Part shown: piece by piece, positions 1-64,000 of the stretch
How the letters are laid out: each line of letters begins with the position of its first letter
How positions within the stretch are numbered: the stretch's first letter is position 1
Origin: Antrihabitans stalactiti
GTDB taxonomy: Bacteria; Actinomycetota; Actinomycetes; Mycobacteriales; Mycobacteriaceae
DNA: 64,000 bases
Direction of reading: 5' to 3'
NCBI RefSeq assembly: GCF_012932915.1
Contig: NZ_VCQU01000008.1
Span: 186,001-250,000, forward strand
The notes under the pieces: generated by a model
The model's database searches: none
Seen by the model: the letters and a program-made list of their open reading frames with translations, nothing else
What the model was told of the DNA's origin: nothing
Translations under genes and position numbers: made by a program

Positions 1-80
1 ACAAGCAGCGGGCCGATCATCAGGGCCCACCAGAACCGCAGTGTGATCACCTTGCGGAATTCGGCTTTCAACAGATTCAT
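1..80 (-). CDS. ABC transporter permease, N-terminal fragment
   Basis: Only the first 26 codons are inside the window; the gene continues past the left edge. The visible N-terminus (MNLLKAEFRKVITLRFWWAL) is typical of ABC-2 type permeases: a short basic amphipathic stretch, then the start of the first membrane segment. Its ATG overlaps the stop of the upstream ATP-binding protein gene as ATGA, so the two are translationally coupled and almost certainly form one exporter. The substrate cannot be told from this fragment. Confidence 0.75.
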   Translation of the reverse strand, partial: MNLLKAEFRKVITLRFWWALMIGPLL

Positions 81-1072
81 CGCGGAACTCCGTCGGTCGG
101 ACCGTGGTAGTAGCCCGGTGGTGGCGAGTAGGTCTGCGGTGGCGGTGCGTGCTGTGCAGCGAACTGTCCGGACGTCAACTGCAGAAAGACGTGCTCGAGA
201 TCGACGCTGTCGAGGGCGGTGCCGAAGACTTCGATGCCCGCGGACCGCGCAACACTGTCGATCTGCTCCTTCGTGAGTCCCGCTACCGCGAGCCGGCCGT
301 CGGGAACCATGTGCGCGTCGGTGATGCCTTTGGCGACCAGCGCATTCGCCAACCCGAACGGGCTGGAGGCCGCGACGAGAATCCTGCTTCGATTCGCGCC
401 ACGCAATGCATCGAGCGCACCTTGGTACACCAGGGATCCGCGACTGATGATGACGACGTTGTCGACCGTTTGCTCGACTTCACGCAGGATATGGCTCGAA
501 ATCAAGACCGTTCCACCACGTTTCGCGTACGACCGCAAGAAGTCGCGGAGCCAGGCAATGCCTTCGGGGTCGAGCCCGTTTGCCGGTTCGTCGAGAATCA
601 GGACCGGCGGATCGCCGAGCACCGCCGTCGCGAGGGCGAGCCGTTGCCGCATGCCCAGCGAGAACGTCCCGGCGCGCCTGTTGGCCACCTCGGCGAGGCC
701 GACGAGACCGAGAACCTCACGCGCTCGGGTATCGGGCACCCCGATCGCGGCTGCGTAGACCTTCAGATGACCGAGTGCGGTCCGCTTGGGGTGCAGGCTG
801 AGTGAGTCGAGCACCGCACCGACCGCTCGCGCGGGATCCGCGATGTTGGTGAAGGGAACCGAGCCGACCGTCGCTGTGCCGGCAGTCGGCCGGATCAGGC
901 CGAGCATCATGCGCAGAGTCGTCGTTTTCCCAGCGCCGTTCGGACCGAGAAATCCGGTCACCGAGCCTGGGGGAGCGGCGAAGCTCAGGTTGTTGACCGC
1001 GATCGTCGAGCGAAACTGTTTGGTGAGGCCATGGACCTCGAGGTACGCGCCTTGCCACAATCCCGAAGTCAC
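77..1072 (-). CDS. ABC transporter ATP-binding protein
   Basis: This 331-residue nucleotide-binding subunit powers an ABC-2 type exporter with the permease downstream. It has Walker A (GPNGAGKTTT, near residue 45), a signature of the form SLGMRQRLALA, Walker B with LILDEPANGLDP, and the H-loop in ISSHIL. After the roughly 220-residue ABC domain comes a regulatory extension and a proline/tyrosine-rich tail (HAPPPQTYSPPPGYY) that is probably disordered. The start is taken as GTG 1072, nine bases after the stop of the hydrolase gene, so the three genes may form one operon. The family resembles antibiotic- and lipid-export ATPases; the substrate is unknown. Confidence 0.9.
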   Translation of the reverse strand: MTSGLWQGAYLEVHGLTKQFRSTIAVNNLSFAAPPGSVTGFLGPNGAGKTTTLRMMLGLIRPTAGTATVGSVPFTNIADPARAVGAVLDSLSLHPKRTALGHLKVYAAAIGVPDTRAREVLGLVGLAEVANRRAGTFSLGMRQRLALATAVLGDPPVLILDEPANGLDPEGIAWLRDFLRSYAKRGGTVLISSHILREVEQTVDNVVIISRGSLVYQGALDALRGANRSRILVAASSPFGLANALVAKGITDAHMVPDGRLAVAGLTKEQIDSVARSAGIEVFGTALDSVDLEHVFLQLTSGQFAAQHAPPPQTYSPPPGYYHGPTDGVPR

Positions 1073-1081
1073 CGGGCCAGA

Positions 1082-1927
1082 TTAGCCCGCGCGGCGAATC
1101 TCCTGGGCAACGAACGGCATGACGGCCGCAAGGAATTCGTCCGGTCTGTCCAGTTGGGGGCAATGACCGCAATCGGGAATCACGACGACCCGCCGTGCCG
1201 GTCCGTCGACGAAACTGCGGGCTTTACGTGACGGAGTCAGGACATCGTGTTGGCCCCACAGCAGCAATACCGGGACGGTCGCTTCCCTGATCATCCGTCT
1301 GATCGGCAGCGCGGCGATACTCGCGAGAACGCGACGTCCGGTTGGCAGCAGCGAAAGGACATTCGCCTTCTCGGCGTAGTAGCGATCGAAGCCGGTACGC
1401 ATGACCGCGAACCCAGGCTGCAGCGGATGCCGCATCGCCCCAGCGGCGTACGCGAGGCCGATGCCGTGCCGGAGCAACGGCGACGGTATCGGAAACGCTG
1501 CTGTTCGGAGTAGCAGCTCGGTGGGCCGTGACATGACAACGCCCCAAGCCTTGGGCAAACGGTCGATACCCGGCATATCAGCGAGAACAACTCGGTCGAC
1601 GAGTTCGGGGTGTGCAGTCGCGAGCGCGAGTGCGGTGACAGCACCGAGCGAGTTGCCGATGACCATGACCGGTCCGTTCGCTTCCGCGCGGAGCAACTCG
1701 CGAAGGAGTTCGACGTAGCCAGGGATCAAAGGGTCCGACATCGCTCGCGACGCTCGACCGAAACCAGGCAGATCCACGGCCAGCACGCGGAAATGGGCAC
1801 CGAGGGTCGGGACTACTTTGTGCCAGGTCGCAGAGTTGTCCGCGAAACCGTGGATGAGCAGCAACGTCTGCGGACCATTGCCCGAACGCTCGACGTGGAG
1901 CGCGATTTCGGCTGTGTTGTGCGGCAT
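1082..1927 (-). CDS. Alpha/beta hydrolase
   Basis: A 281-residue single-domain alpha/beta hydrolase with no signal peptide, so probably cytoplasmic. The oxyanion region LLIHGFADNSATW, the nucleophile elbow GNSLGA and a late CGHCPQLDRPDEF motif carrying the catalytic histidine are all visible; the acid probably lies in LWGQHDVLTP. The start ATG is preceded by a good ribosome site (GAGGTGA). It is the first gene of a tight leftward run with the ABC exporter. The family contains esterases, lipases and ring-cleavage hydrolases, and nothing here fixes the substrate. Confidence 0.85.
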   Translation of the reverse strand: MPHNTAEIALHVERSGNGPQTLLLIHGFADNSATWHKVVPTLGAHFRVLAVDLPGFGRASRAMSDPLIPGYVELLRELLRAEANGPVMVIGNSLGAVTALALATAHPELVDRVVLADMPGIDRLPKAWGVVMSRPTELLLRTAAFPIPSPLLRHGIGLAYAAGAMRHPLQPGFAVMRTGFDRYYAEKANVLSLLPTGRRVLASIAALPIRRMIREATVPVLLLWGQHDVLTPSRKARSFVDGPARRVVVIPDCGHCPQLDRPDEFLAAVMPFVAQEIRRAG

Positions 1928-2011
1928 CGAACATCACCTCGCTTCGACGACATTGTCATTGCAGAGGTGACGAACGTTACAGGCGCAGCGCCCGTTTCAC
2001 GCCTTTCGTTA

Positions 2012-2716
2012 TCAACTCTCAACCGCGGGTAGAGGGTCCGGATCGATGATCAGCTTCTCCGCTGGCCATCGCGCGGGAGCGGGTCCGAATGCGTTGCGCG
2101 CGTTGTTGATCACGCCTTTCCCCAGCGTGCGGTTACCGACACCGCCGATCACTGCGCCGATGCCGGCTGGGATGATCTTGCCCGCCATCAGGGCCGCACG
2201 CTTCGCGACGAAGCGGGAAATGAACTTCTTGAGCAGCGAGTCGTTCATGTCTTTGATGCCGGGGATGCGGCTGCCGAGCAGCGAACCCCAGTTCTTTGCG
2301 CCGTGCCCAGCCGTCCGTTCGACGATGTCCATCCCGCTCTCGCCGAGCGCGACCGCCAGCACGAGCGCCTTGCGGTGTTCGTTGTCTTCGGGCGAGATTC
2401 CGTGGACCGACGCGATCGCCAACGTCAGCAGGGCTGAGGCCTCCAGAAAGAAGGCGGTCTCGGCACCGGCTGCGGCCAGCGCCGCCGCGGTGCCGACGCC
2501 GGGCGCGGCAGCCGTTGCTCCAACGGCGCTACCGCTGCCGGTGACCGCAAGCAGGAACATCTTCTCGAGGCGCTCGATGATCTCGGCGGGGCTCTCGTTG
2601 GGATGTGACCGCCTGACGCGGTTGACGTACTTGTTCACAGTGGGTGCCTGGAGGCGGCTGCCGTCATCGAGCACAGCCTTCACCGCACCCTCGACCTTGT
2701 CCTTCAAGAACGCCAT
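2012..2716 (-). CDS. Hypothetical protein, possibly EcsC-like
   Basis: A 234-residue protein with a polar N-terminal third, a long glycine/alanine-rich hydrophobic middle (residues about 55-110) and a second glycine-rich hydrophobic stretch near residues 180-200 (IIPAGIGAVIGGVGNRTLGKG). The layout and the late GAVIGG...NR pattern recall EcsC-family proteins, but I rank this only as a possibility. The start ATG has an AAAGGTGG ribosome site about six bases upstream. It is monocistronic, between a leftward hydrolase and a rightward AraC gene. Confidence 0.7.
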   Translation of the reverse strand: MAFLKDKVEGAVKAVLDDGSRLQAPTVNKYVNRVRRSHPNESPAEIIERLEKMFLLAVTGSGSAVGATAAAPGVGTAAALAAAGAETAFFLEASALLTLAIASVHGISPEDNEHRKALVLAVALGESGMDIVERTAGHGAKNWGSLLGSRIPGIKDMNDSLLKKFISRFVAKRAALMAGKIIPAGIGAVIGGVGNRTLGKGVINNARNAFGPAPARWPAEKLIIDPDPLPAVES

Positions 2717-2807
2717 CGCTGCCCACCTTTTCTAAGTCGCTCTGGTCGGAAGAGAACTCTATGGCAACGAACGGACATTCCGGTCTGTTCCGCCTACCCT
2801 CGAAACT

Positions 2808-3671
2808 ATGACCGGCGTCTCGGATGGCGCATTCAGCCTCCCCACCCCAAGGCTGCGCCAATTCGTGCGCGGCTACGAGGGATACTGGCTCTCGGGCTTC
2901 CCGCCTGGGAAACACGTCGGAATGCCGTCGACCAGCCTGACTGTGATCATCACCATCGGTGACCCGCTCGAAATCGCCGAGGCGTCGCATCCAGACCAGC
3001 ACTCGACGTCCTGGACCTCGCTCGCGAGTGGCATCACCGTGGTCCCGTGCACCATCGCGCACGACGGAAACCAACACGGCATTCAGGTGGGGCTGACACC
3101 GCTCGGCGCGCGAGCGATCTTCGGGATGCCGACGGCCGAACTCGGCGCCTGGATGGTCGATCTCGACGACATTCTGGGCGCCGATGCCCGCGAGCTGCGT
3201 GACCGCGTTTCGTCGACGCCGGACTGGCGAAGACGGTTCGCGGTACTCGACGAGATCTTTTCGCGGCGGGCCGAGCGGTGTTCGATTCACGACGCCCCCA
3301 TGAACCCGGCGCTCGAGCAGGCGTGGTCGATGCTCGCCGGAAACGACGGACAAGCACGCGTCGGCGACGTCGCCGAGGAGATCGGCTGGAGCCGACGTCA
3401 TCTGGTGAATCAGTTCACGGCGGAATTCGGGATCACGCCGAAGGACTCGGCCAGGATTGCGCGGTTCAGCGCCGCTCATGCGATTTTGCGTCGACCCGAA
3501 ATTCCTTCGCTGGCCGACGTCGCCGCAATGTGCGGATACTACGACCAAGCGCACATGGCCAGGGATTGGCGCGATCTCGCGGGTATGTCGCCGTCGAAAT
3601 GGCGCGCGAGCGAGGTGTTCACATTCGTCCAAGACTCGACGACACCGGAGCTCGCAGACTTGGCGGTATGA
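2808..3671 (+). CDS. AraC-family transcriptional regulator
   Basis: A 287-residue DNA-binding regulator. The C-terminal 100 residues carry two helix-turn-helix motifs: RVGDVAEEIGWSRRHLVNQF, then a second unit ending in LADVAAMCGYYDQAHMARDWR, the usual AraC signature. The N-terminal 170 residues would be the sensing domain (DUF6597-like start: LRQFVRGYEGYW). Its stop overlaps the start of the VOC gene as ATGA, so the two are coupled and the VOC protein is the likely target or partner. A TACCCT hexamer seven bases before the ATG suggests a leaderless transcript. Confidence 0.88.
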   Translation: MTGVSDGAFSLPTPRLRQFVRGYEGYWLSGFPPGKHVGMPSTSLTVIITIGDPLEIAEASHPDQHSTSWTSLASGITVVPCTIAHDGNQHGIQVGLTPLGARAIFGMPTAELGAWMVDLDDILGADARELRDRVSSTPDWRRRFAVLDEIFSRRAERCSIHDAPMNPALEQAWSMLAGNDGQARVGDVAEEIGWSRRHLVNQFTAEFGITPKDSARIARFSAAHAILRRPEIPSLADVAAMCGYYDQAHMARDWRDLAGMSPSKWRASEVFTFVQDSTTPELADLAV

Positions 3672-4069
3672 ACGAGACAGCACTTGCCCAGACAACGATT
3701 TTTCCGATCGTCCAGTACCGCGACGCGCGTGCTGCGATCCGGTTCCTTGTCGACGCTTTCGGTTTCGAAGAGGCGGCGGTGTACGGCGAAGGTGACCGAG
3801 TCGACCATGCTCAGCTGAACTGGCCCGGCGGCGGCGCCGTCATGCTCAGTTCGGGCGGCCGCGAAGGCGGCGGACTCGACGACCACCCGGTCGGCGCTGG
3901 CTCCGTCTACATCGTGATCGACAATCCCGACGAATTGTTCGAGCGCGCGGTCGCCGCGGGCGCGACGGTCAGCCGCGGGTTGCGCGACGAAGATTACGGG
4001 TCGCGGGGCTTTTCGGTCCGCGACCCGGAGGGCGTGTTCTGGAGCTTCGGGACCTACGCGGGCACCTGA
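3668..4069 (+). CDS. VOC-family (glyoxalase/bleomycin-resistance fold) protein
   Basis: A 133-residue protein of the vicinal-oxygen-chelate superfamily. It has the two beta-alpha-beta-beta-beta modules: YRDARAAIRFLVDAFGFEEA at the N-terminus and SVYIVIDNPDELFERAVAAGA in the second half, ending with the typical FSVRDPEGVFWSFGTY. Such proteins are dioxygenases, isomerases or drug-sequestering proteins. Coupling to the AraC gene by a four-base overlap suggests joint expression. The function is not resolved. Confidence 0.85.
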   Translation: MNETALAQTTIFPIVQYRDARAAIRFLVDAFGFEEAAVYGEGDRVDHAQLNWPGGGAVMLSSGGREGGGLDDHPVGAGSVYIVIDNPDELFERAVAAGATVSRGLRDEDYGSRGFSVRDPEGVFWSFGTYAGT

Positions 4070-4085
4070 CCCCGTGCGCGCGTCT

Positions 4086-4101
4086 CACCCTTCCGGGGGT
4101 G
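4086..4101. terminator. Weak convergent hairpin
   Basis: CACCC and GGGTG arms (4086-4090 and 4097-4101) with a six-base loop lie between the convergent VOC and carboxylase genes and are followed by AAATT. The stem is short, so this is only a possible terminator. Confidence 0.3.
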
Positions 4102-4109
4102 AAATTCGC

Positions 4110-7100
4110 TCACAGTTTGAGACGGCTGATCCAGGCTCGGGAGTCGGCAGGGTCGATGACGTCGTCGAGTTCGAAGGTCGTTGCGGCGTACAGGGCCTTG
4201 CCACGTTCGTAAGCCATGGCGACGAGTTGGTCGAACAGTTCGGCGGGGTTGTCCGCGGCTTCGAGCTCCTTACGGAACCCCAGCCGGACCGCACCTTCCA
4301 AGCCCATGGGTCCGATCTCGCCGGTCGGCCACGCGACCGTGAACTGACCGGCGTGGAACGAGCCGCCCGCCATTGCCATCGCACCGAGGCCGTAGCCCTT
4401 GCGCAGGACGATGGTCCCGAACGGAACGGTCAGACGTGCGCCCGCGATGAACATCCGGCCGAACCGCCGGACCGTCGCCTCCTTCTCGGACTCCGGCCCG
4501 ACCATGAAACCTGGTGTGTCACAAAGCGTCACAACTGGAAGGTTGTGCGACTGGCACAGGGTCAGGAAATCGGCAGCCTTGTCGGACGCTTCGGCATCGA
4601 TCGCGCCGCCGAGGTGATGACTGCTGTTCGCGAGCATGCCGAACGCGGCGCCTTCGACGCGGACGAGCGCGGTAACGACGCCGACGCCGTAATCGGGACG
4701 CAACTCGAGGACCGACCCGACGTCAGCGATCGACTCGATGGCCTTGCGGACGTCGTAGGCGCGTAACCGGTTCTCCGGCACGACGTGTCGCGAGATCCGT
4801 GGGTCCGGCGCGGTCCACTCGCTGACGTCGCCTTGGAAGTAGGACAGGTACTGCTTGGCCAGCGCGACCGCGTGAGCGTCGTCGCGTGCGACGAGATAGA
4901 CGACGCCGTTTCGGCGCTGGACCTCGATGGGACCGATGTCGGTAGGGCGATGGGTGCCGAGCCCGCCGCCCTCGACCATCGCCGGACCGCCCATCCCGAT
5001 GTTGGCATCGGGCGTGGCGATCAGCACGTCGCATACGCCTGCCAGAGCAGCGTTTCCGGCGAAGCAGCGACCTGACACGACGGCGACCAGCGGCACCGAA
5101 CCGTTCAGTGCGGCGAGCGATTTGAAGGTGTCCAGATCGAGGCCGAACGCGGCGCCGGCGTCCGTATCGCCTGGTCTGCCGCCACCTCCCTCGGCGAACA
5201 GCACGACCGGAACCTGCTGCCGTGTCGCAAGTTCCAGCAGTCGGTCGGTCTTGGAGTGGTTGCGCATGCCCTGCGTACCGGCAAGGACCGTGTAGTCGTA
5301 CGACATCACCACGGCGGATGCCGCTGCCGCGCCGAAGGTTTCGGCGCCGATGGTGGCAAGACCGCCGATCAGGCCGTCGGCGGGTGTGTTGTCGATCAGG
5401 TCCTGCTCGCTACGCCGACTGCGTTGCGCGGCAAGGGCGAGTGCCCCGTATTCGACGAGACTGCCGTCGTCGACGAGGTCCAGGATGTTTTCGCGCGCCA
5501 TACGCCTGCCCGTGCTGTGGCGCTTCGCGACTGCCGCGGGCCGTGCCTCGTCGAGCGTGCGTCGGTGGCGGTCGAGGACTTCGGCGAGATCGCTCCGGAC
5601 GGTGTCGAGATCGTTGATCACGTTGGCGGTCAACGCAGTGTCGGTGCCGGTTGCGCGCACGATCGCGAGGACGTCGCCTGTCGTGAGGGCCTGACCGGGA
5701 CGGGCGAGGACCCGGACCACTTCGGCATCGTGCGACGCCGGCTGCGCGTGCTGCATCTTCATCGCCTCCAGCACGGCGACCGGCGACCCGGTCGCGACCA
5801 CGTCTCCTTCGGTGGCGATTTCGACGACGACGCCGCTGAGGTTCGTGCGGATGGCGGTCTCGTCGGCACGCAATTCGATGGTGGGGGTCGCGGCTGCCGG
5901 ATGGGCGTCCAGTGCGCGTGCGGCGAGGTCGACGAGCCGGTCGCCGAGCCACGACGTCGACACCGCTCCCGGTTCGAAAGTCTTGTCGGACAGTACTGCC
6001 CGCAGGAACGCGATGTTGGTGGCGATGCCGTCGATATCGAACTCGGCGAGCGCGGCGTCGGCTTTGTCGACAAGCGCGGCGAGGTCGTCGGTGTGAGTGA
6101 TCACCTTGGCGAGCAGGGAGTCGTACCGCGGGCTGAGGCGCAGCCCCCGGCGGCCGAAGGTGTCGACGCGAACGCCACGGCCGGTCGGCGGTGCGAAGGA
6201 AGTCAGCGTCCCCGCCGTGGGCACGACGTTGCCGAGTTCGTCGAACGTCTCCATGTTCACGCGAGCCTGCAACGCGAAACCGTGTGCGGCAGAACTCAGG
6301 TGGTCGGTCGACTTGCCCTGCGCGATGTCGAGTTGCACGCCGACCAAGTCCAGTCCGGTGACCTCCTCGGTGACGGTGTGTTCGACCTGAATTCGCGGGT
6401 TGACCTCGAGAAACACGAATTCGTTTCCCTTGACGAGGAATTCGACCGTCGCGAGGCCGCGGTAACCGTGCGATGAACACAACCGCGTGGCAGCGGCGTG
6501 CAATGCCTCTCGCGTCGTGTCCGAAAGGTTCGGCGCTGGTGCGATTTCGATCAGCTTCTGCTGCCTTCGCTGCACACTGCAATCGCGATCGCCCAGTGCC
6601 ACCGCAGCGCTGCCGTCTCCGGCAATCTGTACCTCGATGTGGCGCGCATCCGTGAAGAGCGCCTCGGCGAACAGGTCCGAGTTGCCGAAGCCCAGCAGTG
6701 CCTCCGCCGCGCACGCGCGGTATGCGTCGTCGACCTCGGACTCGTTGTGCACCAAGCGTATTCCGCGTCCACCGCCGCCGGCGAGCGCTTTGATGACGAT
6801 GCCGTCGGCATGCTCGGCCAGGAAGGCCCGGACCTGTTCGACCGTCGCCCCAGCGTCCGTTGCAGGCAGCACCGGTACGTCGGCGTCGATCGCCGCGGCC
6901 CGTGCCCCGACCTTGTCGCCGAACAGTCGCAGCGTCGCCGAATCGGGTCCGACGAACGTAAGTTTGGCGTTGGTGCACGCGTCGGCGAATTCGGCATTCT
7001 CGCTGAGGAATCCGTAGCCGGGATGGACAAGCGTGCAGCCGGTCGATGTCGCTGCGGCGAGTAGAGCCTGCTGATTCAGATACCCAGCGGGGCCGGAATC

Positions 7101-7259
7101 GCCCAGTGCCACTGCGGTGGTCGCCGCATGCACGTGCGGGCTGTCGGCGTCGTCGTCGGCGTAGACGGCGACGGTGTCGAAGCCGCGTTCGCGCGCGGTC
7201 CGGATGATGCGGAGTGCAATCTCGCCACGGTTGGCGACGAGGATCGACACGCGCGTCAT
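4110..7259 (-). CDS. Single-chain biotin-dependent acyl-CoA carboxylase (LCC type)
   Basis: A 1049-residue fused enzyme that should carboxylate an acyl-CoA with ATP and bicarbonate, supplying malonyl- or alkylmalonyl-CoA. Biotin carboxylase occupies about residues 1-440 (ILVANRGEIALRI, IKALAGGGGRGIR, FLEVNPRIQVEH). A biotinyl domain carries the acceptor lysine at residue 501 in LEAMKM. The carboxyltransferase covers about 550-1049 (glycine-rich FAEGGGGRPGD; LCDTPGF). The length and this order match the long-chain acyl-CoA carboxylases known from mycobacteria rather than the usual split AccA/AccD subunits. The start ATG 7259 overlaps the stop of the upstream transferase gene as ATGA. An open frame continues further upstream, but MTRVSILVANRGEIA is the normal N-terminus. 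Substrate chain length cannot be read from sequence. Confidence 0.92.
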   Translation of the reverse strand: MTRVSILVANRGEIALRIIRTARERGFDTVAVYADDDADSPHVHAATTAVALGDSGPAGYLNQQALLAAATSTGCTLVHPGYGFLSENAEFADACTNAKLTFVGPDSATLRLFGDKVGARAAAIDADVPVLPATDAGATVEQVRAFLAEHADGIVIKALAGGGGRGIRLVHNESEVDDAYRACAAEALLGFGNSDLFAEALFTDARHIEVQIAGDGSAAVALGDRDCSVQRRQQKLIEIAPAPNLSDTTREALHAAATRLCSSHGYRGLATVEFLVKGNEFVFLEVNPRIQVEHTVTEEVTGLDLVGVQLDIAQGKSTDHLSSAAHGFALQARVNMETFDELGNVVPTAGTLTSFAPPTGRGVRVDTFGRRGLRLSPRYDSLLAKVITHTDDLAALVDKADAALAEFDIDGIATNIAFLRAVLSDKTFEPGAVSTSWLGDRLVDLAARALDAHPAAATPTIELRADETAIRTNLSGVVVEIATEGDVVATGSPVAVLEAMKMQHAQPASHDAEVVRVLARPGQALTTGDVLAIVRATGTDTALTANVINDLDTVRSDLAEVLDRHRRTLDEARPAAVAKRHSTGRRMARENILDLVDDGSLVEYGALALAAQRSRRSEQDLIDNTPADGLIGGLATIGAETFGAAAASAVVMSYDYTVLAGTQGMRNHSKTDRLLELATRQQVPVVLFAEGGGGRPGDTDAGAAFGLDLDTFKSLAALNGSVPLVAVVSGRCFAGNAALAGVCDVLIATPDANIGMGGPAMVEGGGLGTHRPTDIGPIEVQRRNGVVYLVARDDAHAVALAKQYLSYFQGDVSEWTAPDPRISRHVVPENRLRAYDVRKAIESIADVGSVLELRPDYGVGVVTALVRVEGAAFGMLANSSHHLGGAIDAEASDKAADFLTLCQSHNLPVVTLCDTPGFMVGPESEKEATVRRFGRMFIAGARLTVPFGTIVLRKGYGLGAMAMAGGSFHAGQFTVAWPTGEIGPMGLEGAVRLGFRKELEAADNPAELFDQLVAMAYERGKALYAATTFELDDVIDPADSRAWISRLKL

Positions 7260-8221
7260 GCGGTGTGTCCGGCCGGAACGGCTTCGGCAGGCTTCGGTGG
7301 CGCTGGGGGAGTGCCTTCGCCGAACGGGCTGCCTCCCAGGGCTTCCCGGCCGTGCGGGTCGTGCCAGTTGGCTAGGTCCGGACCTTGGGGGACGATCTGC
7401 GTCGGATTGATATTCGTATGGACCTTGTAGTAGTGCTCCTTGATCTGGGGAAAGTCGATCGTGTCGCCGAAACCCGGCGTGTGGAACAGATCGCGCGCAT
7501 ACGCCCACAGCACCGGCAACTCCGACAGCTTGTTCCGATTGACCTTGAAATGGCCGTGGTAGACCGAATCGAACCGAACCAGCGTGGTGAACAGGCGGAT
7601 ATCGGCCTCCGTGATCGTGTCGCCGACCAGGTAGCGCTGCGTCGCCAGGCGGTCGGTCAACCAGTCGAGGCGAGCGAAGAGCCGGTCGTAACCCTTGTCG
7701 TACACCTCCTGCGAGGTCGCGAAACCGCACCGGTAGACGCCGGAGTTGATGTCTTTGTAGACCAGTTCGTTGACCTCGTCGATCTCGGCGCGCAGGGCGG
7801 CCGGATAGAGGTCCGGTGCGCCGTCGCGGTGAAAAGCCTTCCACTCCAACGAGAAATCGAGGGTGATCTGCGCATAGTCGTTGGTGACGACTTGACCAGT
7901 CGGGACGTCGACGATCGCAGGAACGGTGATGCCGTGCTCGTATCCAGGGAAGCGGGCGAAGTATGCCTCCTGGATTCGTGGGATCCGCAAGACGGGGTCT
8001 ACGCCGCCAGGGTCGAGGTCGAAGGTCCAACTGCGCTCGTCGTGGGTCGGTCCGCACATGCCCATCGAGATGACGTCTTCGAGTCCGAGGAGCCGGCGAA
8101 CGATCACGGTGCGATTCGCCCACGGGCACGCCCGCGCTACGACGAGTCGGTATCGATTGGGCTCGACGGGGTAACCGTCGCGTCCGTCGGCCGTGATGCG
8201 GGTCTTGATGAATTCCGGCAT
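7256..8221 (-). CDS. Glutathionyl-hydroquinone reductase-like transferase (Omega/ECM4 class)
   Basis: A 321-residue thioredoxin-fold/GST protein of the YqjG/ECM4 group. The redox cysteine lies in ACPWANRT, and MGMCGPTHDERSW, VPAIVDV, YAQITLDF and a helical C-terminal half with DTITEADIRLFTTLVRFD fit this class. Homologues reduce glutathionyl-hydroquinones; an actinobacterium without glutathione would have to use mycothiol or another thiol, which is inference. The start at 8221 has a TACAGT box six bases upstream, suggesting a leaderless message. It heads an operon with the carboxylase and is divergent from the PadR gene. Confidence 0.85.
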   Translation of the reverse strand: MPEFIKTRITADGRDGYPVEPNRYRLVVARACPWANRTVIVRRLLGLEDVISMGMCGPTHDERSWTFDLDPGGVDPVLRIPRIQEAYFARFPGYEHGITVPAIVDVPTGQVVTNDYAQITLDFSLEWKAFHRDGAPDLYPAALRAEIDEVNELVYKDINSGVYRCGFATSQEVYDKGYDRLFARLDWLTDRLATQRYLVGDTITEADIRLFTTLVRFDSVYHGHFKVNRNKLSELPVLWAYARDLFHTPGFGDTIDFPQIKEHYYKVHTNINPTQIVPQGPDLANWHDPHGREALGGSPFGEGTPPAPPKPAEAVPAGHTA

Positions 8222-8286
8222 CGAATCACTGTAGCCAACCCCCTGATTGCGACTCCGCGTGTTGTGCCCGCGACTTCCGCGCCGTA

Positions 8287-8302
8287 TATTCCGGACGGAA
8301 TA
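8287..8302. promoter_or_regulatory. Candidate PadR operator palindrome
   Basis: TATTCCGGACGGAATA is a perfect 7-2-7 palindrome in the divergent gap between the transferase gene and the PadR gene. PadR repressors usually bind dyads next to their own promoter, so this is the best operator candidate for the PadR-MFS operon. Confidence 0.5.
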
Positions 8303-8362
8303 ATTGGTGCGGACCATGTCGGACCGTCCCGCTAACGTCGTTCGGGTGGAGGTGATGGGGAG

Positions 8363-8938
8363 ATGACGTTGACGCCGTTGGGTATCTCGGTGCTCGCGCT
8401 GTTGGCCGAACGCCCCATGCATCCGTACGAGATGTATCAGCTCCTCGTGCAGCGACGAGAAGACCGAATCGTCAAGGTCCGGCCGGGCTCGCTCTATCAC
8501 ACGGTCGATCGCCTGGCCGAGCAGAAGTTGGTCCGCGCGACCGGGACCGACAGGGAAGGAAACCGGCCCGAACGGACGATGTACGAGGTCACTCACGAAG
8601 GTGAGGAGGTGCTGAGGGCGCGAATCACCGAGCTTCTCGGCGCTCCGATCCGCGAGTATCCGTTGTTTCCGGTTGCGCTGGCGGAGTCGCACAATCTGCC
8701 TGCGCACGAGGTCGCGCAATTGTTGAAAGAACGAATAGAACTGCTTCACAACGATATCGACGAACTTGACGCCGTCGCGCAAGTAGCACGCGAACTCGAC
8801 GTCCCCAGAGTGTTCTGGCTTGCCGTCGAATACACCGGAACCATCCAAAAAGCCGAGGCGAAATGGCTCAGCGAACTTGTGAGTCAGATCGACAGCGGCG
8901 AGTTGCCGTGGCTGATCAGAAGCCCCAACGAGAAGTAA
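8363..8938 (+). CDS. PadR-family transcriptional regulator
   Basis: A 191-residue winged-helix repressor. The N-terminal PadR domain (about residues 1-85) shows LGISVLALLAERPMHPYEMYQLL, PGSLYHTVDRLAEQKLV and the RPERTMYEVTHEG wing; the C-terminal part is a helical dimerisation domain (Vir_act_alpha_C type). A ribosome site GGAGG lies about ten bases upstream. The MFS exporter gene begins 11 bases after its stop, so the regulator probably controls that exporter in response to a drug-like ligand. Confidence 0.92.
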   Translation: MTLTPLGISVLALLAERPMHPYEMYQLLVQRREDRIVKVRPGSLYHTVDRLAEQKLVRATGTDREGNRPERTMYEVTHEGEEVLRARITELLGAPIREYPLFPVALAESHNLPAHEVAQLLKERIELLHNDIDELDAVAQVARELDVPRVFWLAVEYTGTIQKAEAKWLSELVSQIDSGELPWLIRSPNEK

Positions 8939-8949
8939 GGACGATCAAC

Positions 8950-10416
8950 ATGGAGAAAGTGCTCAATCCATGGCGCGCGCTGGGCGCGCTGTGCCTGGGG
9001 TTCTTCATGATCCTGCTGGACATGACGATCGTGTCCGTCGCCAATGTCGCGATCATGAACGACCTGCGTACCGACATCAACAACGTCATCTGGGTGACGA
9101 GCGCCTACTTGCTTGCGTACGCCGTGCCGCTGCTCATCACCGGCCGATTGGGAGATCGCTTCGGCCCCAAGAACATCTATCTTGGCGGCTTGGTGCTGTT
9201 CACCATTGCTTCCCTGTTCTGCGGGCTGTCGCAGAACATCGAAATGCTGATTACCGCCCGGGTGTTCCAGGGCTTCGGCGCAGCGATGATGACGCCGCAG
9301 CCGATGGCCGTCATCACGAGGATCTTCCCGCCGGACAAGCGCGGCGCAGCAATGGGCCTCTGGGGTTCAGTCGCGGGTGTCGCGTCGCTGGTCGGGCCGA
9401 TCGCGGGTGGCCTCCTCGTCGACGGACCTGGTTGGCAGTGGATCTTCTACGTGAACGTGCCGGTCGGCCTCATTGCGTTCGGAATGGCATGGATCTTCGT
9501 TCCGGCGCTCGAGACCCATGAGCATCGCTTCGACTTCCTCGGTATCGCGTTGAGCGCGATCGGTCTGTTCTGCCTCGTCTTCGGACTCCAAGAGGGCAAC
9601 AACTACGACTGGTCGGCCGGCATCTGGCTGCTGATCGCATTCGGCGTCGCGGTGCTCATCGCTTTCATTTGGTACCAGTCGCGCGTCAAGACCGAACCGC
9701 TGTTGCCGCTCTCGCTGTTCAAGGAACGCAACTTCTCGCTCGCCAACGTGGGCATCACGGCAATGGCCTTCGCGATCACAGCGATGTTCCTGCCTGCGAT
9801 GTTCTACGCCCAGGCGGTCCGCGGCTTCTCGCCGACCAAGTCGGCCTTCCTGTTCGCGCCGATGGCCATCGTCACCGGAGTCCTCGCCCCGTTCGTCGGC
9901 AAGCTGGTCGACAAGACGCATCCGCGAATCATTCCCGCGGTCGGGTTCGCGAGCTTCTCGATCTCGCTGGTGTGGTTCGCCGCAGTCATGCAAACCGACA
10001 CCGAGATCTGGAAGTACATGGCTCCGATCGTGTTGATGGGTGTCGGCAATGCCTGCATCTGGGCACCGCTCGCAGCTACCGCAACGCACGACCTTCCGCC
10101 GATGCAGGCGGGTGCGGGAGCCGGCGTCTACAACACGACACGGCAGGTCGGGTCCGTGCTCGGCAGTGCCGCGGTCGCGGCGCTTATCGTCTCGCGGTTG
10201 TCGGCCCATGGCATCGACGGCGGTGCCGCCGAAGGCCAGACCGGTGCGTTGCCGCCATTCGTGCGCGAGGCGTTCAATTCAGCGCTGGCGGAATCGCTGC
10301 TGCTCCCTGCCGGAGTGTTGGTGATCGGCTTCATTGCGTCGATGTTGTTCGCCAGTACACGCCGCCCGCAGGAGTTGCCGAAGCCGGTCGAGGACGTCGC
10401 CGTGCCTGCCGCCTAG
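8950..10416 (+). CDS. MFS drug exporter, DHA2/EmrB-QacA family (14 TM)
   Basis: A 488-residue inner-membrane proton antiporter. The first helix carries the DHA2 motif LDMTIVSVANVAIMNDL, and motif A appears as GRLGDRFGPKNIYLGG. Motif C-like glycine repeats follow (GSVAGVASLVGPIAGGLLVDGPGWQWIF has the family spacing). The length fits 14 transmembrane segments. The ATG at 8950 has AAGGA eight bases upstream, and the gene follows padR directly. It should expel hydrophobic drugs or metabolites. A strong hairpin ends the operon. Confidence 0.92.
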   Translation: MEKVLNPWRALGALCLGFFMILLDMTIVSVANVAIMNDLRTDINNVIWVTSAYLLAYAVPLLITGRLGDRFGPKNIYLGGLVLFTIASLFCGLSQNIEMLITARVFQGFGAAMMTPQPMAVITRIFPPDKRGAAMGLWGSVAGVASLVGPIAGGLLVDGPGWQWIFYVNVPVGLIAFGMAWIFVPALETHEHRFDFLGIALSAIGLFCLVFGLQEGNNYDWSAGIWLLIAFGVAVLIAFIWYQSRVKTEPLLPLSLFKERNFSLANVGITAMAFAITAMFLPAMFYAQAVRGFSPTKSAFLFAPMAIVTGVLAPFVGKLVDKTHPRIIPAVGFASFSISLVWFAAVMQTDTEIWKYMAPIVLMGVGNACIWAPLAATATHDLPPMQAGAGAGVYNTTRQVGSVLGSAAVAALIVSRLSAHGIDGGAAEGQTGALPPFVREAFNSALAESLLLPAGVLVIGFIASMLFASTRRPQELPKPVEDVAVPAA

Positions 10417-10441
10417 TCGGGCGGAGCCCGCCATCGAAAAA

Positions 10442-10478
10442 TAAGCGGCGCTGACAACTTGTTGTTCAGCGCCGCTTA
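10442..10478 (+). terminator. Strong hairpin terminator
   Basis: Perfect 13-bp arms (10442-10454 and 10466-10478) with an 11-base loop, 26 bases after the MFS stop. The stem is GC-rich and there is no long T-run. It probably ends the PadR-MFS operon before the crotonase gene. Confidence 0.75.
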
Positions 10479-10488
10479 CTGTGAGGGG

Positions 10489-11280
10489 ATGAACTCGCCC
10501 CGTACGCGCTTGGAACGCGAAACGACAGAGGCCGGAGCTGAATTCGCGGTCCTCACGCTGGATAGTCCGCCGCTGAACCTCTTCGACCAGGAGTTGGTGG
10601 AGTCGCTCATCGCGAATGTGGCGATTCTTGATGAGGCTCCACCGCGGGCGGTGCTGCTGCGCGCCGAGGGCAAGGTCGTGTCGGGCGGCGTGGATGTCCA
10701 TATGTTCGACGGGCTCAGCGTCGAAGAGGGCGCGCAGCTGTGGCGCCGACTTTTCGCCGACATCATCCATCCGATCGAGTCGCTACCGTGCCCGGTCGTG
10801 TTTGCGGCGCACGGTCTCACCTTGACCGCCGCGCTGGAGATCGCCCTGGCGTGCGACATCATCGTCGCCGCACCAAAGGCCAAATTCGGGCTGGTGGAGA
10901 CCGTCGTGGGGTTGACGCCCTCGATGGGCGGGCCGCAGCGGCTGGCGGAACGCGCGGGGTCAGGTCGTGCCCGCGAATTCGTCATGACCGGCGACCTCTA
11001 CGACGCCGCGACCCTGCACTCCTGGGGAGTCGTCAACGCCGTGCACGAGGACGTCGATGCGGCCGCGCGGGCACTCGTCGCGCGCCTCGCCGACGGACCG
11101 ACTCGCGCGCACCACGCGACGAAGCAGATCATCGCCGCTTGGCGTTCCGGCGGTGTGGCGCATGCGGACGACATCACGCCGGACGTATCGGGAGCGCTGT
11201 TCGACACCGAGGACCTGCGCGGTGCCGTACGGAGTTTCCTCGATGTCGGCCCGGGAAAGGCGACTTACCGAGGCGTTTGA
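10489..11280 (+). CDS. Enoyl-CoA hydratase/isomerase (crotonase family)
   Basis: A 263-residue crotonase-fold enzyme. Both catalytic glutamates are present with the correct 20-residue spacing: Glu117 in AALEIALACD and Glu137 in FGLVE, which favours a real hydratase. The CoA-binding oxyanion stretch is SGGVDVHMF. The chosen start ATG 10489 sits just after the terminator hairpin; the open frame extends upstream through the hairpin, but only this start gives a normal N-terminus. It lies before the truncated AMP-binding gene, so both may once have belonged to an acyl-CoA catabolic operon. Confidence 0.88.
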   Translation: MNSPRTRLERETTEAGAEFAVLTLDSPPLNLFDQELVESLIANVAILDEAPPRAVLLRAEGKVVSGGVDVHMFDGLSVEEGAQLWRRLFADIIHPIESLPCPVVFAAHGLTLTAALEIALACDIIVAAPKAKFGLVETVVGLTPSMGGPQRLAERAGSGRAREFVMTGDLYDAATLHSWGVVNAVHEDVDAAARALVARLADGPTRAHHATKQIIAAWRSGGVAHADDITPDVSGALFDTEDLRGAVRSFLDVGPGKATYRGV

Positions 11281-11330
11281 GGTCGCCGTAAATGTGATCT
11301 AGGCCATATAGTCGACCCCAAGAGATAGCT

Positions 11331-11336
11331 GGAGGT
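11331..11336 (+). promoter_or_regulatory. Ribosome binding site deciding a TTG start
   Basis: GGAGGT lies five bases before the TTG at 11342. No ATG or GTG gives a comparable arrangement, so the TTG is the likely start of the AMP-binding gene. Confidence 0.65.
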
Positions 11337-11341
11337 CGAAG

Positions 11342-12574
11342 TTGCCTTTGTCGCTCGTCGAATACCCGACGCACGAGCGGTGGCGCGATCGCTCGGTGGT
11401 GCGGCTCCACGACGGACTGCTGCATTACGGGGGGTTGGTGCCGTCGTTGACGGAGTACCTCGACGTGCGCGCGCACCGATACTCGAACCGCGAAGCCGTC
11501 GTCGAACTGGGCGGCACGCGTCTGACCTACCGCGAATTGTGGACGTCGGCGTCGCGAATTGCCGGTGGGCTGCAGCAGCACGGCATCGGCTACGGCGACC
11601 GCATCGCGATCGTCTTTCCGAACGGTGTGCGCTGGGTCCAGGCGTTTCTCGGCGCACTCCTCAGTGGAGCGGTGCCGGTTCCGGTCAATGTCGCGCTCGG
11701 CAGTGCCGAGGTAGAGCGACTGCTCGCCGACAGCGAACCCGATTACGTACTCGACGACGAATTGCCGGACGGACTCCCGTTCATCGACGACGGCGCGTGC
11801 CTCAGCGAGTTGGCCGTGCTCTGCTACACCCGGGGCATTGGTGAGCCGGCCAGGGGAGTGGAACTGAGCAACGAGAACATCCTGTCGGCGATCGAGACCG
11901 TCGTCCATGACGAACAGCTGACCTGCGATGGCATCAGGAACTTGATGATGCTGCCGCTGGCACACGCGAGCGGTTGCGTGAATCAGTTGCTGCCGACGTT
12001 CGCAGTCGGCGGCACCGTCGTGCTGGACCCTGCGCTCGACACCGATCTGATGAGCACCATCGAGCGCGAACATATCGATGTCGTCACGGGCACGACCAAC
12101 GACTACGTCCGTAAGGTCGCGCAGCGCACCGGCGTTGCCGATGCCGGGCGCGTGCGCCGAATCAGTTGCAACGGTGGCAGATTCGGCGATGCCGAGGCTG
12201 CGCAGTTGCGCACTACGTTCCCGACCGCACAACTCTGGTCGTGGTCGGGCTCGACCGAGACCAGCGGAATCGGCCTCGCACTGTCCGACGAGTGTGCGCA
12301 GACGCACCCCGGAAGTGCCGGAATAGCTTGTGGGGGAATGGAGCTGGCGCTCTACGGACCCGACGCCGAGGTCGGGCGCGGTGAGTTGCTCTGCCGCGGA
12401 CCCAATATCATGCGCGGTTATTGGCGCGACCCGGAGACGACGGCTCGCAAATTCACCGGAAACTGGTTCCACACAGGCGATTTCGCTGAGATCGACGGTG
12501 AGGGCTTCGTCCGGATGGTGGGTCCGGCCGCGTCAGTCGAGCAGGCGACCGCGAAGCCGGCCCACAGCGCCTGA
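11342..12574 (+). CDS. Degenerate, C-terminally truncated AMP-binding protein
   Basis: A 410-residue member of the acyl-CoA synthetase/adenylation superfamily, shorter than the usual 500-plus. The large N-terminal domain is complete (TYRELWTSASRIAGGL; SGSTETSGIG; NWFHTGDFAEIDGEGFV). The phosphate-binding loop near residues 162-172 reads YTRGIGEPARG instead of YTSGTTGxPKG, losing the threonines and the lysine. The small C-terminal domain with the catalytic lysine is absent: after MVG the frame runs into unrelated sequence and stops, overlapping the tail of the opposite phosphatase gene by 42 bases. Adenylation activity is unlikely. It may be a decaying pseudogene or a repurposed acyl-binding protein; the good ribosome site and intact frame argue against very recent death. 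Confidence 0.7.
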   Translation: MPLSLVEYPTHERWRDRSVVRLHDGLLHYGGLVPSLTEYLDVRAHRYSNREAVVELGGTRLTYRELWTSASRIAGGLQQHGIGYGDRIAIVFPNGVRWVQAFLGALLSGAVPVPVNVALGSAEVERLLADSEPDYVLDDELPDGLPFIDDGACLSELAVLCYTRGIGEPARGVELSNENILSAIETVVHDEQLTCDGIRNLMMLPLAHASGCVNQLLPTFAVGGTVVLDPALDTDLMSTIEREHIDVVTGTTNDYVRKVAQRTGVADAGRVRRISCNGGRFGDAEAAQLRTTFPTAQLWSWSGSTETSGIGLALSDECAQTHPGSAGIACGGMELALYGPDAEVGRGELLCRGPNIMRGYWRDPETTARKFTGNWFHTGDFAEIDGEGFVRMVGPAASVEQATAKPAHSA

Positions 12575-13318
12575 GTCGAGGCCGAGCGAACCGAGGTAGT
12601 CCTCGAAGCTGCCGTAATGGTGCTCGACCGCATCCATGGCGACGCGGTAGTACTCCTCGTCGACGCCGAGCAAGTCATCGGAGAGGTTTACGGCTTGCCC
12701 GTACTGTGCCGACATCCTCGACCGCAGGGTTCCGATTGCGTCGTTGCTGCGCAGGTAATCGGCGACGATGTCGTCCTCGGTGACACCGATTGCTCGCAGT
12801 AATGTGGCGGCGACCCAGCCGGCGCGGTCTTTGCCTGCGGCGCAATGGATCAGGACCCTGTTGTCGGTATCGGCGACCGTGTCGAATATGTCAGCGATCG
12901 CGGCATGTGCGCCCGCGAGCAGGGGGAACTCGGCGTATGCCCGCGACAGGTATTCCCGTCCGCCGCCAGGCGAATCGAGGCGAGTCTCGTGCGGCGCCGT
13001 CGCATCGTCCAACCGGCGCTCGTGAAACGGCGCCACATGCAGTCGAACGCCGTCGGGCAAGTTGTCGCGTCCGCCGTGGCGGGCTTCTGCATCACCGCGC
13101 AGATCGAACACGTCCGTGATGCCGAGTTGGAGGAGCGCAGCCTGACCGTCATCGTCGAGTTCGGCGAGCTGTGACGACCGGAAGACGATTCCCGGCCGTA
13201 CCGTACGGCCGTCGGCGGTTCGCAGGCCTGCAAGGTCGCGAAAGTTCCATGCCCCCGACAGGCGGAACTGGTCTGCATCGGTACTCGTCACACCAGCGAC
13301 GATAGGCTCTCTGCTCAT
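12533..13318 (-). CDS. Tyrosine/phosphoinositide phosphatase, PtpB-like
   Basis: A 261-residue protein of the Y_phosphatase3 family, similar in layout and length to mycobacterial PtpB. The active-site P-loop is HCAAGKDRAG with Cys159. The N-terminus GAWNFRDLAGLRTADGRTVR is the family signature, and a helical lid-like segment follows in the C-terminal half. Mycobacterial PtpB is a secreted tyrosine and phosphoinositide phosphatase; here no signal peptide is seen. The ATG at 13318 has AGAGGG about seven bases upstream and overlaps the divergent PadR start by two bases; GTG 13291 is an alternative. Confidence 0.85.
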   Translation of the reverse strand: MSREPIVAGVTSTDADQFRLSGAWNFRDLAGLRTADGRTVRPGIVFRSSQLAELDDDGQAALLQLGITDVFDLRGDAEARHGGRDNLPDGVRLHVAPFHERRLDDATAPHETRLDSPGGGREYLSRAYAEFPLLAGAHAAIADIFDTVADTDNRVLIHCAAGKDRAGWVAATLLRAIGVTEDDIVADYLRSNDAIGTLRSRMSAQYGQAVNLSDDLLGVDEEYYRVAMDAVEHHYGSFEDYLGSLGLDSGAVGRLRGRLLD

Positions 13319-13925
13319 GGCAGTTCCCTCTACCCGGCTGCTCGTGCTCGCGATGGTGCGGTTGTTGCAGCCCGTTCACGGGTACGACGTGCGTCGCGAA
13401 CTCCTGTCTTGGCGCGCCGATCAATGGGCGAGCATCGCCCAGGGGTCGATTTACAGTGCGCTCCGAACGTTGCAGCGTGATGGGTTGATCGACGTCGACG
13501 GCGTCGGTCAGGATGGTGCGCGGCCGGAGCGAACGCAGTACCGCATCAGCCCCGAGGGGGAGCAGGAGTTCCATGCGTTGCTTCGGGAGACGCTGCGCTC
13601 CATCGACCAGCCGAAGTTTCCGTATATGCCTGCGGCCGTGCTGTTTCCGTTCGCCGATCGTGCCGAGGTGATTGCCGCACTGCAGAGCCGAATCGCGAAG
13701 CTGGAGGTCGATGCCGAGTTCATGAACAGCGAGGTCCGACGGGTGTTGGCCGGGTCGGGGGATCCGATCGAGGCTGAGCCGTACCACGTCGCCGACGCGA
13801 ATCGGTTTCTCGCCCTGCACCTCGAAGCCGACCTGCAATGGTCCAGAGAGACGCTCGCTCGCATCGAAACGGGCGAGCTCGACGTGTGGACGGACAGTCG
13901 AATCGCGCCCTTCACACGGGGTTAG
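13317..13925 (+). CDS. PadR-family transcriptional regulator
   Basis: A 202-residue PadR repressor: RLLVLAMVRLLQPVHGYDVR at the N-terminus, GSIYSALRTLQRDGLIDV recognition helix, RPERTQYRISPEGEQEF wing, then a helical dimerisation domain. Its ATG shares two bases with the divergent phosphatase ATG (CATG), leaving no room for leaders, so one message may be leaderless. The DrrAB-like ABC exporter lies immediately downstream, with a palindromic operator candidate between; that exporter is the likely target. Confidence 0.9.
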   Translation: MAVPSTRLLVLAMVRLLQPVHGYDVRRELLSWRADQWASIAQGSIYSALRTLQRDGLIDVDGVGQDGARPERTQYRISPEGEQEFHALLRETLRSIDQPKFPYMPAAVLFPFADRAEVIAALQSRIAKLEVDAEFMNSEVRRVLAGSGDPIEAEPYHVADANRFLALHLEADLQWSRETLARIETGELDVWTDSRIAPFTRG

Positions 13926-13935
13926 TCAAGGGCGA

Positions 13936-13975
13936 TTAGTCAACATTGACTAACGTCGGTCGCGAGTTCTATCGT
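13936..13975 (+). promoter_or_regulatory. Operator palindrome overlapping the ABC exporter promoter
   Basis: TTAGTCAACATTGACTAA (13936-13953) is a perfect 8-2-8 palindrome, and a third TTAGTCAA half-site lies at 13922-13929. The right arm contains a -35-like TTGACT (13946-13951), followed after 18 bases by a -10-like TATCGT (13970-13975). The predicted transcript would start at about the GTG at 13983. Binding of the upstream PadR here would block the promoter. Confidence 0.6.
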
Positions 13976-13982
13976 GGTCGGC

Positions 13983-14966
13983 GTGACCACGACTGCACTC
14001 ACCAAGAGCGACATGATTTCCGTTCGCGGACTGTCGCGGACGTTCACTACGAAGACTGGCCCAGTCGAAGCCGTCAAGGGCGTCGACTTCGACGTTCACC
14101 AGGGCGAAATCCTCGGCTTGCTCGGACCGAACGGCGCCGGCAAAACGACGACGCTGCGCATGATCAGCACGCTGATCGATCCGACGTCTGGTGAAGCCAC
14201 CATTTCCGGGGCCGACCTACGGACCGATTCGCAAACCGTCAGGTCGCGGATCGGCTACGTCGCCCAGGGCGGATCCACAAACGATGACGAACTCGTCATC
14301 GACGAACTTGTCTTGCAAGCAAGACTTTTCGGCCTCAGCAAAGCGCAAGCGGTCAGCAACGCCGAAGAATTGCTCGCCACTCTCGACCTCGAAGGGCTGG
14401 GCGGACGCAAATGCAAGCAGCTGTCCGGTGGTCAGCGCCGCCGGGTCGATATCGCCCTCGGGTTGATCCACGGCCCCGCGTTGATCTATCTCGACGAGCC
14501 GACGACGGGTCTCGATCCGCAGAGCCGCGCGAACTTGTGGGGCCACGTCAAGGGTCTGCAGGAGCGCGGCACCACGATCGTGCTCACCACGCACTATCTG
14601 GACGAAGCCGACTTCCTGTGCGACCGCATTCTTGTGATGGATCACGGCGAGATCGTCGCGCAAGGCACACCGGAAGAACTCAAGCGACGCATTTCAGGTG
14701 ATGTGATCAGCCTCGAAATCGACCAGGCGCGAACCGATCTCGCGATCGAGGTCGCGGAGGCGCTCCTCGAGGTGCGATCCAAGGTCGTCGAACTCGGCCG
14801 CGTCCACCTCACCGTCGAGCACGGTGATGCCGCCGTCGTTCCGCTGCTGCGCGCGCTCGACGAGCGGGGCATCGTCGCCCGATCTCTGACTGTCAAACGG
14901 CCCAGCCTCGACGACGTCTTCCTCACCGTCACCGGGCGCTCCCTCCGGGAAGGAAACCACTCATGA
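13983..14966 (+). CDS. ABC exporter ATP-binding protein, DrrA-like
   Basis: A 327-residue ATPase of the daunorubicin-resistance class. Walker A is GPNGAGKTTTLRM, the signature LSGGQRRRVDIALGL, Walker B LIYLDEPTTGLDP, H-loop TTHYLDEAD; the C-terminal 90 residues (ending SLDDVFLTVTGRSLRE) form the DrrA-type regulatory tail. GTG 13983 is preferred over GTG 13974 because the predicted promoter places transcription start there (leaderless). The ATG of the permease overlaps its stop, so they form a two-gene exporter for a lipophilic compound, controlled by the adjacent PadR. Confidence 0.9.
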   Translation: MTTTALTKSDMISVRGLSRTFTTKTGPVEAVKGVDFDVHQGEILGLLGPNGAGKTTTLRMISTLIDPTSGEATISGADLRTDSQTVRSRIGYVAQGGSTNDDELVIDELVLQARLFGLSKAQAVSNAEELLATLDLEGLGGRKCKQLSGGQRRRVDIALGLIHGPALIYLDEPTTGLDPQSRANLWGHVKGLQERGTTIVLTTHYLDEADFLCDRILVMDHGEIVAQGTPEELKRRISGDVISLEIDQARTDLAIEVAEALLEVRSKVVELGRVHLTVEHGDAAVVPLLRALDERGIVARSLTVKRPSLDDVFLTVTGRSLREGNHS

Positions 14967-15724
14967 GATTTCTGCGCGATACGGGACTGATCTTCTGGGC
15001 ACAGCTGCGCACGAATCTGCGCAACCCGACGTGGTTGATCATCGGGCTCACTCAGCCGATCCTCTACCTCGTCCTGTTCGGTCCGTTGGTGAAGGGAATC
15101 GCGGGATCACTCGGTGCCGACGCCGATCCGTGGAAGATTCTGGTGCCCGCCTTGGTCATTCAGATCGGACTGTTCGGCGCGATGTTCACGGGCTTCGGCT
15201 TGGTCAGCGAACTCCGAGCGGGAGTGCTCGAGCGGCAGCGCGTCACCCCGGCGAGTCGAGGTGCACTGCTGATCGGTCGAGTGCTCAAAGACATGGTCGT
15301 GCTGATCGTCCAAGCGCTGATCCTCGTGGTTGTCGCAATGCTTGCCTTCGGCCTGCGCCCTAGCCTGCTCGGAGCGGTCTTGTCGCTGGCGTTGATCGCG
15401 GTCATGGCCGCAGGTTTGGCATCCGCGTCCTACGCGCTCGCATTGTGGGCACGCACCGAAATGACCCTCGCTTCGGTGCTCAACAGTGTGGCGCTGCCGG
15501 TGATGTTGTTGTCGGGAATCTTGCTGCCGATGAGCGTCGGACCCGGCTGGTTACAGACGATCGCGAAGGTGAATCCGTTCTCACACACGGTCGACGCGGC
15601 GCGCGCCTTGTTCCGCGGCGACTTCGGTTCGACCGACGTGTACGTCGGCACCATCGTCACCATCGCGGTCACGTTGGTATTCGGCCTTCTCGGCGCCCGA
15701 AGCTTCGCGCGAGAGAACGCCTGA
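14963..15724 (+). CDS. ABC-2 type exporter permease, DrrB-like
   Basis: A 253-residue integral membrane protein with six hydrophobic segments and the ABC-2 permease layout. It has an N-terminal RDTGLIFWAQLRTNLRNP amphipathic helix, the LVSELRAGVLERQRVTPASR coupling region, and a last-third motif LPVMLLSGILLPMSVGPGWL followed by NPFSHTVDAARALFRGD, classic for DrrB. ATGA overlap with the ATPase gene shows coupling. It ends six bases before the convergent molybdoenzyme gene. Confidence 0.9.
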   Translation: MRFLRDTGLIFWAQLRTNLRNPTWLIIGLTQPILYLVLFGPLVKGIAGSLGADADPWKILVPALVIQIGLFGAMFTGFGLVSELRAGVLERQRVTPASRGALLIGRVLKDMVVLIVQALILVVVAMLAFGLRPSLLGAVLSLALIAVMAAGLASASYALALWARTEMTLASVLNSVALPVMLLSGILLPMSVGPGWLQTIAKVNPFSHTVDAARALFRGDFGSTDVYVGTIVTIAVTLVFGLLGARSFARENA

Positions 15725-15730
15725 CCCGCG

Positions 15731-17260
15731 CTACTTGACCTTCACAACCACCTCTGCGTAGCCCGTTGCCCCGTCCGGCACGACGTCCGCCTCAGCCGAA
15801 GTTTGGACCTCGCCGGTGCCGTCCGTGGCACGGGCTCGCAGCGTGTGTTTGCCTTCGGTCAAGTTCGACTCGACGACCCATTGCCGCCAGGTATCGATCG
15901 ACACCTCGTCGGCGAGCCGCGCCTGCTGCCATTCACCGTCGTCGACCTGCACCTCCACAGCGCGGATACCGCGATGCTGAGCCCACGCGACTCCGGCGAT
16001 CATCAGCGGTCCGGACCTCAACTCCGACGACCACCGCGGCGTATCGATCCGGCACGCAGTCTTGATCGGTCCGCGTGCGGACCAGCCCCGCTTCGTCCAA
16101 TATGCCTTCGCCCGATCGAATCGCGTGACTTCGAGGTCGGTGACCCATTTGGTCGCTGACACGTATCCGTACAGCCCGGGCACCACCATCCGCACCGGGA
16201 AGCCGTGCATGATCGGCAGCGGTTCGCCGTTCATCCCGACCGCGAGCATCGCGTCCCGACCGTCCATCAGCACGTCGAGCGGCGTGCCTGCGGTGAAATC
16301 GTCGACGCTGGTCGAGAGCACCATGTCCGCGTCGGCATCCACACCCGCCTCTTCCAGCAGGTCCTTGATCGGGAAGCCGAGCCACTTGGCGTTGCCGATG
16401 AGGTCACCGCCGATCGGATTCGAAACGCATGCGAGCGTGACCAGCCGTTCGATCGGCTGCCGTGCCGTCAGCTGGGCGAAGTTGATCCGGATCTCGCGGT
16501 CGACCATGCCGTGAATGCGCAACGACCAGTCGTCGGTCGACAGCTGCGGAACGACGAGCGCAGTGTCGATCCGGTAGAAGTCGGGATTGGCCGTGATGTA
16601 TTTCGTGATCCCGGGGACTTGCAGGTCGGTGCTCATCGGCACCGGTGGAAGCGCGGCCGCGGGTGCCGGCAGCTTGACGTTGGCTCGGTTCGCGGACACG
16701 TCGCGCGATCCCGACGCCCACACGCGACCACCTAGCCAGGCCAGCAACCCGAATGCTCCCGCACCGACGAGCATTCCGGTGAACTCGCGGCGGGTGCTGC
16801 CCGCAGTAGCTGTGTGCGGTTCGTCTGGCGTGGTCTCCAAGATCGGCCGCAGCAGCCAACGGAGAACGCCGATACCGACGCCGACTCCGAGCACGCTCGG
16901 CACCGCGTACGTCCACGAAGAATCGGTCCGCGTCAGCGCGGCCGCGGCGCCGACGATTCCGAACGCAACGAACAGTGCCGATCCCCACGGTCGAGTCCGG
17001 CGTTCGAGCATGCCGGCAGCGCAGGCGACGACGACGCTGACCGAGAGCATGACGGTGAACAACACCATTTTGTCTGCGGTACCGAAGTTCTCGATCGCCC
17101 ATCGTTCGACGCCGAGCGGGGTGCGCTTGACGACTTCGTCGCCGACTGCGATCAATGGCGAGCTGTTCGAGGCGATTGGAGCCGAGACGAGCTCGGCAAC
17201 TCCGAGGATCACCCCGGCCGAAACGACTCCAGCCAAAGCACGGCGTTGGACGTTTCCCAC
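15731..17260 (-). CDS. Membrane-anchored sulfite oxidase-like molybdopterin oxidoreductase
   Basis: A 509-residue molybdoenzyme. Residues 1-190 hold about five membrane helices. After the last one a linker leads to the sulfite-oxidase molybdopterin domain (about 215-400), with the molybdenum-ligand cysteine at residue 278 in LACVSNPIGG and the MHGFPVRMVVPGLYGY segment. A C-terminal Ig-like dimerisation domain (about 410-509) follows. The catalytic domain should face outside. No cytochrome or YedZ-like partner is adjacent, so the electron partner and substrate are unknown. It is divergent from a TetR gene, which may regulate it. Confidence 0.88.
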   Translation of the reverse strand: MGNVQRRALAGVVSAGVILGVAELVSAPIASNSSPLIAVGDEVVKRTPLGVERWAIENFGTADKMVLFTVMLSVSVVVACAAGMLERRTRPWGSALFVAFGIVGAAAALTRTDSSWTYAVPSVLGVGVGIGVLRWLLRPILETTPDEPHTATAGSTRREFTGMLVGAGAFGLLAWLGGRVWASGSRDVSANRANVKLPAPAAALPPVPMSTDLQVPGITKYITANPDFYRIDTALVVPQLSTDDWSLRIHGMVDREIRINFAQLTARQPIERLVTLACVSNPIGGDLIGNAKWLGFPIKDLLEEAGVDADADMVLSTSVDDFTAGTPLDVLMDGRDAMLAVGMNGEPLPIMHGFPVRMVVPGLYGYVSATKWVTDLEVTRFDRAKAYWTKRGWSARGPIKTACRIDTPRWSSELRSGPLMIAGVAWAQHRGIRAVEVQVDDGEWQQARLADEVSIDTWRQWVVESNLTEGKHTLRARATDGTGEVQTSAEADVVPDGATGYAEVVVKVK

Positions 17261-17328
17261 CTTTGGAGGGTATCCCGATTCGGAATATGTCCTGATCGTG
17301 AAGGCCGTCCAGCGGTAGGCCGTCAGTG

Positions 17329-17341
17329 TTCTGTCACAGAA
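17329..17341. promoter_or_regulatory. Candidate TetR operator
   Basis: TTCTGTCACAGAA is a perfect 6-1-6 palindrome in the 98-base divergent gap between the molybdoenzyme and TetR genes, 17 bases before the TetR start. Its position fits autoregulation and possibly control of both genes. Confidence 0.45.
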
Positions 17342-17358
17342 AGTCGTTCTACGATCGA

Positions 17359-18015
17359 ATGATGCTGACCCGACTGCCGGCGGACGAGCGCCGAGCGCAA
17401 CTCGTCGAATCCGCTATCGCGGTCGCCGAACGGGGCGGGATAGCCGCGGTAACGGTCCGAGGCATCGCAGAGCATGCGGGGGTGTCGCTCGGTGTCGTGC
17501 ATTACGTCTTCGAAAGCAAAGAGGCGTTACTCGCTGCGATGGGTGAGTCGATCGTGTTGCAAGTCAGCCAATCGATGCATGCCGCATTCGGCGAGGCGTC
17601 GCATCACCCCGAGGTCCGCGGCATACGCGGACTTCGCATTTTGCTGCACCGTGGTCTGAGTGCGATGTGGCCGCTCATCGAGGCGACTCCTGATCGGCAG
17701 AAGCTGTCGTTCGAATTGCGGTCCTATTCGCTCCGCGGCGCCAGCGCCGCCGACAATTCGACGGCCACGCTGATGAACGCGATTGCGAGTGAGCAGTACC
17801 AAATCATGGATCGGGAAGCCGTCGCATTCCTGAACAACTGTTCGGAGCGGAGCGGAACCACCTGGCTCGAACCGGTCGCCGCCGTTTCGCGTTTCGGTCT
17901 TGCGTTGCTCGACGGGCTAGTCCTGCGGTGGCTTGTCGATCGGCGCAGTGAGGCGATGTTGGCGCAACTCGACGACATGGCGGGGATCATCGCGTCGAAG
18001 GCGACCGAGGTTTAG
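17359..18015 (+). CDS. TetR-family transcriptional regulator
   Basis: A 218-residue repressor. The N-terminal helix-turn-helix reads AAVTVRGIAEHAGVSLGVVHYVFESKEALL with the usual TetR spacing; the C-terminal about 150 residues form the ligand-binding dimerisation domain (TetR_C_6-like by position only). Two adjacent ATGs (17359, 17362) could serve as start. The following small hydrolase gene begins five bases after its stop, so they are co-transcribed and the hydrolase or the divergent molybdoenzyme may be targets. Confidence 0.88.
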   Translation: MMLTRLPADERRAQLVESAIAVAERGGIAAVTVRGIAEHAGVSLGVVHYVFESKEALLAAMGESIVLQVSQSMHAAFGEASHHPEVRGIRGLRILLHRGLSAMWPLIEATPDRQKLSFELRSYSLRGASAADNSTATLMNAIASEQYQIMDREAVAFLNNCSERSGTTWLEPVAAVSRFGLALLDGLVLRWLVDRRSEAMLAQLDDMAGIIASKATEV

Positions 18016-18020
18016 GGCGA

Positions 18021-18614
18021 ATGCCCTTCTTCGACGGAGCTGTCGGCCGCGTTCACTACCGTCGCTGGCAAGTAAAAGCACCTCGTGCGGTGATGGTGTT
18101 TCTCCACGGTCGTGGGCAGCACAGCGGTCAGTACCATCGCTTCGCCCGTACGCTCGGCGCCGCTGAAATCGAGCTCTGGGCAATCGATTTCGTCGGCCAC
18201 GGCTTGAGCGAGGGCGAAGAGGGCGTCGTGGTGGCGCTCGAGTCATTGGCTGCTGATGCGTCGAATTTATTGTCGATAGCCCGGTCCGAGCGGGCAGGGT
18301 TGCGGGTGGTGCTGGCCGGACATTCATTGGGTGCCGCTACGACGCTGGCCGTGTTGGCGAACAGCTCCGTCGATGGTGTGGTGCTCTGCGGAACGCCTCG
18401 CTCGATCGCCGGAACCGCGGTGCCAGGTGGCGATTTGCTAGTGGTGCACGGAGTTGACGACAGACTCGCTCCCATCGAACCAGTCCGAGAGTGGGTCGCC
18501 GCACGGTCCGGAGTGGTGTTCCACGAGTACCTCGATGCCGGCCACGATTTGCTCCACGAACCAGTCCAGGCCCAGGTCACCGCCGACATTGTGGAGTTCG
18601 TCCTCAGCTTGTGA
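18021..18614 (+). CDS. Small alpha/beta hydrolase, lysophospholipase-like
   Basis: A 197-residue hydrolase resembling monoacylglycerol lipase/lysophospholipase: VMVFLHGRGQHSGQYHRFARTL oxyanion region, DFVGHGLSEGEEG, nucleophile elbow AGHSLGAA, acid in VHGVDDRLAP and final histidine in AGHDLLHE. At under 200 residues it lacks most of the cap domain. There is no signal peptide. It follows the TetR gene by five bases. The substrate is unknown, though the HGLSEG motif points to acylglycerol-type esters. Confidence 0.83.
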   Translation: MPFFDGAVGRVHYRRWQVKAPRAVMVFLHGRGQHSGQYHRFARTLGAAEIELWAIDFVGHGLSEGEEGVVVALESLAADASNLLSIARSERAGLRVVLAGHSLGAATTLAVLANSSVDGVVLCGTPRSIAGTAVPGGDLLVVHGVDDRLAPIEPVREWVAARSGVVFHEYLDAGHDLLHEPVQAQVTADIVEFVLSL

Positions 18615-18730
18615 TGGCCTCGCCGATCTGTGAAAGTAGACGGGGCAGGGGAGTGATCCGGGGCGGAACACACATTCGACGGAACCGATCGTGGTTGCGC
18701 TGCGTCGAACATCGTGAGCAGTTTTTTAGC

Positions 18731-18739
18731 GGGGAGGAG
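18731..18739 (+). promoter_or_regulatory. Ribosome binding site deciding a GTG start
   Basis: GGGGAGGAG ends seven bases before GTG 18747, which fixes that codon as the start of the small type VII-associated protein although the frame is open further upstream. Confidence 0.7.
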
Positions 18740-18746
18740 CTGGCTG

Positions 18747-19115
18747 GTGAGTGATAAGGCACCGACGGTCGAGGAATTGCGGCAATCCGTAGAAGGGGGT
18801 GTGCTCTGGCTAGAGCCTGGGACTGCCGAGAAATGCGCTGGCCGTGCCGAGGCTTTGCGGGATGGACTTCGCTCGACACGGCGGAGTTTGATCGCCACCG
18901 AACAGCTGTCCGGGTTCGGTGGATTCGGTTCGGGTGACGCCCTGCGTGCCCAATTTGTGGCAAAGGCAACCGAGGCGATCGACTATATCGACCGTCAAAT
19001 CGCGATCGCTGCCAACATGGCGGAAACATTTCGTGCAGCTGGCCGAGCATATGCAAACCAAGAGGCGACCAACGCGGCGGCAATAAGTGCTGTCGAGGTC
19101 GGTCAACCGCGGTGA
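18747..19115 (+). CDS. Small helical secreted-type protein, WXG100/EspC-like
   Basis: A 122-residue, alanine-rich, almost all-helical protein. Two long helices are separated by a glycine turn (LSGFGGFGSGDAL, near residues 55-65) in the place of the usual WxG. At residues 102-106 it has YANQE, matching the YxxxD/E general type VII secretion signal after the second helix. This pattern and the PPE-like and EspG-like genes downstream suggest an ESX substrate or partner. Its stop overlaps the GTG of the lipoprotein gene as GTGA. The family name is not certain. Confidence 0.72.
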   Translation: MSDKAPTVEELRQSVEGGVLWLEPGTAEKCAGRAEALRDGLRSTRRSLIATEQLSGFGGFGSGDALRAQFVAKATEAIDYIDRQIAIAANMAETFRAAGRAYANQEATNAAAISAVEVGQPR

Positions 19116-19717
19116 GGCTGCGCGGGCCGCTGCTCAGCGCGCTGCTTCTATTCGTCGTTGCAGGTTGTTCCCTTGGCGCTGACGACGGTGATGCGGCCAA
19201 TTCGTTGGCGAGTTCCCTGACCGCTGTCCATGGGTCGACAACGACAGTCGTGCCACAGGGACTGGAACCGCCGAAGCAGTTCAACGAAAATGGCAGAGCA
19301 GATGTCACGTTCGACCCGTGCTTCGATTTCGATGACGAGGTGATCAAACGAGCTGGTCTGGATCCCGCATCCCGCCAGCGAACGGACATCGCCGCAGAGT
19401 ACACGTTTCTGGGCTGTGTCTTCTTGGGAAAGGATTTCAGCGCCGGCGTCACGATCGGAAACGTGACTTTTGAGGAAAATATCGAGCGGTACAAGAACGA
19501 CTCGCCACAGTTCCTCACAATCAACGGCCGAGAATCGTTGCTGGTGCGAAGCGATATTGCTGCGTCGTCATGCGCGATTGTTGTTCGAATGGCTAGGGGG
19601 GTAATGCTGATTTCAATCGGACCCGACTACGAACCTACGACGGCGGGGAATGACGGTTGCGTACTGGCGCCCGACGTGGCGCGGGCGTTCGAACCAGCTC
19701 TCCCCAAAGATCGCTGA
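19112..19717 (+). CDS. Secreted lipoprotein, DUF3558-like
   Basis: A 201-residue lipoprotein. The signal peptide ends in the lipobox VAGC with the modified cysteine at residue 19, followed by a flexible serine/threonine-rich linker. The globular part has the DUF3558 pattern: FDPCFDFDDEVIKRAGLDP, then a cysteine in FLGCVFLG and two late cysteines (SSCAIVV; GNDGCVL) that would form disulfides. It should sit on the outer face of the plasma membrane. Placement between an EspC-like and a PPE-like gene links it to type VII secretion, as often seen for DUF3558 genes in Nocardia-type genomes (recollection, not checked). Confidence 0.78.
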   Translation: MRLRGPLLSALLLFVVAGCSLGADDGDAANSLASSLTAVHGSTTTVVPQGLEPPKQFNENGRADVTFDPCFDFDDEVIKRAGLDPASRQRTDIAAEYTFLGCVFLGKDFSAGVTIGNVTFEENIERYKNDSPQFLTINGRESLLVRSDIAASSCAIVVRMARGVMLISIGPDYEPTTAGNDGCVLAPDVARAFEPALPKDR

Positions 19718-19765
19718 TGAGCGTGTTCTTGGTCCCAGCAGTCTCCACGCCGAAAGGACGTTGAA

Positions 19766-21064
19766 ATGGCGCCGAAAGACCCCTCCCAGGACTATCCGTT
19801 CCTTCCGCCTGGGTTGGAGCAGTTGGTAAACGAGCACAAGGTCGTCGAGGATTCGGCCCACTATCGCGGGCCGAATTCTGTGGTCGCCGAAATGTTCGAG
19901 CCGATTCCGCACGAGACCATCTACGCCTCCGTGCAGGCCTTGAGTCCAGGCGCAATCGGCGGGAGTGCGTCGAACTGGACGAAAGCTGCGTTGCAGATGT
20001 ACACGCATGCGACTGAATTCGCCGCCGGAATCGCCACCGACATGCGAGATGGTTGGCGTGGGGCAGCCGCGTCCAGTGCACAGAGCGGCGTCAACGCGGT
20101 GACGACCACGACGGCTGAGGGCTCGGGGCTCATGACCAACGTGGGTAATCGACTTCTCCAGGCGAGTGAGGCGGCAAGCGTCGTCAAAGCCGGCGTTCCA
20201 CAGCCGATCTCCGTCGAGACGCGGGCGGCAATCACCGCCGTCCTCTACCCCGACACCGGACTCGCGCTAGCGGCAGCGCAAAAGGAAGCCGAAGCCGCCC
20301 ATCGCGAGGCGGTGCGGGTGATGAATACCGTCTACAAGGGTGCGTTTCTGACCGTGGGCAATGGTGTGCCGGGATTCACGATGCCGACCGACCCAACTAA
20401 CGGCGGCGGGGCAAACGGTACCGACGAATACGTCCATCGCCTCAACTCTTTTACCAGCAGCGAAAGCAACAACGCCAGTGGCGCGGACAACAGCCGGACC
20501 GCTGAGTCTGTCGCGAATACGAACCAAACCGACCCGAATGCTGTGCAGCAGGGCCAAAATCCAGCGAGCACGAAGACGAACGATACGACCAGCGCGAATC
20601 CAACATCCACCACCGCAACGAGGAATGCGTCAGCCGACCAGCCGGGCAACATCAATGGCAACTCGCCGACCGCCGACAACAGCGTCTCGCGAGGCCCGGT
20701 CGCGACCGGCGTCAATCCACAAAGCCCGAATTTCTTCACGAGCCCGACCGGTCCGAATTTGCGTCGCCAGGATGACAAGAGTCGGGACAATGCGAATGCG
20801 AATCTCGGGATGGGAATGCTCGGCGGCACTGCTGCTGTGGTGGGTGCCGACAGCCTTCGCCAAGGACCGAGTGTCGCGGCGAATGCCGTTGCCGCAAAGT
20901 CTGTTCCGAGTGGAATGATGCCCCACGCCGCGCGCGCCGCGGGGGATGAGGACAAAGAGCACAAGACTCCGTCGTACCTCGTGAACGTCCACAACGGCAC
21001 CGAACTGATCGGCCCGATCGACCCCGCAGCGCCGCCTGTGTTGGGGGAGTGGAAAGAGGCGTGA
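19766..21064 (+). CDS. PPE-like type VII secretion substrate
   Basis: A 432-residue protein. The N-terminal about 200 residues are helical and alanine-rich, with a WxG-type turn at residues 97-99 (DGWRGAAASS) between long helices, as in the PPE/WXG domain. Residues about 205-400 are a low-complexity Asn/Thr/Ser/Gly-rich region resembling the linker of many Nocardiaceae PPE-like proteins, ending in a short conserved tail (YLVNVHNGTELIGPIDPAAPPVLG). No classical PPE tripeptide is present, so this is PPE-like, not a proven family member. Its stop overlaps the EspG-like gene as GTGA, pointing to a substrate-chaperone pair. Confidence 0.72.
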   Translation: MAPKDPSQDYPFLPPGLEQLVNEHKVVEDSAHYRGPNSVVAEMFEPIPHETIYASVQALSPGAIGGSASNWTKAALQMYTHATEFAAGIATDMRDGWRGAAASSAQSGVNAVTTTTAEGSGLMTNVGNRLLQASEAASVVKAGVPQPISVETRAAITAVLYPDTGLALAAAQKEAEAAHREAVRVMNTVYKGAFLTVGNGVPGFTMPTDPTNGGGANGTDEYVHRLNSFTSSESNNASGADNSRTAESVANTNQTDPNAVQQGQNPASTKTNDTTSANPTSTTATRNASADQPGNINGNSPTADNSVSRGPVATGVNPQSPNFFTSPTGPNLRRQDDKSRDNANANLGMGMLGGTAAVVGADSLRQGPSVAANAVAAKSVPSGMMPHAARAAGDEDKEHKTPSYLVNVHNGTELIGPIDPAAPPVLGEWKEA

Positions 21065-21774
21065 ACTGGACGTTCACCCCGGACCAGTTCAGTTACGCAT
21101 GGGAAACGACTGGCCTTGATTGGCATCCGTATCCGCTGAGTGTGTGGCCTACCGCGCAAACCGAAGACGAACGAGCGCAGCATCTTCGCGAGTTGAAGCC
21201 GTGGGTTGAGCGGGCTGTCACCGCAGATCTGGAGGTCGCGTTCCGGATCCTCGCCCAGCCGGATCTGCGGATCACGGTGTTCGGGCTCGAAGGTCCGGAC
21301 GAATCGCGACCGATTCGTGTGCTCGCCGCATCCGAAGGCCGGACCGGTGTCGTTGCGGCACAACAGGAAGGCCGACACGGGAAGGTCTGGGTGTCACTCG
21401 GACAGCTGAATACGTTGCTGCTCAGGACAGTTGCATCGATTCCGCCCGAGCCGGCCGGTCGCGAGCCGGCACGGACCGAGCGGCTCAGCGATGTGCAACG
21501 AGACGGTCGCGACGTGATCGTAACGTCGGTTGCAACGAAATCCGTTGCGGCGCAAATCCGTCAGCTTGCGGCGAAACCTCGTCGCCGGACTGGAAACGTC
21601 TTGGTGGCCACTCGCTTGAGCGAAGGTATCGAACGCCCGGACCGCATTCTAAGTTGGATCGACGTCGAAGGCGATGGCCGCTACATCATCCGTGCACGAG
21701 AGGAAGTCGACGTAATCCCCGCAACGCGTGACGTATTCGTCGAACAGATCCGCCGGCTCATCCGCGAGGAATGA
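21061..21774 (+). CDS. EspG-like ESX secretion chaperone
   Basis: A 237-residue cytoplasmic protein. The start WTFTPDQFSYAWETTGLDWHPYPL and the mixed alpha/beta layout match EspG family proteins, which bind the tip of PPE proteins and keep them soluble until secretion. The GTG start overlaps the PPE-like stop, so stoichiometric coupled production is expected. It ends an operon of four genes (18747-21774) with no ESX ATPase or membrane components nearby, so the machinery must be elsewhere. Two related palindromes follow it. Confidence 0.68.
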   Translation: MNWTFTPDQFSYAWETTGLDWHPYPLSVWPTAQTEDERAQHLRELKPWVERAVTADLEVAFRILAQPDLRITVFGLEGPDESRPIRVLAASEGRTGVVAAQQEGRHGKVWVSLGQLNTLLLRTVASIPPEPAGREPARTERLSDVQRDGRDVIVTSVATKSVAAQIRQLAAKPRRRTGNVLVATRLSEGIERPDRILSWIDVEGDGRYIIRAREEVDVIPATRDVFVEQIRRLIREE

Positions 21775-21790
21775 ACGGACGCGCGCGAGG

Positions 21791-21831
21791 AATGTAGTTT
21801 TCCACTCGGTATCCGAGAGGAATTCCACACT
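21791..21831. repeat. Imperfect palindrome, copy 1
   Basis: An imperfect hairpin centred on CTCGGTATCCGAG (21805-21817). Its sequence is clearly related to the longer palindrome at 21882-21926 (shared TCCACTCG, ATCCGAG and CCACACT blocks). It lies between the convergent EspG-like and FadD15-like genes. Confidence 0.6.
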
Positions 21832-21881
21832 GCTGAGACCCGCGGATCGCCGTGACCTCTGCGCCCCCTGAATGCACTGCA

Positions 21882-21926
21882 AGAGTATGGGATTCCACTC
21901 GCCATCCGAGCGAAATCCCACACTCT
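21882..21926. terminator. Long palindrome, copy 2, probable bidirectional terminator
   Basis: Arms 21882-21894 and 21914-21926 pair over 13 positions with one mismatch, and an inner GC-rich stem (21898-21901 with 21907-21910) closes on a five-base loop. It lies 12 bases from the end of the leftward FadD15-like gene and serves both convergent transcripts. Confidence 0.6.
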
Positions 21927-21938
21927 CGCGAGCAGTTC

Positions 21939-23729
21939 CTACGAGTAGATCGCGTCGACCTCGTTGCCGTACTGCTTGAGCACGACGTTCCGCTTGAGCG
22001 ACATCTTGGGCGTGAGTTCGCCGCCCTCTTGCGTCCAGTCGACGTCGAGGATGCGAATCTTTTTGATCTGCTCGGCTTTCGAGACCTTCTTGTTGGTCTC
22101 GGCGACCGCGGCGTTGATGTCGGCGATCAACTCTTCGTTCTTCGCAAGCTCGCTGACCGAGGTGGTGGCAGGCAGGCCGTGGCGTTCGGCCCAGCCGGGC
22201 AGTGCCTCGGGATCGAGGGTGATGAGCGCGCCGATGAACGGCTGCCCGTCGCCGACGACCATGCACTGGCTGATCAGTGGGTTCGAGCGAAGGGAATCCT
22301 CGAGCTGCGACGGCGACACATTCTTGCCTGCGGCGGTGACGATGAGTTCCTTCTTGCGGCCGGTGATCGAGACGAAGCCGTCCTCGTCGATGGCACCGAG
22401 GTCGCCGGTCTTGAACCAGCCGTCGACGAAGTTGTCGGCCGTCGCGGCCTCGTTCTTCCAGTACCCGGTGAACACGACCGGACCGCGGACCAGCAGTTCG
22501 CCGTCGTCAGCGACCTTCGCGCCGTGCCCGGAGATGGGTCGGCCGACGCTGCCGACGCGGATGTGCGACGGCGAGTTGACCGTGACAGCGGCGCTGGTCT
22601 CGGTGAGTCCGTAGCCTTCGTAGATCGTGACGCCGACGCCGCGGAAGAAGTGGCCGAGGCGAGCGCCGAGCGGTCCACCGCCGGAAACTGCTGCCTTGCA
22701 CTGACCGCCGAGCGCGGTCTTCAACTTGCTGTAGACGAGCCGGTCGAAGACTGCATGCTTGAGCTTGAGACCGATTCCGGCGCCGCCGGTCTCCTGCGCT
22801 TCGCTCCACTTGATGGCCGTTTCGGCGGCCGAGTCGAAGATCTTGCCCTTGCCGCCGTCGTGCGCCTTCTGCTTGGCCGAGTTGAAGACCTTCTCGAACA
22901 CGCGCGGCACCGAGAGGATGAAGTCGGGCTGGTAGGCGCCGAACTGTTCGACGAGCGTGCCCCAGTCGGACGTGTGCGCGACCGTCACCTTGGCATCGAG
23001 CGCACCGACCGAGATGGCTCGCGCGAAGACGTGAGCCAGCGGCAGGAACATCAGGGTCTTGTTGCCTGCGACGAACAACTCGGAGAGGTCGCCACGTACT
23101 GCAGCAGATTCTGCGTAGAGGTTGGCGTGTGTCAGCTGGACGCCCTTCGGCTTGCCCGTGGTGCCGGAGGTGTAGATCAAGGTGGCGGGCGACGAGGCTT
23201 TGACCTGCTTGCGTCGCTCGTGAACGAGGTCGTCGGAGACGTCGGCGCCGCGGCTGATCAGCTCACCGATTGCACCGCCGTCGATTTGCAGGACTTCGCG
23301 CAGGTCGGGAAGGGAATCGGCAACCTCGGTGATGGTCGCCGCATGCCGCGGCGCTTCGGCCACAGCGAGGACCGTCGCGGAATCTTCGAGGATCCACTTC
23401 GCCTGCTCGGCGGCGGAGGATTCGTAGATCGCGACCGTGCAACCACCAGCGGTCCAGATCGCGTAATCGAGGAGCACCCAATCGAATCGAGTCGTTGCCA
23501 TGATCGCGACGCGATCACCGAGGTTCACACCCGACGCGATGAACCCCTTCGCGACCGCGGTGACATTCTCGGCGAACTCCGCGGCAGTCACGTCGGACCA
23601 GCCGCCGCCAGAGACCGGCAACTTGAACGGGACGAACGTCGGCGATTCCTTCGCCAACCGGAAAACGCTCTCAGCCATCGAAGCGTCCTCAGGGATTGTG
23701 TACGTCGCCGGCACTTCGAATTCGCGCAT
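21939..23729 (-). CDS. Long-chain fatty-acid-CoA ligase, FadD15-like
   Basis: A 596-residue enzyme activating long-chain fatty acids with ATP and CoA. All adenylation motifs are intact: IYTSGTTGKPKGVQLTHANL, YEGYGLTETSAAV, GWFKTGDLGAIDEDGFVSITGRKKELIVTAAGKNVSP, and a complete C-terminal domain with the catalytic lysine in TPKMSLKRNVV. The length and LPLAHVFARA segment match the FadD15 group of mycolate bacteria. It is monocistronic and leftward. It contrasts with the broken AMP-binding gene at 11342-12574. Confidence 0.92.
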   Translation of the reverse strand: MREFEVPATYTIPEDASMAESVFRLAKESPTFVPFKLPVSGGGWSDVTAAEFAENVTAVAKGFIASGVNLGDRVAIMATTRFDWVLLDYAIWTAGGCTVAIYESSAAEQAKWILEDSATVLAVAEAPRHAATITEVADSLPDLREVLQIDGGAIGELISRGADVSDDLVHERRKQVKASSPATLIYTSGTTGKPKGVQLTHANLYAESAAVRGDLSELFVAGNKTLMFLPLAHVFARAISVGALDAKVTVAHTSDWGTLVEQFGAYQPDFILSVPRVFEKVFNSAKQKAHDGGKGKIFDSAAETAIKWSEAQETGGAGIGLKLKHAVFDRLVYSKLKTALGGQCKAAVSGGGPLGARLGHFFRGVGVTIYEGYGLTETSAAVTVNSPSHIRVGSVGRPISGHGAKVADDGELLVRGPVVFTGYWKNEAATADNFVDGWFKTGDLGAIDEDGFVSITGRKKELIVTAAGKNVSPSQLEDSLRSNPLISQCMVVGDGQPFIGALITLDPEALPGWAERHGLPATTSVSELAKNEELIADINAAVAETNKKVSKAEQIKKIRILDVDWTQEGGELTPKMSLKRNVVLKQYGNEVDAIYS

Positions 23730-23776
23730 CGGGTGATCCCTTCGGTTACCTACCAGTAGACATGTATTCCATCACA

Positions 23777-24436
23777 TTAGGCTCGCTCATCAGTCTGGGT
23801 GTACGGGTTCGCAGCGAGCAGAACAGTGACCTCGGAATCGTCGAGTTGGTGAAAATCGCGATAGGCACCGCCCACGCCACCGAGATCATGTGGCGTGCAA
23901 GGGCAGACGACTTCGTCAGCGACCGCACCCACCCGCCCGACCGCCTCGGGCGCCGAAACTGGGGCCGCCACCACGATCCACCGAGCCCCTTCTTTCCTCG
24001 CCAGCTGGCACGCGGCGAGCGCGGTAGCGCCCGTTGCCATTCCGTCGTCGACGATGACGACGACGCGGTCTGCGAGTGGGATGCGTCGACGCGTACCACG
24101 CAACACTCGACCACGGCGCTCGAGTTCTGCCTGCTCATGCGCCTGCGTCAGCGCGAATGCGGTCTCACTGATGTTGGAGTGCCGCACGACGTCGTCGTTG
24201 ATCACCCTGATGCCGCCTTCGGTGATCGCGCCCATCGCCAGTTCCGGTTGCCAAGGGACGCCCAGCTTCCGGACCAGAATGATGTCCAATTCGCCTGGAA
24301 TGTCTTCGGCGACTGCATAGGCCACCGGCACACCACCGCGGGGGAGCCCCAACACGAGCGGATAAGTCCCGTGCAGGTAGGTCAGCGACTTAGCCAGCGC
24401 GCGACCTGCTTCGGCGCGATCGGCGTATTTCATCAA
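23777..24436 (-). CDS. Phosphoribosyltransferase family protein
   Basis: A 219-residue protein with the PRPP-binding loop VVIVDDGMATGATALAACQLA and an N-terminal LVLGLPRGGVPVAYAVAE typical of the stand-alone PRTase/dienelactone-hydrolase-associated group. The usual hood region includes DIILVRKLGVPWQPELAMGAI. The substrate base is unknown; many members of this group lie near stress genes and have no assigned reaction. The first two codons are both ATG (24436, 24433). It is followed downstream by the FadD15-like gene in the same direction, 47 bases away. Confidence 0.82.
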   Translation of the reverse strand: MMKYADRAEAGRALAKSLTYLHGTYPLVLGLPRGGVPVAYAVAEDIPGELDIILVRKLGVPWQPELAMGAITEGGIRVINDDVVRHSNISETAFALTQAHEQAELERRGRVLRGTRRRIPLADRVVVIVDDGMATGATALAACQLARKEGARWIVVAAPVSAPEAVGRVGAVADEVVCPCTPHDLGGVGGAYRDFHQLDDSEVTVLLAANPYTQTDERA

Positions 24437-24478
24437 CTATCGACGCTACTCCGCTGGAGCGTCGAATCGCACTGATCG

Positions 24479-24931
24479 CTACGCGTTGACCAGCGCGCGG
24501 CTGAGCAGGGCGTCCCAAACTGCGGGGGAGCCTGCGATGTCGCCGAGACGTGCTTCGAGGGACCGAGCCATTTCGGCGTCGGCGACCGCGCGACGCAGGT
24601 CCGCGCTCGATTCGATACCGCTGCGGTACAGCAGTTCCGCGGCATGTTCGATCGCAGCGGCAGCGACGGGCGACGAGTTGGGGGAGTAGCGACGACGGTA
24701 GTTCCCGACCTTGCCGGCCCAGGCTTCGATTCCGCCGACTTCCTCGAAGGTGCGAAGCAGCGCCCGAACTCCGTCGGTCATTGCAGAGTGGCCCTTTGCC
24801 TGGCGGTACGCGTGGTAGCACTCGACGACAGCTGCGGTCTGTGCTGGTTCGGCAACATTGGCATGCATTGCCTCGACAAGACACAGCGCGAGGCTTGGCT
24901 CTGAAACTGCTCGTTGCATTGTTGCCAACAT
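24479..24931 (-). CDS. Hypothetical helical protein
   Basis: A 150-residue protein I do not recognise. It is alanine-rich and predicted to be mostly helical, with no signal peptide or membrane segment. The ATG at 24931 is chosen because GGAAGG lies seven bases upstream; GTG 24976 is an alternative that would add 15 residues. It sits between the phosphoribosyltransferase gene (42 bases downstream) and the amidase gene (71 bases upstream), all leftward. Confidence 0.65.
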   Translation of the reverse strand: MLATMQRAVSEPSLALCLVEAMHANVAEPAQTAAVVECYHAYRQAKGHSAMTDGVRALLRTFEEVGGIEAWAGKVGNYRRRYSPNSSPVAAAAIEHAAELLYRSGIESSADLRRAVADAEMARSLEARLGDIAGSPAVWDALLSRALVNA

Positions 24932-25002
24932 GGTGTTGCCTTCCGAATCGACACCCTCGGCAACTGTGTCGTTCACAACAGTCCCATGCGTTACGGGACT
25001 CG

Positions 25003-25806
25003 CTAGATTGGCTCGACTCCGCGGAATCTGCGCAGTTGAAGCGCGGGATTTTTCCGTCGAACTTCCGCGACGCGGTCGGCGGAAATCGTCGCCGTCGCGG
25101 TCCCGGTGCGCTCGCCGAGCGCGGCGAGAACGACGCCCATCGGATCGATGATCATGCTGTTTCCCGCGCCGAACGGTCCGGCTTGGTCGGCTGCAGCTAT
25201 GTAGATCGTGTTTTCGATGGCGCGCGCTCGCAGCAGGGTGGTCCAGTGATCTTCCTTCAGCGGTCCGGGGACCCACTGCGCGGGAAGTAGCACCACCTCG
25301 GCGCCCGCGTCGACGATGCGCCGCGTCACTTCCGGGAAGCGGACGTCGTAACAGGTCTGCATGCCGAAGGTCACACCGTCGACCTCGAACGTCTGCGGAG
25401 CATCGGTCGGGGCTGCGACGACGAAGTCGGATTCTTTGAAGCCGAAGGCGTCGTACAGATGCAGTTTGCGGTAGGTGGCAGCGACGATCCCGTCCGGTCC
25501 GACGGCGACGAGAGTGTTCGAAATCCGGTCGTTGTCGGTGAGGCGTTCCGCGACCCCGGCGATGACGTAAACGCCTGCGTCACTCGCGATCTCACCCAGC
25601 TTCGCAACAAATGGACCGTCCAGCGGCTCGCCCGCGTCGACGACGCCTTGATCGAGTTTCGGCGCCGTGAACATGGAGTACTCAGGCGCGACGACGACCC
25701 GTGCGCCACGTGCGGCTGCCTCGCCGACGAGCGCACGAATCGTGCCCAGATTTGCCGCCTTGTCCGTCCCTGGAGCGAACTGCGCAACCGCTACCTCTAC
25801 CGTCAC
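25003..25806 (-). CDS. Nitrilase-superfamily carbon-nitrogen hydrolase
   Basis: A 267-residue amidase-type enzyme. The Glu-Lys-Cys triad is visible as Glu42 (VVAPEYSMF), Lys114 (YRKLHLYDAF) and Cys152 (MQTCYDVRFPE). The layout matches the Nit1/Nit2-like omega-amidase or deaminated-glutathione amidase branch, but the actual substrate here is not known. The GTG at 25806 begins VTVEVAVAQFAPG, the normal family N-terminus, and a TAGATT box seven bases before it suggests a leaderless message. It diverges from deaD across a 50-base gap. Confidence 0.86.
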   Translation of the reverse strand: MTVEVAVAQFAPGTDKAANLGTIRALVGEAAARGARVVVAPEYSMFTAPKLDQGVVDAGEPLDGPFVAKLGEIASDAGVYVIAGVAERLTDNDRISNTLVAVGPDGIVAATYRKLHLYDAFGFKESDFVVAAPTDAPQTFEVDGVTFGMQTCYDVRFPEVTRRIVDAGAEVVLLPAQWVPGPLKEDHWTTLLRARAIENTIYIAAADQAGPFGAGNSMIIDPMGVVLAALGERTGTATATISADRVAEVRRKNPALQLRRFRGVEPI

Positions 25807-25856
25807 GAAGCCCAATCTAGTTCGGGTCGCTCCCGAGGCAGTAAACTCCAGGTCAC

Positions 25857-27656
25857 ATGAGCGAAAATCACGGCGACGGGCCGACGAACGGCCCTGAGCC
25901 GGAGCCCGACCGAACACCGGAAACACAGAGTTTTGCCGATCTCGGCGTCGACGATCGAGTGCTCGAAGCGATCAAAGACGTCGGATACGAGTCCCCGTCG
26001 CCGATTCAGGCTGCGACGATTCCGCCGCTGCTGGCGGGCAACGACGTGGTCGGTCTGGCGCAGACCGGCACCGGAAAGACGGCCGCCTTCGCTATCCCGA
26101 TCCTGATGCGCGTCGACGTCACGGCGCGCGAGCCCCGGGCGTTGATTCTCGCCCCGACCCGTGAGTTGGCAATCCAGGTCGCCGAAGCGTTCGGCAAGTA
26201 CGCGTCGCACATTCCCGGACTGCATGTGCTGCCGATCTACGGCGGCCAGAACTACAACGTGCAGCTGTCCGGGTTGCGGCGCGGCGCGCACGTTGTCGTC
26301 GGTACTCCCGGCCGCGTGATCGACCACCTCGAAAAGGGCACGCTCGACATCTCGAAGCTCGAGTTCCTCGTCCTCGACGAGGCTGACGAGATGCTCAAGA
26401 TGGGCTTCCAGGAAGACGTCGAGCGGATCCTCGAGGACACTCCGAAGACCAAGCAGGTCGCGCTGTTCTCCGCGACGATGCCGTCGGCGATCCGCAAGAT
26501 CTCCAAGCAGTACCTCAACAATCCGATCGAGATCACCGTCAAGTCGAAAACGACGACGGCATCGAACATTTCGCAGCGCTGGGTCCAGGTGTCCCATCAG
26601 CGCAAGCTCGACGCGCTCACCCGGGTTCTCGAGGTCGAACAGTTCGAGGCAATTCTCATCTTTGTGCGGACCAAGCAGGCCACCGAGGAACTCGCCGAAA
26701 AGCTCAGGGCGCGCGGACTTGCGGCGTCGGCGATCAACGGCGACATCGTTCAGGCGCAACGTGAACGCACGATCGGCCAGTTGCGGTCCGGCGGCCTCGA
26801 CATCCTCGTGGCCACCGACGTCGCGGCGCGCGGTCTGGACGTCGACCGCATCTCGCACGTCGTGAATTACGACATTCCGCACGACACCGAGTCCTACGTC
26901 CACCGCATCGGCCGGACCGGTCGGGCCGGAAAGAGTGGCGAGGCACTGCTTTTCGTCGCACCGCGTGAACGCCATCTGCTCAAGGCGATCGAGCGAGCGA
27001 CGCGCCAGCCGCTGACCGAGATGCAGCTGCCCAGCGTCGAAGACGTGAATGCTCAGCGCGTAGCCAAGTTCGGCGACTCGATCACCGAAAGCCTTGGCTC
27101 ACCGAATATTTCGCTGTTCCGCAAGCTGATCGAGGATTACGAGCGCGAGCACGACATCCCGCTCGCCGACATCGCCGCGGCACTCGCACTCCAGTCACGC
27201 AACGGCGAGAGCTTCCTGATGGAACCCGAGGCGCCGGAGCCGGTGCGGGAGAGGCGAGTTCGCGACGACGAACCGCGCCGCGAACGGCCGCCGCGCAAGT
27301 TCGACGAACGGCGCAACGAAGAACCCAGCGCGCATCGCAAAACCGGTGTCGAGCTCGCGACCTACCGGATCAACGTCGGCAAGCGGCATCACGTCGTGCC
27401 GGGCGCAATCGTCGGCGCGATCGCGAACGAAGGTGGGCTGCGTAGAAGCGATTTCGGTCACATCAGCATTCGGCCCGACCACAGCCTCGTCGAGCTGCCC
27501 GCTCAGCTGTCGAGTGAGACGTTGGAAGCGTTGCGCCGCACCAGAATCAGCGGTGTACTGATCCAATTGCAGAAGGACGGTGGACCGCCCAACCAGCGGC
27601 CGCCGTTCAAAGGGCCCAAGCGCGAGAAGTTCGGCAAGGACCGCAAGCGCGACTAG
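25857..27656 (+). CDS. deaD: DEAD-box RNA helicase DeaD/CsdA
   Basis: A 599-residue ATP-dependent RNA helicase for ribosome assembly and mRNA turnover. The two RecA domains carry the Q motif (SPIQAATIP), motif I AQTGTGKT, motif II VLDEADEML, motif III SAT, and motif VI HRIGRTGRAG. A basic, arginine/glutamate-rich linker (about residues 465-500) leads to a C-terminal DbpA-type RNA-binding domain (about 500-575; TYRINVGKRHHVVPGAIVGAI) and a lysine-rich tail. A TAAACT box before the ATG suggests a near-leaderless transcript, and only 50 bases separate it from the divergent amidase gene. Confidence 0.95.
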   Translation: MSENHGDGPTNGPEPEPDRTPETQSFADLGVDDRVLEAIKDVGYESPSPIQAATIPPLLAGNDVVGLAQTGTGKTAAFAIPILMRVDVTAREPRALILAPTRELAIQVAEAFGKYASHIPGLHVLPIYGGQNYNVQLSGLRRGAHVVVGTPGRVIDHLEKGTLDISKLEFLVLDEADEMLKMGFQEDVERILEDTPKTKQVALFSATMPSAIRKISKQYLNNPIEITVKSKTTTASNISQRWVQVSHQRKLDALTRVLEVEQFEAILIFVRTKQATEELAEKLRARGLAASAINGDIVQAQRERTIGQLRSGGLDILVATDVAARGLDVDRISHVVNYDIPHDTESYVHRIGRTGRAGKSGEALLFVAPRERHLLKAIERATRQPLTEMQLPSVEDVNAQRVAKFGDSITESLGSPNISLFRKLIEDYEREHDIPLADIAAALALQSRNGESFLMEPEAPEPVRERRVRDDEPRRERPPRKFDERRNEEPSAHRKTGVELATYRINVGKRHHVVPGAIVGAIANEGGLRRSDFGHISIRPDHSLVELPAQLSSETLEALRRTRISGVLIQLQKDGGPPNQRPPFKGPKREKFGKDRKRD

Positions 27657-27695
27657 CTCACAGGTTCGCGTAAGAGTGCGCATGGACAATGTGGT

Positions 27696-27965
27696 GTGAT
27701 CTCGCCCCAGTTCTTCCATGCGCTCGTCCTGCTCAACCTCTTGTTCGTCTGCGGCGCAGTGTGCCTCGTGAAGCCGAGCTGGATTTCGGTTGCGGCTGTG
27801 ACGGTCGCGGGCGTGCTTTGGGTGCTCTTCAACGGGCCGATCGAGGGCAGGGTGTTGTTCGTGCTCACCTCCGAGAACGGCGTGACCGAATCGGATCTAC
27901 TGGCGATCGCGGGCTGGGTGATCGCGGCGTTGGGGGTCTGGCGCATCCGCACCCGACGGACCTAG
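27696..27965 (+). CDS. Small membrane protein, unknown function
   Basis: An 89-residue protein with three hydrophobic segments (about residues 5-25, 28-48 and 65-83) and a basic C-terminus (RIRTRRT). I recognise no family. GTG 27696 is the likely start; GTG 27691 is out of frame. It lies 39 bases after deaD in the same direction and its stop overlaps that of the convergent fcl by three bases at a CCTAGG site. Confidence 0.6.
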
Positions 27966-28924
27966 GTGCGGAGCGAATCCATATGCGTGCGGTACCACTC
28001 GACGGTCGAAGCGATGCCTTCGCGCAGGCCGATCCGTGGGGTCCAACCTGATTCCCGCAACGTGGTGACGTCGAGGAGCTTTCGGGGAGTGCCGTCCGGC
28101 TTCGTTGTGTCCCACTCGACGCGGCCTTCGTAGCCGACCTCGGCCGCTACGATTTCGGCGATTTCCTTGATGGTCGAATCCTCGCCGGTACCGACGTTGA
28201 CCTGGGTGGGTCCGTCGTAGTGTTCGAGCAGGTGCAAGCACGCGGCCGCCATGTCGTCGACATGCAGAAATTCGCGTCGAGGCGAGCCGGAGCCCCAGTT
28301 GGTGACCGAGCTGGCGCCGTCGCGACGCGCTTCGTCGTAGCGACGGATCAAGGCGGGCAGCACATGCGAACCCTGCCGCGAAAAGTTGTCGCCCGGACCG
28401 TAGAGGTTGGTGGGCATCGCCGAGATCCACGGCAGCTCATACTGTTTGCGAACCGACTGCACCTGCAGGATCCCCGCTATCTTCGCGATCGCGTAGGCAT
28501 CGTTGGTCGGTTCGAGAGTGCCGGTGAGGAGGTATTCCTCCTTGATCGGCTGAGGCGCCAGCTTTGGGTAGATGCACGATGACCCGAGGAAGAGGAGTCG
28601 CTCGACGCCATGCTCGAGGGCCGCGTCCATCACGTTCAGCTGAATGCGCAGGTTCTCGGAAAGAAAGTCGACCGGGAAGGTGCTGTTGGCCATGATGCCG
28701 CCGACCTTCGCCGCAGCGAGAACGACAACGGCCGGCTTCGCCTGCGCGAAAAACGCGAACACGGCCGCGCGGTCGCGCAGGTCAAGCTCGGCGGACGATC
28801 GGCCGACGAGCTGATCGAAACCCGAGTAATCCAGATGACGCCAAATGGCAGAGCCGACGAGACCGCGGTGGCCGGCAACGTAGGTCGTGGCCGAGCGGTC
28901 GAGCGCGGACGGTACGAAACCCAT
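27962..28924 (-). CDS. fcl: GDP-L-fucose synthase
   Basis: A 320-residue short-chain dehydrogenase-type epimerase-reductase (E. coli Fcl is 321) converting GDP-4-keto-6-deoxymannose to GDP-L-fucose with NADPH. It shows the nucleotide motif [11 protein letters not shown], the catalytic LGSSCIYPK, the YxxxK pair in YAIAKIAGI, and the fucose-synthase segment LYGPGDNF. It lies four bases downstream of gmd on the same strand, completing the two-step route from GDP-mannose. The product feeds the exopolysaccharide locus on the right. Confidence 0.93.
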
Positions 28925-28928
28925 TCCC

Positions 28929-29951
28929 TCAGGCCCAATCGCTGAGTGCCGGGCGATCGATCCATTTACCGCCCTCGTGTGTGAGGGCCTCGATGTCGGC
29001 GTCGACCATGATCCGCGCGAGATCGGGTGTCTGGATCGTCGGCTTCCAGCCCAGCTTTTGCTCGGCCTTGCTCGCGTCGCCGATCAGTGCGTCGACCTCG
29101 GTCGGGCGCAGGTACCGCTCGTCGAACTTGACGTACCGCTCCCACTCCAGGTCCGCGCGCTCGAACGAAAATTGCAGGAAGTCCTTGACCGAATAATTGC
29201 CGCCGGTCGCGAGAACGAAATCGTCGGGCTCGTCGGCTTGCAGCATCCGCCACATTCCTTCGACGTATTCGGGCGCGTAACCCCAGTCGCGGATCGCGTC
29301 GAGGTTGCCCATGTACAGGACGTCCTGTGTGCCTGCCTTGATCCGAGCAACCGCGCGGGTGATCTTGCGCGTCACGAAAGTCTCACCGCGACGGGGAGAT
29401 TCGTGGTTGAACAGGATGCCGTTCACGGCGTGCAGACCGTAGGCCTCGCGATAGTTTCTCGTGATCCAATACGCGTAGACCTTCGCTGCCCCGTACGGCG
29501 ATCGCGGATAAAACGGCGTGTCTTCGTTCTGTGGCGGGGGAGTCGCGCCGAACATCTCCGAACTCGACGCCTGGTAGAACCGGCAGTTCAGCCCCGTCAT
29601 GCGGACCGCTTCCAACAAGCGAATCGCTCCGACGCCGGTGGTGTTTCCGGTGTGCTCAGGCTCGTCGAAGCTCACGCGAACATGGGATTGCGCAGCGAGG
29701 TTGTAGACCTCGTCGGGCACGATCTTGCTCAGCAACGTGACCAGTCGAGCGCCGTCGCTCAGGTCGCCGTAATGCAGAAACAGCTTGGCGGACGGTTCGT
29801 GCGGATCAACGTAGAGATGTTCGATTCGAGCCGTGTTGAACGTCGATGAACGGCGAATGAGCCCGTGCACCTCGTAGCCCTTGCTCAGCAGGAGCTCGGC
29901 CAGATACGAACCGTCCTGACCGGTAATCCCGGTGATCAACGCGCGCTTCAA
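28929..29951 (-). CDS. gmd: GDP-mannose 4,6-dehydratase
   Basis: A 340-residue NAD(P)-dependent dehydratase, first step of GDP-fucose synthesis. The N-terminus [27 protein letters not shown], and YxxxK in [12 protein letters not shown] are diagnostic. The start is taken as TTG 29951, which gives the standard N-terminus and has GGAG upstream; no ATG is nearby in frame. The acetyltransferase gene ends 17 bases before it and fcl follows after four bases, so all three are one leftward operon. Confidence 0.93.
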
Positions 29952-29968
29952 TATGAGCTCCAGACTAG

Positions 29969-30487
29969 TTAGGGGCGCCGGCGCTTCAGTTGCCACTGTG
30001 CCTGGTTGCGCTCCCACGCACTTTCGACAGTCCCCAGTTCGCGGGCAGGATTACCTGCTACGACCATCCCGTCGCCGACGGACTTCGTTACAACCGAACC
30101 AGCCCCGACGATCGCGCCGTCGCCGATCGTGACCCCGGGCATGATGATCGACCGGATACCGATGAACGCGTAGTCACCGATGCGGATCTTGCCTTTGGTC
30201 TCGTATTCCATATCCGATGGTGCGATTCCCATCTTCTCGGAATAGCGGTCGAGCGAGAAGTCGTGGGTGAGCAGCATGACGTGCTCGGACAACACGCAAC
30301 GGTGGCCGAGGGAGATGATCCCTTGCTCCTTGCTGTCGACGTAGATACTCGGGGCAACCCACAGCGGTTGACCGTCGATCTCCATCCCCCCGGAGCGGAG
30401 CGCGGCTGTGGCGAGGCGCATGTACCTGCGCTGGCTGAACCTGTCCACCAAGCGCAACAGGGGCAGCGTCTTCATCAGGATCCTCAT
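29969..30487 (-). CDS. Hexapeptide-repeat O-acetyltransferase, WcaF-like
   Basis: A 172-residue left-handed beta-helix transferase of the maltose/colanic-acid acetyltransferase group. Hexapeptide repeats run from about residue 50 to 150 ([33 protein letters not shown] has the family period), with a GNPAR end motif. ATG 30487 is preferred because GGGGA lies just upstream; ATG 30514 would overlap the divergent lipase start and lacks a ribosome site. It heads the gmd-fcl operon, so it probably acetylates a sugar of the exopolysaccharide. Confidence 0.82.
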
Positions 30488-30512
30488 CAGTCCCCACGCT
30501 AGCCTGTTCGCC

Positions 30513-31709
30513 ATGCCATCGTCGCGTGGAACTGCAATCGTGCTGGGCGCGTTGATTGTGCTGGTCACCGCGTGCTCCGGTACCGACTCGAAGCCCCGGC
30601 TCGAATTGTCGACACCGCTTCCTGCCATCGCTGCGAACGTCCTGGCTCAGCGCGGCACCATCGTCGAGTCGAAGCCCGCGCAGCTGCCCGACGACGTGAT
30701 GGCCAAGATCGGCCAAGCGTCGACCGTCGTCTATCGATCGGTATCGGGTTACGACGGCAAGGCGAGCGAAGTCGCCGGGACCGTCTTCGTACCGAAAGGC
30801 TCGCCGCCGGACGGTGGCTGGCCCGTCATCGCCTATGCACACGTGACGACGGGTACGACCGTCGACTGCGGACCGTCGCTCAGTGCGGACCTCAGGGGAA
30901 CAGCGTCGTCGATTGCTCCGATCGTCGAGTCCGGATTCGCCGTCGCCATGACCGACTACCAAGGCCTCGGTCACCCGGGTGGGCATCCGTACCTGGAACC
31001 GAAAACGGCGGCGTTCGACGTGATCGACTCGGTCCGTGCACTGCGCAACGTCTATCCGAATGTGTCGACCCGCTGGCTTGCCTTCGGCAGTTCGCAAGGG
31101 GGACAGGCCGCGTGGGCTGCAAACGAGTACGCCGCGGACTATGGCACCGGACTCGACTTCCTCGGCAGTATCTCGATCGCTCCGCCGGCAGACTTCACGG
31201 GTTACGCCGTCGCCGCGGAATCGGAAACTCTGACCCCGGGCCAGATCTTGTTCATGCCGCTGATCATCGCCGGCTTGCAAGTGGTTCATCCCGACCTCCA
31301 ACCTTCCGACTACCTACGCGGCGTTGCGCTCAACGACCAGCTGGCGCTGACGTCGTGCACGACGCCTGAGGCAGCGAACAAGAAGGCGCTTTTCGGCGAG
31401 CTGAATTCCGCGCAAGTGCGGCCGTCGTCGAAGGAGGCTGCTGATCGGCTCGTCGGCTGGCTGAAGGATTCCGCCCTCCCGCAGCGCCGAGCGTCGGGTC
31501 CGATGTTCGTGGTCAACGGCAGCCTCGATGACGTCGTCCTGCCGGCCTGGGTCTCGAGTGCGGTGAGCCGGGCCTGCGAGGCAGGCGACACGATCATCCA
31601 CCGCGAGATTGCAGACCGCGGTCACACCGACGTCGACGGCGGCGAAGAGATGTATGCGTGGATCCGCGACAGATTCACCGGCGCGGAGGCGCCGTCGAAT
31701 TGCCCGTGA
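30513..31709 (+). CDS. Secreted lipoprotein lipase (LIP-type alpha/beta hydrolase)
   Basis: A 398-residue exported enzyme. The signal peptide ends in lipobox VTAC with Cys21 as the lipidation site. The hydrolase domain resembles the secretory-lipase (LIP) family: DYQGLGHPGGHPYLEPK, the nucleophile Ser194 in GSSQGGQAAW, and a late aspartate/histidine pair in GSLDDVVLP and DRGHTDV. It would act on esters at the cell envelope. It is divergent from the acetyltransferase gene and ends five bases before a glycoside hydrolase gene. A second LIP-type lipase lies at 54806. Confidence 0.82.
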   Translation: MPSSRGTAIVLGALIVLVTACSGTDSKPRLELSTPLPAIAANVLAQRGTIVESKPAQLPDDVMAKIGQASTVVYRSVSGYDGKASEVAGTVFVPKGSPPDGGWPVIAYAHVTTGTTVDCGPSLSADLRGTASSIAPIVESGFAVAMTDYQGLGHPGGHPYLEPKTAAFDVIDSVRALRNVYPNVSTRWLAFGSSQGGQAAWAANEYAADYGTGLDFLGSISIAPPADFTGYAVAAESETLTPGQILFMPLIIAGLQVVHPDLQPSDYLRGVALNDQLALTSCTTPEAANKKALFGELNSAQVRPSSKEAADRLVGWLKDSALPQRRASGPMFVVNGSLDDVVLPAWVSSAVSRACEAGDTIIHREIADRGHTDVDGGEEMYAWIRDRFTGAEAPSNCP

Positions 31710-31713
31710 GCGG

Positions 31714-32793
31714 CTAGAGGGTGCCGAGGACTGCGGCGAGGGATTCCTTCGGCGTGAAGTCGGACCGCACGAGACCGTAGTTGAAATCCGCCACTGGGCT
31801 ACCCGTCTCGACGTCGCGGTAGTCGAACACGAAGATCCCTCCGCAGAACGGCAGCGCTTTCAGATAGTTGATGCCGTCGACCAGAAATGCAGCTTGGTCA
31901 GGCTCGCTCAACGCGCGGGGGCCTCCGGTTGTCGCGCCGAATTCGGTGAACCAGATCTTCTTCTTGGCGTCCCCGTTGCGGACCATCGTCATCCGTACCT
32001 GGGCAATGGCGTTCGCCGAACTTCCCTCACCGAAATATCTGCTGAGAAATCCGTGGTCGCTGTAGGGGTGCATGGCGATCGCGTCGAACGAGTGTCCCGC
32101 CCCTTCGCGATAGAGCTGCTCGAAGAAGCTGGCTGGGCTGAGGTCGTATCCGTTGTCGACGGTCGGTGCAGTCGCGCCGCTCACGACAACGATGTTCGGG
32201 TCGATCGCTTTGATCGCTGCGTACGACCGGATCAGCATCGCTGCGTAGAGGTTCACGTTGACCCCCGGCCCGAACGCTATCCCGATATTGGGTTCGTTCC
32301 AGATCTCCCAGGTTCGGATGCGGTTCTGGTATCGCTTCGTCGCGATCGACACGAATTCGGCGAACCTCGCTGGGTCTGCGGGTGCGGGGTGTTTGACCAG
32401 TTGGTTCTGCGGCGGTACGGCCCACGTCGGCGCCCACGTCGCCACGCCGAGAATTTCCGTCCCACGATCGTGGAAGCTGTTCACCAGGTTGTCAGTCGAC
32501 GTCCAGTCGAAAGTGCCGAATTCTTGGTTGACGATCGGCCACTCGATTGTCAGGCGGACCCAACGTATCTTCCGTTCGCTGATTTCGCGGCTTTGTCGGT
32601 CGAGCAGGTCGGGAGTCGCGCCTGCGGTGACTGCCGTGACACCTAAATTCGAAGCGCTGCAAGACCCTTCGTGCGGTGGTGCGGAGTGAACCGCGGACGG
32701 CGCAGCAAGCTTGTGGCTATCCACGCTGGTGCATGCCGCGAGCGAAAAGGCAGGTAAAAGGAGCGCCGTGAACACAACGCGCGTGATGGTCAT
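31714..32793 (-). CDS. Lipoprotein glycoside hydrolase, PslG/GH39-like (paralogue 1)
   Basis: A 359-residue exported hydrolase. ATG 32793 opens a signal peptide ending in lipobox LAAC. The (beta/alpha)8 domain carries the proposed acid/base Glu167 in WEIWNEPNI and the nucleophile Glu284 in WFTEFGATTGG, the retaining clan-A pattern. RKIRWVRLTIEWP and HPAPADPARFAEFV recall PslG-type exopolysaccharide hydrolases. It shares long identical blocks and exactly the same 117-residue Glu-Glu spacing with the protein at 47484-48581; the two bracket the sugar-assembly genes. It could trim or release the polymer at the cell surface. It is divergent from the wcaJ-like gene. Confidence 0.82.
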   Translation of the reverse strand: MTITRVVFTALLLPAFSLAACTSVDSHKLAAPSAVHSAPPHEGSCSASNLGVTAVTAGATPDLLDRQSREISERKIRWVRLTIEWPIVNQEFGTFDWTSTDNLVNSFHDRGTEILGVATWAPTWAVPPQNQLVKHPAPADPARFAEFVSIATKRYQNRIRTWEIWNEPNIGIAFGPGVNVNLYAAMLIRSYAAIKAIDPNIVVVSGATAPTVDNGYDLSPASFFEQLYREGAGHSFDAIAMHPYSDHGFLSRYFGEGSSANAIAQVRMTMVRNGDAKKKIWFTEFGATTGGPRALSEPDQAAFLVDGINYLKALPFCGGIFVFDYRDVETGSPVADFNYGLVRSDFTPKESLAAVLGTL

Positions 32794-32983
32794 TCGTCCA
32801 ACAAAAGGGTTCGAGATTGCAAGACCTTTCTTCCCCGAACCCGCGTCCTGTTTGCCTTCGAAATCGCGGACGGAAGGTACCGTAACGATTCTGGCGATGG
32901 CATCGACTAGAGGGTAGGTCGGGATCAACGGGGTCACCTGAGCTATTGGTAGTCGGTTGCAAGACTTACGGAGATTTCACTAG

Positions 32984-34498
32984 ATGGATTTCGCCAGCAA
33001 CGCGCACACGCAAGACGAGTCTGTCGGAGAATTGCTTGGCAGTGCGCGCAGAGCGTACCCGAGTCAACGCCCGTGGAAGCAGGCGTACAGGCGGAAGGTC
33101 CTCGCATCGGACGCCGCCGTCATCGTGTTCGCGGTTGCACTCGCGCAAATGCTGCGCTTCGGCATCGACGGAATTGCGGCGCAGCAAGACCCCGATTTCG
33201 CCGCCGTCACGACGTATTCCGCAGTTCTCTCGCTGTTGTGGATCCTGTGCCTCAGTCTCGTCGGGTCGCGCGACGTCGGACTGATCGGTAACGGGGCCGA
33301 CGAATATCGCCGCGTCGTCGCGGGGACGGGCTGGGTGTTCGGCACGATCGCGGTCGGCACCCTGCTGTTGCAGGCGGGCATGGCTCGCGGCTACCTCGGT
33401 ATCGCACTCCCCGTGGGATTGATCGGACTCATCGCCGAACGCCACATCTGGCGTCGACTGCTGGCGAAAGCCCGCGCGCGCGGCGAGTTCACCAGTGAGG
33501 TCATTGTCGTCGGCTGCCTGGAATCGGTTGCGTCGATCGGCAAACGACTCGACAGGGCAACAGACGCCGGCTACCGAGTCATCGGCGCGTGCGTGCCGGG
33601 CTTTTCTGGCGGTGTCGGTGAGACGGTGCAAGCCGGAACGCGATCGATACCGATCCTCGGCGACGAGAACTCGATCGATGCCGCGCTGACTCTGACCTCT
33701 GCGAGCACCGTGGCCGTTGCCGCCGTCGAGCAACTCGGTTACGAGCGCATGCGCAACTTGGCCTGGAAACTCGATGCGCTCGACGTCGACCTCGTCGTCG
33801 CTCCGGGCGTCGCAGATGTCGCAGGTCCGCGGCTGAAGATCCGACCCATCGACAATCTCGCGATGCTGCAGGTCGACAGGGCGAAATGTGAGGGCGCATC
33901 GATGATCGGGAAGTCGATCTTCGATTTCGTGTTCGCCGTGGTCGTCTTGCTCGTCGTCTTACCGGTCGTCGCCCTCGCGGCGATCGCGATCAAAGCCGAA
34001 GACGGTGGACCGGTGTTCTTCCGCCAGGAGCGCGTCGGTCTCGGTGGCAAGACGTTCCGAATCTGGAAATTGCGGACCATGGTCACCGACGCCGACAAGA
34101 TGATCGACGAGGCCAAGACCAAGGCAGGGCAAGACGCCGCTGTCTTCTACAAGTCCGCGAACGACGCTCGCATCACCCGGATCGGACACTTCCTCCGCAA
34201 GACCAGCATCGACGAGATCCCGCAGTTGTTCAACGTGCTCGGCCGGGACATGAGCCTCGTCGGTCCGCGCCCGCTCGTTCCCGGCGAGGGCTCCCATGTT
34301 TTCAACTTCATCGAGCGGCGCACCCTGGTCAAGCCCGGCATCACCGGGCTGTGGCAGGTTTCCGGCCGGTCGTCGGTCTCCGAGGAAGAGCGCATCCGTC
34401 TCGACCACTACTACGTCGACAATTGGTCGGTTGTGCAGGACCTTGTGATCATCTGGCGAACCATCGCCGCCGTCGTCAAATCCGACGGCGCTTGCTGA
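32984..34498 (+). CDS. Polyprenyl-phosphate sugar-1-phosphate transferase, WcaJ-like
   Basis: A 504-residue initiating transferase that loads the first sugar-1-phosphate (probably glucose or galactose) onto undecaprenyl phosphate. Several N-terminal membrane helices and a CoA-binding-like domain fill residues 1-290. After a further membrane segment near 305-330, the catalytic domain shows [42 protein letters not shown] and [14 protein letters not shown]. The start is ATG 32984 with ACGGAG about ten bases upstream. It leads the rightward sugar-transfer pair, two bases before the next gene. Confidence 0.92.
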
Positions 34499-34499
34499 G

Positions 34500-35753
34500 G
34501 TGCCGGCAGGAGTTTTCACCGATCTCGCTGGCTTGAAAGTCTGCGTCGTCGCTTGCCATTTCGATCCCGAGACCACTGGGAGCGCGCCGTACAACACGGC
34601 GCTGGTCAAGGCCCTTGGCGAGGGGGGTGCCGATGTCGAGGTCGTCACAGGCATCCCGCACTACCCCCAATGGGCCGTCGGCGACGAGAAGTATCGCCGC
34701 GGTCTCCGATGGAAAGAAACCTTCGGGCCTGCTCGAGTGACGCGCGTGAGGCATGCCGTCCCGCGCACGCCGAACCTGATCGGCCGCGCGCGAATGGAGT
34801 TGAGCTTCGCGTCGCTCGCGTTGCCGTATGTGCTGGCGTCGCGCAGCGATGTCGTTGTGGCCGTGACTCCCTTGCTCGGCGCATTCGTCGCGGGACGCTG
34901 TGCCGCGCGCGGTAGACCGCTCGGCGTGGTCGTGCACGATCTCAGCGGCAACGCAGCCCAGCAGTCCGGCACCACGGGTGCAGGCGCAGGCGCCGTCATC
35001 GGAAACATCGAGTACCGCCTCGCTCGGTCCGCCGATCTGGTCGGCGTGATCACCCCGCGCTTTCGCGACGTGCTGGTCAATGACGGCGGCGTCCGCCCCG
35101 AGCGAATCATCGACGTCCCGCTGTTCACTCACATCACCGGCGTGGACGAGACGACTGCAGCAGCGCGCGCACGCCTTGGCTGGCCGAGCACCTCGGATTT
35201 CGTCGTCGTCCACACGGGCAACATGGGCATGAAGCAAGGTCTGGACAATGTCGTGGACGCCGCGCGAATTGCCTACCAGCGCAATCTCGGAGTCTCGTTC
35301 GTCCTCGTCGGGGATGGCAATCAGCGGCGTGCCCTCGGCGATCTCGGCAAGGGCATCCCGAACCTGCGCTTCGTCGACCCCGTCGACGGCGATGCCTATC
35401 CCCACGTACTCGCCGCAGCGGATGCATTGCTGCTCAACGAGCGCCGCGGCGTGCTCGAAATGTCACTGCCGAGCAAGGTGACGTCCTACGTTGCGGCCCG
35501 CAGGCCAATGATCGCCGCGGTGGAATCCGGCGGTATCACGCACTCCGTCGTGGACGAGTTCGCCGCAGCACACATCGTCGATCCTGGCAGCGGCGAGGCG
35601 CTGGTCGCGGGTGCACTGGCGCTCCGCGACGACGAAGGACTGCGGACCAAGTTGGTCGACGCTGCGGCGCAACTGGGCGAAGCGAAGTTCGGCGAAGCCG
35701 CCGGACGCGAGGGCTTTCGCCGCTTCGCCAAGGCCCTAGCCAACACCCACTGA
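34500..35753 (+). CDS. Glycosyltransferase family 4, WcaI-like
   Basis: A 417-residue GT-B transferase. The N-terminus KVCVVACHFDPETTGSAPYN and GIPHYPQWAVGDEKYR resemble colanic-acid WcaI-type fucosyl or mannosyl transferases; the C-terminal domain has HTGNMGMKQGLDNVVDAARI, a GDGNQRRAL loop and the SLPSKVTSYVAARRPMIA donor-binding stretch. GTG 34500 follows the WcaJ-like stop by one base. It should add the second or a later sugar on the cytoplasmic face; the acceptor and donor are not known. Confidence 0.88.
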   Translation: MPAGVFTDLAGLKVCVVACHFDPETTGSAPYNTALVKALGEGGADVEVVTGIPHYPQWAVGDEKYRRGLRWKETFGPARVTRVRHAVPRTPNLIGRARMELSFASLALPYVLASRSDVVVAVTPLLGAFVAGRCAARGRPLGVVVHDLSGNAAQQSGTTGAGAGAVIGNIEYRLARSADLVGVITPRFRDVLVNDGGVRPERIIDVPLFTHITGVDETTAAARARLGWPSTSDFVVVHTGNMGMKQGLDNVVDAARIAYQRNLGVSFVLVGDGNQRRALGDLGKGIPNLRFVDPVDGDAYPHVLAAADALLLNERRGVLEMSLPSKVTSYVAARRPMIAAVESGGITHSVVDEFAAAHIVDPGSGEALVAGALALRDDEGLRTKLVDAAAQLGEAKFGEAAGREGFRRFAKALANTH

Positions 35754-35756
35754 CCC

Positions 35757-35800
35757 TCGTGAGTCTTTTAGGAGTCCCTGGACTCCTAAAAGACTCACGA
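35757..35800. terminator. Perfect 21-bp palindrome at convergent gene ends (type A copy 1)
   Basis: Arms 35757-35777 and 35780-35800 are perfect reverse complements with a two-base loop, filling the gap between the convergent glycosyltransferase and flippase genes. The TTTT tracts inside the arms would act as slippery runs in both directions. A close relative lies at 59366-59410 with a compensated base pair change. Confidence 0.8.
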
Positions 35801-35802
35801 CC

Positions 35803-37284
35803 TCAGATGGCCACGGCAGGGGCGGATTCGTCGTCCGGCGTTGGGGCTCGCCGCCGGACTAGTTTGGGCACGTTCGCGAAGTCGGGAAACACTTGCGCGG
35901 TGAGCACGGCGGCCGCAGCCACGAAGACGACGCCGGCGGCACCGTATTCGGGCGCCACCGCAATGCCGCCGACGACGCTGATGACGCCCATAGCCATGAT
36001 GCAGAATGCCTGCCAGCGCATCTCTGTCGGCGTCGTCAACAGCACGCCGGACGGTAGATGAATGCACTGCACGACGAGTAAGAGTCCGAACGCCAACGCC
36101 AGAACCGTCGTCGTGTGCACCCGCCCGCTCGAGAGAATCGACGTTGCAAACGGGCCGAGCGCGGTGATGCCGATGGCTCCGACAATCGAGACGCCGCCGA
36201 ATGCGTAGACGATCTTGAGCCAGAGCGACACAGTCCCGTCGTGGTCGTCGCGCCGTTTGACGAACACCGGCCAATAGGCCATGCCTGCGGTGGAGAAGAC
36301 CGACCAGCCCAGTGCATAGATCTGCGCCATGAGCGCGTAGCGAGACAACTCTTCAGGGGTCGACAGGTGCGAAAGAATCACGCGGTGCGATTGCAGTCCG
36401 AGCGGCAGACCGACACTGGCGACCAACATCCACGCCGACCCGGACAGCAGCTTGGCGTCAGCTAGGTCCGCCGGCGGCGACCGAAACGCTGCGCTCCCGA
36501 TGCCCGACATGCGCAGAGCCACGATCGTGCCGAGCACGTTGCCGATCAATGCACCCGCCACGCCAGGGATCGCGTACCAGATTCCCGTCGCACCGGAGAA
36601 CAGCAGTCCGAACGTGATCAGTAGGCCGAACACCGAATTCGACATCAAGATCAGGACGGCGAGCTGATTCTTGTCGATCCCGATGAGAATTCGGGTGCCC
36701 AGGCTTACCGGCAGCGTGAGCGCGAAGATCGACGCCGCCACGGTGACGATCCAGCGATCATCCGGACCTGTCGTCAGTCCGATGACTGTGCCCCACGCGT
36801 CGAACGCCATGACGGTGATCAGGACCGCGACCAGGCCGACGGATACCAAACTCAGCACGCGGAACGCACGCTGAATGGTGGCGACGGCGATTCGGTCGTC
36901 GGCGATGTTTCCAGGGCGCGAACTCGCACTGGTGACGACTGCACCTATCCCGAGATCGGCGAAGGGGAACAACAAGCTGATCGTCGAGATCAGTGCGACG
37001 ACGCCGAACACGGCCTCGCCGGTTTCTTTGACGATTATCGCTGTGTTGAGCAGCCCGACCAGTGCGACGACCGGCGTGCCGATCACCCGAAAGATCGTCC
37101 CCCACACCACAGCGCGCTGCTCTTCGGTGTTGAGCGCGGAATCGGTGTCTGCGCGCAGCATTCCGATGGGCTGAATGTCCTCGACGGACGTCCGAACGAC
37201 ATTCGACGGCCGGTGCCTACCCTTCACCGTTCGATGCCTGCCCGACTGCTGAGCAGCCGTGACGGGACGACGTTTAGTTGCCAT
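35803..37284 (-). CDS. Lipid-linked oligosaccharide flippase, Wzx-like
   Basis: A 493-residue polytopic protein with about 12-14 hydrophobic helices starting near residue 60, after a basic cytoplasmic N-terminus. The MATE/PST-like features are GTIFRVIGTPVVALVGLLNTAIIVKETGEAVFG as first helices and LGIGAVVTSASSR. It should carry the lipid-linked repeat unit across the membrane for polymerisation. ATG 37284 overlaps the end of the upstream GT2 gene by 11 bases, so it is coupled into the four-gene leftward operon (Wzy, GT2, GT2, Wzx). Confidence 0.85.
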   Translation of the reverse strand: MATKRRPVTAAQQSGRHRTVKGRHRPSNVVRTSVEDIQPIGMLRADTDSALNTEEQRAVVWGTIFRVIGTPVVALVGLLNTAIIVKETGEAVFGVVALISTISLLFPFADLGIGAVVTSASSRPGNIADDRIAVATIQRAFRVLSLVSVGLVAVLITVMAFDAWGTVIGLTTGPDDRWIVTVAASIFALTLPVSLGTRILIGIDKNQLAVLILMSNSVFGLLITFGLLFSGATGIWYAIPGVAGALIGNVLGTIVALRMSGIGSAAFRSPPADLADAKLLSGSAWMLVASVGLPLGLQSHRVILSHLSTPEELSRYALMAQIYALGWSVFSTAGMAYWPVFVKRRDDHDGTVSLWLKIVYAFGGVSIVGAIGITALGPFATSILSSGRVHTTTVLALAFGLLLVVQCIHLPSGVLLTTPTEMRWQAFCIMAMGVISVVGGIAVAPEYGAAGVVFVAAAAVLTAQVFPDFANVPKLVRRRAPTPDDESAPAVAI

Positions 37285-38074
37285 CACCGAAGTCTTTGCG
37301 CGGTGCGCGGTCGAGCAGTCGCTTGGTCGCGAAGATGGTGCGCACCAGGTACTCCATGGCGCGAGATTGCAGGCGATCTCGCGTGCGATTGCCGTGTGGG
37401 TAATACCCGATGAGGTCCCAGGCTTTGCGCAGATCATTGAAGTTGTGCTTGATCGGCCGAACGGTCCCTGCGCCTGTGGCGTCGAAGTCGCAGACGACGC
37501 GGTCCAGGGCAATGGGCAACTGGTCGAGCGCGGCGCGGAACAGATACAGCTGATCGGCTGCCAGTCCGAACGTCTCGTCGTACGGACCGAGTTTCGCTCC
37601 GAGGTCCGCGCCGATGAATGTGCCTTGGTGCGGAACCGTGTTCATGCCGGACGTGAACTTGCGGAGATCGAACGGAATGTAGCCGAGGGTGCCGAGCTCT
37701 TCGCCGTTCGCGCCCACCCGCCGGACCTTCCCATACCCCCACACGTTGCGGGGGTCGTCGAGCTGCCGGACCACGTAGTCGATCGCGTCCGGATCGGAGA
37801 AGCAGTCGCCCGAATGCATCAGCCACACGATGTCGCCGGTCGCGCGCGCGATGCCCTGGTTCATGCCGTCATAGCGGCCCTTGTCCGGTTGCGACTGCCA
37901 ATACGCCGGTTGCGGATCGAGGGACTGCAGATACTCGACGGTCGCCGGACCGGATCCGCCGTCGACGATGATGTGCTCGATGTCTGCGGTGCTCTTTTGC
38001 TCGCGCACGCTGGCGACCGTCTTGCGCAGACCGTCGAGGTCGCGGAAGCTGATCGTCACGACCGAGACCTTCAT
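37274..38074 (-). CDS. Glycosyltransferase family 2, WcaE-like
   Basis: A 266-residue GT-A transferase. KVSVVTISFRDLDGLRKTVASV begins the nucleotide fold, HIIVDGGSGPATVEYL and SQPDKGRYDGMNQGIARATGD carry the donor-binding acidic residues, and WLMHSGDCF is the DxD-like position (here SGD). GMNTVPHQGTFI is shared with colanic-acid WcaE-type enzymes. It is coupled on both sides: ATGA overlap with the preceding GT2 gene and an 11-base overlap with the flippase gene. Confidence 0.87.
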   Translation of the reverse strand: MKVSVVTISFRDLDGLRKTVASVREQKSTADIEHIIVDGGSGPATVEYLQSLDPQPAYWQSQPDKGRYDGMNQGIARATGDIVWLMHSGDCFSDPDAIDYVVRQLDDPRNVWGYGKVRRVGANGEELGTLGYIPFDLRKFTSGMNTVPHQGTFIGADLGAKLGPYDETFGLAADQLYLFRAALDQLPIALDRVVCDFDATGAGTVRPIKHNFNDLRKAWDLIGYYPHGNRTRDRLQSRAMEYLVRTIFATKRLLDRAPRKDFGDGN

Positions 38075-38958
38075 GATCTGACCTTCCCGAGCAGTACCCG
38101 CGCGATGGCTGCGAACGCGTATACGAGTGCCCCTGGGCCCGGTGTGCCGTATCGGAGGCCGGTCGCAATCGATCGGAGAACTCCTAGAAGCGAACCTCCG
38201 GCAATCGCTGATGCGACGGGGCTGGTCAGGAAATAGTCGCCCCGCGTTCGGCGGTTCGACGACGCGAGATGCTCGCGGCCCCAGGCGATGTAGCCTGCAC
38301 TCTGGTCGCGACCGGTCCGCGACAGGGAGCCGTGGCTGAGGTCGTAGCGCACCAACGGTTCGCGGAGCTGAACGATCGGCACGTCCGGAAATTCTTTGCG
38401 GACCGCCAACAGCCAGGTCGGATCGTCGTGCAGCGTGCCGCGTGGTGCCGTCCACGGGACGCGCTCGGCCACGAGCCGCGGAAACAGCAGGGTCGACGTC
38501 TGCACGCTGGCGCCGCCGAACCTGGGGGAGTGGAACCGGAAGATGAAGTCCGCCACTGGTTGTCGAGGTTCGATCAGCCGTCGCGGCCACACCCGCGGCG
38601 GCCCGTCACCCCGGACCTCCACGCTGCACGAGGCGATCCATTCGTCGGAACAGTCGCTGACGGCCGCGAGTTGGCTGGCGACTTTCTCCGGTAGCCACAC
38701 ATCGTCGTCGTCGAGCAATGCGATCACACTGCCGGTCGAGGAATCGATGCCGAATTGTCTCGCTCTGCTGCTGCCGAGGCCACCCGAAGTGTGGATCACC
38801 TTGATGCGATCGTCGGTCGGAACAGCGACCTCGCCGCTGGCATCGACGACGACGATCACTTCCGCGACGGGGTACGTCTGAGCCAAAGCGGACTCCACTG
38901 CGGCAAATAGTGAGCTACGACCGATGGTCGGGATCACCACGCTGACGGTCGGTTTCAT
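38071..38958 (-). CDS. Glycosyltransferase family 2
   Basis: A 295-residue transferase with VSVVIPTIGRSSLFAAVESAL, the metal-binding stretch VIALLDDDDVWLPEKV, and a later catalytic segment HDDPTWLLAV. A C-terminal hydrophobic part (about 245-290) may attach it to the membrane. ATG 38958 overlaps the Wzy stop as ATGA and its own stop overlaps the next GT2 gene as ATGA. It should add one sugar of the repeat unit; which one is not known. Confidence 0.88.
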   Translation of the reverse strand: MKPTVSVVIPTIGRSSLFAAVESALAQTYPVAEVIVVVDASGEVAVPTDDRIKVIHTSGGLGSSRARQFGIDSSTGSVIALLDDDDVWLPEKVASQLAAVSDCSDEWIASCSVEVRGDGPPRVWPRRLIEPRQPVADFIFRFHSPRFGGASVQTSTLLFPRLVAERVPWTAPRGTLHDDPTWLLAVRKEFPDVPIVQLREPLVRYDLSHGSLSRTGRDQSAGYIAWGREHLASSNRRTRGDYFLTSPVASAIAGGSLLGVLRSIATGLRYGTPGPGALVYAFAAIARVLLGKVRS

Positions 38959-40232
38959 GCGGCGCGGTCGGTCCGGTCGACGAGATGAACGGAGGCGAAG
39001 ACGACGGCGAGGACCGCGAAGATCGGCAGGATGTTGTAGGACGTCGGTGAGAACAGCAGATCCCAGATGGCCTGAATCGCTATCACGACAGCCATCGCTC
39101 CCCACAACCCATATCTGGGACTGTTCCACACGACGGCGAATGCTGCGCACAGCAAACCGATCGGCAGCAGCGCGGCGAACACGCCGCCTTCGGCCCAGGC
39201 GTTGAAGAACGTCGAATGCAGCGAGACATCGCCGTTCGGCAGGTGCCAGTTGATGTTCAGGTCGATGCTCGAATCGAAGCCGATGCGCGCGGCGAACCGT
39301 TCGCCGCGGTCGAAGACGTCATTGGTGATGTTGTTCGCCGAACCCCAGCCGAACCAGGGCTTCTCGATGATCGCGGACACCGAGAGCGGCGACTCGGTTC
39401 GGCCCGCCAGGATCGACGGCACGCCCGCGGAGTCCTGCAACTCCGTCTTCTCCTGGATCGCTGCGCCGAGGACGCCCGACTTCGCAACGGCGGGAAGCAA
39501 ACTGCCGAACGCGGCGACGGCCACGCCGACGAACGCGAATTGCAGCCACCGCGCGATCCGTCCGCGTGCGAAATCCGTGACCAGAAGGACGGCCGCTGCG
39601 CCAAGGCAGACGAGCGCGTGCGAGCGGTAGTTGAGAACCAGGCTCGCGCAGGCAAGGAGGATCAGCGCGACTGCCTGCAGCCGCAATGAGACCCGCATCA
39701 AGACGAGGGCGTAGAGACAGATCAACGTGAGCCACGGCGCATAGGCGTACTTCCAGAACGACTCGATGCTCGGCGTGCCCAGCGCCGGTAGGCCTTTGGT
39801 CGAGAAATAGATGCACGATCCAAGCGCGACACCGGTGGCGAGCGCGAAAACTCGCTCCAGATCCTTGCCTGCAAGAACCAGCAGACCGATGAAGTAGAGG
39901 CCGAACGCTGCCCACTGGAACACTCGTTGGTCGAGGACGCTCACGGCATTCAGGCGCGACGAGATGAGAAAACCGCCGAGTCCGACCGTTGCCAGCGCGA
40001 TCGGAATCCAGTCGCCGAGACTCAGCTTGCGCAGGAGCAAGGCTGGTGCCACCAGCAAACAGATGCCGCTGAACAGCGTGACCGTGAAGCCCATGACCTG
40101 CAGGCCCGACAGCGCACCGAGCGCGATCAGAACAGCGGCAGCGACGGCTCGTTTGCCGAATTCGCGACGCTCGGAAAATGTCTTGTTGAAGTGGGCCGTC
40201 GAGGGTTCACGCACTTGGGTGGACGCGGTCAT
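38955..40232 (-). CDS. O-antigen ligase/polymerase-family membrane protein, Wzy-like
   Basis: A 425-residue polytopic protein with about ten to twelve membrane helices and one large external loop (about residues 270-340, SAIIEKPWFGWGSANNITNDV...), the layout of Wzy polymerases and WaaL ligases. Within a locus with Wzx-like and Wzc-like genes, the polymerase role is more likely. It is the first gene of the leftward four-gene operon. Its ATG follows an AGGAGG/AGGT region in the 154-base divergent gap to the acetyltransferase gene at 40387. Confidence 0.82.
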   Translation of the reverse strand: MTASTQVREPSTAHFNKTFSERREFGKRAVAAAVLIALGALSGLQVMGFTVTLFSGICLLVAPALLLRKLSLGDWIPIALATVGLGGFLISSRLNAVSVLDQRVFQWAAFGLYFIGLLVLAGKDLERVFALATGVALGSCIYFSTKGLPALGTPSIESFWKYAYAPWLTLICLYALVLMRVSLRLQAVALILLACASLVLNYRSHALVCLGAAAVLLVTDFARGRIARWLQFAFVGVAVAAFGSLLPAVAKSGVLGAAIQEKTELQDSAGVPSILAGRTESPLSVSAIIEKPWFGWGSANNITNDVFDRGERFAARIGFDSSIDLNINWHLPNGDVSLHSTFFNAWAEGGVFAALLPIGLLCAAFAVVWNSPRYGLWGAMAVVIAIQAIWDLLFSPTSYNILPIFAVLAVVFASVHLVDRTDRAA

Positions 40233-40386
40233 GGTCGACCTACCGCCTCCTGATTGGTTGCGCCCAAGCCGGGCGTTCGCCGTCTCGCTGCGAGGGAGAT
40301 ATCCCGGGTAAGTTGGGTATCGTTACCGGCTGCAAGCCGATCTTTCACCTCGGACGGGGACGAGGCAATCCCGAAAGGGCCTCTTC

Positions 40387-40959
40387 GTGAGTACTCAACA
40401 TGCCTCCGACCGATCGCTCGGTGCGCTGCGCGGGCGCTCGTACGATAAGGGCCGAGGCATCGTTGCACAGGCTCTCTGGGTCGCGATTTCGTCTGCTCTC
40501 TTCACTCGCGTGTGGTGCCCGAACAGTCTGCGCATCAAGATTCTGCGAGCCTTCGGCGCCGAGATCGGTACAGGCGTTCTGGTTCGGCACAACGTATCGA
40601 TTCAATGGCCGTGGAAGCTGACGATCGGTGACAACTCCTGGATCGGGGTCGGCGCGGAGGTGCTCAACCTCGAACGGATCACCATCGGATCCGACGTCTG
40701 CATATCCCAGCAGGCCTACCTCTGCGCTGGTAGCCACGATCATCGTTCCCCGGTTTTCGAATACGACAACGGCCCGATCACCCTCGAGGACGGCGTATGG
40801 ATCGGGATGCGCGCGGTAGTGCTGCGCGGCGTCCGGGTCGGTGCCAATTCAGTCGTCGGGGCGACAGCGTTGGTGACCGAGGACGTCGCACCGTCGTCGC
40901 TCGTTCTTGCTCCACGGGGTTCGGTCCAGCCGCTGGTGCGACGGATCGAGAAGTCCTGA
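40387..40959 (+). CDS. Hexapeptide-repeat O-acetyltransferase, WcaF/WcaB-like
   Basis: A 190-residue beta-helix acetyltransferase. It begins with a helix RIKILRAFGAEIGTGVLVR and then hexapeptide repeats with LTIGDNSWIGVGAEVLNLERITIGSDVCISQQAYLCAGSHDHRSP spacing, where the H-D-H is the family active site. The start is GTG 40387. The next glycosyltransferase ATG lies two bases after its stop. It is the second acetyltransferase of the locus, so the polymer may be acetylated at more than one position. Confidence 0.86.
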   Translation: MSTQHASDRSLGALRGRSYDKGRGIVAQALWVAISSALFTRVWCPNSLRIKILRAFGAEIGTGVLVRHNVSIQWPWKLTIGDNSWIGVGAEVLNLERITIGSDVCISQQAYLCAGSHDHRSPVFEYDNGPITLEDGVWIGMRAVVLRGVRVGANSVVGATALVTEDVAPSSLVLAPRGSVQPLVRRIEKS

Positions 40960-40961
40960 GC

Positions 40962-42074
40962 ATGCGGATTCTGCAGGCCGTCACACTTTTGAGTCCTGAC
41001 GGCGCGTACGGCGGTCCGGTCCGGGTTGCGTTGAATCAATCGGCAGCGCTGCGCAAACTCGGCCACGACGTGACCCTGTCCGCGGGCGTGCGCGGCTACG
41101 AATCAATCCCTGTGGAACAAGAGGGCGTGCCGCTCGCGCTGTCGCCCGCTCGCACGCTGGTGCCTGGCGTCGGCTTTGCCGGGCTGACCGCGCCGGGGCT
41201 ACTGCGCTGGCTGTGGCAGCGGCGTCGCGAATTCGACGTCGTCCATCTACATCTCGCTCGCGATCTTGTGTTGTTGCCGCTCGCCGTGCTTGTGCGCCTA
41301 CTCGGCATCCCGTACGTCGTCCAGCCGCACGGCATGCTCGCGCCGAGGTCCAACGCGCTCGCGCCGCTGCTGGACCTGTTGTTCGTTCGACGGATCCTCC
41401 GCGGCGCAGCGGAGGTCTTCTACCTGACCGAACTCGAACGCACGGACCTCACGACGATCGCGGGGCCCACGGTCCGGTTGACGGCGCTGCACAACGGCGT
41501 GCCCGCTTACGAACCGATCGAGGAGTCCGGCGACGTTCCCGAGGTGCTGTATCTGGCCCGCCTGCACGAGCGCAAACGGCCGGTCGACTTCGTGCGTGCT
41601 GCCAGTGCCTTGCTCGCGGACGGCGTCGATGCCCGGTTCGCCCTCGTCGGACCCGACGAAGGGGAAGGTGCTGCTGTGTCGGCATTGATTGCGCAGACGG
41701 CGGCGATCACGTGGGAGGGCGCGATCGCCAGCGGAGCCGGTCCGGAGCGGATGCGGAGCGCGAGCGTGTATGTCCTGCCGTCAGTGAACGAGCCATACCC
41801 GATGTCGGTGCTCGAAGCGATGTCGGTGGGACTGCCGGTCGTCATCACCCACGACTGCGGACTTGCCGATCTTGTCACTCGAACGCAGAGCGGGATCGTC
41901 TGCGAACCAGGCGTCGAGCCGATTGCGGCGGCCGTCGCGACGCTGGTTCGCGACCGCGTCGCTGCCAGAGCCGCAGGCGCGCGAGGACGTGCTGCAGTGT
42001 TGAACGAGCTCGGTATGCCGAGAGTTTCCGAGCAATTGCAACGGTCGTACCGGTGCGCAATAGAAGGCAGCTGA
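40962..42074 (+). CDS. Glycosyltransferase family 4
   Basis: A 370-residue GT-B transferase. MRILQAVTLLSPDGAYGGPVRVAL opens the N-terminal acceptor domain; VVQPHGMLAPRS and LYLARLHERKRPVDFV mark the domain boundary, and the donor site has the E-x7-E pattern in PSVNEPYPMSVLEAMSVGLPVV. It lacks membrane helices. It is tightly placed after the acetyltransferase gene and eight bases before the SGNH pair, so it belongs to the rightward operon 40387-46198. Confidence 0.88.
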   Translation: MRILQAVTLLSPDGAYGGPVRVALNQSAALRKLGHDVTLSAGVRGYESIPVEQEGVPLALSPARTLVPGVGFAGLTAPGLLRWLWQRRREFDVVHLHLARDLVLLPLAVLVRLLGIPYVVQPHGMLAPRSNALAPLLDLLFVRRILRGAAEVFYLTELERTDLTTIAGPTVRLTALHNGVPAYEPIEESGDVPEVLYLARLHERKRPVDFVRAASALLADGVDARFALVGPDEGEGAAVSALIAQTAAITWEGAIASGAGPERMRSASVYVLPSVNEPYPMSVLEAMSVGLPVVITHDCGLADLVTRTQSGIVCEPGVEPIAAAVATLVRDRVAARAAGARGRAAVLNELGMPRVSEQLQRSYRCAIEGS

Positions 42075-42081
42075 TCAGTAG

Positions 42082-42774
42082 ATGAACTCTCCTCGACGCC
42101 GCCCACGTGCCAAAGCCGCCGCGACGACCCTGCTTGTCGTCGCTCTGCTGGCGGTCACCGGCCTCGTTGCCTACATCCTGATCGCGAACAGCAACGAGAC
42201 GCCGCCGACTCCGAAGGAGACCTTGCGGGTGGCGGTCATCGGTGATTCCTACAGCGCTGGAGTCAAGAACTCCGTGGTGTGGCCGACCCTCATGGCCGAG
42301 TCCACAGGTGCCAGTGTGAGCAACGTCAGCGTGCCAGCTTCCGGATACTTGGCCGATGCGGGCGGACTGGGTCCGTTCGCAGCGCAATTGGACAAAGCGC
42401 TCGCATCGAAGCCGGATGTCATCGTCGTATTCGGCGGATTGTTCGACGTCGGCCAGCCGCTGGACCTCATCGGTCAAGCAGTGTCGGACCTGGTTGCGAA
42501 GCTGGCTCGGTCCGCGCCGAACGCCAAGATCATCGTGGTGGGTCCGCTCTGGCACGAGGTTCCCGCGCCCGACGTCGTCCGTCAGATCGATGAGACCGTC
42601 GGCACGTCGGTGCGAAATCTGAAGCTCACTTACCTCAGCCTCGTCGACGAACCCTGGCTTGCCAAACCAGGCTTGTTCCGTAACGACGACTCGCAGCCCA
42701 CCGATACCGGTCAACGAGTGTTGGCGAATTCGCTGACCGACGCACTACGAGCGGGCGGCGTTCCTTTTGGCTGA
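42082..42774 (+). CDS. Membrane-anchored SGNH-fold protein lacking catalytic residues
   Basis: A 230-residue protein with a basic N-terminus and one membrane helix (about 13-34), then an extracytoplasmic GDSL/SGNH fold. Block I is normal (VIGDSYSAG, Ser56). Block III reads GGLFDV, placing Phe121 where the conserved Asn should be, and block V reads DDSQPTDTG, with Gln205 in place of the catalytic His. Two of the four invariant residues are therefore lost. The next gene is a paralogue with all of them. It may be a polymer-binding pseudoenzyme or regulatory partner. Confidence 0.8.
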   Translation: MNSPRRRPRAKAAATTLLVVALLAVTGLVAYILIANSNETPPTPKETLRVAVIGDSYSAGVKNSVVWPTLMAESTGASVSNVSVPASGYLADAGGLGPFAAQLDKALASKPDVIVVFGGLFDVGQPLDLIGQAVSDLVAKLARSAPNAKIIVVGPLWHEVPAPDVVRQIDETVGTSVRNLKLTYLSLVDEPWLAKPGLFRNDDSQPTDTGQRVLANSLTDALRAGGVPFG

Positions 42775-43573
42775 TTCATCGAGAAAGCGCTGGGCTGGTG
42801 TCGGAGTTCTGGCTCTCGGAGTCGCCGTCGCCGCCGTGGTGAGCATCGTGGTCATCAGCCATCGGCAGTCCGACCCGGCGATCGCCGCCGAGGCGGCGGC
42901 AGCGGCGTCGGAGGTAACCGAACAGGACGGTTCTGCGAAGTCGGCGCTGTTCATCGGCGACAGCTACACCATGGGTCCGCCGTCGTTGCCAGACCTCGGT
43001 TACGCCTGCCTAGCGGCGACCAGCATGGGCTGGAACTGCAACCTTGCAGTCGTGCCCGGGACCGGCTTCATCAACGGCGGACCGAACCATCGGCTGCCGC
43101 AAAGCGCTGAAGGCCCCGAGTCCACGTCCTTCTACGAGCGCATTCCGAGCCTGCGCAGTCGATACGACGCTGACGTCGTCGTGATCGACGGCGGCCGCAA
43201 CGACGTGGTGTACGGCGCTGAAAACGTCGCCAATTCCTTTGTCTTCACAGTCGAGCAGGTCAAGGCTGCGTGGCCGAAGGCTCGCATCGTTGTCGTTGCT
43301 CCTTGGTACCTGCGTGATTCGGCGCTCAAGGCCACCAACAACTCCGGCGTCGCAGTCCCGATTGCGGACTGGTTGCAAAAGGCGCTTCGCGCCAAGCCCG
43401 ACCTCAAAGATGTGGTGTTCATCGACCCCAACGCTCTCGGCTGGATCGCCGGAATCGATGTCGCGCCCCTGATCGGATCGGACAACGTCCATCCGAACGC
43501 GGCGGGTAGCCGCTTCCTCGGCGACAAGCTTGCCGCCACGCTCGCAGCTGATGGCCTCGGCGACACCAGATGA
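42767..43573 (+). CDS. Membrane-anchored SGNH hydrolase, canonical
   Basis: A 268-residue protein with an N-terminal membrane helix (about 9-31) and an alanine-rich stalk, then an external SGNH hydrolase with complete blocks: Ser66 in IGDSYTMG, Gly in VPGTGFI, Asn145 in DGGRNDV, and Asp239/His242 in DNVHPNAAG. It could remove or transfer acetyl or acyl groups on the exported polymer. The best start is TTG 42767, overlapping the end of the preceding SGNH gene by eight bases. The next gene begins four bases after its stop. Confidence 0.82.
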   Translation: MADSSRKRWAGVGVLALGVAVAAVVSIVVISHRQSDPAIAAEAAAAASEVTEQDGSAKSALFIGDSYTMGPPSLPDLGYACLAATSMGWNCNLAVVPGTGFINGGPNHRLPQSAEGPESTSFYERIPSLRSRYDADVVVIDGGRNDVVYGAENVANSFVFTVEQVKAAWPKARIVVVAPWYLRDSALKATNNSGVAVPIADWLQKALRAKPDLKDVVFIDPNALGWIAGIDVAPLIGSDNVHPNAAGSRFLGDKLAATLAADGLGDTR

Positions 43574-43577
43574 TTCG

Positions 43578-44909
43578 ATGAACGAAACGCTCGGCGAATA
43601 CTTCAGGATCCTGCGTGATCGATGGCGGTGGGTTGTCCTCGTCATGCTGATCATCATCGGTGGAACCGCTGCACTGCTGCTGGTGCAACCCAAGCAGTAC
43701 GAATCGGTGTCGTCGGTGTTCGTGTCCACTCCGCGCGACGACGCCGATACCTACTACCAGGGTCACCAGTTCGCCCGTGAGCGGTCGCCTTCCTACGTGG
43801 CGCTGCTGCAGAGCGAGCAGCTCGCCAGGCGGGTCATCGGTGATCTCGGCCTCGACATGGAACCTGCTGAGCTGATCGCGTCGACGAAAGCAGCCGCCAT
43901 CCCGAGCACCGTGTTGATACAGCTGACGACGAAAGCGAAGTCCCCGGGGTTGGCGCGACAGATCAATCAGACCTATATCGACGAGCTCGAGGCAGAGGTC
44001 GCGTCGATCGAAACGATTCCGGGAGCCCTCACGCCCCGCGCGGAATTGATCGTCGTCGAGCCGCCCACACTCCCCGCGAAGCCGGGCGGGTTTCCGCCGA
44101 TCTTGCTGCTTGCCGCAGCGACCGGCGCGGGACTCGCGGCGGGTGCAGGGTTGGCCGTCGTTCTGGCCTTGCTCGACACGAAGATTCGCCGGCCGGAGGA
44201 TGCGGAAGAGGCCGCGGGCGCGCCCGTTCTCGCTGTACTTGCTCCCGACGCAGACCCGGTTGAGCCCTATCGGCAGCTGCGCGGCAATCTCACGACGACG
44301 GTCACGGAGGGTTCGGATGCAGATTCCCACGTCGTGCTCATCTGTTCGACCGAACCAGGCGCGGGCAAGACGTGGCTCGCGCTGGAACTCGCGCGCGTGT
44401 TTCGCGACGAGGGCTCGCGCCCAGCCGTGATCGATCTCGATGTGCGCAATTCCCTCGTTGCCAGTCTCACCCGGTCGCTGAACCCCGTCACCGTTGCCGA
44501 TGTGGTCATAGACCGAACGTCGCCCAGCGACACCGAAAGCAACAGGCGCGATGGGATGACGATCGTTCCCGTCGGTGACGTCGGCGCTCACGGTGGACGC
44601 ATGATCGACTCGCCCCGAGTCGGTCTGTTGTTGGACCGAGTCAAACTCACCAGCAACTGGCTTCTCATCGACACTGCTGCCGCTGCGAAATACAGTGACG
44701 CACTTCGACTCGCGCGGCATGCGGACTTCGTCCTGGTCGTCGCCCAAGCCGGCCGGACCCGCTTCGATCGGCTCTCGCGATTGGCCGGCGAGTTCCGCGA
44801 GGCCGGTCACCCCATTGGGGGAATTGTGTTCAACGATCTACCTCCGGCGAAGCGCGCAACTGCGCGAGCTGCCAGGCATGCACGTGTAAAGGAAACGACG
44901 GCCAAATAA
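43578..44909 (+). CDS. Wzc-like chain-length determinant with intact P-loop ATPase
   Basis: A 443-residue polysaccharide co-polymerase. Two membrane helices (about 19-37 and 173-197) flank a shorter than usual Wzz domain. A cytoplasmic BY-kinase-like domain follows: Walker A STEPGAGKTWLALELA with Lys264, Walker A' VIDLDVRNS, Walker B WLLIDTAAA. No tyrosine cluster is present at the C-terminus (ends ARVKETTAK), so autophosphorylation of the E. coli Wzc type is doubtful. It overlaps the next Wzc-like gene by one base (TAATG). It probably controls polymer length together with that protein. Confidence 0.85.
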   Translation: MNETLGEYFRILRDRWRWVVLVMLIIIGGTAALLLVQPKQYESVSSVFVSTPRDDADTYYQGHQFARERSPSYVALLQSEQLARRVIGDLGLDMEPAELIASTKAAAIPSTVLIQLTTKAKSPGLARQINQTYIDELEAEVASIETIPGALTPRAELIVVEPPTLPAKPGGFPPILLLAAATGAGLAAGAGLAVVLALLDTKIRRPEDAEEAAGAPVLAVLAPDADPVEPYRQLRGNLTTTVTEGSDADSHVVLICSTEPGAGKTWLALELARVFRDEGSRPAVIDLDVRNSLVASLTRSLNPVTVADVVIDRTSPSDTESNRRDGMTIVPVGDVGAHGGRMIDSPRVGLLLDRVKLTSNWLLIDTAAAAKYSDALRLARHADFVLVVAQAGRTRFDRLSRLAGEFREAGHPIGGIVFNDLPPAKRATARAARHARVKETTAK

Positions 44910-46198
44910 TGAACTCGAACAAGGCTTTTGCCGCGTTGCGCGATCGATGGTGGATACCGGTGGTCGCGATGGTGATCGGCATCGGTGTCGGCATCGGGTT
45001 GACCTTCGTGCTGACGCCGCAGTACACGTCGTCGGCAAAGTTGTTCGTCAGTACCACTGGCGGCACGACGTCGACCGAGTCGTTCCAGGGCGACCAGTTC
45101 TCGCAACAGCGTGCCGGCTCCTACGCCGACATGCTCAGCAGCGAGATCCTCGGCAAACGTGTGGTCGACGCGTTGCGGTTGCCGCTGAGCGGATCGGAGG
45201 TGGCGAGCAAGGTCACTGCCACCGCGGTGCCGAAAACGGTACTGATCAACGTCAGCGTCAAAGACGATTCTGCTCAGCGCTCCGCTGCGATCGCGAACAA
45301 GCTTGCCGAAGAATTCATCTCCTACATCACACCGCTGGAGACTCCTGCCGGGCAGGCCCAAGCTCGCGTGGTCGTCACACTTGTCAGTCCCGCAGCGGTC
45401 CCCGACAGCCCCACCTTTCCGAAATTGATTCCGTTCGCGCTGTACGGGGCGATCATCGGTCTCGTAATAGGGCTCGCATTCGTCGCGTTTCGGCATCTGA
45501 CGGATCGGTCGGTCGGCAAGGTCGGCAAGCTCGCGGCGGCATCCGGACTGCCCGTTCTGGGTCCGGTGACAGTCGTCGACCGAAGTCCGGACGAGCGTCG
45601 CGCTCAGATGAATTCGTGGGACACCCCCGAGGCCGAGGCGTATCGGAAGGTGCGGGTTGCGTTGCAGTCGATGGACCCCGAGCCTCGGATTATCGTCGTC
45701 ACGAGTTCGAAAACCGGTGAGTCGACGGTCCACGCAGCGCTCGACCTCGCTATCGCGTTCGCCGAGACCGACCGCTCGACAGTGTTGATCGAGACAGATT
45801 CGGCGAACCCGGTTCTCGCCAGCGAACTTTCGTTGGCTCCCAGCCCTGGTTTGATCGATCTGATCAGTGTGAACCTGACTCTCGATCACGTCGTGCAGAA
45901 GACGATCCAACACTGCCTCAGCGTCGTTCCGGTCGGCACTGGCCGCGACGTCGCCCCGCTACTGCCGTCGCATGTGGTCAGCCAAGCGTTGTTTTCGCTT
46001 CTGGCCGAGTACAACTACATCGTGATCGATACCCCACCGATGGACCGCAGCAGCGCTGCTTCGGTGTTGGCTGCTGTGTCGGACGGAACCTTGTTGGTCG
46101 TGGATCCGGACGTCGCGCGTCGCAAAGATGTTGTGCGCGCGACAAAAGAACTGCGAACCTCAGGTGCGCGCCCGCTCGGTGCGGTGCTGGTCGGTTAG
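44909..46198 (+). CDS. Wzc-like chain-length determinant with degenerate P-loop
   Basis: A 429-residue paralogue of the preceding protein with the same layout: membrane helices near 16-36 and 174-195, a short Wzz domain containing the shared GDQFSQQRAGSYADML block, and a cytoplasmic nucleotide-binding fold. Walker B is intact (IVIDTPPMD), but the P-loop at residues 264-273 reads VTSSKTGESTV, missing the Gly-Lys of GKST, and Walker A' reads LIETDSANP. It is unlikely to bind ATP normally. It may serve as a structural partner of the intact paralogue. Its 3' end overlaps the convergent acyltransferase gene by 39 bases. Confidence 0.82.
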   Translation: MNSNKAFAALRDRWWIPVVAMVIGIGVGIGLTFVLTPQYTSSAKLFVSTTGGTTSTESFQGDQFSQQRAGSYADMLSSEILGKRVVDALRLPLSGSEVASKVTATAVPKTVLINVSVKDDSAQRSAAIANKLAEEFISYITPLETPAGQAQARVVVTLVSPAAVPDSPTFPKLIPFALYGAIIGLVIGLAFVAFRHLTDRSVGKVGKLAAASGLPVLGPVTVVDRSPDERRAQMNSWDTPEAEAYRKVRVALQSMDPEPRIIVVTSSKTGESTVHAALDLAIAFAETDRSTVLIETDSANPVLASELSLAPSPGLIDLISVNLTLDHVVQKTIQHCLSVVPVGTGRDVAPLLPSHVVSQALFSLLAEYNYIVIDTPPMDRSSAASVLAAVSDGTLLVVDPDVARRKDVVRATKELRTSGARPLGAVLVG

Positions 46199-47446
46199 CA
46201 GCGCGATCGGGTCGGTGGTCACCATCCGCAGTGCCGCCTCGATCTTCTCTCGGGGAAAGACGTTGTCGTGAAACGATGCCGAGAACGTCCGATCGTTGTC
46301 GATCACGGTGGCCATGATCGTGAGCGCTTCCGGTCCGGCGGTATCCAGCAACCCGGTCAGCATCCGCCCTTCATCGACGACCCATTTCGACTTCGCGAGC
46401 GTCGGTGGCCGGCCGAGGTCGGTGTACATCATGCGCATGCGGGGGTGCGCGGGAACCGTATCGACCGGAACGGTCACGACCTTGCGCCGCACGCGGGTCA
46501 CAGCGGAGGCGAAACCGAGCCACGCCAACGGCAGTCCTGACTCGTAGGCAGCGGACAAGGCGGCAGCGGCGTCGTCGAGCGGCGTCTCGCTGTGTATCGG
46601 GACACTCATCCCGAGCACGAAGTTTCCGTTGACGACACTTTTTTTCGGCAGGTAGCGACGACAGTCCACGGCAACGACGAGGTCGTCGGTCGCGTGCAGA
46701 CCGACTGCGCGAAATGCTTTGCGGAAGAGCATCATCGCCAGGAGCGCGCCGCTAACGTTGGGCGCGTTGTGCTTTCGCCACTGCCTGAGTTCGGTTTCGA
46801 CGGAACCGGGGGAGACGGCGAAACTGACGGCGTGCGATGGCTGCCAGGGGAGCAGCCCGGTGTCGGTGGGCGGCTCGGAAGAACTCGCGGATCGCATCTC
46901 GCGGAACGCACTCCGCACGCGTACCAGTTGGCGTACATGCTTCGGCCGCACCACGAACCAGCGAAACACCGCTTTGGCCAACGCATGCCGGGTTTCCGGG
47001 GTGTCCGCCCACGCACCGAGCGTGCCCGTCGACGTGTACTCGTCGACGGCCGTAATCAAATCGACCAAGAGCTTTCCGTCGCCGAGACCGTGGTCGGTGT
47101 CGAAGAAGAGATAGTTGCCGCACAAGATCAACTGGAACGACGGCTTTGGGCCGGTCTCTCGACGGACCGACTCGGCGGCGGCGGACAGTCCCGCGACGTT
47201 GGACGGGCCGGGGATCTCGCGGACCGCGTCCCTTCGCAGTACTGGATCGAAGGCCCAGGTGGCGCTCGACTGGCTCGATCGCAGGCCGATTCGCGTCTGC
47301 GTTCCCGCTCGAGCGATTTCGACCAACGCTTTCCGCACCGACTCGACCGATCGCTGCTCCACCGGACCGGTTATGCCGATGTAGCGGCCGCCGGACATGA
47401 ACAGGTCGCCGCCGGAGGCCTTGAAGCGTTTCGTCGACTCGGCCAT
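46160..47446 (-). CDS. HxxxDG-motif acyltransferase (condensation/WES-like fold)
   Basis: A 428-residue protein with the two-lobed CoA-dependent acyltransferase pattern. The key motif DTDHGLGDG places His119 and Asp123 as in HHxxxDG enzymes such as PapA, wax-ester synthases and condensation domains. The C-terminal lobe includes VDCRRYLPKKSVVNGNFVLGMSVP, equivalent to the solvent-channel NVVP/DxGxG-type region. It has no signal peptide. Given its place in the exopolysaccharide locus it could acylate the polymer precursor, but a wax-ester or glycolipid role is also possible. It is convergent with the Wzc-like pair. Confidence 0.68.
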   Translation of the reverse strand: MAESTKRFKASGGDLFMSGGRYIGITGPVEQRSVESVRKALVEIARAGTQTRIGLRSSQSSATWAFDPVLRRDAVREIPGPSNVAGLSAAAESVRRETGPKPSFQLILCGNYLFFDTDHGLGDGKLLVDLITAVDEYTSTGTLGAWADTPETRHALAKAVFRWFVVRPKHVRQLVRVRSAFREMRSASSSEPPTDTGLLPWQPSHAVSFAVSPGSVETELRQWRKHNAPNVSGALLAMMLFRKAFRAVGLHATDDLVVAVDCRRYLPKKSVVNGNFVLGMSVPIHSETPLDDAAAALSAAYESGLPLAWLGFASAVTRVRRKVVTVPVDTVPAHPRMRMMYTDLGRPPTLAKSKWVVDEGRMLTGLLDTAGPEALTIMATVIDNDRTFSASFHDNVFPREKIEAALRMVTTDPIALLTDQHRTERART

Positions 47447-47483
47447 CGACTCAATCTACCCATCGAACGGCTGTGTTCGAGGG

Positions 47484-48581
47484 TCAGGCTCCGAGCATGG
47501 CCTGAACTGCGGCAAGTGACGGCTTGGGTGAGTAATCCGTCCGCACCAGGCCGAAGTTGAATTCGACGTTCGGACTTCCGGTGTTGAGGTCGCGAAAGTC
47601 GAAAAGGAAGATCGGTCCGGCGTTGGGCAGCGATCGCAGGTAATTGATGCCGTCGACCAAGATCTCCGATTGTCTGGCTTCGGTCACTCCGTATGGCTGG
47701 GTGGCCGACGTCGGGGCGCCGAACTCGGTTGTCCACAGCCGTCTTCCGCCGTCGCCGAAGGCCGTCAGCAACCAATTGATGACGGTGATCGCGTTCTTCG
47801 ACGAGTTCCAGTCCGCACCCTGGCTCAGCAGGCCGGGGGCGCTGTATGGATGGATGCCGAGGCCGTCCAAGCTGCCCTTGGCGCCCCACCAGTACATGTA
47901 CTGAACGAACATGTAGGGGCTGATGTTCGTGCCGTCGTCCATGGACGGGGAAAGGCCGCCCGAAATGACGGTGGCACTCGAATCAACCGCCTTGATTGCT
48001 GCATAAGACAGTTTCAGCATTGTCGTGTATTTCGCGGGATCGGGCTTCGGCGCGAAACTGGCTTGGATATTCGGCTCGTTCCAGATCTCCCAGTTCTTGA
48101 TCGAGCCCTTGTACCGCTGGGCGGCAAGCTTGACGAAGTTGGCGAACGTTGCGGGATCAGCCGGAGCCGGGTGGATGAAGTTCCTTCCCTCTGCCGTCGC
48201 TGCCCAGGCAGGCGTGTAGGTCAGGAGGCCGAGGATGTTCAAGCCGGCAGCAGCGGCGGCGTTGACCTTTTGATCGGTTGTAGCCCAGTTGAATACGCCC
48301 TTGACGTTCTCGACGTCGGGCCATTCGATCGATAGCCGGACCGCCTTGAATCGAGCATTGGTGACGGCCTGGAAGTCCCTGGTTTGCGACGCCGCAGCAG
48401 CGCCGGTCGTCGTCACCGCGGTCACGCCGACGAGTCCTGGCGCCATGGGTCCTGTTGCGGCCGAAGCGGTCGGAGGGGCGATGAAACCCGCAGCAACGAT
48501 GGCGGTCGCCGCCGATACGATGGTTACGGTGCGCCTAGCCGAGCGAATACGGTGTCGTGTTCCATGCAGCAGGAACTTCAC
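47484..48581 (-). CDS. Secreted glycoside hydrolase, PslG/GH39-like (paralogue 2)
   Basis: A 365-residue exported enzyme with a Sec signal peptide (basic start, hydrophobic 19-35, cleavage probably after PPTASA) and no lipobox, unlike its paralogue at 31714. Catalytic residues are Glu169 in WEIWNEPNI and Glu286 in LWTTEFGAPT. HPAPADPATFANFV and LVDGINYLRSLP match the paralogue closely. It should be released or loosely held outside and could cut the exopolysaccharide during assembly or dispersal. It is divergent from a lipoprotein gene and 37 bases downstream of the acyltransferase start in the same direction. Confidence 0.84.
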   Translation of the reverse strand: MKFLLHGTRHRIRSARRTVTIVSAATAIVAAGFIAPPTASAATGPMAPGLVGVTAVTTTGAAAASQTRDFQAVTNARFKAVRLSIEWPDVENVKGVFNWATTDQKVNAAAAAGLNILGLLTYTPAWAATAEGRNFIHPAPADPATFANFVKLAAQRYKGSIKNWEIWNEPNIQASFAPKPDPAKYTTMLKLSYAAIKAVDSSATVISGGLSPSMDDGTNISPYMFVQYMYWWGAKGSLDGLGIHPYSAPGLLSQGADWNSSKNAITVINWLLTAFGDGGRRLWTTEFGAPTSATQPYGVTEARQSEILVDGINYLRSLPNAGPIFLFDFRDLNTGSPNVEFNFGLVRTDYSPKPSLAAVQAMLGA

Positions 48582-48717
48582 GGGAAAACCTCACTTTGGG
48601 GCAAATGCAGAATGGGAATACGTGCGGAATCGATAAGGGCGCCATCGCTCCTCGAAAGGATGAATGGTCGTGCGGCGAAATTCAAGCCCCTGCAAACCGG
48701 ACAGTGGGGGTAATCGA

Positions 48718-49500
48718 ATGCGTTTCGCTGATCTCGGAACTTTCAGACCGATCGGAATCGTCTTCGCGGTGACGGTTTCGGTGACATCCTGCGCGTCGGG
48801 CGCGCCCGAATTCAGTCCGCTTCCCAAGGCTGCGCCCACGGCCTCCGAGGTCTACGGAGATTTCTCGCAGCTGCCCGACGGACCGGCTCCAGCAACCTTT
48901 TCCAACGGCGCGCCAGCCCATGTGGCCGAGTCGGCCGATCCTGGGTCGACGCCCCGAATTATCAATGGTCAGTTGACGTTTCGTCCGACCGGGTCCGCCA
49001 GTCCTGCCGCCGGATACTTCCAGACCGATGCGTTGGAGCGGGCGGTGACGCGAATCGGTTTCCGGTGGATCATCTCGCCCGCGAAGGGGAAATCTCCCGG
49101 CGTTGCGGCGGCTGCGGTGACCGGTGAGCTTGCGCACTTCATCGACGGATCGTCGCCGGAAATGCCGCTGCACTTTATCGTCGACAGCGACAGTTGGAAC
49201 TACTCGGTGGCACCAGAAAGAGATAAAGGCGGCGTCGAATTGTTATCAATTGCGTCCGGGACATTTAATCCGCCACTCGCCGAAGATGGCAAGACGATTC
49301 ATTCGGTTGAAATATGCGTGGCGAAAGATACCGCGACTCTGTCACTGCCGGACGGAACCGAGCAGACCGTTAGGGATCCCCGGATCAAGGCATGGGCTTC
49401 TCGGTTCGCATTCTTCGAGCCGTTCTCCGCTTCGGGCGATCCGTCGTCGATTGCGGGCTTCACCGAGGTGTGGGCCGATTCCAAACCTTGTCGAAATTGA
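48718..49500 (+). CDS. Secreted lipoprotein, possible lectin-like fold
   Basis: A 260-residue lipoprotein. ATG 48718 is chosen because GGGGG lies seven bases upstream and it gives a proper signal peptide with lipobox VTSC. The mature part is rich in beta-prone, alternating polar/hydrophobic stretches (FSQLPDGPAPATF, GYFQTDAL, HFIVDSDSWNYSVA, DTATLSLPDGTEQTV), which suggests a jelly-roll or concanavalin-like domain; I do not recognise a named family. Its place at the edge of the exopolysaccharide locus suggests polymer binding at the cell surface. Confidence 0.68.
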   Translation: MRFADLGTFRPIGIVFAVTVSVTSCASGAPEFSPLPKAAPTASEVYGDFSQLPDGPAPATFSNGAPAHVAESADPGSTPRIINGQLTFRPTGSASPAAGYFQTDALERAVTRIGFRWIISPAKGKSPGVAAAAVTGELAHFIDGSSPEMPLHFIVDSDSWNYSVAPERDKGGVELLSIASGTFNPPLAEDGKTIHSVEICVAKDTATLSLPDGTEQTVRDPRIKAWASRFAFFEPFSASGDPSSIAGFTEVWADSKPCRN

Positions 49501-49511
49501 TCGTCGAACCG

Positions 49512-49991
49512 TTACGAGATCTCGACTTCGGCAGAGACGATGACCGAGCTGTTCATCGGCAAGCTCGCGACGCCGATGGCGGTGCGAGCATGGGCGCCGA
49601 TGTCCGGGCCGAACAGGACGAGCAGGAAATCGCTGAAGGCGTTCAGCACAACCGTCGACTGGGGGAAGCCGCTGTCCGCGTTGACCATCCCGCTCACTAA
49701 TAGCCAGGCGGTTATCCGGTCGAGGTCGCCTATGGCGCGCGAGAGGCTGCCGAGCATCGAGACCGCAACCAGGCGGGCACTGTCGCACGCGGCGTCGACC
49801 GAGACTTCCGACGGGACCTTCCCGAACGGTCCGGCTAACGATCCGTCCGGGTTCTGCGCGCCGTGACCGGCCAGATAGACCCGATTTCCCCGCACACGCG
49901 CCCATTCGAAGGCGAACTGAAATCCGGGCGGTGGTTCAGGGGCAGGGGGGAGTGCGAATCCGAGGTCGGCGAGCTTGGTTTCGATGTGCAT
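49512..49991 (-). CDS. RidA/YjgF-family protein
   Basis: A 159-residue protein of the Rid superfamily, which includes enamine/imine deaminases. VRGNRVYLAGHGAQNPDGSL, the NIxxxL-type helix region GDLDRITAWLLVSGMVNAD and the final ARTAIGVASLPMNSSVIVSAEVEI are characteristic; the catalytic arginine of RidA proper would correspond to the R in HARTAIG. It is downstream of the histidine phosphatase gene by 13 bases on the same strand. Confidence 0.86.
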   Translation of the reverse strand: MHIETKLADLGFALPPAPEPPPGFQFAFEWARVRGNRVYLAGHGAQNPDGSLAGPFGKVPSEVSVDAACDSARLVAVSMLGSLSRAIGDLDRITAWLLVSGMVNADSGFPQSTVVLNAFSDFLLVLFGPDIGAHARTAIGVASLPMNSSVIVSAEVEIS

Positions 49992-50004
49992 ATGCGTTCC
50001 TGCC

Positions 50005-50559
50005 TCACACGTCGACGCCGTTGATCGAGTGCACCAGCCAACCGTCGTCGTCGATGCTCAGAGTGCTGACCGCGGCGTTCAGAATGCGCGGCGACCGCAT
50101 GGTGTGCACTACGTCGATTATCGCGCGGATCACCCCGCCGTGGGTGACAACGATGATGGCGGAATCGGGGTTGTCCGTCGCAAGTGCGCTCAGGGTGCGC
50201 AGCCCGCGCTCCGCGACCGAGCTACGTGGTTCCAAGCCGGGATACCAACCATGCGGCCACTCGTGATAAGCCTCCCAATCGGTCATTCCTTCGGCCTCGC
50301 CGAAATGCCGTTCGGCCAGGTCGTCGTAGGTAGCCGACCGCGTCAACCCGATATGTTCGCCGATGATGTCGGCTGTTTCGCTGGCGCGGGAGAGCGGTGA
50401 GCTGACGAGTAGGTCCCAGTTTCGGTCGGTGAAGTGGTGAGCTGCCTCGCGCGCCTGCGCTCGCCCAGTGCGGTTGAGCGGGATATCGGATGACCCCTGC
50501 AACCGGCCGTGCAGGTTCCAGTCGGTCTCGCCATGTCGCACGAGAGCGATGAACGTCAT
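50005..50559 (-). CDS. Histidine phosphatase (phosphoglycerate mutase-like)
   Basis: A 184-residue branch-1 histidine phosphatase. The RHG motif is ALVRHGETDWNLHGRLQGSSDIPLN, the second arginine lies in VSSPLSRASETADIIG, the acid in RHFGEAEGMTDWE, and the second histidine in VVTHGGVIRAII. Such enzymes act as phosphoglycerate mutases, glucosyl-3-phosphoglycerate or nucleotide phosphatases. It forms a leftward pair with the RidA-like gene and shares its upstream region, with a 21-bp inverted repeat, with the acyl-CoA dehydrogenase operon. Confidence 0.88.
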   Translation of the reverse strand: MTFIALVRHGETDWNLHGRLQGSSDIPLNRTGRAQAREAAHHFTDRNWDLLVSSPLSRASETADIIGEHIGLTRSATYDDLAERHFGEAEGMTDWEAYHEWPHGWYPGLEPRSSVAERGLRTLSALATDNPDSAIIVVTHGGVIRAIIDVVHTMRSPRILNAAVSTLSIDDDGWLVHSINGVDV

Positions 50560-50578
50560 GGCCGAAAACTCCGTCCGT

Positions 50579-50636
50579 CGAGCGCATAGTTATGGTGGCA
50601 TTTGGCGGCTGTCCGGCCACCATAACTATGCGCTCG
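50579..50636. promoter_or_regulatory. Perfect 21-bp inverted repeat in a divergent promoter
   Basis: Arms 50579-50599 and 50616-50636 are exact reverse complements separated by 16 bases, filling the gap between the histidine phosphatase and acyl-CoA dehydrogenase starts. It could be a pair of operator sites for a fatty-acid or sterol regulator or a leader hairpin in both transcripts. It does not match the KstR or KstR2 consensus I remember. Confidence 0.6.
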
Positions 50637-50648
50637 CGAGGGGCCACG

Positions 50649-51824
50649 ATGAAACTTGCGCTGACTGACGAAGAAGTCGCCTTCCGCGACGATCTGCGAA
50701 AGTTCTATACGACGGAGATCCCCGCAGAAATCCGTGACCGAGTCGGCCGTGGGCTGGAACCGCGCAAGGAAGATTGGGTCACCACACAGCGAATCTTGAA
50801 CGCTGCGGGTCTCGCGGTCCCGAACTGGCCGGTCGAATGGGGCGGTAAGGATTGGACGCCGATCCAGCACCACATCTGGCTCGATGAGATGCAGCTGGCC
50901 AACGTGCCGGAGCCGTTGACGTTCAACGCGAGCATGGTCGGTCCGGTCATCGCGCACTTCGGGTCGCAGGAGTTGAAGGAACGCTTCCTCCCGCCGACCG
51001 CGAACCTCGATATCTGGTGGTCGCAAGGGTTTTCCGAGCCCGATGCAGGTTCGGACCTGGCATCGCTGCGCACCACAGCGGTCCGCGATGGCGACAGCTA
51101 CATCGTCAACGGCCAGAAGACGTGGACCACGCTCGGTCAGTACGGCGATTGGATCTTCAACCTCGTCCGCACCGATCCGAATGCGCCGAAGAAGCAGGCC
51201 GGTATTTCGTTCCTGCTGATCGACATGAAGTCGCCCGGCGTCACGGTCCGGCCGATCAAGTTGATCGACGGCAGTTACGAGGTCAACGAGGTGTTCTTCG
51301 AAGACGTTCGCGTCCCGGCAGATCAACTCGTCGGCGAGGAAAACCAGGGCTGGACCTACGCGAAGTTCCTGCTCGGCAACGAGCGCACGGGTATAACCGG
51401 TGTCGGACGCACCAAGGTGAAGCTCGCGCACGCCAAGGAGCACGCCGCGCAGACCAAGGTCGGCGGCGGAACGTTGCTGGAAGAGCCGTACTTCGCTGCG
51501 CGCCTCGCCGAGATCGAAAACGAGCTGCTCGCACTGGAATTGACTCAGCTTCGCGTTGTCGCGGGCTCGGCTGACGGCAAGCCCAATCCCGCATCGTCGG
51601 TGCTGAAACTGCGCGGCTCGCAGCTGCAGCAGGCCGCGACCGAGTTGCTGGTCGACGTCGCCGGTCCGGATTCGCTGCCGTACGAGGCGGGTGACGACCT
51701 GGCCTCCGCCGAGTGGGCGCAGCTGGCCGCACCGCGGTATCTGAACTATCGCAAGACGTCGATCTACGGCGGCAGCAACGAAGTGCAGCGCACCATCATT
51801 TCCTCGACGATTCTCGGACTGTGA
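50649..51824 (+). CDS. Acyl-CoA dehydrogenase, FadE type (alpha-like)
   Basis: A 391-residue flavoenzyme of the mycobacterial FadE group. FAD and substrate-binding blocks are visible: WWSQGFSEPDAGSDLASLRTT, VNGQKTWTTLGQYGDW, NERTGITG and the C-terminal YGGSNEVQRTIISSTILGL. Length and sequence fit one half of an alpha2beta2 acyl-CoA dehydrogenase whose partner is the next gene, ten bases away. ATG 50649 has GAGGGG upstream. The inverted repeat in its leader suggests specific regulation. The substrate (fatty acid, sterol side chain or other) is not known. Confidence 0.9.
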   Translation: MKLALTDEEVAFRDDLRKFYTTEIPAEIRDRVGRGLEPRKEDWVTTQRILNAAGLAVPNWPVEWGGKDWTPIQHHIWLDEMQLANVPEPLTFNASMVGPVIAHFGSQELKERFLPPTANLDIWWSQGFSEPDAGSDLASLRTTAVRDGDSYIVNGQKTWTTLGQYGDWIFNLVRTDPNAPKKQAGISFLLIDMKSPGVTVRPIKLIDGSYEVNEVFFEDVRVPADQLVGEENQGWTYAKFLLGNERTGITGVGRTKVKLAHAKEHAAQTKVGGGTLLEEPYFAARLAEIENELLALELTQLRVVAGSADGKPNPASSVLKLRGSQLQQAATELLVDVAGPDSLPYEAGDDLASAEWAQLAAPRYLNYRKTSIYGGSNEVQRTIISSTILGL

Positions 51825-51833
51825 GGCAGGACA

Positions 51834-52961
51834 ATGGATTTCGAGTTCACTGAAGAGCAGGAACTGCTGCGCGACACCGCCCGCGACCTCCTTTCCCGCA
51901 GCTACGACCCCGAAAAGCGGCTGAAGGTCACCGAGACGGACCTCGGCTGGAGCAAGGAAGTCTGGGGAAAGCTCGCCGAAATCGGTTTGCTCGGTTTGAG
52001 TTTCAGCGAAGAAGACGGCGGCATGGGCGCTGGACCGGTCGAGACAATGGCCGTACTGGTCGAGGTCGGTCGGCGGTTGGCGCCGGAACCGATCATCGAC
52101 GCGGTGTTGGTGCCGGGCGGCCTTGTCGCCGCGGCCGGTTCCGACGAGCAGCGTGCGCGTTTGCTCGGCGAGGTTGCCGAGGGAAACACGTTGCTGGCCT
52201 TCGCCCATGGCGAGCCGGGAACCAGGTGGCCGTATCCGGAGGTCACGACGACCGCTGCCCAAGACGGTGATTCGTGGACGCTGACCGGTAAGAAGCATCC
52301 GGTCCTGCACGGCGATTGCGCCGACGTGCTCGTTGTCAGTGCGCAGCTGCCTGGGGGAGGGGTCGGGCTGTTCCTGGTCGACGCCACCGCGTCCGGCGTT
52401 GTGCGGCGCAACTTCGCGACGTTCGACAGCCTGCGCGGAGCGCAGATCGAGTTCGACAACGCGTCTGCCGAGCCGCTCGGCGAAGCCGTCGACGCGAGTG
52501 CGCACATTCAGGCTGCGATCATCGGTGCCCAGGCGGCGACCGGTGCCGAAGCCGTCGGTGCGATGGAAGAAATGCTCCGTTTGACGACCGACTACCTACG
52601 CACACGTAAGCAGTTCGGCGTGACGTTGTCGAAGTTCCAGACGCTCACCCAGCGGGCCGCAGATATGTATGTGTCGCTCGAGCTGGCGCGCAGCATGAAT
52701 CTGTACGCAACGATGGCGTTGGCTGAGGGCATCGTCGATCCGGTGATCGCGTCGCGCGCGAAGCTGCAGATCGGGCGCTCCGCTCGCCACATCGGTCAGG
52801 AAGCAATTCAGCTGCACGGCGGCATCGGTGTGACCGCCGAATATCCGGTCGGCCATTACCTCAGTCGACTAACTGCGATCGAGCGCACCTACGGCGGCAC
52901 CGACGATCACTTGCGCGTCCTCGCCAGTGGCGTTGCCGACTACGGAATGGTCGAGCTCTAG
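51834..52961 (+). CDS. Acyl-CoA dehydrogenase, FadE type (beta-like partner)
   Basis: A 375-residue acyl-CoA dehydrogenase-fold protein. FTEEQELLRDTARDLLSRSY opens the helical domain, RTRKQFGVTLSKFQ and QLHGGIGVTAEYPVGHYLSR are the C-terminal FAD-binding blocks. The middle FAD-binding segment is shortened and irregular (AFAHGEPGTRWP in place of the normal E-x-GSD block), as in the non-catalytic or half-site subunits of heteromeric FadE pairs. It is co-transcribed with the preceding gene and overlaps the convergent lipoprotein stop by three to four bases. Confidence 0.88.
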   Translation: MDFEFTEEQELLRDTARDLLSRSYDPEKRLKVTETDLGWSKEVWGKLAEIGLLGLSFSEEDGGMGAGPVETMAVLVEVGRRLAPEPIIDAVLVPGGLVAAAGSDEQRARLLGEVAEGNTLLAFAHGEPGTRWPYPEVTTTAAQDGDSWTLTGKKHPVLHGDCADVLVVSAQLPGGGVGLFLVDATASGVVRRNFATFDSLRGAQIEFDNASAEPLGEAVDASAHIQAAIIGAQAATGAEAVGAMEEMLRLTTDYLRTRKQFGVTLSKFQTLTQRAADMYVSLELARSMNLYATMALAEGIVDPVIASRAKLQIGRSARHIGQEAIQLHGGIGVTAEYPVGHYLSRLTAIERTYGGTDDHLRVLASGVADYGMVEL

Positions 52962-53302
52962 TTTTCGTCGGGATCACTTGCCGCAGGCAGGCTGGTCCGC
53001 AGGGTCGTCGTCCTCGGTGTGTAGGTGTAGGGCGTCCGGGACGGCCGCGTCGTCGTCTCCGGCGGCCGCGGTCGTTCGGTGGTTTCGGGCGCGATCTGCC
53101 ACGTCGGTGACGGCGGGACCGTCACCGCCGGCGTCGTCGATGCAGTGGTCAGCGAGACGGCTGACGACAACCCGGATTTGAGCGGCGGCGGGACGACGTG
53201 ATCATTTGCGCCGTCGCCGCACGCTGCGAGTACGGCGATGCCGAGCGCGATGGCGGACGTCGCTATCGCTGGGCCTGCAGCACCCCGCCATCGTGCGCTC
53301 AT
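52958..53302 (-). CDS. Small threonine/proline-rich lipoprotein
   Basis: A 114-residue exported lipoprotein. ATG 53302 gives a signal peptide ending in the lipobox LAAC followed by GDG. The mature part is low-complexity, rich in threonine, proline and arginine (TTERPRPPETTTRPSRTP), likely unfolded and possibly glycosylated in the cell wall. No family recognised. It is convergent with the acyl-CoA dehydrogenase operon. Confidence 0.65.
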   Translation of the reverse strand: MSARWRGAAGPAIATSAIALGIAVLAACGDGANDHVVPPPLKSGLSSAVSLTTASTTPAVTVPPSPTWQIAPETTERPRPPETTTRPSRTPYTYTPRTTTLRTSLPAASDPDEN

Positions 53303-53432
53303 GTTCGTCCATCCTGATTTCGAGTTGAACCACTCTAAGCAGCGTGGCGCCGCTAGCACACCCGAAGTCTCGGAACGGTATCGAATCACAAATCCGCGCG
53401 TCGTGTCGCGCCGAAGTTTGCCCAGGACAGTC

Positions 53433-53446
53433 GTAACCTCTGTTAC
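53433..53446. promoter_or_regulatory. GTAAC-N4-GTTAC dyad
   Basis: A perfect 5-4-5 inverted repeat in the 207-base divergent region before the small membrane protein gene. GTAAC/GTTAC half-sites occur in targets of several actinobacterial response regulators, so this is only a candidate operator. Nothing else notable is seen in this gap. Confidence 0.3.
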
Positions 53447-53509
53447 AGAAGTGAACCACTGAGAATCTCAATGGACGAAATGATCGACTTATGTGAAGGA
53501 GCATTGGTC

Positions 53510-53752
53510 ATGGGGTCCGCACACTACAAACCCGTGTACTGGTTCGTATTCCTGGTCGGCATGATCGGGGCGGCATTCGGAGTCGTCGAACTTCGGGCGG
53601 AGATGGCAGTCTTCGGCCTGATCGTCGCGTCGACGTCGGGTCTGCTCCTGCTCAGGATTCGTGCCGAGGCACTCGGCCGTCTCGATGGGCTGGACCACCT
53701 CGAGGCTCGCGGCCGCGCGATGGTCGGAACGCTGACCGCTCCCCGCGTCTAG
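53510..53752 (+). CDS. Small two-helix membrane protein
   Basis: An 80-residue protein with two hydrophobic segments (about 8-24 and 30-48) and a charged cytoplasmic tail (RIRAEALGRLDGLDHLEARGR). ATG 53510 is chosen because AAGGAG lies eight bases upstream; ATGs at 53471 and 53480 lack ribosome sites. The family is not recognised. Confidence 0.65.
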   Translation: MGSAHYKPVYWFVFLVGMIGAAFGVVELRAEMAVFGLIVASTSGLLLLRIRAEALGRLDGLDHLEARGRAMVGTLTAPRV

Positions 53753-53775
53753 TCGCGGAGCTTGCGGAGCGACCA

Positions 53776-53812
53776 TCCAACACGTTTGGACGGGTCTCGA
53801 AGAATGAGAGAC
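53776..53812. terminator. Two weak hairpins between convergent genes
   Basis: TCCAA-CACGT-TTGGA (53776-53790) and GTCTC...GAGAC (53794-53798 with 53808-53812) lie between the small membrane protein gene and the convergent nfo gene. Both stems are short; a terminator role is only possible. Confidence 0.3.
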
Positions 53813-53817
53813 ACGGC

Positions 53818-54588
53818 CTAGTTCACCGCGTCGCGTAGATACGCGATGTCGTCCGCCAAGCCCTCGGCGGGCGTCTCGAGGATGATCGGCGCATCAGCGG
53901 TCCGGCAGACCTCGGCGAGAAGCTCCGGGTCGATAGTGCCGTCGCTCAAGTTCGCGTGCCGGTCACGTGCCGAGTTGAACTCGTCGCGCGACGAGTTCAG
54001 GTGCACCAGGTCGATTCGACCGGTGATCGCCTTGATGCGGTCGACGATCCCGACAAGATCCTCACCGGCCGCCCATGCATGACAGGTGTCGAGACAGAAC
54101 CCGGCACCGAATTCCCCGACTGCGTCCCACAACTTTGCGATCGAGTCGAAATACCGCGCCATCGCGTGGTCGCCGCCTGCGGTGTTCTCGATGAGGATCG
54201 GCACAGGAAAGCCACCCTTTTCGGCCTGACGCTCGAACAGCTTGCGCCAGTTGTCGATTCCCGCGTCGATCTCACTGTCGTTACGAACGTGCCCGCCGTG
54301 CACGACCAGCCCGAATGCACCCAGGTCCGCGGCAGCCTTGGCTTGCTGCGCGACCGCTTGCCGTGACGGCATTCGCAATCTGTTGTTCGTGCTCGCCACG
54401 TTGATCTGGTACGAGGAGTGCACCACGACATCCACGGGACTCGCGAGGATCTCCGCTGTCTTCGGATGCGCCGCCGGCTTCTCCCAACCCTGTGGGTCGA
54501 TCACGAACATCTGAATGAGATCCGCCCCCAGGCGCTCCCCATAGCCGATCGGATCGCCATCGAGGCGGACATGGGCTCCAATTCGCAT
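53818..54588 (-). CDS. nfo: Endonuclease IV (AP endonuclease)
   Basis: A 256-residue zinc-dependent AP endonuclease that cuts at abasic sites in base-excision repair. The metal-binding positions of the TIM barrel are visible in VVHSSYQIN, LVVHGGHV, ILIENTAGGD, GFCLDTCHAWAAG, LVHLNSSRDEFNSARDRHANL and ILETPAE. The size is slightly below the 270-280 usual for Nfo. ATG 54588 begins MRIGAHVRLDGDP, the family start. It is monocistronic, with a 217-base gap to the lipase gene in which I see no clear RNA. Confidence 0.92.
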   Translation of the reverse strand: MRIGAHVRLDGDPIGYGERLGADLIQMFVIDPQGWEKPAAHPKTAEILASPVDVVVHSSYQINVASTNNRLRMPSRQAVAQQAKAAADLGAFGLVVHGGHVRNDSEIDAGIDNWRKLFERQAEKGGFPVPILIENTAGGDHAMARYFDSIAKLWDAVGEFGAGFCLDTCHAWAAGEDLVGIVDRIKAITGRIDLVHLNSSRDEFNSARDRHANLSDGTIDPELLAEVCRTADAPIILETPAEGLADDIAYLRDAVN

Positions 54589-54805
54589 GCATTCACCTTA
54601 TCGGCGCCCACCGACAGGGCGGCCGGGGCGGCAGCATCTCGCCGAGGGGGCTGTTGCGCAAGCATCGGCCGAGAAGGAAGTCGCATAGCCGCCCCCTCGG
54701 CATGCGAGCCGCCGAGAACCCCTGTGACCTACGTAACGACAGTGTCACGTTTGTCCTATATGGTCGTTCGCGTCCTGACGGGTGAGGCTAAGGAGCGGGA
54801 CCGAT

Positions 54806-55996
54806 ATGCAGCGTGCGGTGAAGGCGCTTTTCTTGATTCTGATAGGCGTCTTGCTCGGCGCGATAGTGCAACCAAGCTCGGTCGGTGCGGAACCGTTGTA
54901 TCTGCTCGACGATCCGGACCCGTTCTTTCATGCGCCGGAGGACATCGGGAACTACAAGCCAGGTGACGTGGTCCGCGTTCGGCGAATCGACACGTGGATG
55001 TACGCGGGCACAGAGGGCTGGCACGTCGCATTCCGCTCGACCAACTCCGCGGGCAACCCGATCATGGGCATGACCACAGTGTTCATGCCGGTCGGGATCA
55101 CGAACCCGCCGCTGGTGTCCTACCAGGCGATCATCAATTCGCTCGGCGTGAAGTGCAATCCGTCGCGGTCGCTGTTCAACGCCGAACTCAACGACGCTCC
55201 TGGCATGTACCTGCCGATCGGGCGTGGGTGGGCAGTCTCAATTCCCGACCACCTCGGACCGACGGGTGCGTACGGCGCAGCCAGGCTCGGTGGACTGGTC
55301 ACGCTCGACAGCGTCCGGGCAGTCAAGCAGGTCACCGAGCTGGGCCTGTCGAACGCGCCTGTGGTGCTGGCCGGCTACTCGGGCGGCGGCATGGCGAGTG
55401 CATGGGCGGCCGCGCTGCAGCCCAGTTATGCGCCTGAGTTGAAGCTCGACGGCGTCGTCGCAGGCGGAATTCCGGCGGACCTCGAGGAAATGGCCCGCGG
55501 GCTCGGCTTCGCACCGCACCCCGGCTTCGGGTTGGCGTTCGCCGCCGCGATGGGCCTCGAGCGCGAATACCCGGACCGGCTGCCGATCACGAGCCAGCTC
55601 AACGACCAAGGCATGTTCTTGCGCGCGTTCATGGCAAACGAGTGCCGCCGGTTCCTCATCTTCCACGGACTGTTCCGCAGCGCCGGAGACGTAGCCGGGC
55701 GCACGGACCTGATCACCAGCCCCGCGGCGCTCGCGGTGTTGCACGAGAACAGCCTGAAGTATTTCCCGGACATTCCGAAGGTGCCGATGATGATCTGGCA
55801 CGGACTGTACGACGGACTGACTCCATTCGACGCGGTCGCTGACACAGCGCGCCGGTACTGCGCGGCGGGCGCTAATCTCGTCTTCTCGCCCTACGACATT
55901 TCTGAGCACATGACCTGCGCCGCACTCGGTTTCCCCGCAGCGTGGGAGTACGTCGAAGCTCGCTTCCGAGGGGAGCCCGCGCCCACCCAGTGCTGA
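54806..55996 (+). CDS. Secreted lipase (LIP family)
   Basis: A 396-residue exported lipase. ATG 54806 follows AAGGAG by ten bases; the signal peptide (hydrophobic 9-27) ends near SSVGAEP, with no lipobox. The LIP-family traits are DDPDPFFHAPEDIGNYKPGDVVRVR, IGRGWAVSIPDHLGP, the nucleophile Ser192 in AGYSGGGMAS, and a C-terminal acid/His pair in HGLYDGLTPFD and SEHMTCA. Substrates are probably acylglycerols or other lipid esters outside the cell. Upstream (54730-54770) GTGAC and GTCAC elements are present but spaced irregularly. Confidence 0.88.
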   Translation: MQRAVKALFLILIGVLLGAIVQPSSVGAEPLYLLDDPDPFFHAPEDIGNYKPGDVVRVRRIDTWMYAGTEGWHVAFRSTNSAGNPIMGMTTVFMPVGITNPPLVSYQAIINSLGVKCNPSRSLFNAELNDAPGMYLPIGRGWAVSIPDHLGPTGAYGAARLGGLVTLDSVRAVKQVTELGLSNAPVVLAGYSGGGMASAWAAALQPSYAPELKLDGVVAGGIPADLEEMARGLGFAPHPGFGLAFAAAMGLEREYPDRLPITSQLNDQGMFLRAFMANECRRFLIFHGLFRSAGDVAGRTDLITSPAALAVLHENSLKYFPDIPKVPMMIWHGLYDGLTPFDAVADTARRYCAAGANLVFSPYDISEHMTCAALGFPAAWEYVEARFRGEPAPTQC

Positions 55997-56086
55997 TTGC
56001 GGCAGACATCAGGGTCCTCCCCGATGCGGAGATCGTGTGAACCGGACACTATGGACTCCGACGCGTCCGATCAACGAAAGGCGAAC

Positions 56087-56824
56087 ATGGCTTCGCTCTC
56101 TGTCGCTGCCCGCTCGGTAGACCTCGTCAAGACGTACGGCTCAGGCGATACGCAGGTCCGTGCGCTCGACGGCGTGTCCGCGGAGTTCTACAAGGGCGAG
56201 TTCACCGCCATCATGGGACCGTCCGGGTCGGGCAAATCGACGCTCATGCACTGCCTCGCCGGGCTGGACAACGCGACGTCGGGTTCGGTGTCGATCGGCG
56301 ACACCGAGTTGACGTCGCTCTCCGACAAGCAGATGACCAGGCTTCGCCGCGACCGCATCGGCTTCGTCTTCCAGGCGTTCAACCTGGTCCCGACGTTGAC
56401 CGCGATCGAGAACATCACGCTGCCCCAAGACATTGCCGGACGCACCGCCGACGCGGAGTGGCTCGACACCGTGCTGACGCGGCTAGGCCTCAAGGACCGG
56501 CTCAAGCACCGTCCGGGTGAGCTGTCCGGCGGTCAGCAGCAGCGAGTCGCGTGCGCGCGAGCCCTTGCCGGCCAGCCGGAGATCATTTTCGGTGACGAGC
56601 CGACGGGCAACCTGGACTCGCGCTCCTCTGGCGAGGTGCTGTCGATTCTTCGGACCTCGGTCGACGAGTTCAAGCAGACCGTCGTCATCGTCACACACGA
56701 CCCCCGCGCCGCGGCCTACTCGGACCGAGTCGTGTTCCTCGCTGACGGCAAGATCGTCGACGAATTGCGTGAGCCGACAGCAGAATCGGTGCTCGACCGG
56801 ATGAAGTCGCTGGAAACGGTCTGA
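56087..56824 (+). CDS. ABC transporter ATP-binding protein, MacB/LolD type
   Basis: A 245-residue ATPase. Walker A is GPSGSGKST, the signature LSGGQQQRVACARAL, Walker B IIFGDEPTGNLDS and the H-loop VIVTHDPRAA. This is the MacB/LolD/FtsE-like subgroup, which drives mechanotransmission rather than classical transport. ATG 56087 is preferred; the frame is open further upstream but the conserved domain begins shortly after this codon. The FtsX-like permease begins three bases after its stop. Confidence 0.92.
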   Translation: MASLSVAARSVDLVKTYGSGDTQVRALDGVSAEFYKGEFTAIMGPSGSGKSTLMHCLAGLDNATSGSVSIGDTELTSLSDKQMTRLRRDRIGFVFQAFNLVPTLTAIENITLPQDIAGRTADAEWLDTVLTRLGLKDRLKHRPGELSGGQQQRVACARALAGQPEIIFGDEPTGNLDSRSSGEVLSILRTSVDEFKQTVVIVTHDPRAAAYSDRVVFLADGKIVDELREPTAESVLDRMKSLETV

Positions 56825-56826
56825 CG

Positions 56827-59361
56827 ATGGCTGGCTCACCCATGCGCAAGGTCTCCCTGCGCAACCTCGCCGCACACAAAGTTCGCCTCGCGCTGACTTT
56901 GCTGTCCGTCGTACTCGGAACTGCTTTCGTCACAGGGTCGTTCGTCTTCACCGACTCCCTGCAGAAGACGTTCGACGGCATCTTCGCCAACGTCGCGCAA
57001 GGCGTGGACGTGCGCGTCAGCCCCGAAGACGTGCGCTCGCCCGGTGTTTCGCTCAGCGACGTCGACACCATCACCAAGATCGACGGCGTGCGCGCAGTCG
57101 CTCCCGCCGAATTCGGCACCATCGTCCTGCTCACCAAGGCGGGCAAAGCGGTGCAGAACGGCGGCGCGCCGAGCATCGGCCAGTCCTATTTGCCGCCGGA
57201 CAAGGCACTCGAGAAGCTCGACCCCTACGTAGCCGGCGGACCGCCGACGAAGCCGGGTGAGGTATCGCTGAATCAGGGGGCGGCGACGAGGGCCGATCTT
57301 CAAGTCGGCGACAAGACCAAGATCCTGTCGGCGCGGGGGCAGCTGGAAGTCACGATCACCGGCATCTATCAACCGGCCAGTGATACCGGCGGTTTCATCG
57401 GTGCGTTCTTCGACGAAACGCAAGCGCGCCAGCTGTTCACCGACGGCTCCCACGTCGCCTACATCGATGTCGCCGGAAATGGTGTGTCGGCGAACGAGCT
57501 TCGCGATCGGATCCAGAAGGCGTTTCCCGATCTGAAGGTGCAGAACGGCGACGAGGTCCGCGAGGACGCGAAGGCGCAGATCTCGCAAGCGCTCAGCTTC
57601 ATCAACTACTTCCTGCTGGCCTTCGGTGCAATCGCTTTGCTCGTAGGCACTTTCATCATCTACAACACGTTTTCGATGATCGTGGCGCAGCGGCTGCGGG
57701 AACTCGCGTTGTTGCGCGCGGTCGGCGCGAGCCGCAGACAAGTCGGATTCTCGGTGGTCCTCGAGGCGCTGATCGTCGGGTTGATCGGCAGCGCATTGGG
57801 TTTGGCTGCCGGCGTCGGTCTCGCGCTGGGATTGACCGGTCTGCTCAACGCCTTCGATCTCGGTCTGCCGACCGGGTCGTTGCAACTCGCAACCCGGACC
57901 GTCGTCGTCGCGTTGGTCGTCGGCGTCGTCGTCACGACGCTCAGCGCCTATGCGCCCGCACGACGAGCGGCGAAGATCCCGCCCGTCGAGGCAATGCGCG
58001 AGGAGTTCGCGTCGACCGGCGATTCGTTGCGGATGCGGACGATCATCGGCGCTCTCCTAGCCGTCGCGGGTGTCGTCGCCGTTGTCATCGGTGCACAGTT
58101 CACCGGCGCGGAGGGTGCGTCGACCGTCGGCGGCGGTGCGCTGGCCTTGGTGTTGGCTGTCCTGTTGGCAGCGCCATCGTTGTCGCGACCCATCGTCAGC
58201 GCCCTTGGGTCGGTCGTGACGCGGCCGTTCGGCCCGATCGGTCGGCTGGCTCGTAGCAACGCGGTCCGGAATCCGAGGCGGACGGCGGCAACAGCTTTCG
58301 CGCTCACCCTCGGACTGATGCTGGTGTCGCTGATCGCGACCTTCGGCGCGTCGGCGAAGGCGAGCATCGACACGCTGGTCGACAAGGGCGTCAAGGCGGA
58401 TTACATGCTGACCGGCCCGCAAGGGTTCGGTGTGGTCGTGCCCGCGGAAGACGCGGCACGCAAGGTCGACGGCGTGGACCTCGCGGTCGGGCTGCGCTTC
58501 GTCCCCGCGCAGGTCGGTGACGAAAACGCCGGCAACGGAGTCTCATTCAGTGGTCCGGTCGATCCTGTCCTCACCATGGATTTGGTGTCGGGCGAGCGGG
58601 ACATCGCAGACGACGGCATGCTCGTGTCGGAAACCCAATCGGACAAGAAAGGCTGGAAGCTCGGCGACACAGTCGAATTGACGAATTACGCCGACGAGAA
58701 GTCAGCCGTCCATGTGAAGCTCAAGGTCACCGGCATCTTCGAAGATTCGCAGGTGCTCGGCGACTGGATCGTCTCGGACAAGACCTACCAGGCGATGACG
58801 CCGGCAGACCGGCGCGCCGACTTCCTGGTCCTGATCAAAGCCAAGTCCGGGGCTGACATGACGTCGCTGCGAACAGGTCTGGAGAAAGCGACCGACCCCT
58901 ACGTCGTCGTCCAGGTGCTTGATCGCGAACAGTTCAAGGGCGAGCAGGGCAAACAGATCGACACTCTGCTGGCTGTGCTCTACGGGTTGCTGGCGTTGGC
59001 GATTGTGATTGCGATCCTCGGAATCATCAACACCCTGGCCCTGTCCGTCGTCGAACGGCGCCGAGAGATAGGCATGCTGCGCGCAGTCGGTATGGCGCGC
59101 AACCAAGTTCGTCGCACGATCTACCTGGAGTCGGTCCTCATCGCGGTGTTCGGCGCGATCGTCGGCGTCATATTGGGACTCGGCCTCGGCGCTGGGTTCA
59201 TCCGCACCTTGCGCGACCAAGGCCTCGGCGAAATCGCAATTCCCTGGGCTCAGGTGATCGCCATGCTCATCGGGTCCGCCGTGGTCGGCGTGCTCGCCGC
59301 GTTGTGGCCCGCCGCTCGCGCCGCACGGACCAAGCCACTCGAAGCAATAGCCGACCTCTGA
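56827..59361 (+). CDS. FtsX/MacB-like ABC permease, duplicated type
   Basis: An 844-residue membrane protein with an N-terminal helix, a first large external domain (about 45-245), a first FtsX unit of helices (about 255-370), two central helices, a second external domain (about 510-700) and a second FtsX unit (about 705-840) ending in AARAARTKPLEAIADL. The repeated motifs RELALLRAVGASRRQVGFSV and REIGMLRAVGMARNQVRRTI are the cytoplasmic coupling sequences. With the preceding ATPase it forms a complete system, probably moving a lipid, lipoprotein or signal in the cell envelope; the substrate is unknown. Confidence 0.9.
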   Translation: MAGSPMRKVSLRNLAAHKVRLALTLLSVVLGTAFVTGSFVFTDSLQKTFDGIFANVAQGVDVRVSPEDVRSPGVSLSDVDTITKIDGVRAVAPAEFGTIVLLTKAGKAVQNGGAPSIGQSYLPPDKALEKLDPYVAGGPPTKPGEVSLNQGAATRADLQVGDKTKILSARGQLEVTITGIYQPASDTGGFIGAFFDETQARQLFTDGSHVAYIDVAGNGVSANELRDRIQKAFPDLKVQNGDEVREDAKAQISQALSFINYFLLAFGAIALLVGTFIIYNTFSMIVAQRLRELALLRAVGASRRQVGFSVVLEALIVGLIGSALGLAAGVGLALGLTGLLNAFDLGLPTGSLQLATRTVVVALVVGVVVTTLSAYAPARRAAKIPPVEAMREEFASTGDSLRMRTIIGALLAVAGVVAVVIGAQFTGAEGASTVGGGALALVLAVLLAAPSLSRPIVSALGSVVTRPFGPIGRLARSNAVRNPRRTAATAFALTLGLMLVSLIATFGASAKASIDTLVDKGVKADYMLTGPQGFGVVVPAEDAARKVDGVDLAVGLRFVPAQVGDENAGNGVSFSGPVDPVLTMDLVSGERDIADDGMLVSETQSDKKGWKLGDTVELTNYADEKSAVHVKLKVTGIFEDSQVLGDWIVSDKTYQAMTPADRRADFLVLIKAKSGADMTSLRTGLEKATDPYVVVQVLDREQFKGEQGKQIDTLLAVLYGLLALAIVIAILGIINTLALSVVERRREIGMLRAVGMARNQVRRTIYLESVLIAVFGAIVGVILGLGLGAGFIRTLRDQGLGEIAIPWAQVIAMLIGSAVVGVLAALWPAARAARTKPLEAIADL

Positions 59362-59365
59362 CCTG

Positions 59366-59410
59366 CTCGTGAGTCTTTTCGGAGTCCCTGACTCCGAAAA
59401 GACTCACGAG
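59366..59410. terminator. Perfect 21-bp palindrome at convergent gene ends (type A copy 2)
   Basis: Arms 59366-59386 and 59390-59410 are perfect reverse complements with a three-base loop, between the convergent permease and carboxylase genes. Compared with the copy at 35757-35800, one internal base differs in each arm (TTTTC/GAAAA against TTTTA/TAAAA), preserving pairing. Bidirectional terminator and dispersed repeat. Confidence 0.8.
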
Positions 59411-59411
59411 T

Positions 59412-62400
59412 TCACTTGGCAGTGGTGCGCTTCATCCCACGCTCGACGGCGGCGACGATGCTCGGGCGCAGCGTTGCGGCCGGGACGATCGAGTGCACGG
59501 ACCCGACCTCACGAGCGCGGTCGATGTTGTGGATCGCCTCGAACTCCTGAGCCACCTCACCGAGCTTGTCCGACCGGACCGCTGTGCGAGCGGCAGACAG
59601 CTCCACGCGCAGGTGCGCACGCTCGGCGTCGTCTGTCGATGCGGCCAGCCGCTCCTCCAACGCCTTGACGGCGGCGTCTGCAGCGGTGCGTGCGTTGACC
59701 TCTCGGGAGAACACGACAGCCGCGGCGGGCGCGCCACCGATGACCGAGGCGAACGAGCCCTCGACGGCGAGCACTTCCATGTTGTCGTTGAGCGCACCGG
59801 AGAAGACGACGAACGCGCCGCCGTGGTAGCGCGAGATCACGCAGAAGACGATCGGTCCGTCGAAATTGACGATGGCCCTACCGATTTCGGCGCCGTATTC
59901 GAGCTGGATATTGCGCAACGATTCCGGTGAACCGTCGAAGCCGGACAGGTTGGCGAGCACGACTAGCGGCCGGTTGCCGCTTGCCGCGTTGATCGCGCGC
60001 GCCGTCTTCTTCGACGACTGCGGGAACAACGTGCCCGAGGTCCACTGGTCGGGTCCGTCGGCGGGGAACCAGCCCTTGCGGGGGATGGTCCGCGATTCGA
60101 TGCCGACGACAGTGGCGGGAATTCCGGCCAGGTGGGCGTCGAAGACGACTGCGGTCTCGGCGTCAGCCATGTCGGCCCAGCGTTCGAGAACCGGGTGGTC
60201 CTGGTCGACGACCGAGTGCATCACGGTGCGAATGTCGAAGGGCTTCTTGCGTTCTGGGTTCGTCTTCGACGAGAAGATGTCACCGACCGTCGTGAAGTCG
60301 CTCGACGGGTGCACATGCGGGTACGTGCAGACGTCGCGGTCCAGTGGGTCCTTGGAATGTGCCCGACGCGGGAAGCGTTCGCCCGGAGCAACATACGCGT
60401 GTTCGTAGTGCGTGAACAGGATGTCGCAGGCTGCGGCGAGGTTCGGCGCCCAGTACTGCGCTTCGCCGTTGGGGCCCATGACGCGGTCGTAGCCGCCGAT
60501 ACCGAAGTTGTCTTCGGCAGAGACGCCGCCCGAGTAGTCGAGAGATTGCTTGCCGGTCAACACCATTGCGCTGTCGGGGGTCATCACGAGGATGCCCTTG
60601 GTGTGCGTCAGCATCGTGGCTTCGGCGTTCCAGTACGGCTGCGCGCCGACGTTGATTCCTGCGACGACGACGTTGATCTCGCCGCCGGCTTGGGTGAACG
60701 TGATGATCCGGCGCAGTGCGCGCGAGACCCAGTCCATGTTCTCGGTACCGCTGTCCATGGAAATCGTTGCGCCAGAAGACAACGTGAACCATTCGACCGG
60801 AATCCCGCGCTCTTCGGCGAGATCGATCGCGGCGACAACGCGAGCACACTCCGCTTCGGCAACTGTGCCAAGGGCTTTCGTCGGATCGCCGAACATGGCG
60901 ACGCGGGTCATGCCCTCCGGGTACCGCAGCGTCGGAGTCGTCACCAGGCCGACGATGAGGCCGGCCTTGTTCAAGCCGTACGGCCGGTCGACGGGCACGA
61001 GGTTGTTGGAATCGTCGAAGTCGAGCTCGGTGAACGACCCGTCTTCCTGCGTCAGCAGCGGGATCAACTCGTACGGGTACACCGTGCCGCGAGCACGGGA
61101 CCGCTGCACCTTCTGCGTGTACTCGTCGAGCGGTCGCAGTGGCTCGGTCGGCGGCTCGGTCACGCGGACGTGGACGCCCGCGCCGGACCGATACGAGAAC
61201 CGCAGCGCAACCTCACGCGGCGAGCTCAGTGGTGTCTCGCGCAGTCGCGCCAACAGCGTGACTTCCTCGAGTCCGGCGCCCATGGTGAGCGGCGCGATGT
61301 ACTGACCGATCGAGGTCAGCTGCTCGACCGGCTCCTCGATGATGGGCCAGATGTACAGCGCGACACGGTTGTTGTCGAGTCTGCGAGCACCGCGCTTAGC
61401 CTGCTCGCGGCGAATGCCGTCCATGCAGGCAGACAGCGCGCGCTCGATCGCGGGGACGGCGACGATGTTGCCGCCGCCGTCGCGCTGAACGGTCTCCTCG
61501 CGAATCTCGGCGAACGCGATGAGTCGCTGATCGGCCGGATTGTCTTTGGCGGACAGCTGATACAGATGCGTGTCAGCCGCAGACGACAACCGGATGCCGT
61601 CGAAATTCTTCAGGCGCCAGAAGTCGAACCGCTGACCGGTCAACGGGTGCATGTCCCGAATGATGCGGTCTTCGATGAGGTCGGTTCCGGTGCCGCGCAA
61701 CGTGATCAGCTGCACCGAGTTCGGTGCCGCAAAGACGGTTACGGTGATACGACGCCACGTCGCGGCCTTCGAATGCTGGGCAAGAAGGCCCCGCAGCGCG
61801 TCGGCCAACTCGTCGCCGTCCGACGGAGCATCGGCCCAGGCGAGGTAGAGGTCGACGGCGAGATCTTCCGGTGCCTCGCCCGCCAGGTCGTCGATGATGT
61901 CGAGAGTTCGTAGTAGACCAGCGAATTGGGTGATCATCGAGACGAGATGCACCCGCTCGCCGGCCTGATCGAACGTGCCTGTCACGATCGGTCGATGGTC
62001 GCGGGTGAAGGCCTTGATGTCGTCGAGCGTGTGAATCAGGTAGTACTGCCGCGTCAAGACCTCGAGCAGCACGCCGGGATTCGAAATGCGCTGTGCCAGC
62101 AGGCCGATCAGCGGCTCAGGAGTTGCCGCGAGGGCTTCCATTCGACGCGCGTAGTCGGGCGCATCGGGACGTTCGGCCAGGTAGGCCAGGTTGCCGCGGA
62201 CGTTGTCGTAGGCACGGTTGCGAATGTCGTGAATGGCAGGCGCGTCGAAGAACCGGAAGCGCAGGTTTCGTGCGACGTCGCCGACCAGCGGGTAGCGGAC
62301 CTGGGTGGCGTCGATCAGTCGATCGAGCACTTCCGCCAACTCCGGCGACGACTCGGGCGCGGCGTAATCGTCGGTGAGCCAACGTTCGAGCAGCCCGACG

Positions 62401-64000
62401 ATGACCGGTACCTGATTCTCGATTCGCTGCAACGCGAGGAAGAGGCGATACACCGCTTCTTCCAGGAGCGGTCCGGGCTCGAGGTCGACCACGTCGTAGT
62501 GGCCGAGCGCGCGGGAAAGCTTGTTGCGGAACGATTCCGGGAGGCGCTGCACGTCGACGTCCATCGACAGCAGATACGAATGAAAGTGCTCGCGCGGGCT
62601 GTGCGCCTGCTCGTGTGTCTCTTCCTCGTCGAAGCCGGTCGGCTTGTTGCGCGACAGCTCGCAGATGTCGGCGAACGTCGTGAGCAGGTCCAGCTCGGGC
62701 CCGACGAGGACCGTGCGCGGCACCTCGGCCCGCAGCGCGTGGTACTCGGTGAGCAATTCGCGCGCACGCGCGCCGCCGACGTCGAAGCCGGTGATCACCG
62801 CGCGCAGTGCGTCGAGGCGGACGATCGCTTCGGTGTGGTTGTCGGTCTGCAGCGCGGACTGTGGTTTCGCGAACTCGACTCGCGGTGCCTTCGTCGTCAC
62901 GGCACCGTCTTCGAGCGGATCGACCCGGAGCAGGGGAGCGCCGGCGTCGATCTGGGAGTTGACGACCGCCAGCACTTCGCGGACCTTGCCCGCAAACGGT
63001 GCGCGGACCGCGGTCTCCATCTTCATGGCCTCGAGCACGACCAGCGTTGCGCCCGCAGCGACCTCGTCGCCCGGCGCCACCGGCACCGCCACGACGACCG
63101 CCGGGGCGGGGGCACGGACCACGCCGGCCTCGTCCTGGCTGATCTGGTGGGTGACGCCGTCGACCTCGACGAGGTAGTGCGCAGTGCCTGCAACAGACAC
63201 GACATGGAATCGCCTGTTGCCGACGATGATTCGGCTCTCGAACTCGCCGAGTCGGTCGACGCTGACCTCGAACTCGCCGCCTTCGGTCTCGACGTTGTAG
63301 CGATGGGGGTCGATCTGGCCGACCGTCAGCTGATACGCCTGACCTTGGTAGGTGAGCTCGACGGCGCGACCGATCGAGTGCGTCGCGCGTGGCCGACCAC
63401 CGCGCGCGGACCGCAGGAATGCGGCACGCTCACGCGCCTCCTGGGCGTCGTAGGTGTCGATCGCGGCGGCGATCAGGGCGATGTCCGCGACGCGGGTCGG
63501 TCCGTCGGTTGTTCCCGCGCCCGTCCGGTCCAGCCAGCCGGTGTCGGCGTCGCCCGAGATCAGTTCTTCGCGATCGAGCAGTTCGAGCAGGAACGACTTG
63601 GTAGTCGTGCCACCGTCGAGGACGACGGTCGTTTCGCGCAGCGCGGTCCGCAGCCGGGCGAGCGCCTCGGAGCGGTCCTTGCCCCATGCGATGACCTTGG
63701 CGACCATCGAGTCGTAATCGGGCGGAATGACGTCGCCTTGCGCGATGCCGGTGTCGACGCGAAGGCCCGAGCCGAGCGGGAACTTCAGCAGCTTGACCGT
63801 GCCCGGTGCAGGCGCGAAACCGTTGTCGGCGTCTTCTGCGTTGAGGCGCGCTTCGACGGCGTGGCCGAATTCTGCCGGGCACTCACCTTCGAGGCGTCCG
63901 CCGTTGGCGACGTGAATCTGCAGCTTGACCAGGTCGAGGCCGGTCGTCACTTCGGTGATCGGGTGCTCGACCTGCAAACGTGTGTTGACCTCGAGGAAGG
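59412..64000 (-). CDS. Giant multidomain acyl-CoA carboxylase, eukaryote-like (5' end missing)
   Basis: About 1528 residues are visible; the frame continues past the right edge. At the window end the conserved biotin-carboxylase stretch FLEVNTRLQVEHP is read through, so roughly 300 N-terminal residues are missing. Order: end of biotin carboxylase, a biotin-transfer region, the biotinyl domain with LEAMKM (lysine codon 63021-63023), a long central domain of about 650 residues without bacterial Acc counterpart, then carboxyltransferase N- and C-halves (GGYDRVMGPNGEAQYW; LANLSGFDGSPES; FVVFSGALNDN). This single-chain arrangement resembles eukaryotic ACC. It should make malonyl-CoA or a longer carboxyacyl-CoA. 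It is convergent with the FtsX-type gene. Confidence 0.9.
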   Translation of the reverse strand, partial: FLEVNTRLQVEHPITEVTTGLDLVKLQIHVANGGRLEGECPAEFGHAVEARLNAEDADNGFAPAPGTVKLLKFPLGSGLRVDTGIAQGDVIPPDYDSMVAKVIAWGKDRSEALARLRTALRETTVVLDGGTTTKSFLLELLDREELISGDADTGWLDRTGAGTTDGPTRVADIALIAAAIDTYDAQEARERAAFLRSARGGRPRATHSIGRAVELTYQGQAYQLTVGQIDPHRYNVETEGGEFEVSVDRLGEFESRIIVGNRRFHVVSVAGTAHYLVEVDGVTHQISQDEAGVVRAPAPAVVVAVPVAPGDEVAAGATLVVLEAMKMETAVRAPFAGKVREVLAVVNSQIDAGAPLLRVDPLEDGAVTTKAPRVEFAKPQSALQTDNHTEAIVRLDALRAVITGFDVGGARARELLTEYHALRAEVPRTVLVGPELDLLTTFADICELSRNKPTGFDEEETHEQAHSPREHFHSYLLSMDVDVQRLPESFRNKLSRALGHYDVVDLEPGPLLEEAVYRLFLALQRIENQVPVIVGLLERWLTDDYAAPESSPELAEVLDRLIDATQVRYPLVGDVARNLRFRFFDAPAIHDIRNRAYDNVRGNLAYLAERPDAPDYARRMEALAATPEPLIGLLAQRISNPGVLLEVLTRQYYLIHTLDDIKAFTRDHRPIVTGTFDQAGERVHLVSMITQFAGLLRTLDIIDDLAGEAPEDLAVDLYLAWADAPSDGDELADALRGLLAQHSKAATWRRITVTVFAAPNSVQLITLRGTGTDLIEDRIIRDMHPLTGQRFDFWRLKNFDGIRLSSAADTHLYQLSAKDNPADQRLIAFAEIREETVQRDGGGNIVAVPAIERALSACMDGIRREQAKRGARRLDNNRVALYIWPIIEEPVEQLTSIGQYIAPLTMGAGLEEVTLLARLRETPLSSPREVALRFSYRSGAGVHVRVTEPPTEPLRPLDEYTQKVQRSRARGTVYPYELIPLLTQEDGSFTELDFDDSNNLVPVDRPYGLNKAGLIVGLVTTPTLRYPEGMTRVAMFGDPTKALGTVAEAECARVVAAIDLAEERGIPVEWFTLSSGATISMDSGTENMDWVSRALRRIITFTQAGGEINVVVAGINVGAQPYWNAEATMLTHTKGILVMTPDSAMVLTGKQSLDYSGGVSAEDNFGIGGYDRVMGPNGEAQYWAPNLAAACDILFTHYEHAYVAPGERFPRRAHSKDPLDRDVCTYPHVHPSSDFTTVGDIFSSKTNPERKKPFDIRTVMHSVVDQDHPVLERWADMADAETAVVFDAHLAGIPATVVGIESRTIPRKGWFPADGPDQWTSGTLFPQSSKKTARAINAASGNRPLVVLANLSGFDGSPESLRNIQLEYGAEIGRAIVNFDGPIVFCVISRYHGGAFVVFSGALNDNMEVLAVEGSFASVIGGAPAAAVVFSREVNARTAADAAVKALEERLAASTDDAERAHLRVELSAARTAVRSDKLGEVAQEFEAIHNIDRAREVGSVHSIVPAATLRPSIVAAVERGMKRTTAK

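Follow-up and report, generated by a model that had tools for sequence, protein, structure and literature searches.

A predicted Wzx/Wzy-dependent, fucose-type exopolysaccharide island with a tandem copolymerase pair and an SGNH pair in the mycolate actinobacterium Antrihabitans stalactiti

Based on profile searches combined with comparisons to related genomes, we propose that a 22-kb block of the Antrihabitans stalactiti genome probably directs the synthesis of an exopolysaccharide (EPS) that contains fucose and is O-acetylated, by a Wzx/Wzy-dependent route equipped with a mostly phosphorylation-independent copolymerase pair and an extracytoplasmic SGNH module. The window, i.e. the whole stretch of DNA analysed, comprises 64,000 nucleotides. 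Within it, the stretch between deaD (ending at 27656) and yjgF (starting at 49512) is missing in three of three congeners, where the flanking genes adjoin each other, which indicates that the block is one discrete island and gives meaning to the limits of 27962..49500 set by the original prediction. The following genes are found in the island.

27962..28924, minus strand: fcl, GDP-L-fucose synthase (best family NF047922, 442.8 bits, below the cut-off of 500)
28929..29957, minus strand: gmd, GDP-mannose 4,6-dehydratase, whose start codon is uncertain (TIGR01472, 516.7 bits, cut-off 415)
29969..30628, minus strand: hexapeptide-repeat acetyltransferase 1 (PF00132, 43.3 bits, cut-off 27)
30408..31709, plus strand: secretory-lipase-like lipoprotein that probably starts further in (PF03583, 54.6 bits, cut-off 23; lipobox-like VTAC)
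31714..32937, minus strand: GHa, GH-A-clan-like glycoside hydrolase, putative lipoprotein (PF00150 at cut-off, PF11790 just above; WEIWNEP, TEFG; LAAC)
32984..34498, plus strand: WcaJ/WbaP-type initiating sugar phosphotransferase (TIGR03025, 384.8 bits, cut-off 295.55)
34500..35753, plus strand: GT4a, WcaI-like glycosyltransferase (NF007640 WcaI family, E 4.9e-54, 184 bits, cut-off 276)
35803..37161, minus strand: Wzx-like flippase (PF01943, 48.6 bits, cut-off 28.2; 11 hydrophobic stretches)
37274..38074, minus strand: GT2a, WcaE-like glycosyltransferase (best NCBIfam model wcaE, E 1e-18, below cut-off)
38071..38958, minus strand: GT2b, TuaG/WcaA-like glycosyltransferase (NCBIfam TuaG E 2.3e-13, WcaA 1.5e-7, both below cut-off)
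38955..40232, minus strand: Wzy-like polymerase (PF04932, 43.6 bits, cut-off 31.7)
40387..40959, plus strand: hexapeptide acetyltransferase 2, WcaF-like (NF007797 WcaF family, 174.4 bits, cut-off 192)
40962..42074, plus strand: GT4b glycosyltransferase (PF00534, 83.6 bits; HpsP/EpsE-like, below cut-offs)
42082..42774, plus strand: SGNH1, membrane-anchored SGNH protein without the catalytic His (PF13472, 52.3 bits, cut-off 32.9)
42767..43573, plus strand: SGNH2, membrane-anchored SGNH protein, GDS and DxxH present in the alignment (PF13472, 52.7 bits, cut-off 32.9)
43530..44909, plus strand: PCP1, Wzz/Wzc-like copolymerase with Walker A GAGKT and without a Tyr tail (PF02706, 34.9 bits, cut-off 25.5)
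44909..46198, plus strand: PCP2, Wzz/Wzc-like copolymerase that has lost the Walker A lysine (KTGEST) and is likewise without a Tyr tail (PF02706, 34.2 bits, cut-off 25.5)
46160..47446, minus strand: putative HxxxDG acyltransferase (conserved HGLGDG motif; no family found)
47484..48581, minus strand: GHb, secreted GH-A-clan-like glycoside hydrolase (PF00150/PF00331 just above cut-off; WEIWNEP, TEFG)
48664..49500, plus strand: unknown lipoprotein (lipobox-like VTSC)

The initiating transferase, Wzx (Polysacc_synt), Wzy (Wzy_C) and the Wzz-type copolymerases all score above their profile cut-offs, placing the locus in the Wzx/Wzy pathway as originally predicted. The transferase is of the EPS_sugtrans type, with the WcaJ and WbaP models both matching below their own cut-offs, and the assignment of two GT4 and two GT2 enzymes agrees with the profile searches. 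The predicted gmd and fcl, two acetyltransferases, two SGNH proteins, two glycoside hydrolases and a lipoprotein were likewise recovered, the hydrolases at or just above Pfam cut-offs and with NEP and TEFG motifs. The lipase-like lipoprotein had escaped the original gene list.

The colanic acid (wca) locus of E. coli holds gmd, fcl, WcaJ, WcaI, WcaE, WcaF, Wzx, Wzy, Wza, Wzb and one Wzc. The island shares with it gmd, fcl, Wzx, Wzy and WcaJ-, WcaI-, WcaE- and WcaF-like enzymes, although at the equivalog level only gmd is above its cut-off, while the fcl, WcaI, WcaE, WcaF and WcaJ models match below theirs. It differs in lacking Wza and Wzb, in having a split pair of short copolymerases instead of one Wzc, and in the addition of the SGNH pair and the glycoside hydrolase and lipase genes. 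The resemblance of the sugar enzymes to the colanic-acid set predicts an acetylated five-sugar repeat with fucose; any order of the sugars is tentative, since the glycosyltransferase models fall below their cut-offs.

The locus withstood the refuting test named with the original prediction, as its homologues in relatives are not scattered without synteny. Seven genomes, the window included, have the island layout in common with few gaps, L059 and G337 hold most of it, and the core of the locus is found again in Rhodococcus, Mycolicibacterium and Nocardia. Wzx is present in 36 of 401 family genomes and in 10 of 31 genera, and gmd accompanies it in 34 of those 36 genomes, as compared to 69 of the 365 without Wzx (Fisher p 3e-20; both counts are taken to rest on the same 401 genomes). 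The SGNH-PCP block lies within the fetched stretch in only 15 of the 33 Wzx loci read (the 36 Wzx genomes minus the sites G086, G218 and G268). In 11 further loci, picked through weaker SGNH2 matches and scanned with profiles made from this locus family only, SGNH2 directly precedes two PCP genes in 11 of 11; here SGNH2 is present by construction, the adjoining PCPs are not. GT4b, GT4a and gmd are each in view in 10 of these 11. L071 and G360 are counted as one, and many loci are related, so that the locus counts are not independent. Together, the empty site, the synteny and the gmd linkage lend good support to a single EPS system of the Wzx/Wzy type that includes a pathway to the fucose precursor.

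The pair described as two Wzc-like proteins is indeed Wzz-type in both members, but as a pair they do not conform to a canonical BY-kinase: the last 40 residues of PCP1 and of PCP2 contain no Tyr, and the Walker A lysine, kept in PCP1 of the window, is lost in PCP2. A phylogenetic tree, built from the named loci and the window only, places PCP1 and PCP2 on opposite sides of a branch (support 100/100 and 94/81), arguing that the two are old lineages kept side by side; a recent tandem duplication finds no support there. The tree leaves out the PCP1 proteins of L071, L072, L074 and L076, truncated where the locus stops, as well as one L087 PCP1 piece; the second L087 piece forms a very long branch. 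A usable Walker A is absent from 69 of 76 PCP homologues, which does not support loss of the kinase motif as an accident of one genome, and neither partner carries GK[ST] in 31 of 38 loci.

It is conceivable, though in our estimate unlikely, that the two form an ordinary kinase pair, with PCP1 as an active BY-kinase, PCP2 as its modulator as in CapA/CapB, and a phosphatase acting in trans. The GAGKT of PCP1 and three low-molecular-weight tyrosine phosphatase genes, all on another contig and none in the locus, are compatible with such an arrangement. However, both tails are devoid of Tyr, TIGR01007 has no match above cut-off across the A. stalactiti genome, and Walker A is lost in 22 of 27 PCP1 orthologues. 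Because PCP1 of the window retains its Walker A, phosphorylation could nonetheless occur there. The Wza/OPX exporter is part of the Gram-negative form of Wzx/Wzy systems only. Its predicted absence, together with that of Wzb, is correct for the locus and, for PF02563, extends to the whole genome, which gives no match as compared to 4 of 14 control genomes. With no Tyr tail in either copolymerase and the Walker A lysine of PCP2 lost, the missing Wzb is less puzzling. As first suggested, export across the mycomembrane may use other components.

The SGNH pair is located directly upstream of the copolymerase pair. Across homologues, the catalytic residues are mostly kept in SGNH2 and mostly not in SGNH1, as judged from alignments of the window with 18 of the 20 named SGNH2 loci (the near copies L057 and L063 left out) and with 14 of 20 named SGNH1 matches (without L085, which has a stop in the given frame, the near copy L063 and the type-B loci L060, L061, L064 and L068). 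Solved structures match SGNH2 weakly, and these include an acetyl esterase as well as an entry for endoglucanase E. In a class-wide sample, 20 of 394 genomes match SGNH2 at 1e-15, 16 of the 20 outside the family. That SGNH2 is general among Actinobacteria was considered and set aside. In the 7 of these 16 out-of-family genomes that were read, no other window protein is found at E 1e-4 within 17 kb, a test that diverged copolymerases may escape. Within the family, G008 (L191), with a weak SGNH2, carries diverged EPS genes with gmd and fcl beside it.

For the proposed HxxxDG acyltransferase, the motif is conserved, the H being present in all 10 sequences aligned and the D nearly invariant, but the family level is unconfirmed: neither Pfam nor NCBIfam matches the protein, ten members give no convincing Pfam match, and a PDB sequence search with ten homologues returned only weak unrelated matches (best E 0.045). 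Aligned by hhalign with a PapA-like protein of the same genome, the motifs are in register at marginal significance (P 0.017, probability 2.7%), as compared to P 0.25 for a wax-synthase-like protein, likewise from this genome, and 0.33 for a lipase control. The model predicted from a three-sequence alignment is poor (pLDDT 39, pTM 0.39). Homologues occur outside such loci as well, in 10 of 61 relatives, mostly with no more than 32% identity. For the lipoprotein at 48664, homologues are present in three further type-A loci, with a partial homologue in G069, and profile and PDB searches gave no family match and no PDB relative. The unusually rich decoration first suggested is in part a shared kit, with WcaF-like acetyltransferase, SGNH, glycoside hydrolase and lipase genes recurring in relatives, and the acyltransferase stands at motif level only.

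Alternatively, the product of the locus may be a glycopolymer linked to the cell wall or a lipooligosaccharide with a lipid anchor instead of a secreted EPS, with the Wzy_C protein acting as a ligase and the acyltransferase lipidating a short glycan. The Wzy_C profile bears the name of O-antigen ligases, acyltransferase-like, lipase and SGNH genes are at hand, and some relatives have a further Wzy_C-like protein, the scanned one being below cut-off (21.9 of 31.7 bits). We judge this somewhat less probable still than a kinase pair, as Wzz-type proteins for chain length are found with the locus both in the window and in those tandem loci that were read, and the available part of PMC12786566 gives 1.04 x 10^6 for a fucose-containing EPS from R. 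erythropolis HX-2. That the island was acquired and is now silent or decaying, as its absence from all three congeners and the catalytic residues lost in SGNH1 and PCP2 might suggest, is very improbable given intact open frames of coding-type composition, a G+C content of 0.634 against 0.642 for the remaining window, and the same residue losses in relatives, which speak against local decay.

Returning to the preferred reading of a Wzx/Wzy-dependent EPS pathway, kinase-deficient copolymerase systems have been described: in EcpK/EpsV and HfsB/HfsA, a kinase module that has neither Walker motifs nor a Tyr tail serves a PCP-2, and pseudokinase variants joined in one polypeptide are also mentioned, according to the portion of PMC12004946 available, which covers Gram-negative pathways and does not contain the word 'actinobacter'. 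The island differs in its two tandem PCPs, both with a membrane (Wzz) part, and in proteins of its type each kinase module is intact, decayed or missing. Rhodococcus EPS with fucose are known, two of them, from R. rhodochrous, also carrying stearic and palmitic acid, as stated in the accessible sections of the 2026 review PMC12786566, where the terms 'gene cluster' and 'flippase' are absent. The mucoidan repeat comprises five sugars (PMC12786566 and PMC12298843, in the text available), matching the WcaJ-type enzyme and four glycosyltransferases of the island. For mucoidan, RHA1 EPS and the fatty-acid-containing EPS, the comparison is with chemistry, and a link between the island Wzx and the producing strains would be hypothetical. 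A point against the preferred reading is that strain IEGM 1391, in which most of the island layout is present, ranks near the low end of an EPS table at 2.3 +/- 0.6 (PMC12298843, excerpted without the column heading). The EPS genes on pDK1 of Rhodococcus sp. DK17 are similar to the island in their annotated sugar transferase, WcaI family glycosyltransferase, gmd, GDP-L-fucose synthase and lipopolysaccharide biosynthesis protein. However, GT4a is only 40.6% identical to its pDK1 counterpart, pDK1 has a pyruvyl transferase and a UDP-glucose/GDP-mannose dehydrogenase, and its 21 listed features include no SGNH or Wzc gene.

Taken together, synthesis would begin with transfer of hexose-1-phosphate to undecaprenyl phosphate by the WcaJ-type transferase. 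The WcaI-like GT4a, the WcaE-like GT2a, GT2b and GT4b would then add four sugars, at least one being L-fucose supplied by Gmd and Fcl, to form a pentasaccharide that the WcaF-like enzyme may acetylate. The repeat would be flipped by Wzx and subsequently polymerised by Wzy, with the short copolymerases PCP1 and PCP2 setting chain length mostly without a tyrosine-phosphorylation cycle, so that Wzb would not be needed. Outside the membrane and beside the copolymerase, the anchored SGNH proteins may edit acetyl groups, SGNH2 as the active and SGNH1 as a binding or scaffold partner. Glycoside hydrolases, lipase and lipoproteins may trim or hold the product, and acylation with fatty acids may be the task of the HxxxDG protein. 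In this picture, gene content, island limits, synteny, the linkage to gmd, the lost kinase motifs and the association of SGNH with PCP genes are observed; polymer chemistry, the order of sugars, the formation of a complex and the passage through the mycomembrane are inferred. A bolder and rather doubtful extension is that mycolate actinobacteria possess a Wzx/Wzy class of their own, in which a stable heteromeric, phosphorylation-independent copolymerase pair and the membrane-anchored SGNH active/pseudo-enzyme pair would form one extracytoplasmic complex, both modifying the fucose polymer and passing it in the direction of the mycomembrane, in the role of Wza.

In conclusion, with most of the layout present in the L059/G337 genome, the locus offers a testable genetic basis for Rhodococcus EPS polymers. 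The recurring SGNH block and the copolymerase pair, with its kinase mostly lost, represent concrete candidates for how heteropolysaccharides may exit across the mycomembrane without Wza.

Based on empty-site comparisons in congeners, profile searches and the reading of related loci, we conclude that the locus is a real, conserved and discrete EPS island, with an ordinary plan and an unusual copolymerase and SGNH module. The genome carrying the window amounts to 6.76 Mb, with the window located on contig C25. In three congeners deaD and yjgF adjoin, with gaps of 0.7, 0.65 and 2.2 kb by match ends and the flanking gene order largely kept, and the island proteins have no match at E 1e-10 in the deaD/yjgF stretches read from these genomes. 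The block is therefore a presence/absence island, and this comparison agrees with the ends proposed in the original prediction, 27962 and 49500. The G+C content of the island (0.634) is similar to that of the rest of the window (0.642).

Features of the island and its neighbours (window coordinates; strand where assigned)
25857-27656, deaD, island neighbour
30408-31709, PF03583 lipase-like lipoprotein
40387-40959, second acetyltransferase, WcaF-like, directly ahead of the glycosyltransferase GT4b
43530-44909 (+), PCP1, first tandem copolymerase
44909-46198 (+), PCP2, second tandem copolymerase
46160-47446, putative acyltransferase
47484-48581 (-), GHb, GH-A-clan-like hydrolase
49512-49991, yjgF, island neighbour

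Gene models and profile searches back almost every item of the predicted gene list; the HxxxDG acyltransferase lacks a family match, and the PF03583 lipoprotein had been overlooked. The predicted gene content and missing Wza-type exporter were right, the latter in that PF02563 has no match in the whole genome; TIGR01007 has none above cut-off there either. The same genome carries a second polysaccharide locus (contig C22, 322000-352000; L183, L184), comprising an asparagine-synthase-like gene, a polysaccharide-lyase (PF14099) protein, a Wzy_C protein, a flippase, glycosyltransferases and two Wzc-like proteins, of which one matches Wzz and the other was detected solely by the kinase model, with the GK[ST] Walker A motif absent from both.

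The sampled family includes Rhodococcus, Rhodococcoides, Williamsia, Nocardia and Mycolicibacterium, all mycolic acid producers. At a threshold of E 1e-20, a Wzx homologue is present in 36 of 401 family genomes, spread over 10 of 31 genera, and a named scan yielded 47 loci. Surroundings were read in 33 of the 36 Wzx genomes, and seven of these 33, the window included, have the layout designated type A. All seven hold wzx-GT2a-GT2b-wzy with GT4a, sgnh2-PCP1-PCP2, and the acyltransferase with GHb, while wcaJ, the lipase, and the WcaF-like gene with GT4b are each found in six, sgnh1 in five and the lipoprotein in four; acetyltransferase 1 was seen in two of the six genomes other than the window. 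Both gmd and fcl lie inside the fetched stretch in five of the seven, and in two type-A genomes gmd lies outside the locus, on another contig (G332) or 1.4 Mb off (G033). A second type, in Rhodococcoides and Williamsia, retains wzx-GT2a-GT2b-wzy, mostly together with the WcaF-like gene, GT4b, gmd and fcl; some of its loci encode Wzc-like proteins, and Walker A is kept in all three checked (L064, L083, L089). The third type, found in R. tukisamuensis, R. maanshanensis, R. aetherivorans, R. phenolicus, R. zopfii, Nocardia and several Mycolicibacterium, combines wzx-GT2b-wzy with the WcaF-like gene, GT4b and the SGNH-PCP block. Overall, this block is visible in the fetched stretch of 15 of the 33 Wzx genomes read. 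Many third-type loci (L066, L073, L077, L078, L085, L086, L087, L090, L100 and others) have a further Wzy_C-like protein near the PCP pair, which falls short of the cut-off where scanned; next to it follows a ~255-residue protein without Pfam match, and nine loci also encode a DUF218 protein.

At E 1e-120 or better, gmd is present in 103 of 401 family genomes, namely in 34 of 36 Wzx genomes vs 69 of 365 others (Fisher p 3e-20). The former figure is a lower bound, since one of the two Wzx genomes scored without gmd (G130) visibly carries it in its locus. In G204, two gmd genes ~8 kb apart, each with fcl, lie near the type-A locus (contig C18, 295551-304324). The closest models of GT4a and GT2a are WcaI and WcaE, respectively, both below cut-offs; the E. 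coli proteins of these names transfer fucose during colanic acid synthesis. With one initiating transferase and four glycosyltransferases, five sugars per repeat are predicted. This number agrees with R. erythropolis PR4 mucoidan, described in PMC12298843 as a pentasaccharide containing a single fucose, without identifying the polymer. A related fucose EPS gene set is found on pDK1, the 398 kb linear plasmid of Rhodococcus sp. DK17 (L207), and includes manA, an NDP-sugar synthase, a pyruvyl transferase and a UDP-glucose/GDP-mannose dehydrogenase. In Rhodococcus strain IEGM 1391, which has most of the layout but showed no wcaJ, sgnh1 or lipoprotein gene in the locus, the EPS value is near the low end of a table in PMC12298843, a warning that presence of the locus need not mean high yield.

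The putative acyltransferase shares HGLGDG-like motifs with nine homologues and has no convincing family match in profile searches; beyond the motif, the sole support is an alignment with a PapA-like protein that is in register but marginal. Homologues also occur outside such loci, in 10 of 61 relatives. At a different locus (L021:17724-19901, G008), a lipase-like gene, 42% identical, adjoins an acyltransferase homologue, which suggests that both act together. Palmitic and stearic acid together with fucose are described in the EPS of two R. rhodochrous strains in PMC12786566, and we hypothesize that this candidate acyltransferase is linked to fatty-acid-containing EPS.

PCP1 and PCP2 each have two hydrophobic stretches ~140 residues apart, and thus a short extracytoplasmic part; that of E. 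coli Wzc is much longer. In the window, the last 40 residues of either protein contain no tyrosine. The first tier comprises 27 loci, namely 24 named ones, the window, G033 and G070; here five PCP1 and no PCP2 retain the Walker A lysine, and the ATPase module is missing in ten PCP1 and six PCP2. Including 11 further loci, where GK[ST] is kept in 2 of 22 PCPs, the motif remains in 7 of 76 PCPs and is absent from both partners in 31 of 38 loci; as a control, it is kept in 11 of 11 Wzc homologues outside SGNH-PCP blocks in named loci. Two Wzc-like proteins are indeed present as originally predicted, but were read too simply, lacking a tyrosine tail and belonging to a family that has mostly lost the kinase motif. 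In Nocardia L084 and L090, PCP1 has lost the ATPase module and PCP2, in a long open frame, retains it in degenerate form. In a tree of the membrane parts (57 rows from named loci and the window: 21 PCP1, 25 PCP2, 11 others), PCP1, PCP2 and the others are each set apart by a single branch (support 100/100, 94/81 and 86/82), identifying PCP1 and PCP2 as two old lineages side by side rather than recent copies. The two presumably work in one complex. The pseudokinase copolymerase principle is not new, as EcpK and HfsB are known from Gram-negatives (PMC12004946). For the tandem form, the frequency of kinase loss in the locus family and the mycolate setting, no description was found in one open-access library, most subscription papers being outside it.

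SGNH1 and SGNH2 each have one N-terminal hydrophobic stretch. Of 19 aligned SGNH2 sequences, 18 have the catalytic Ser and 17 the His; SGNH1 keeps them in 6 and 2 of 15, respectively, and is thus mostly a pseudo-enzyme, the His being gone in the window copy. The solved structures that SGNH2 matches, all weakly (best E 7e-6), include an acetyl esterase and an entry for endoglucanase E. The simplest job for the pair would be removing or moving O-acetyl groups added by the WcaF-like enzyme. SGNH2 precedes PCP1 in all 24 first-tier tandem loci whose upstream side is visible, made up of 20 named loci, the window, G033, G070 and G360. At E 1e-25 it is found in 27 of 401 family genomes, as 16 strong matches, all in Wzx genomes, and 11 weaker ones, all directly before two PCP genes. 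Around the weaker matches, GT4b, a WcaI-like GT4a and gmd are each in view in 10 of 11 loci and fcl in 7; Wzx is absent at E 1e-20 from 10 of these 11 genomes, and in G268 it lies away from the SGNH2 locus, at 25% identity. By coordinates, gmd is <25 kb from SGNH2 in 23 of the 27 genomes. This co-occurrence indicates that SGNH2 and the PCP pair travel with the fucose genes even when Wzx changes.
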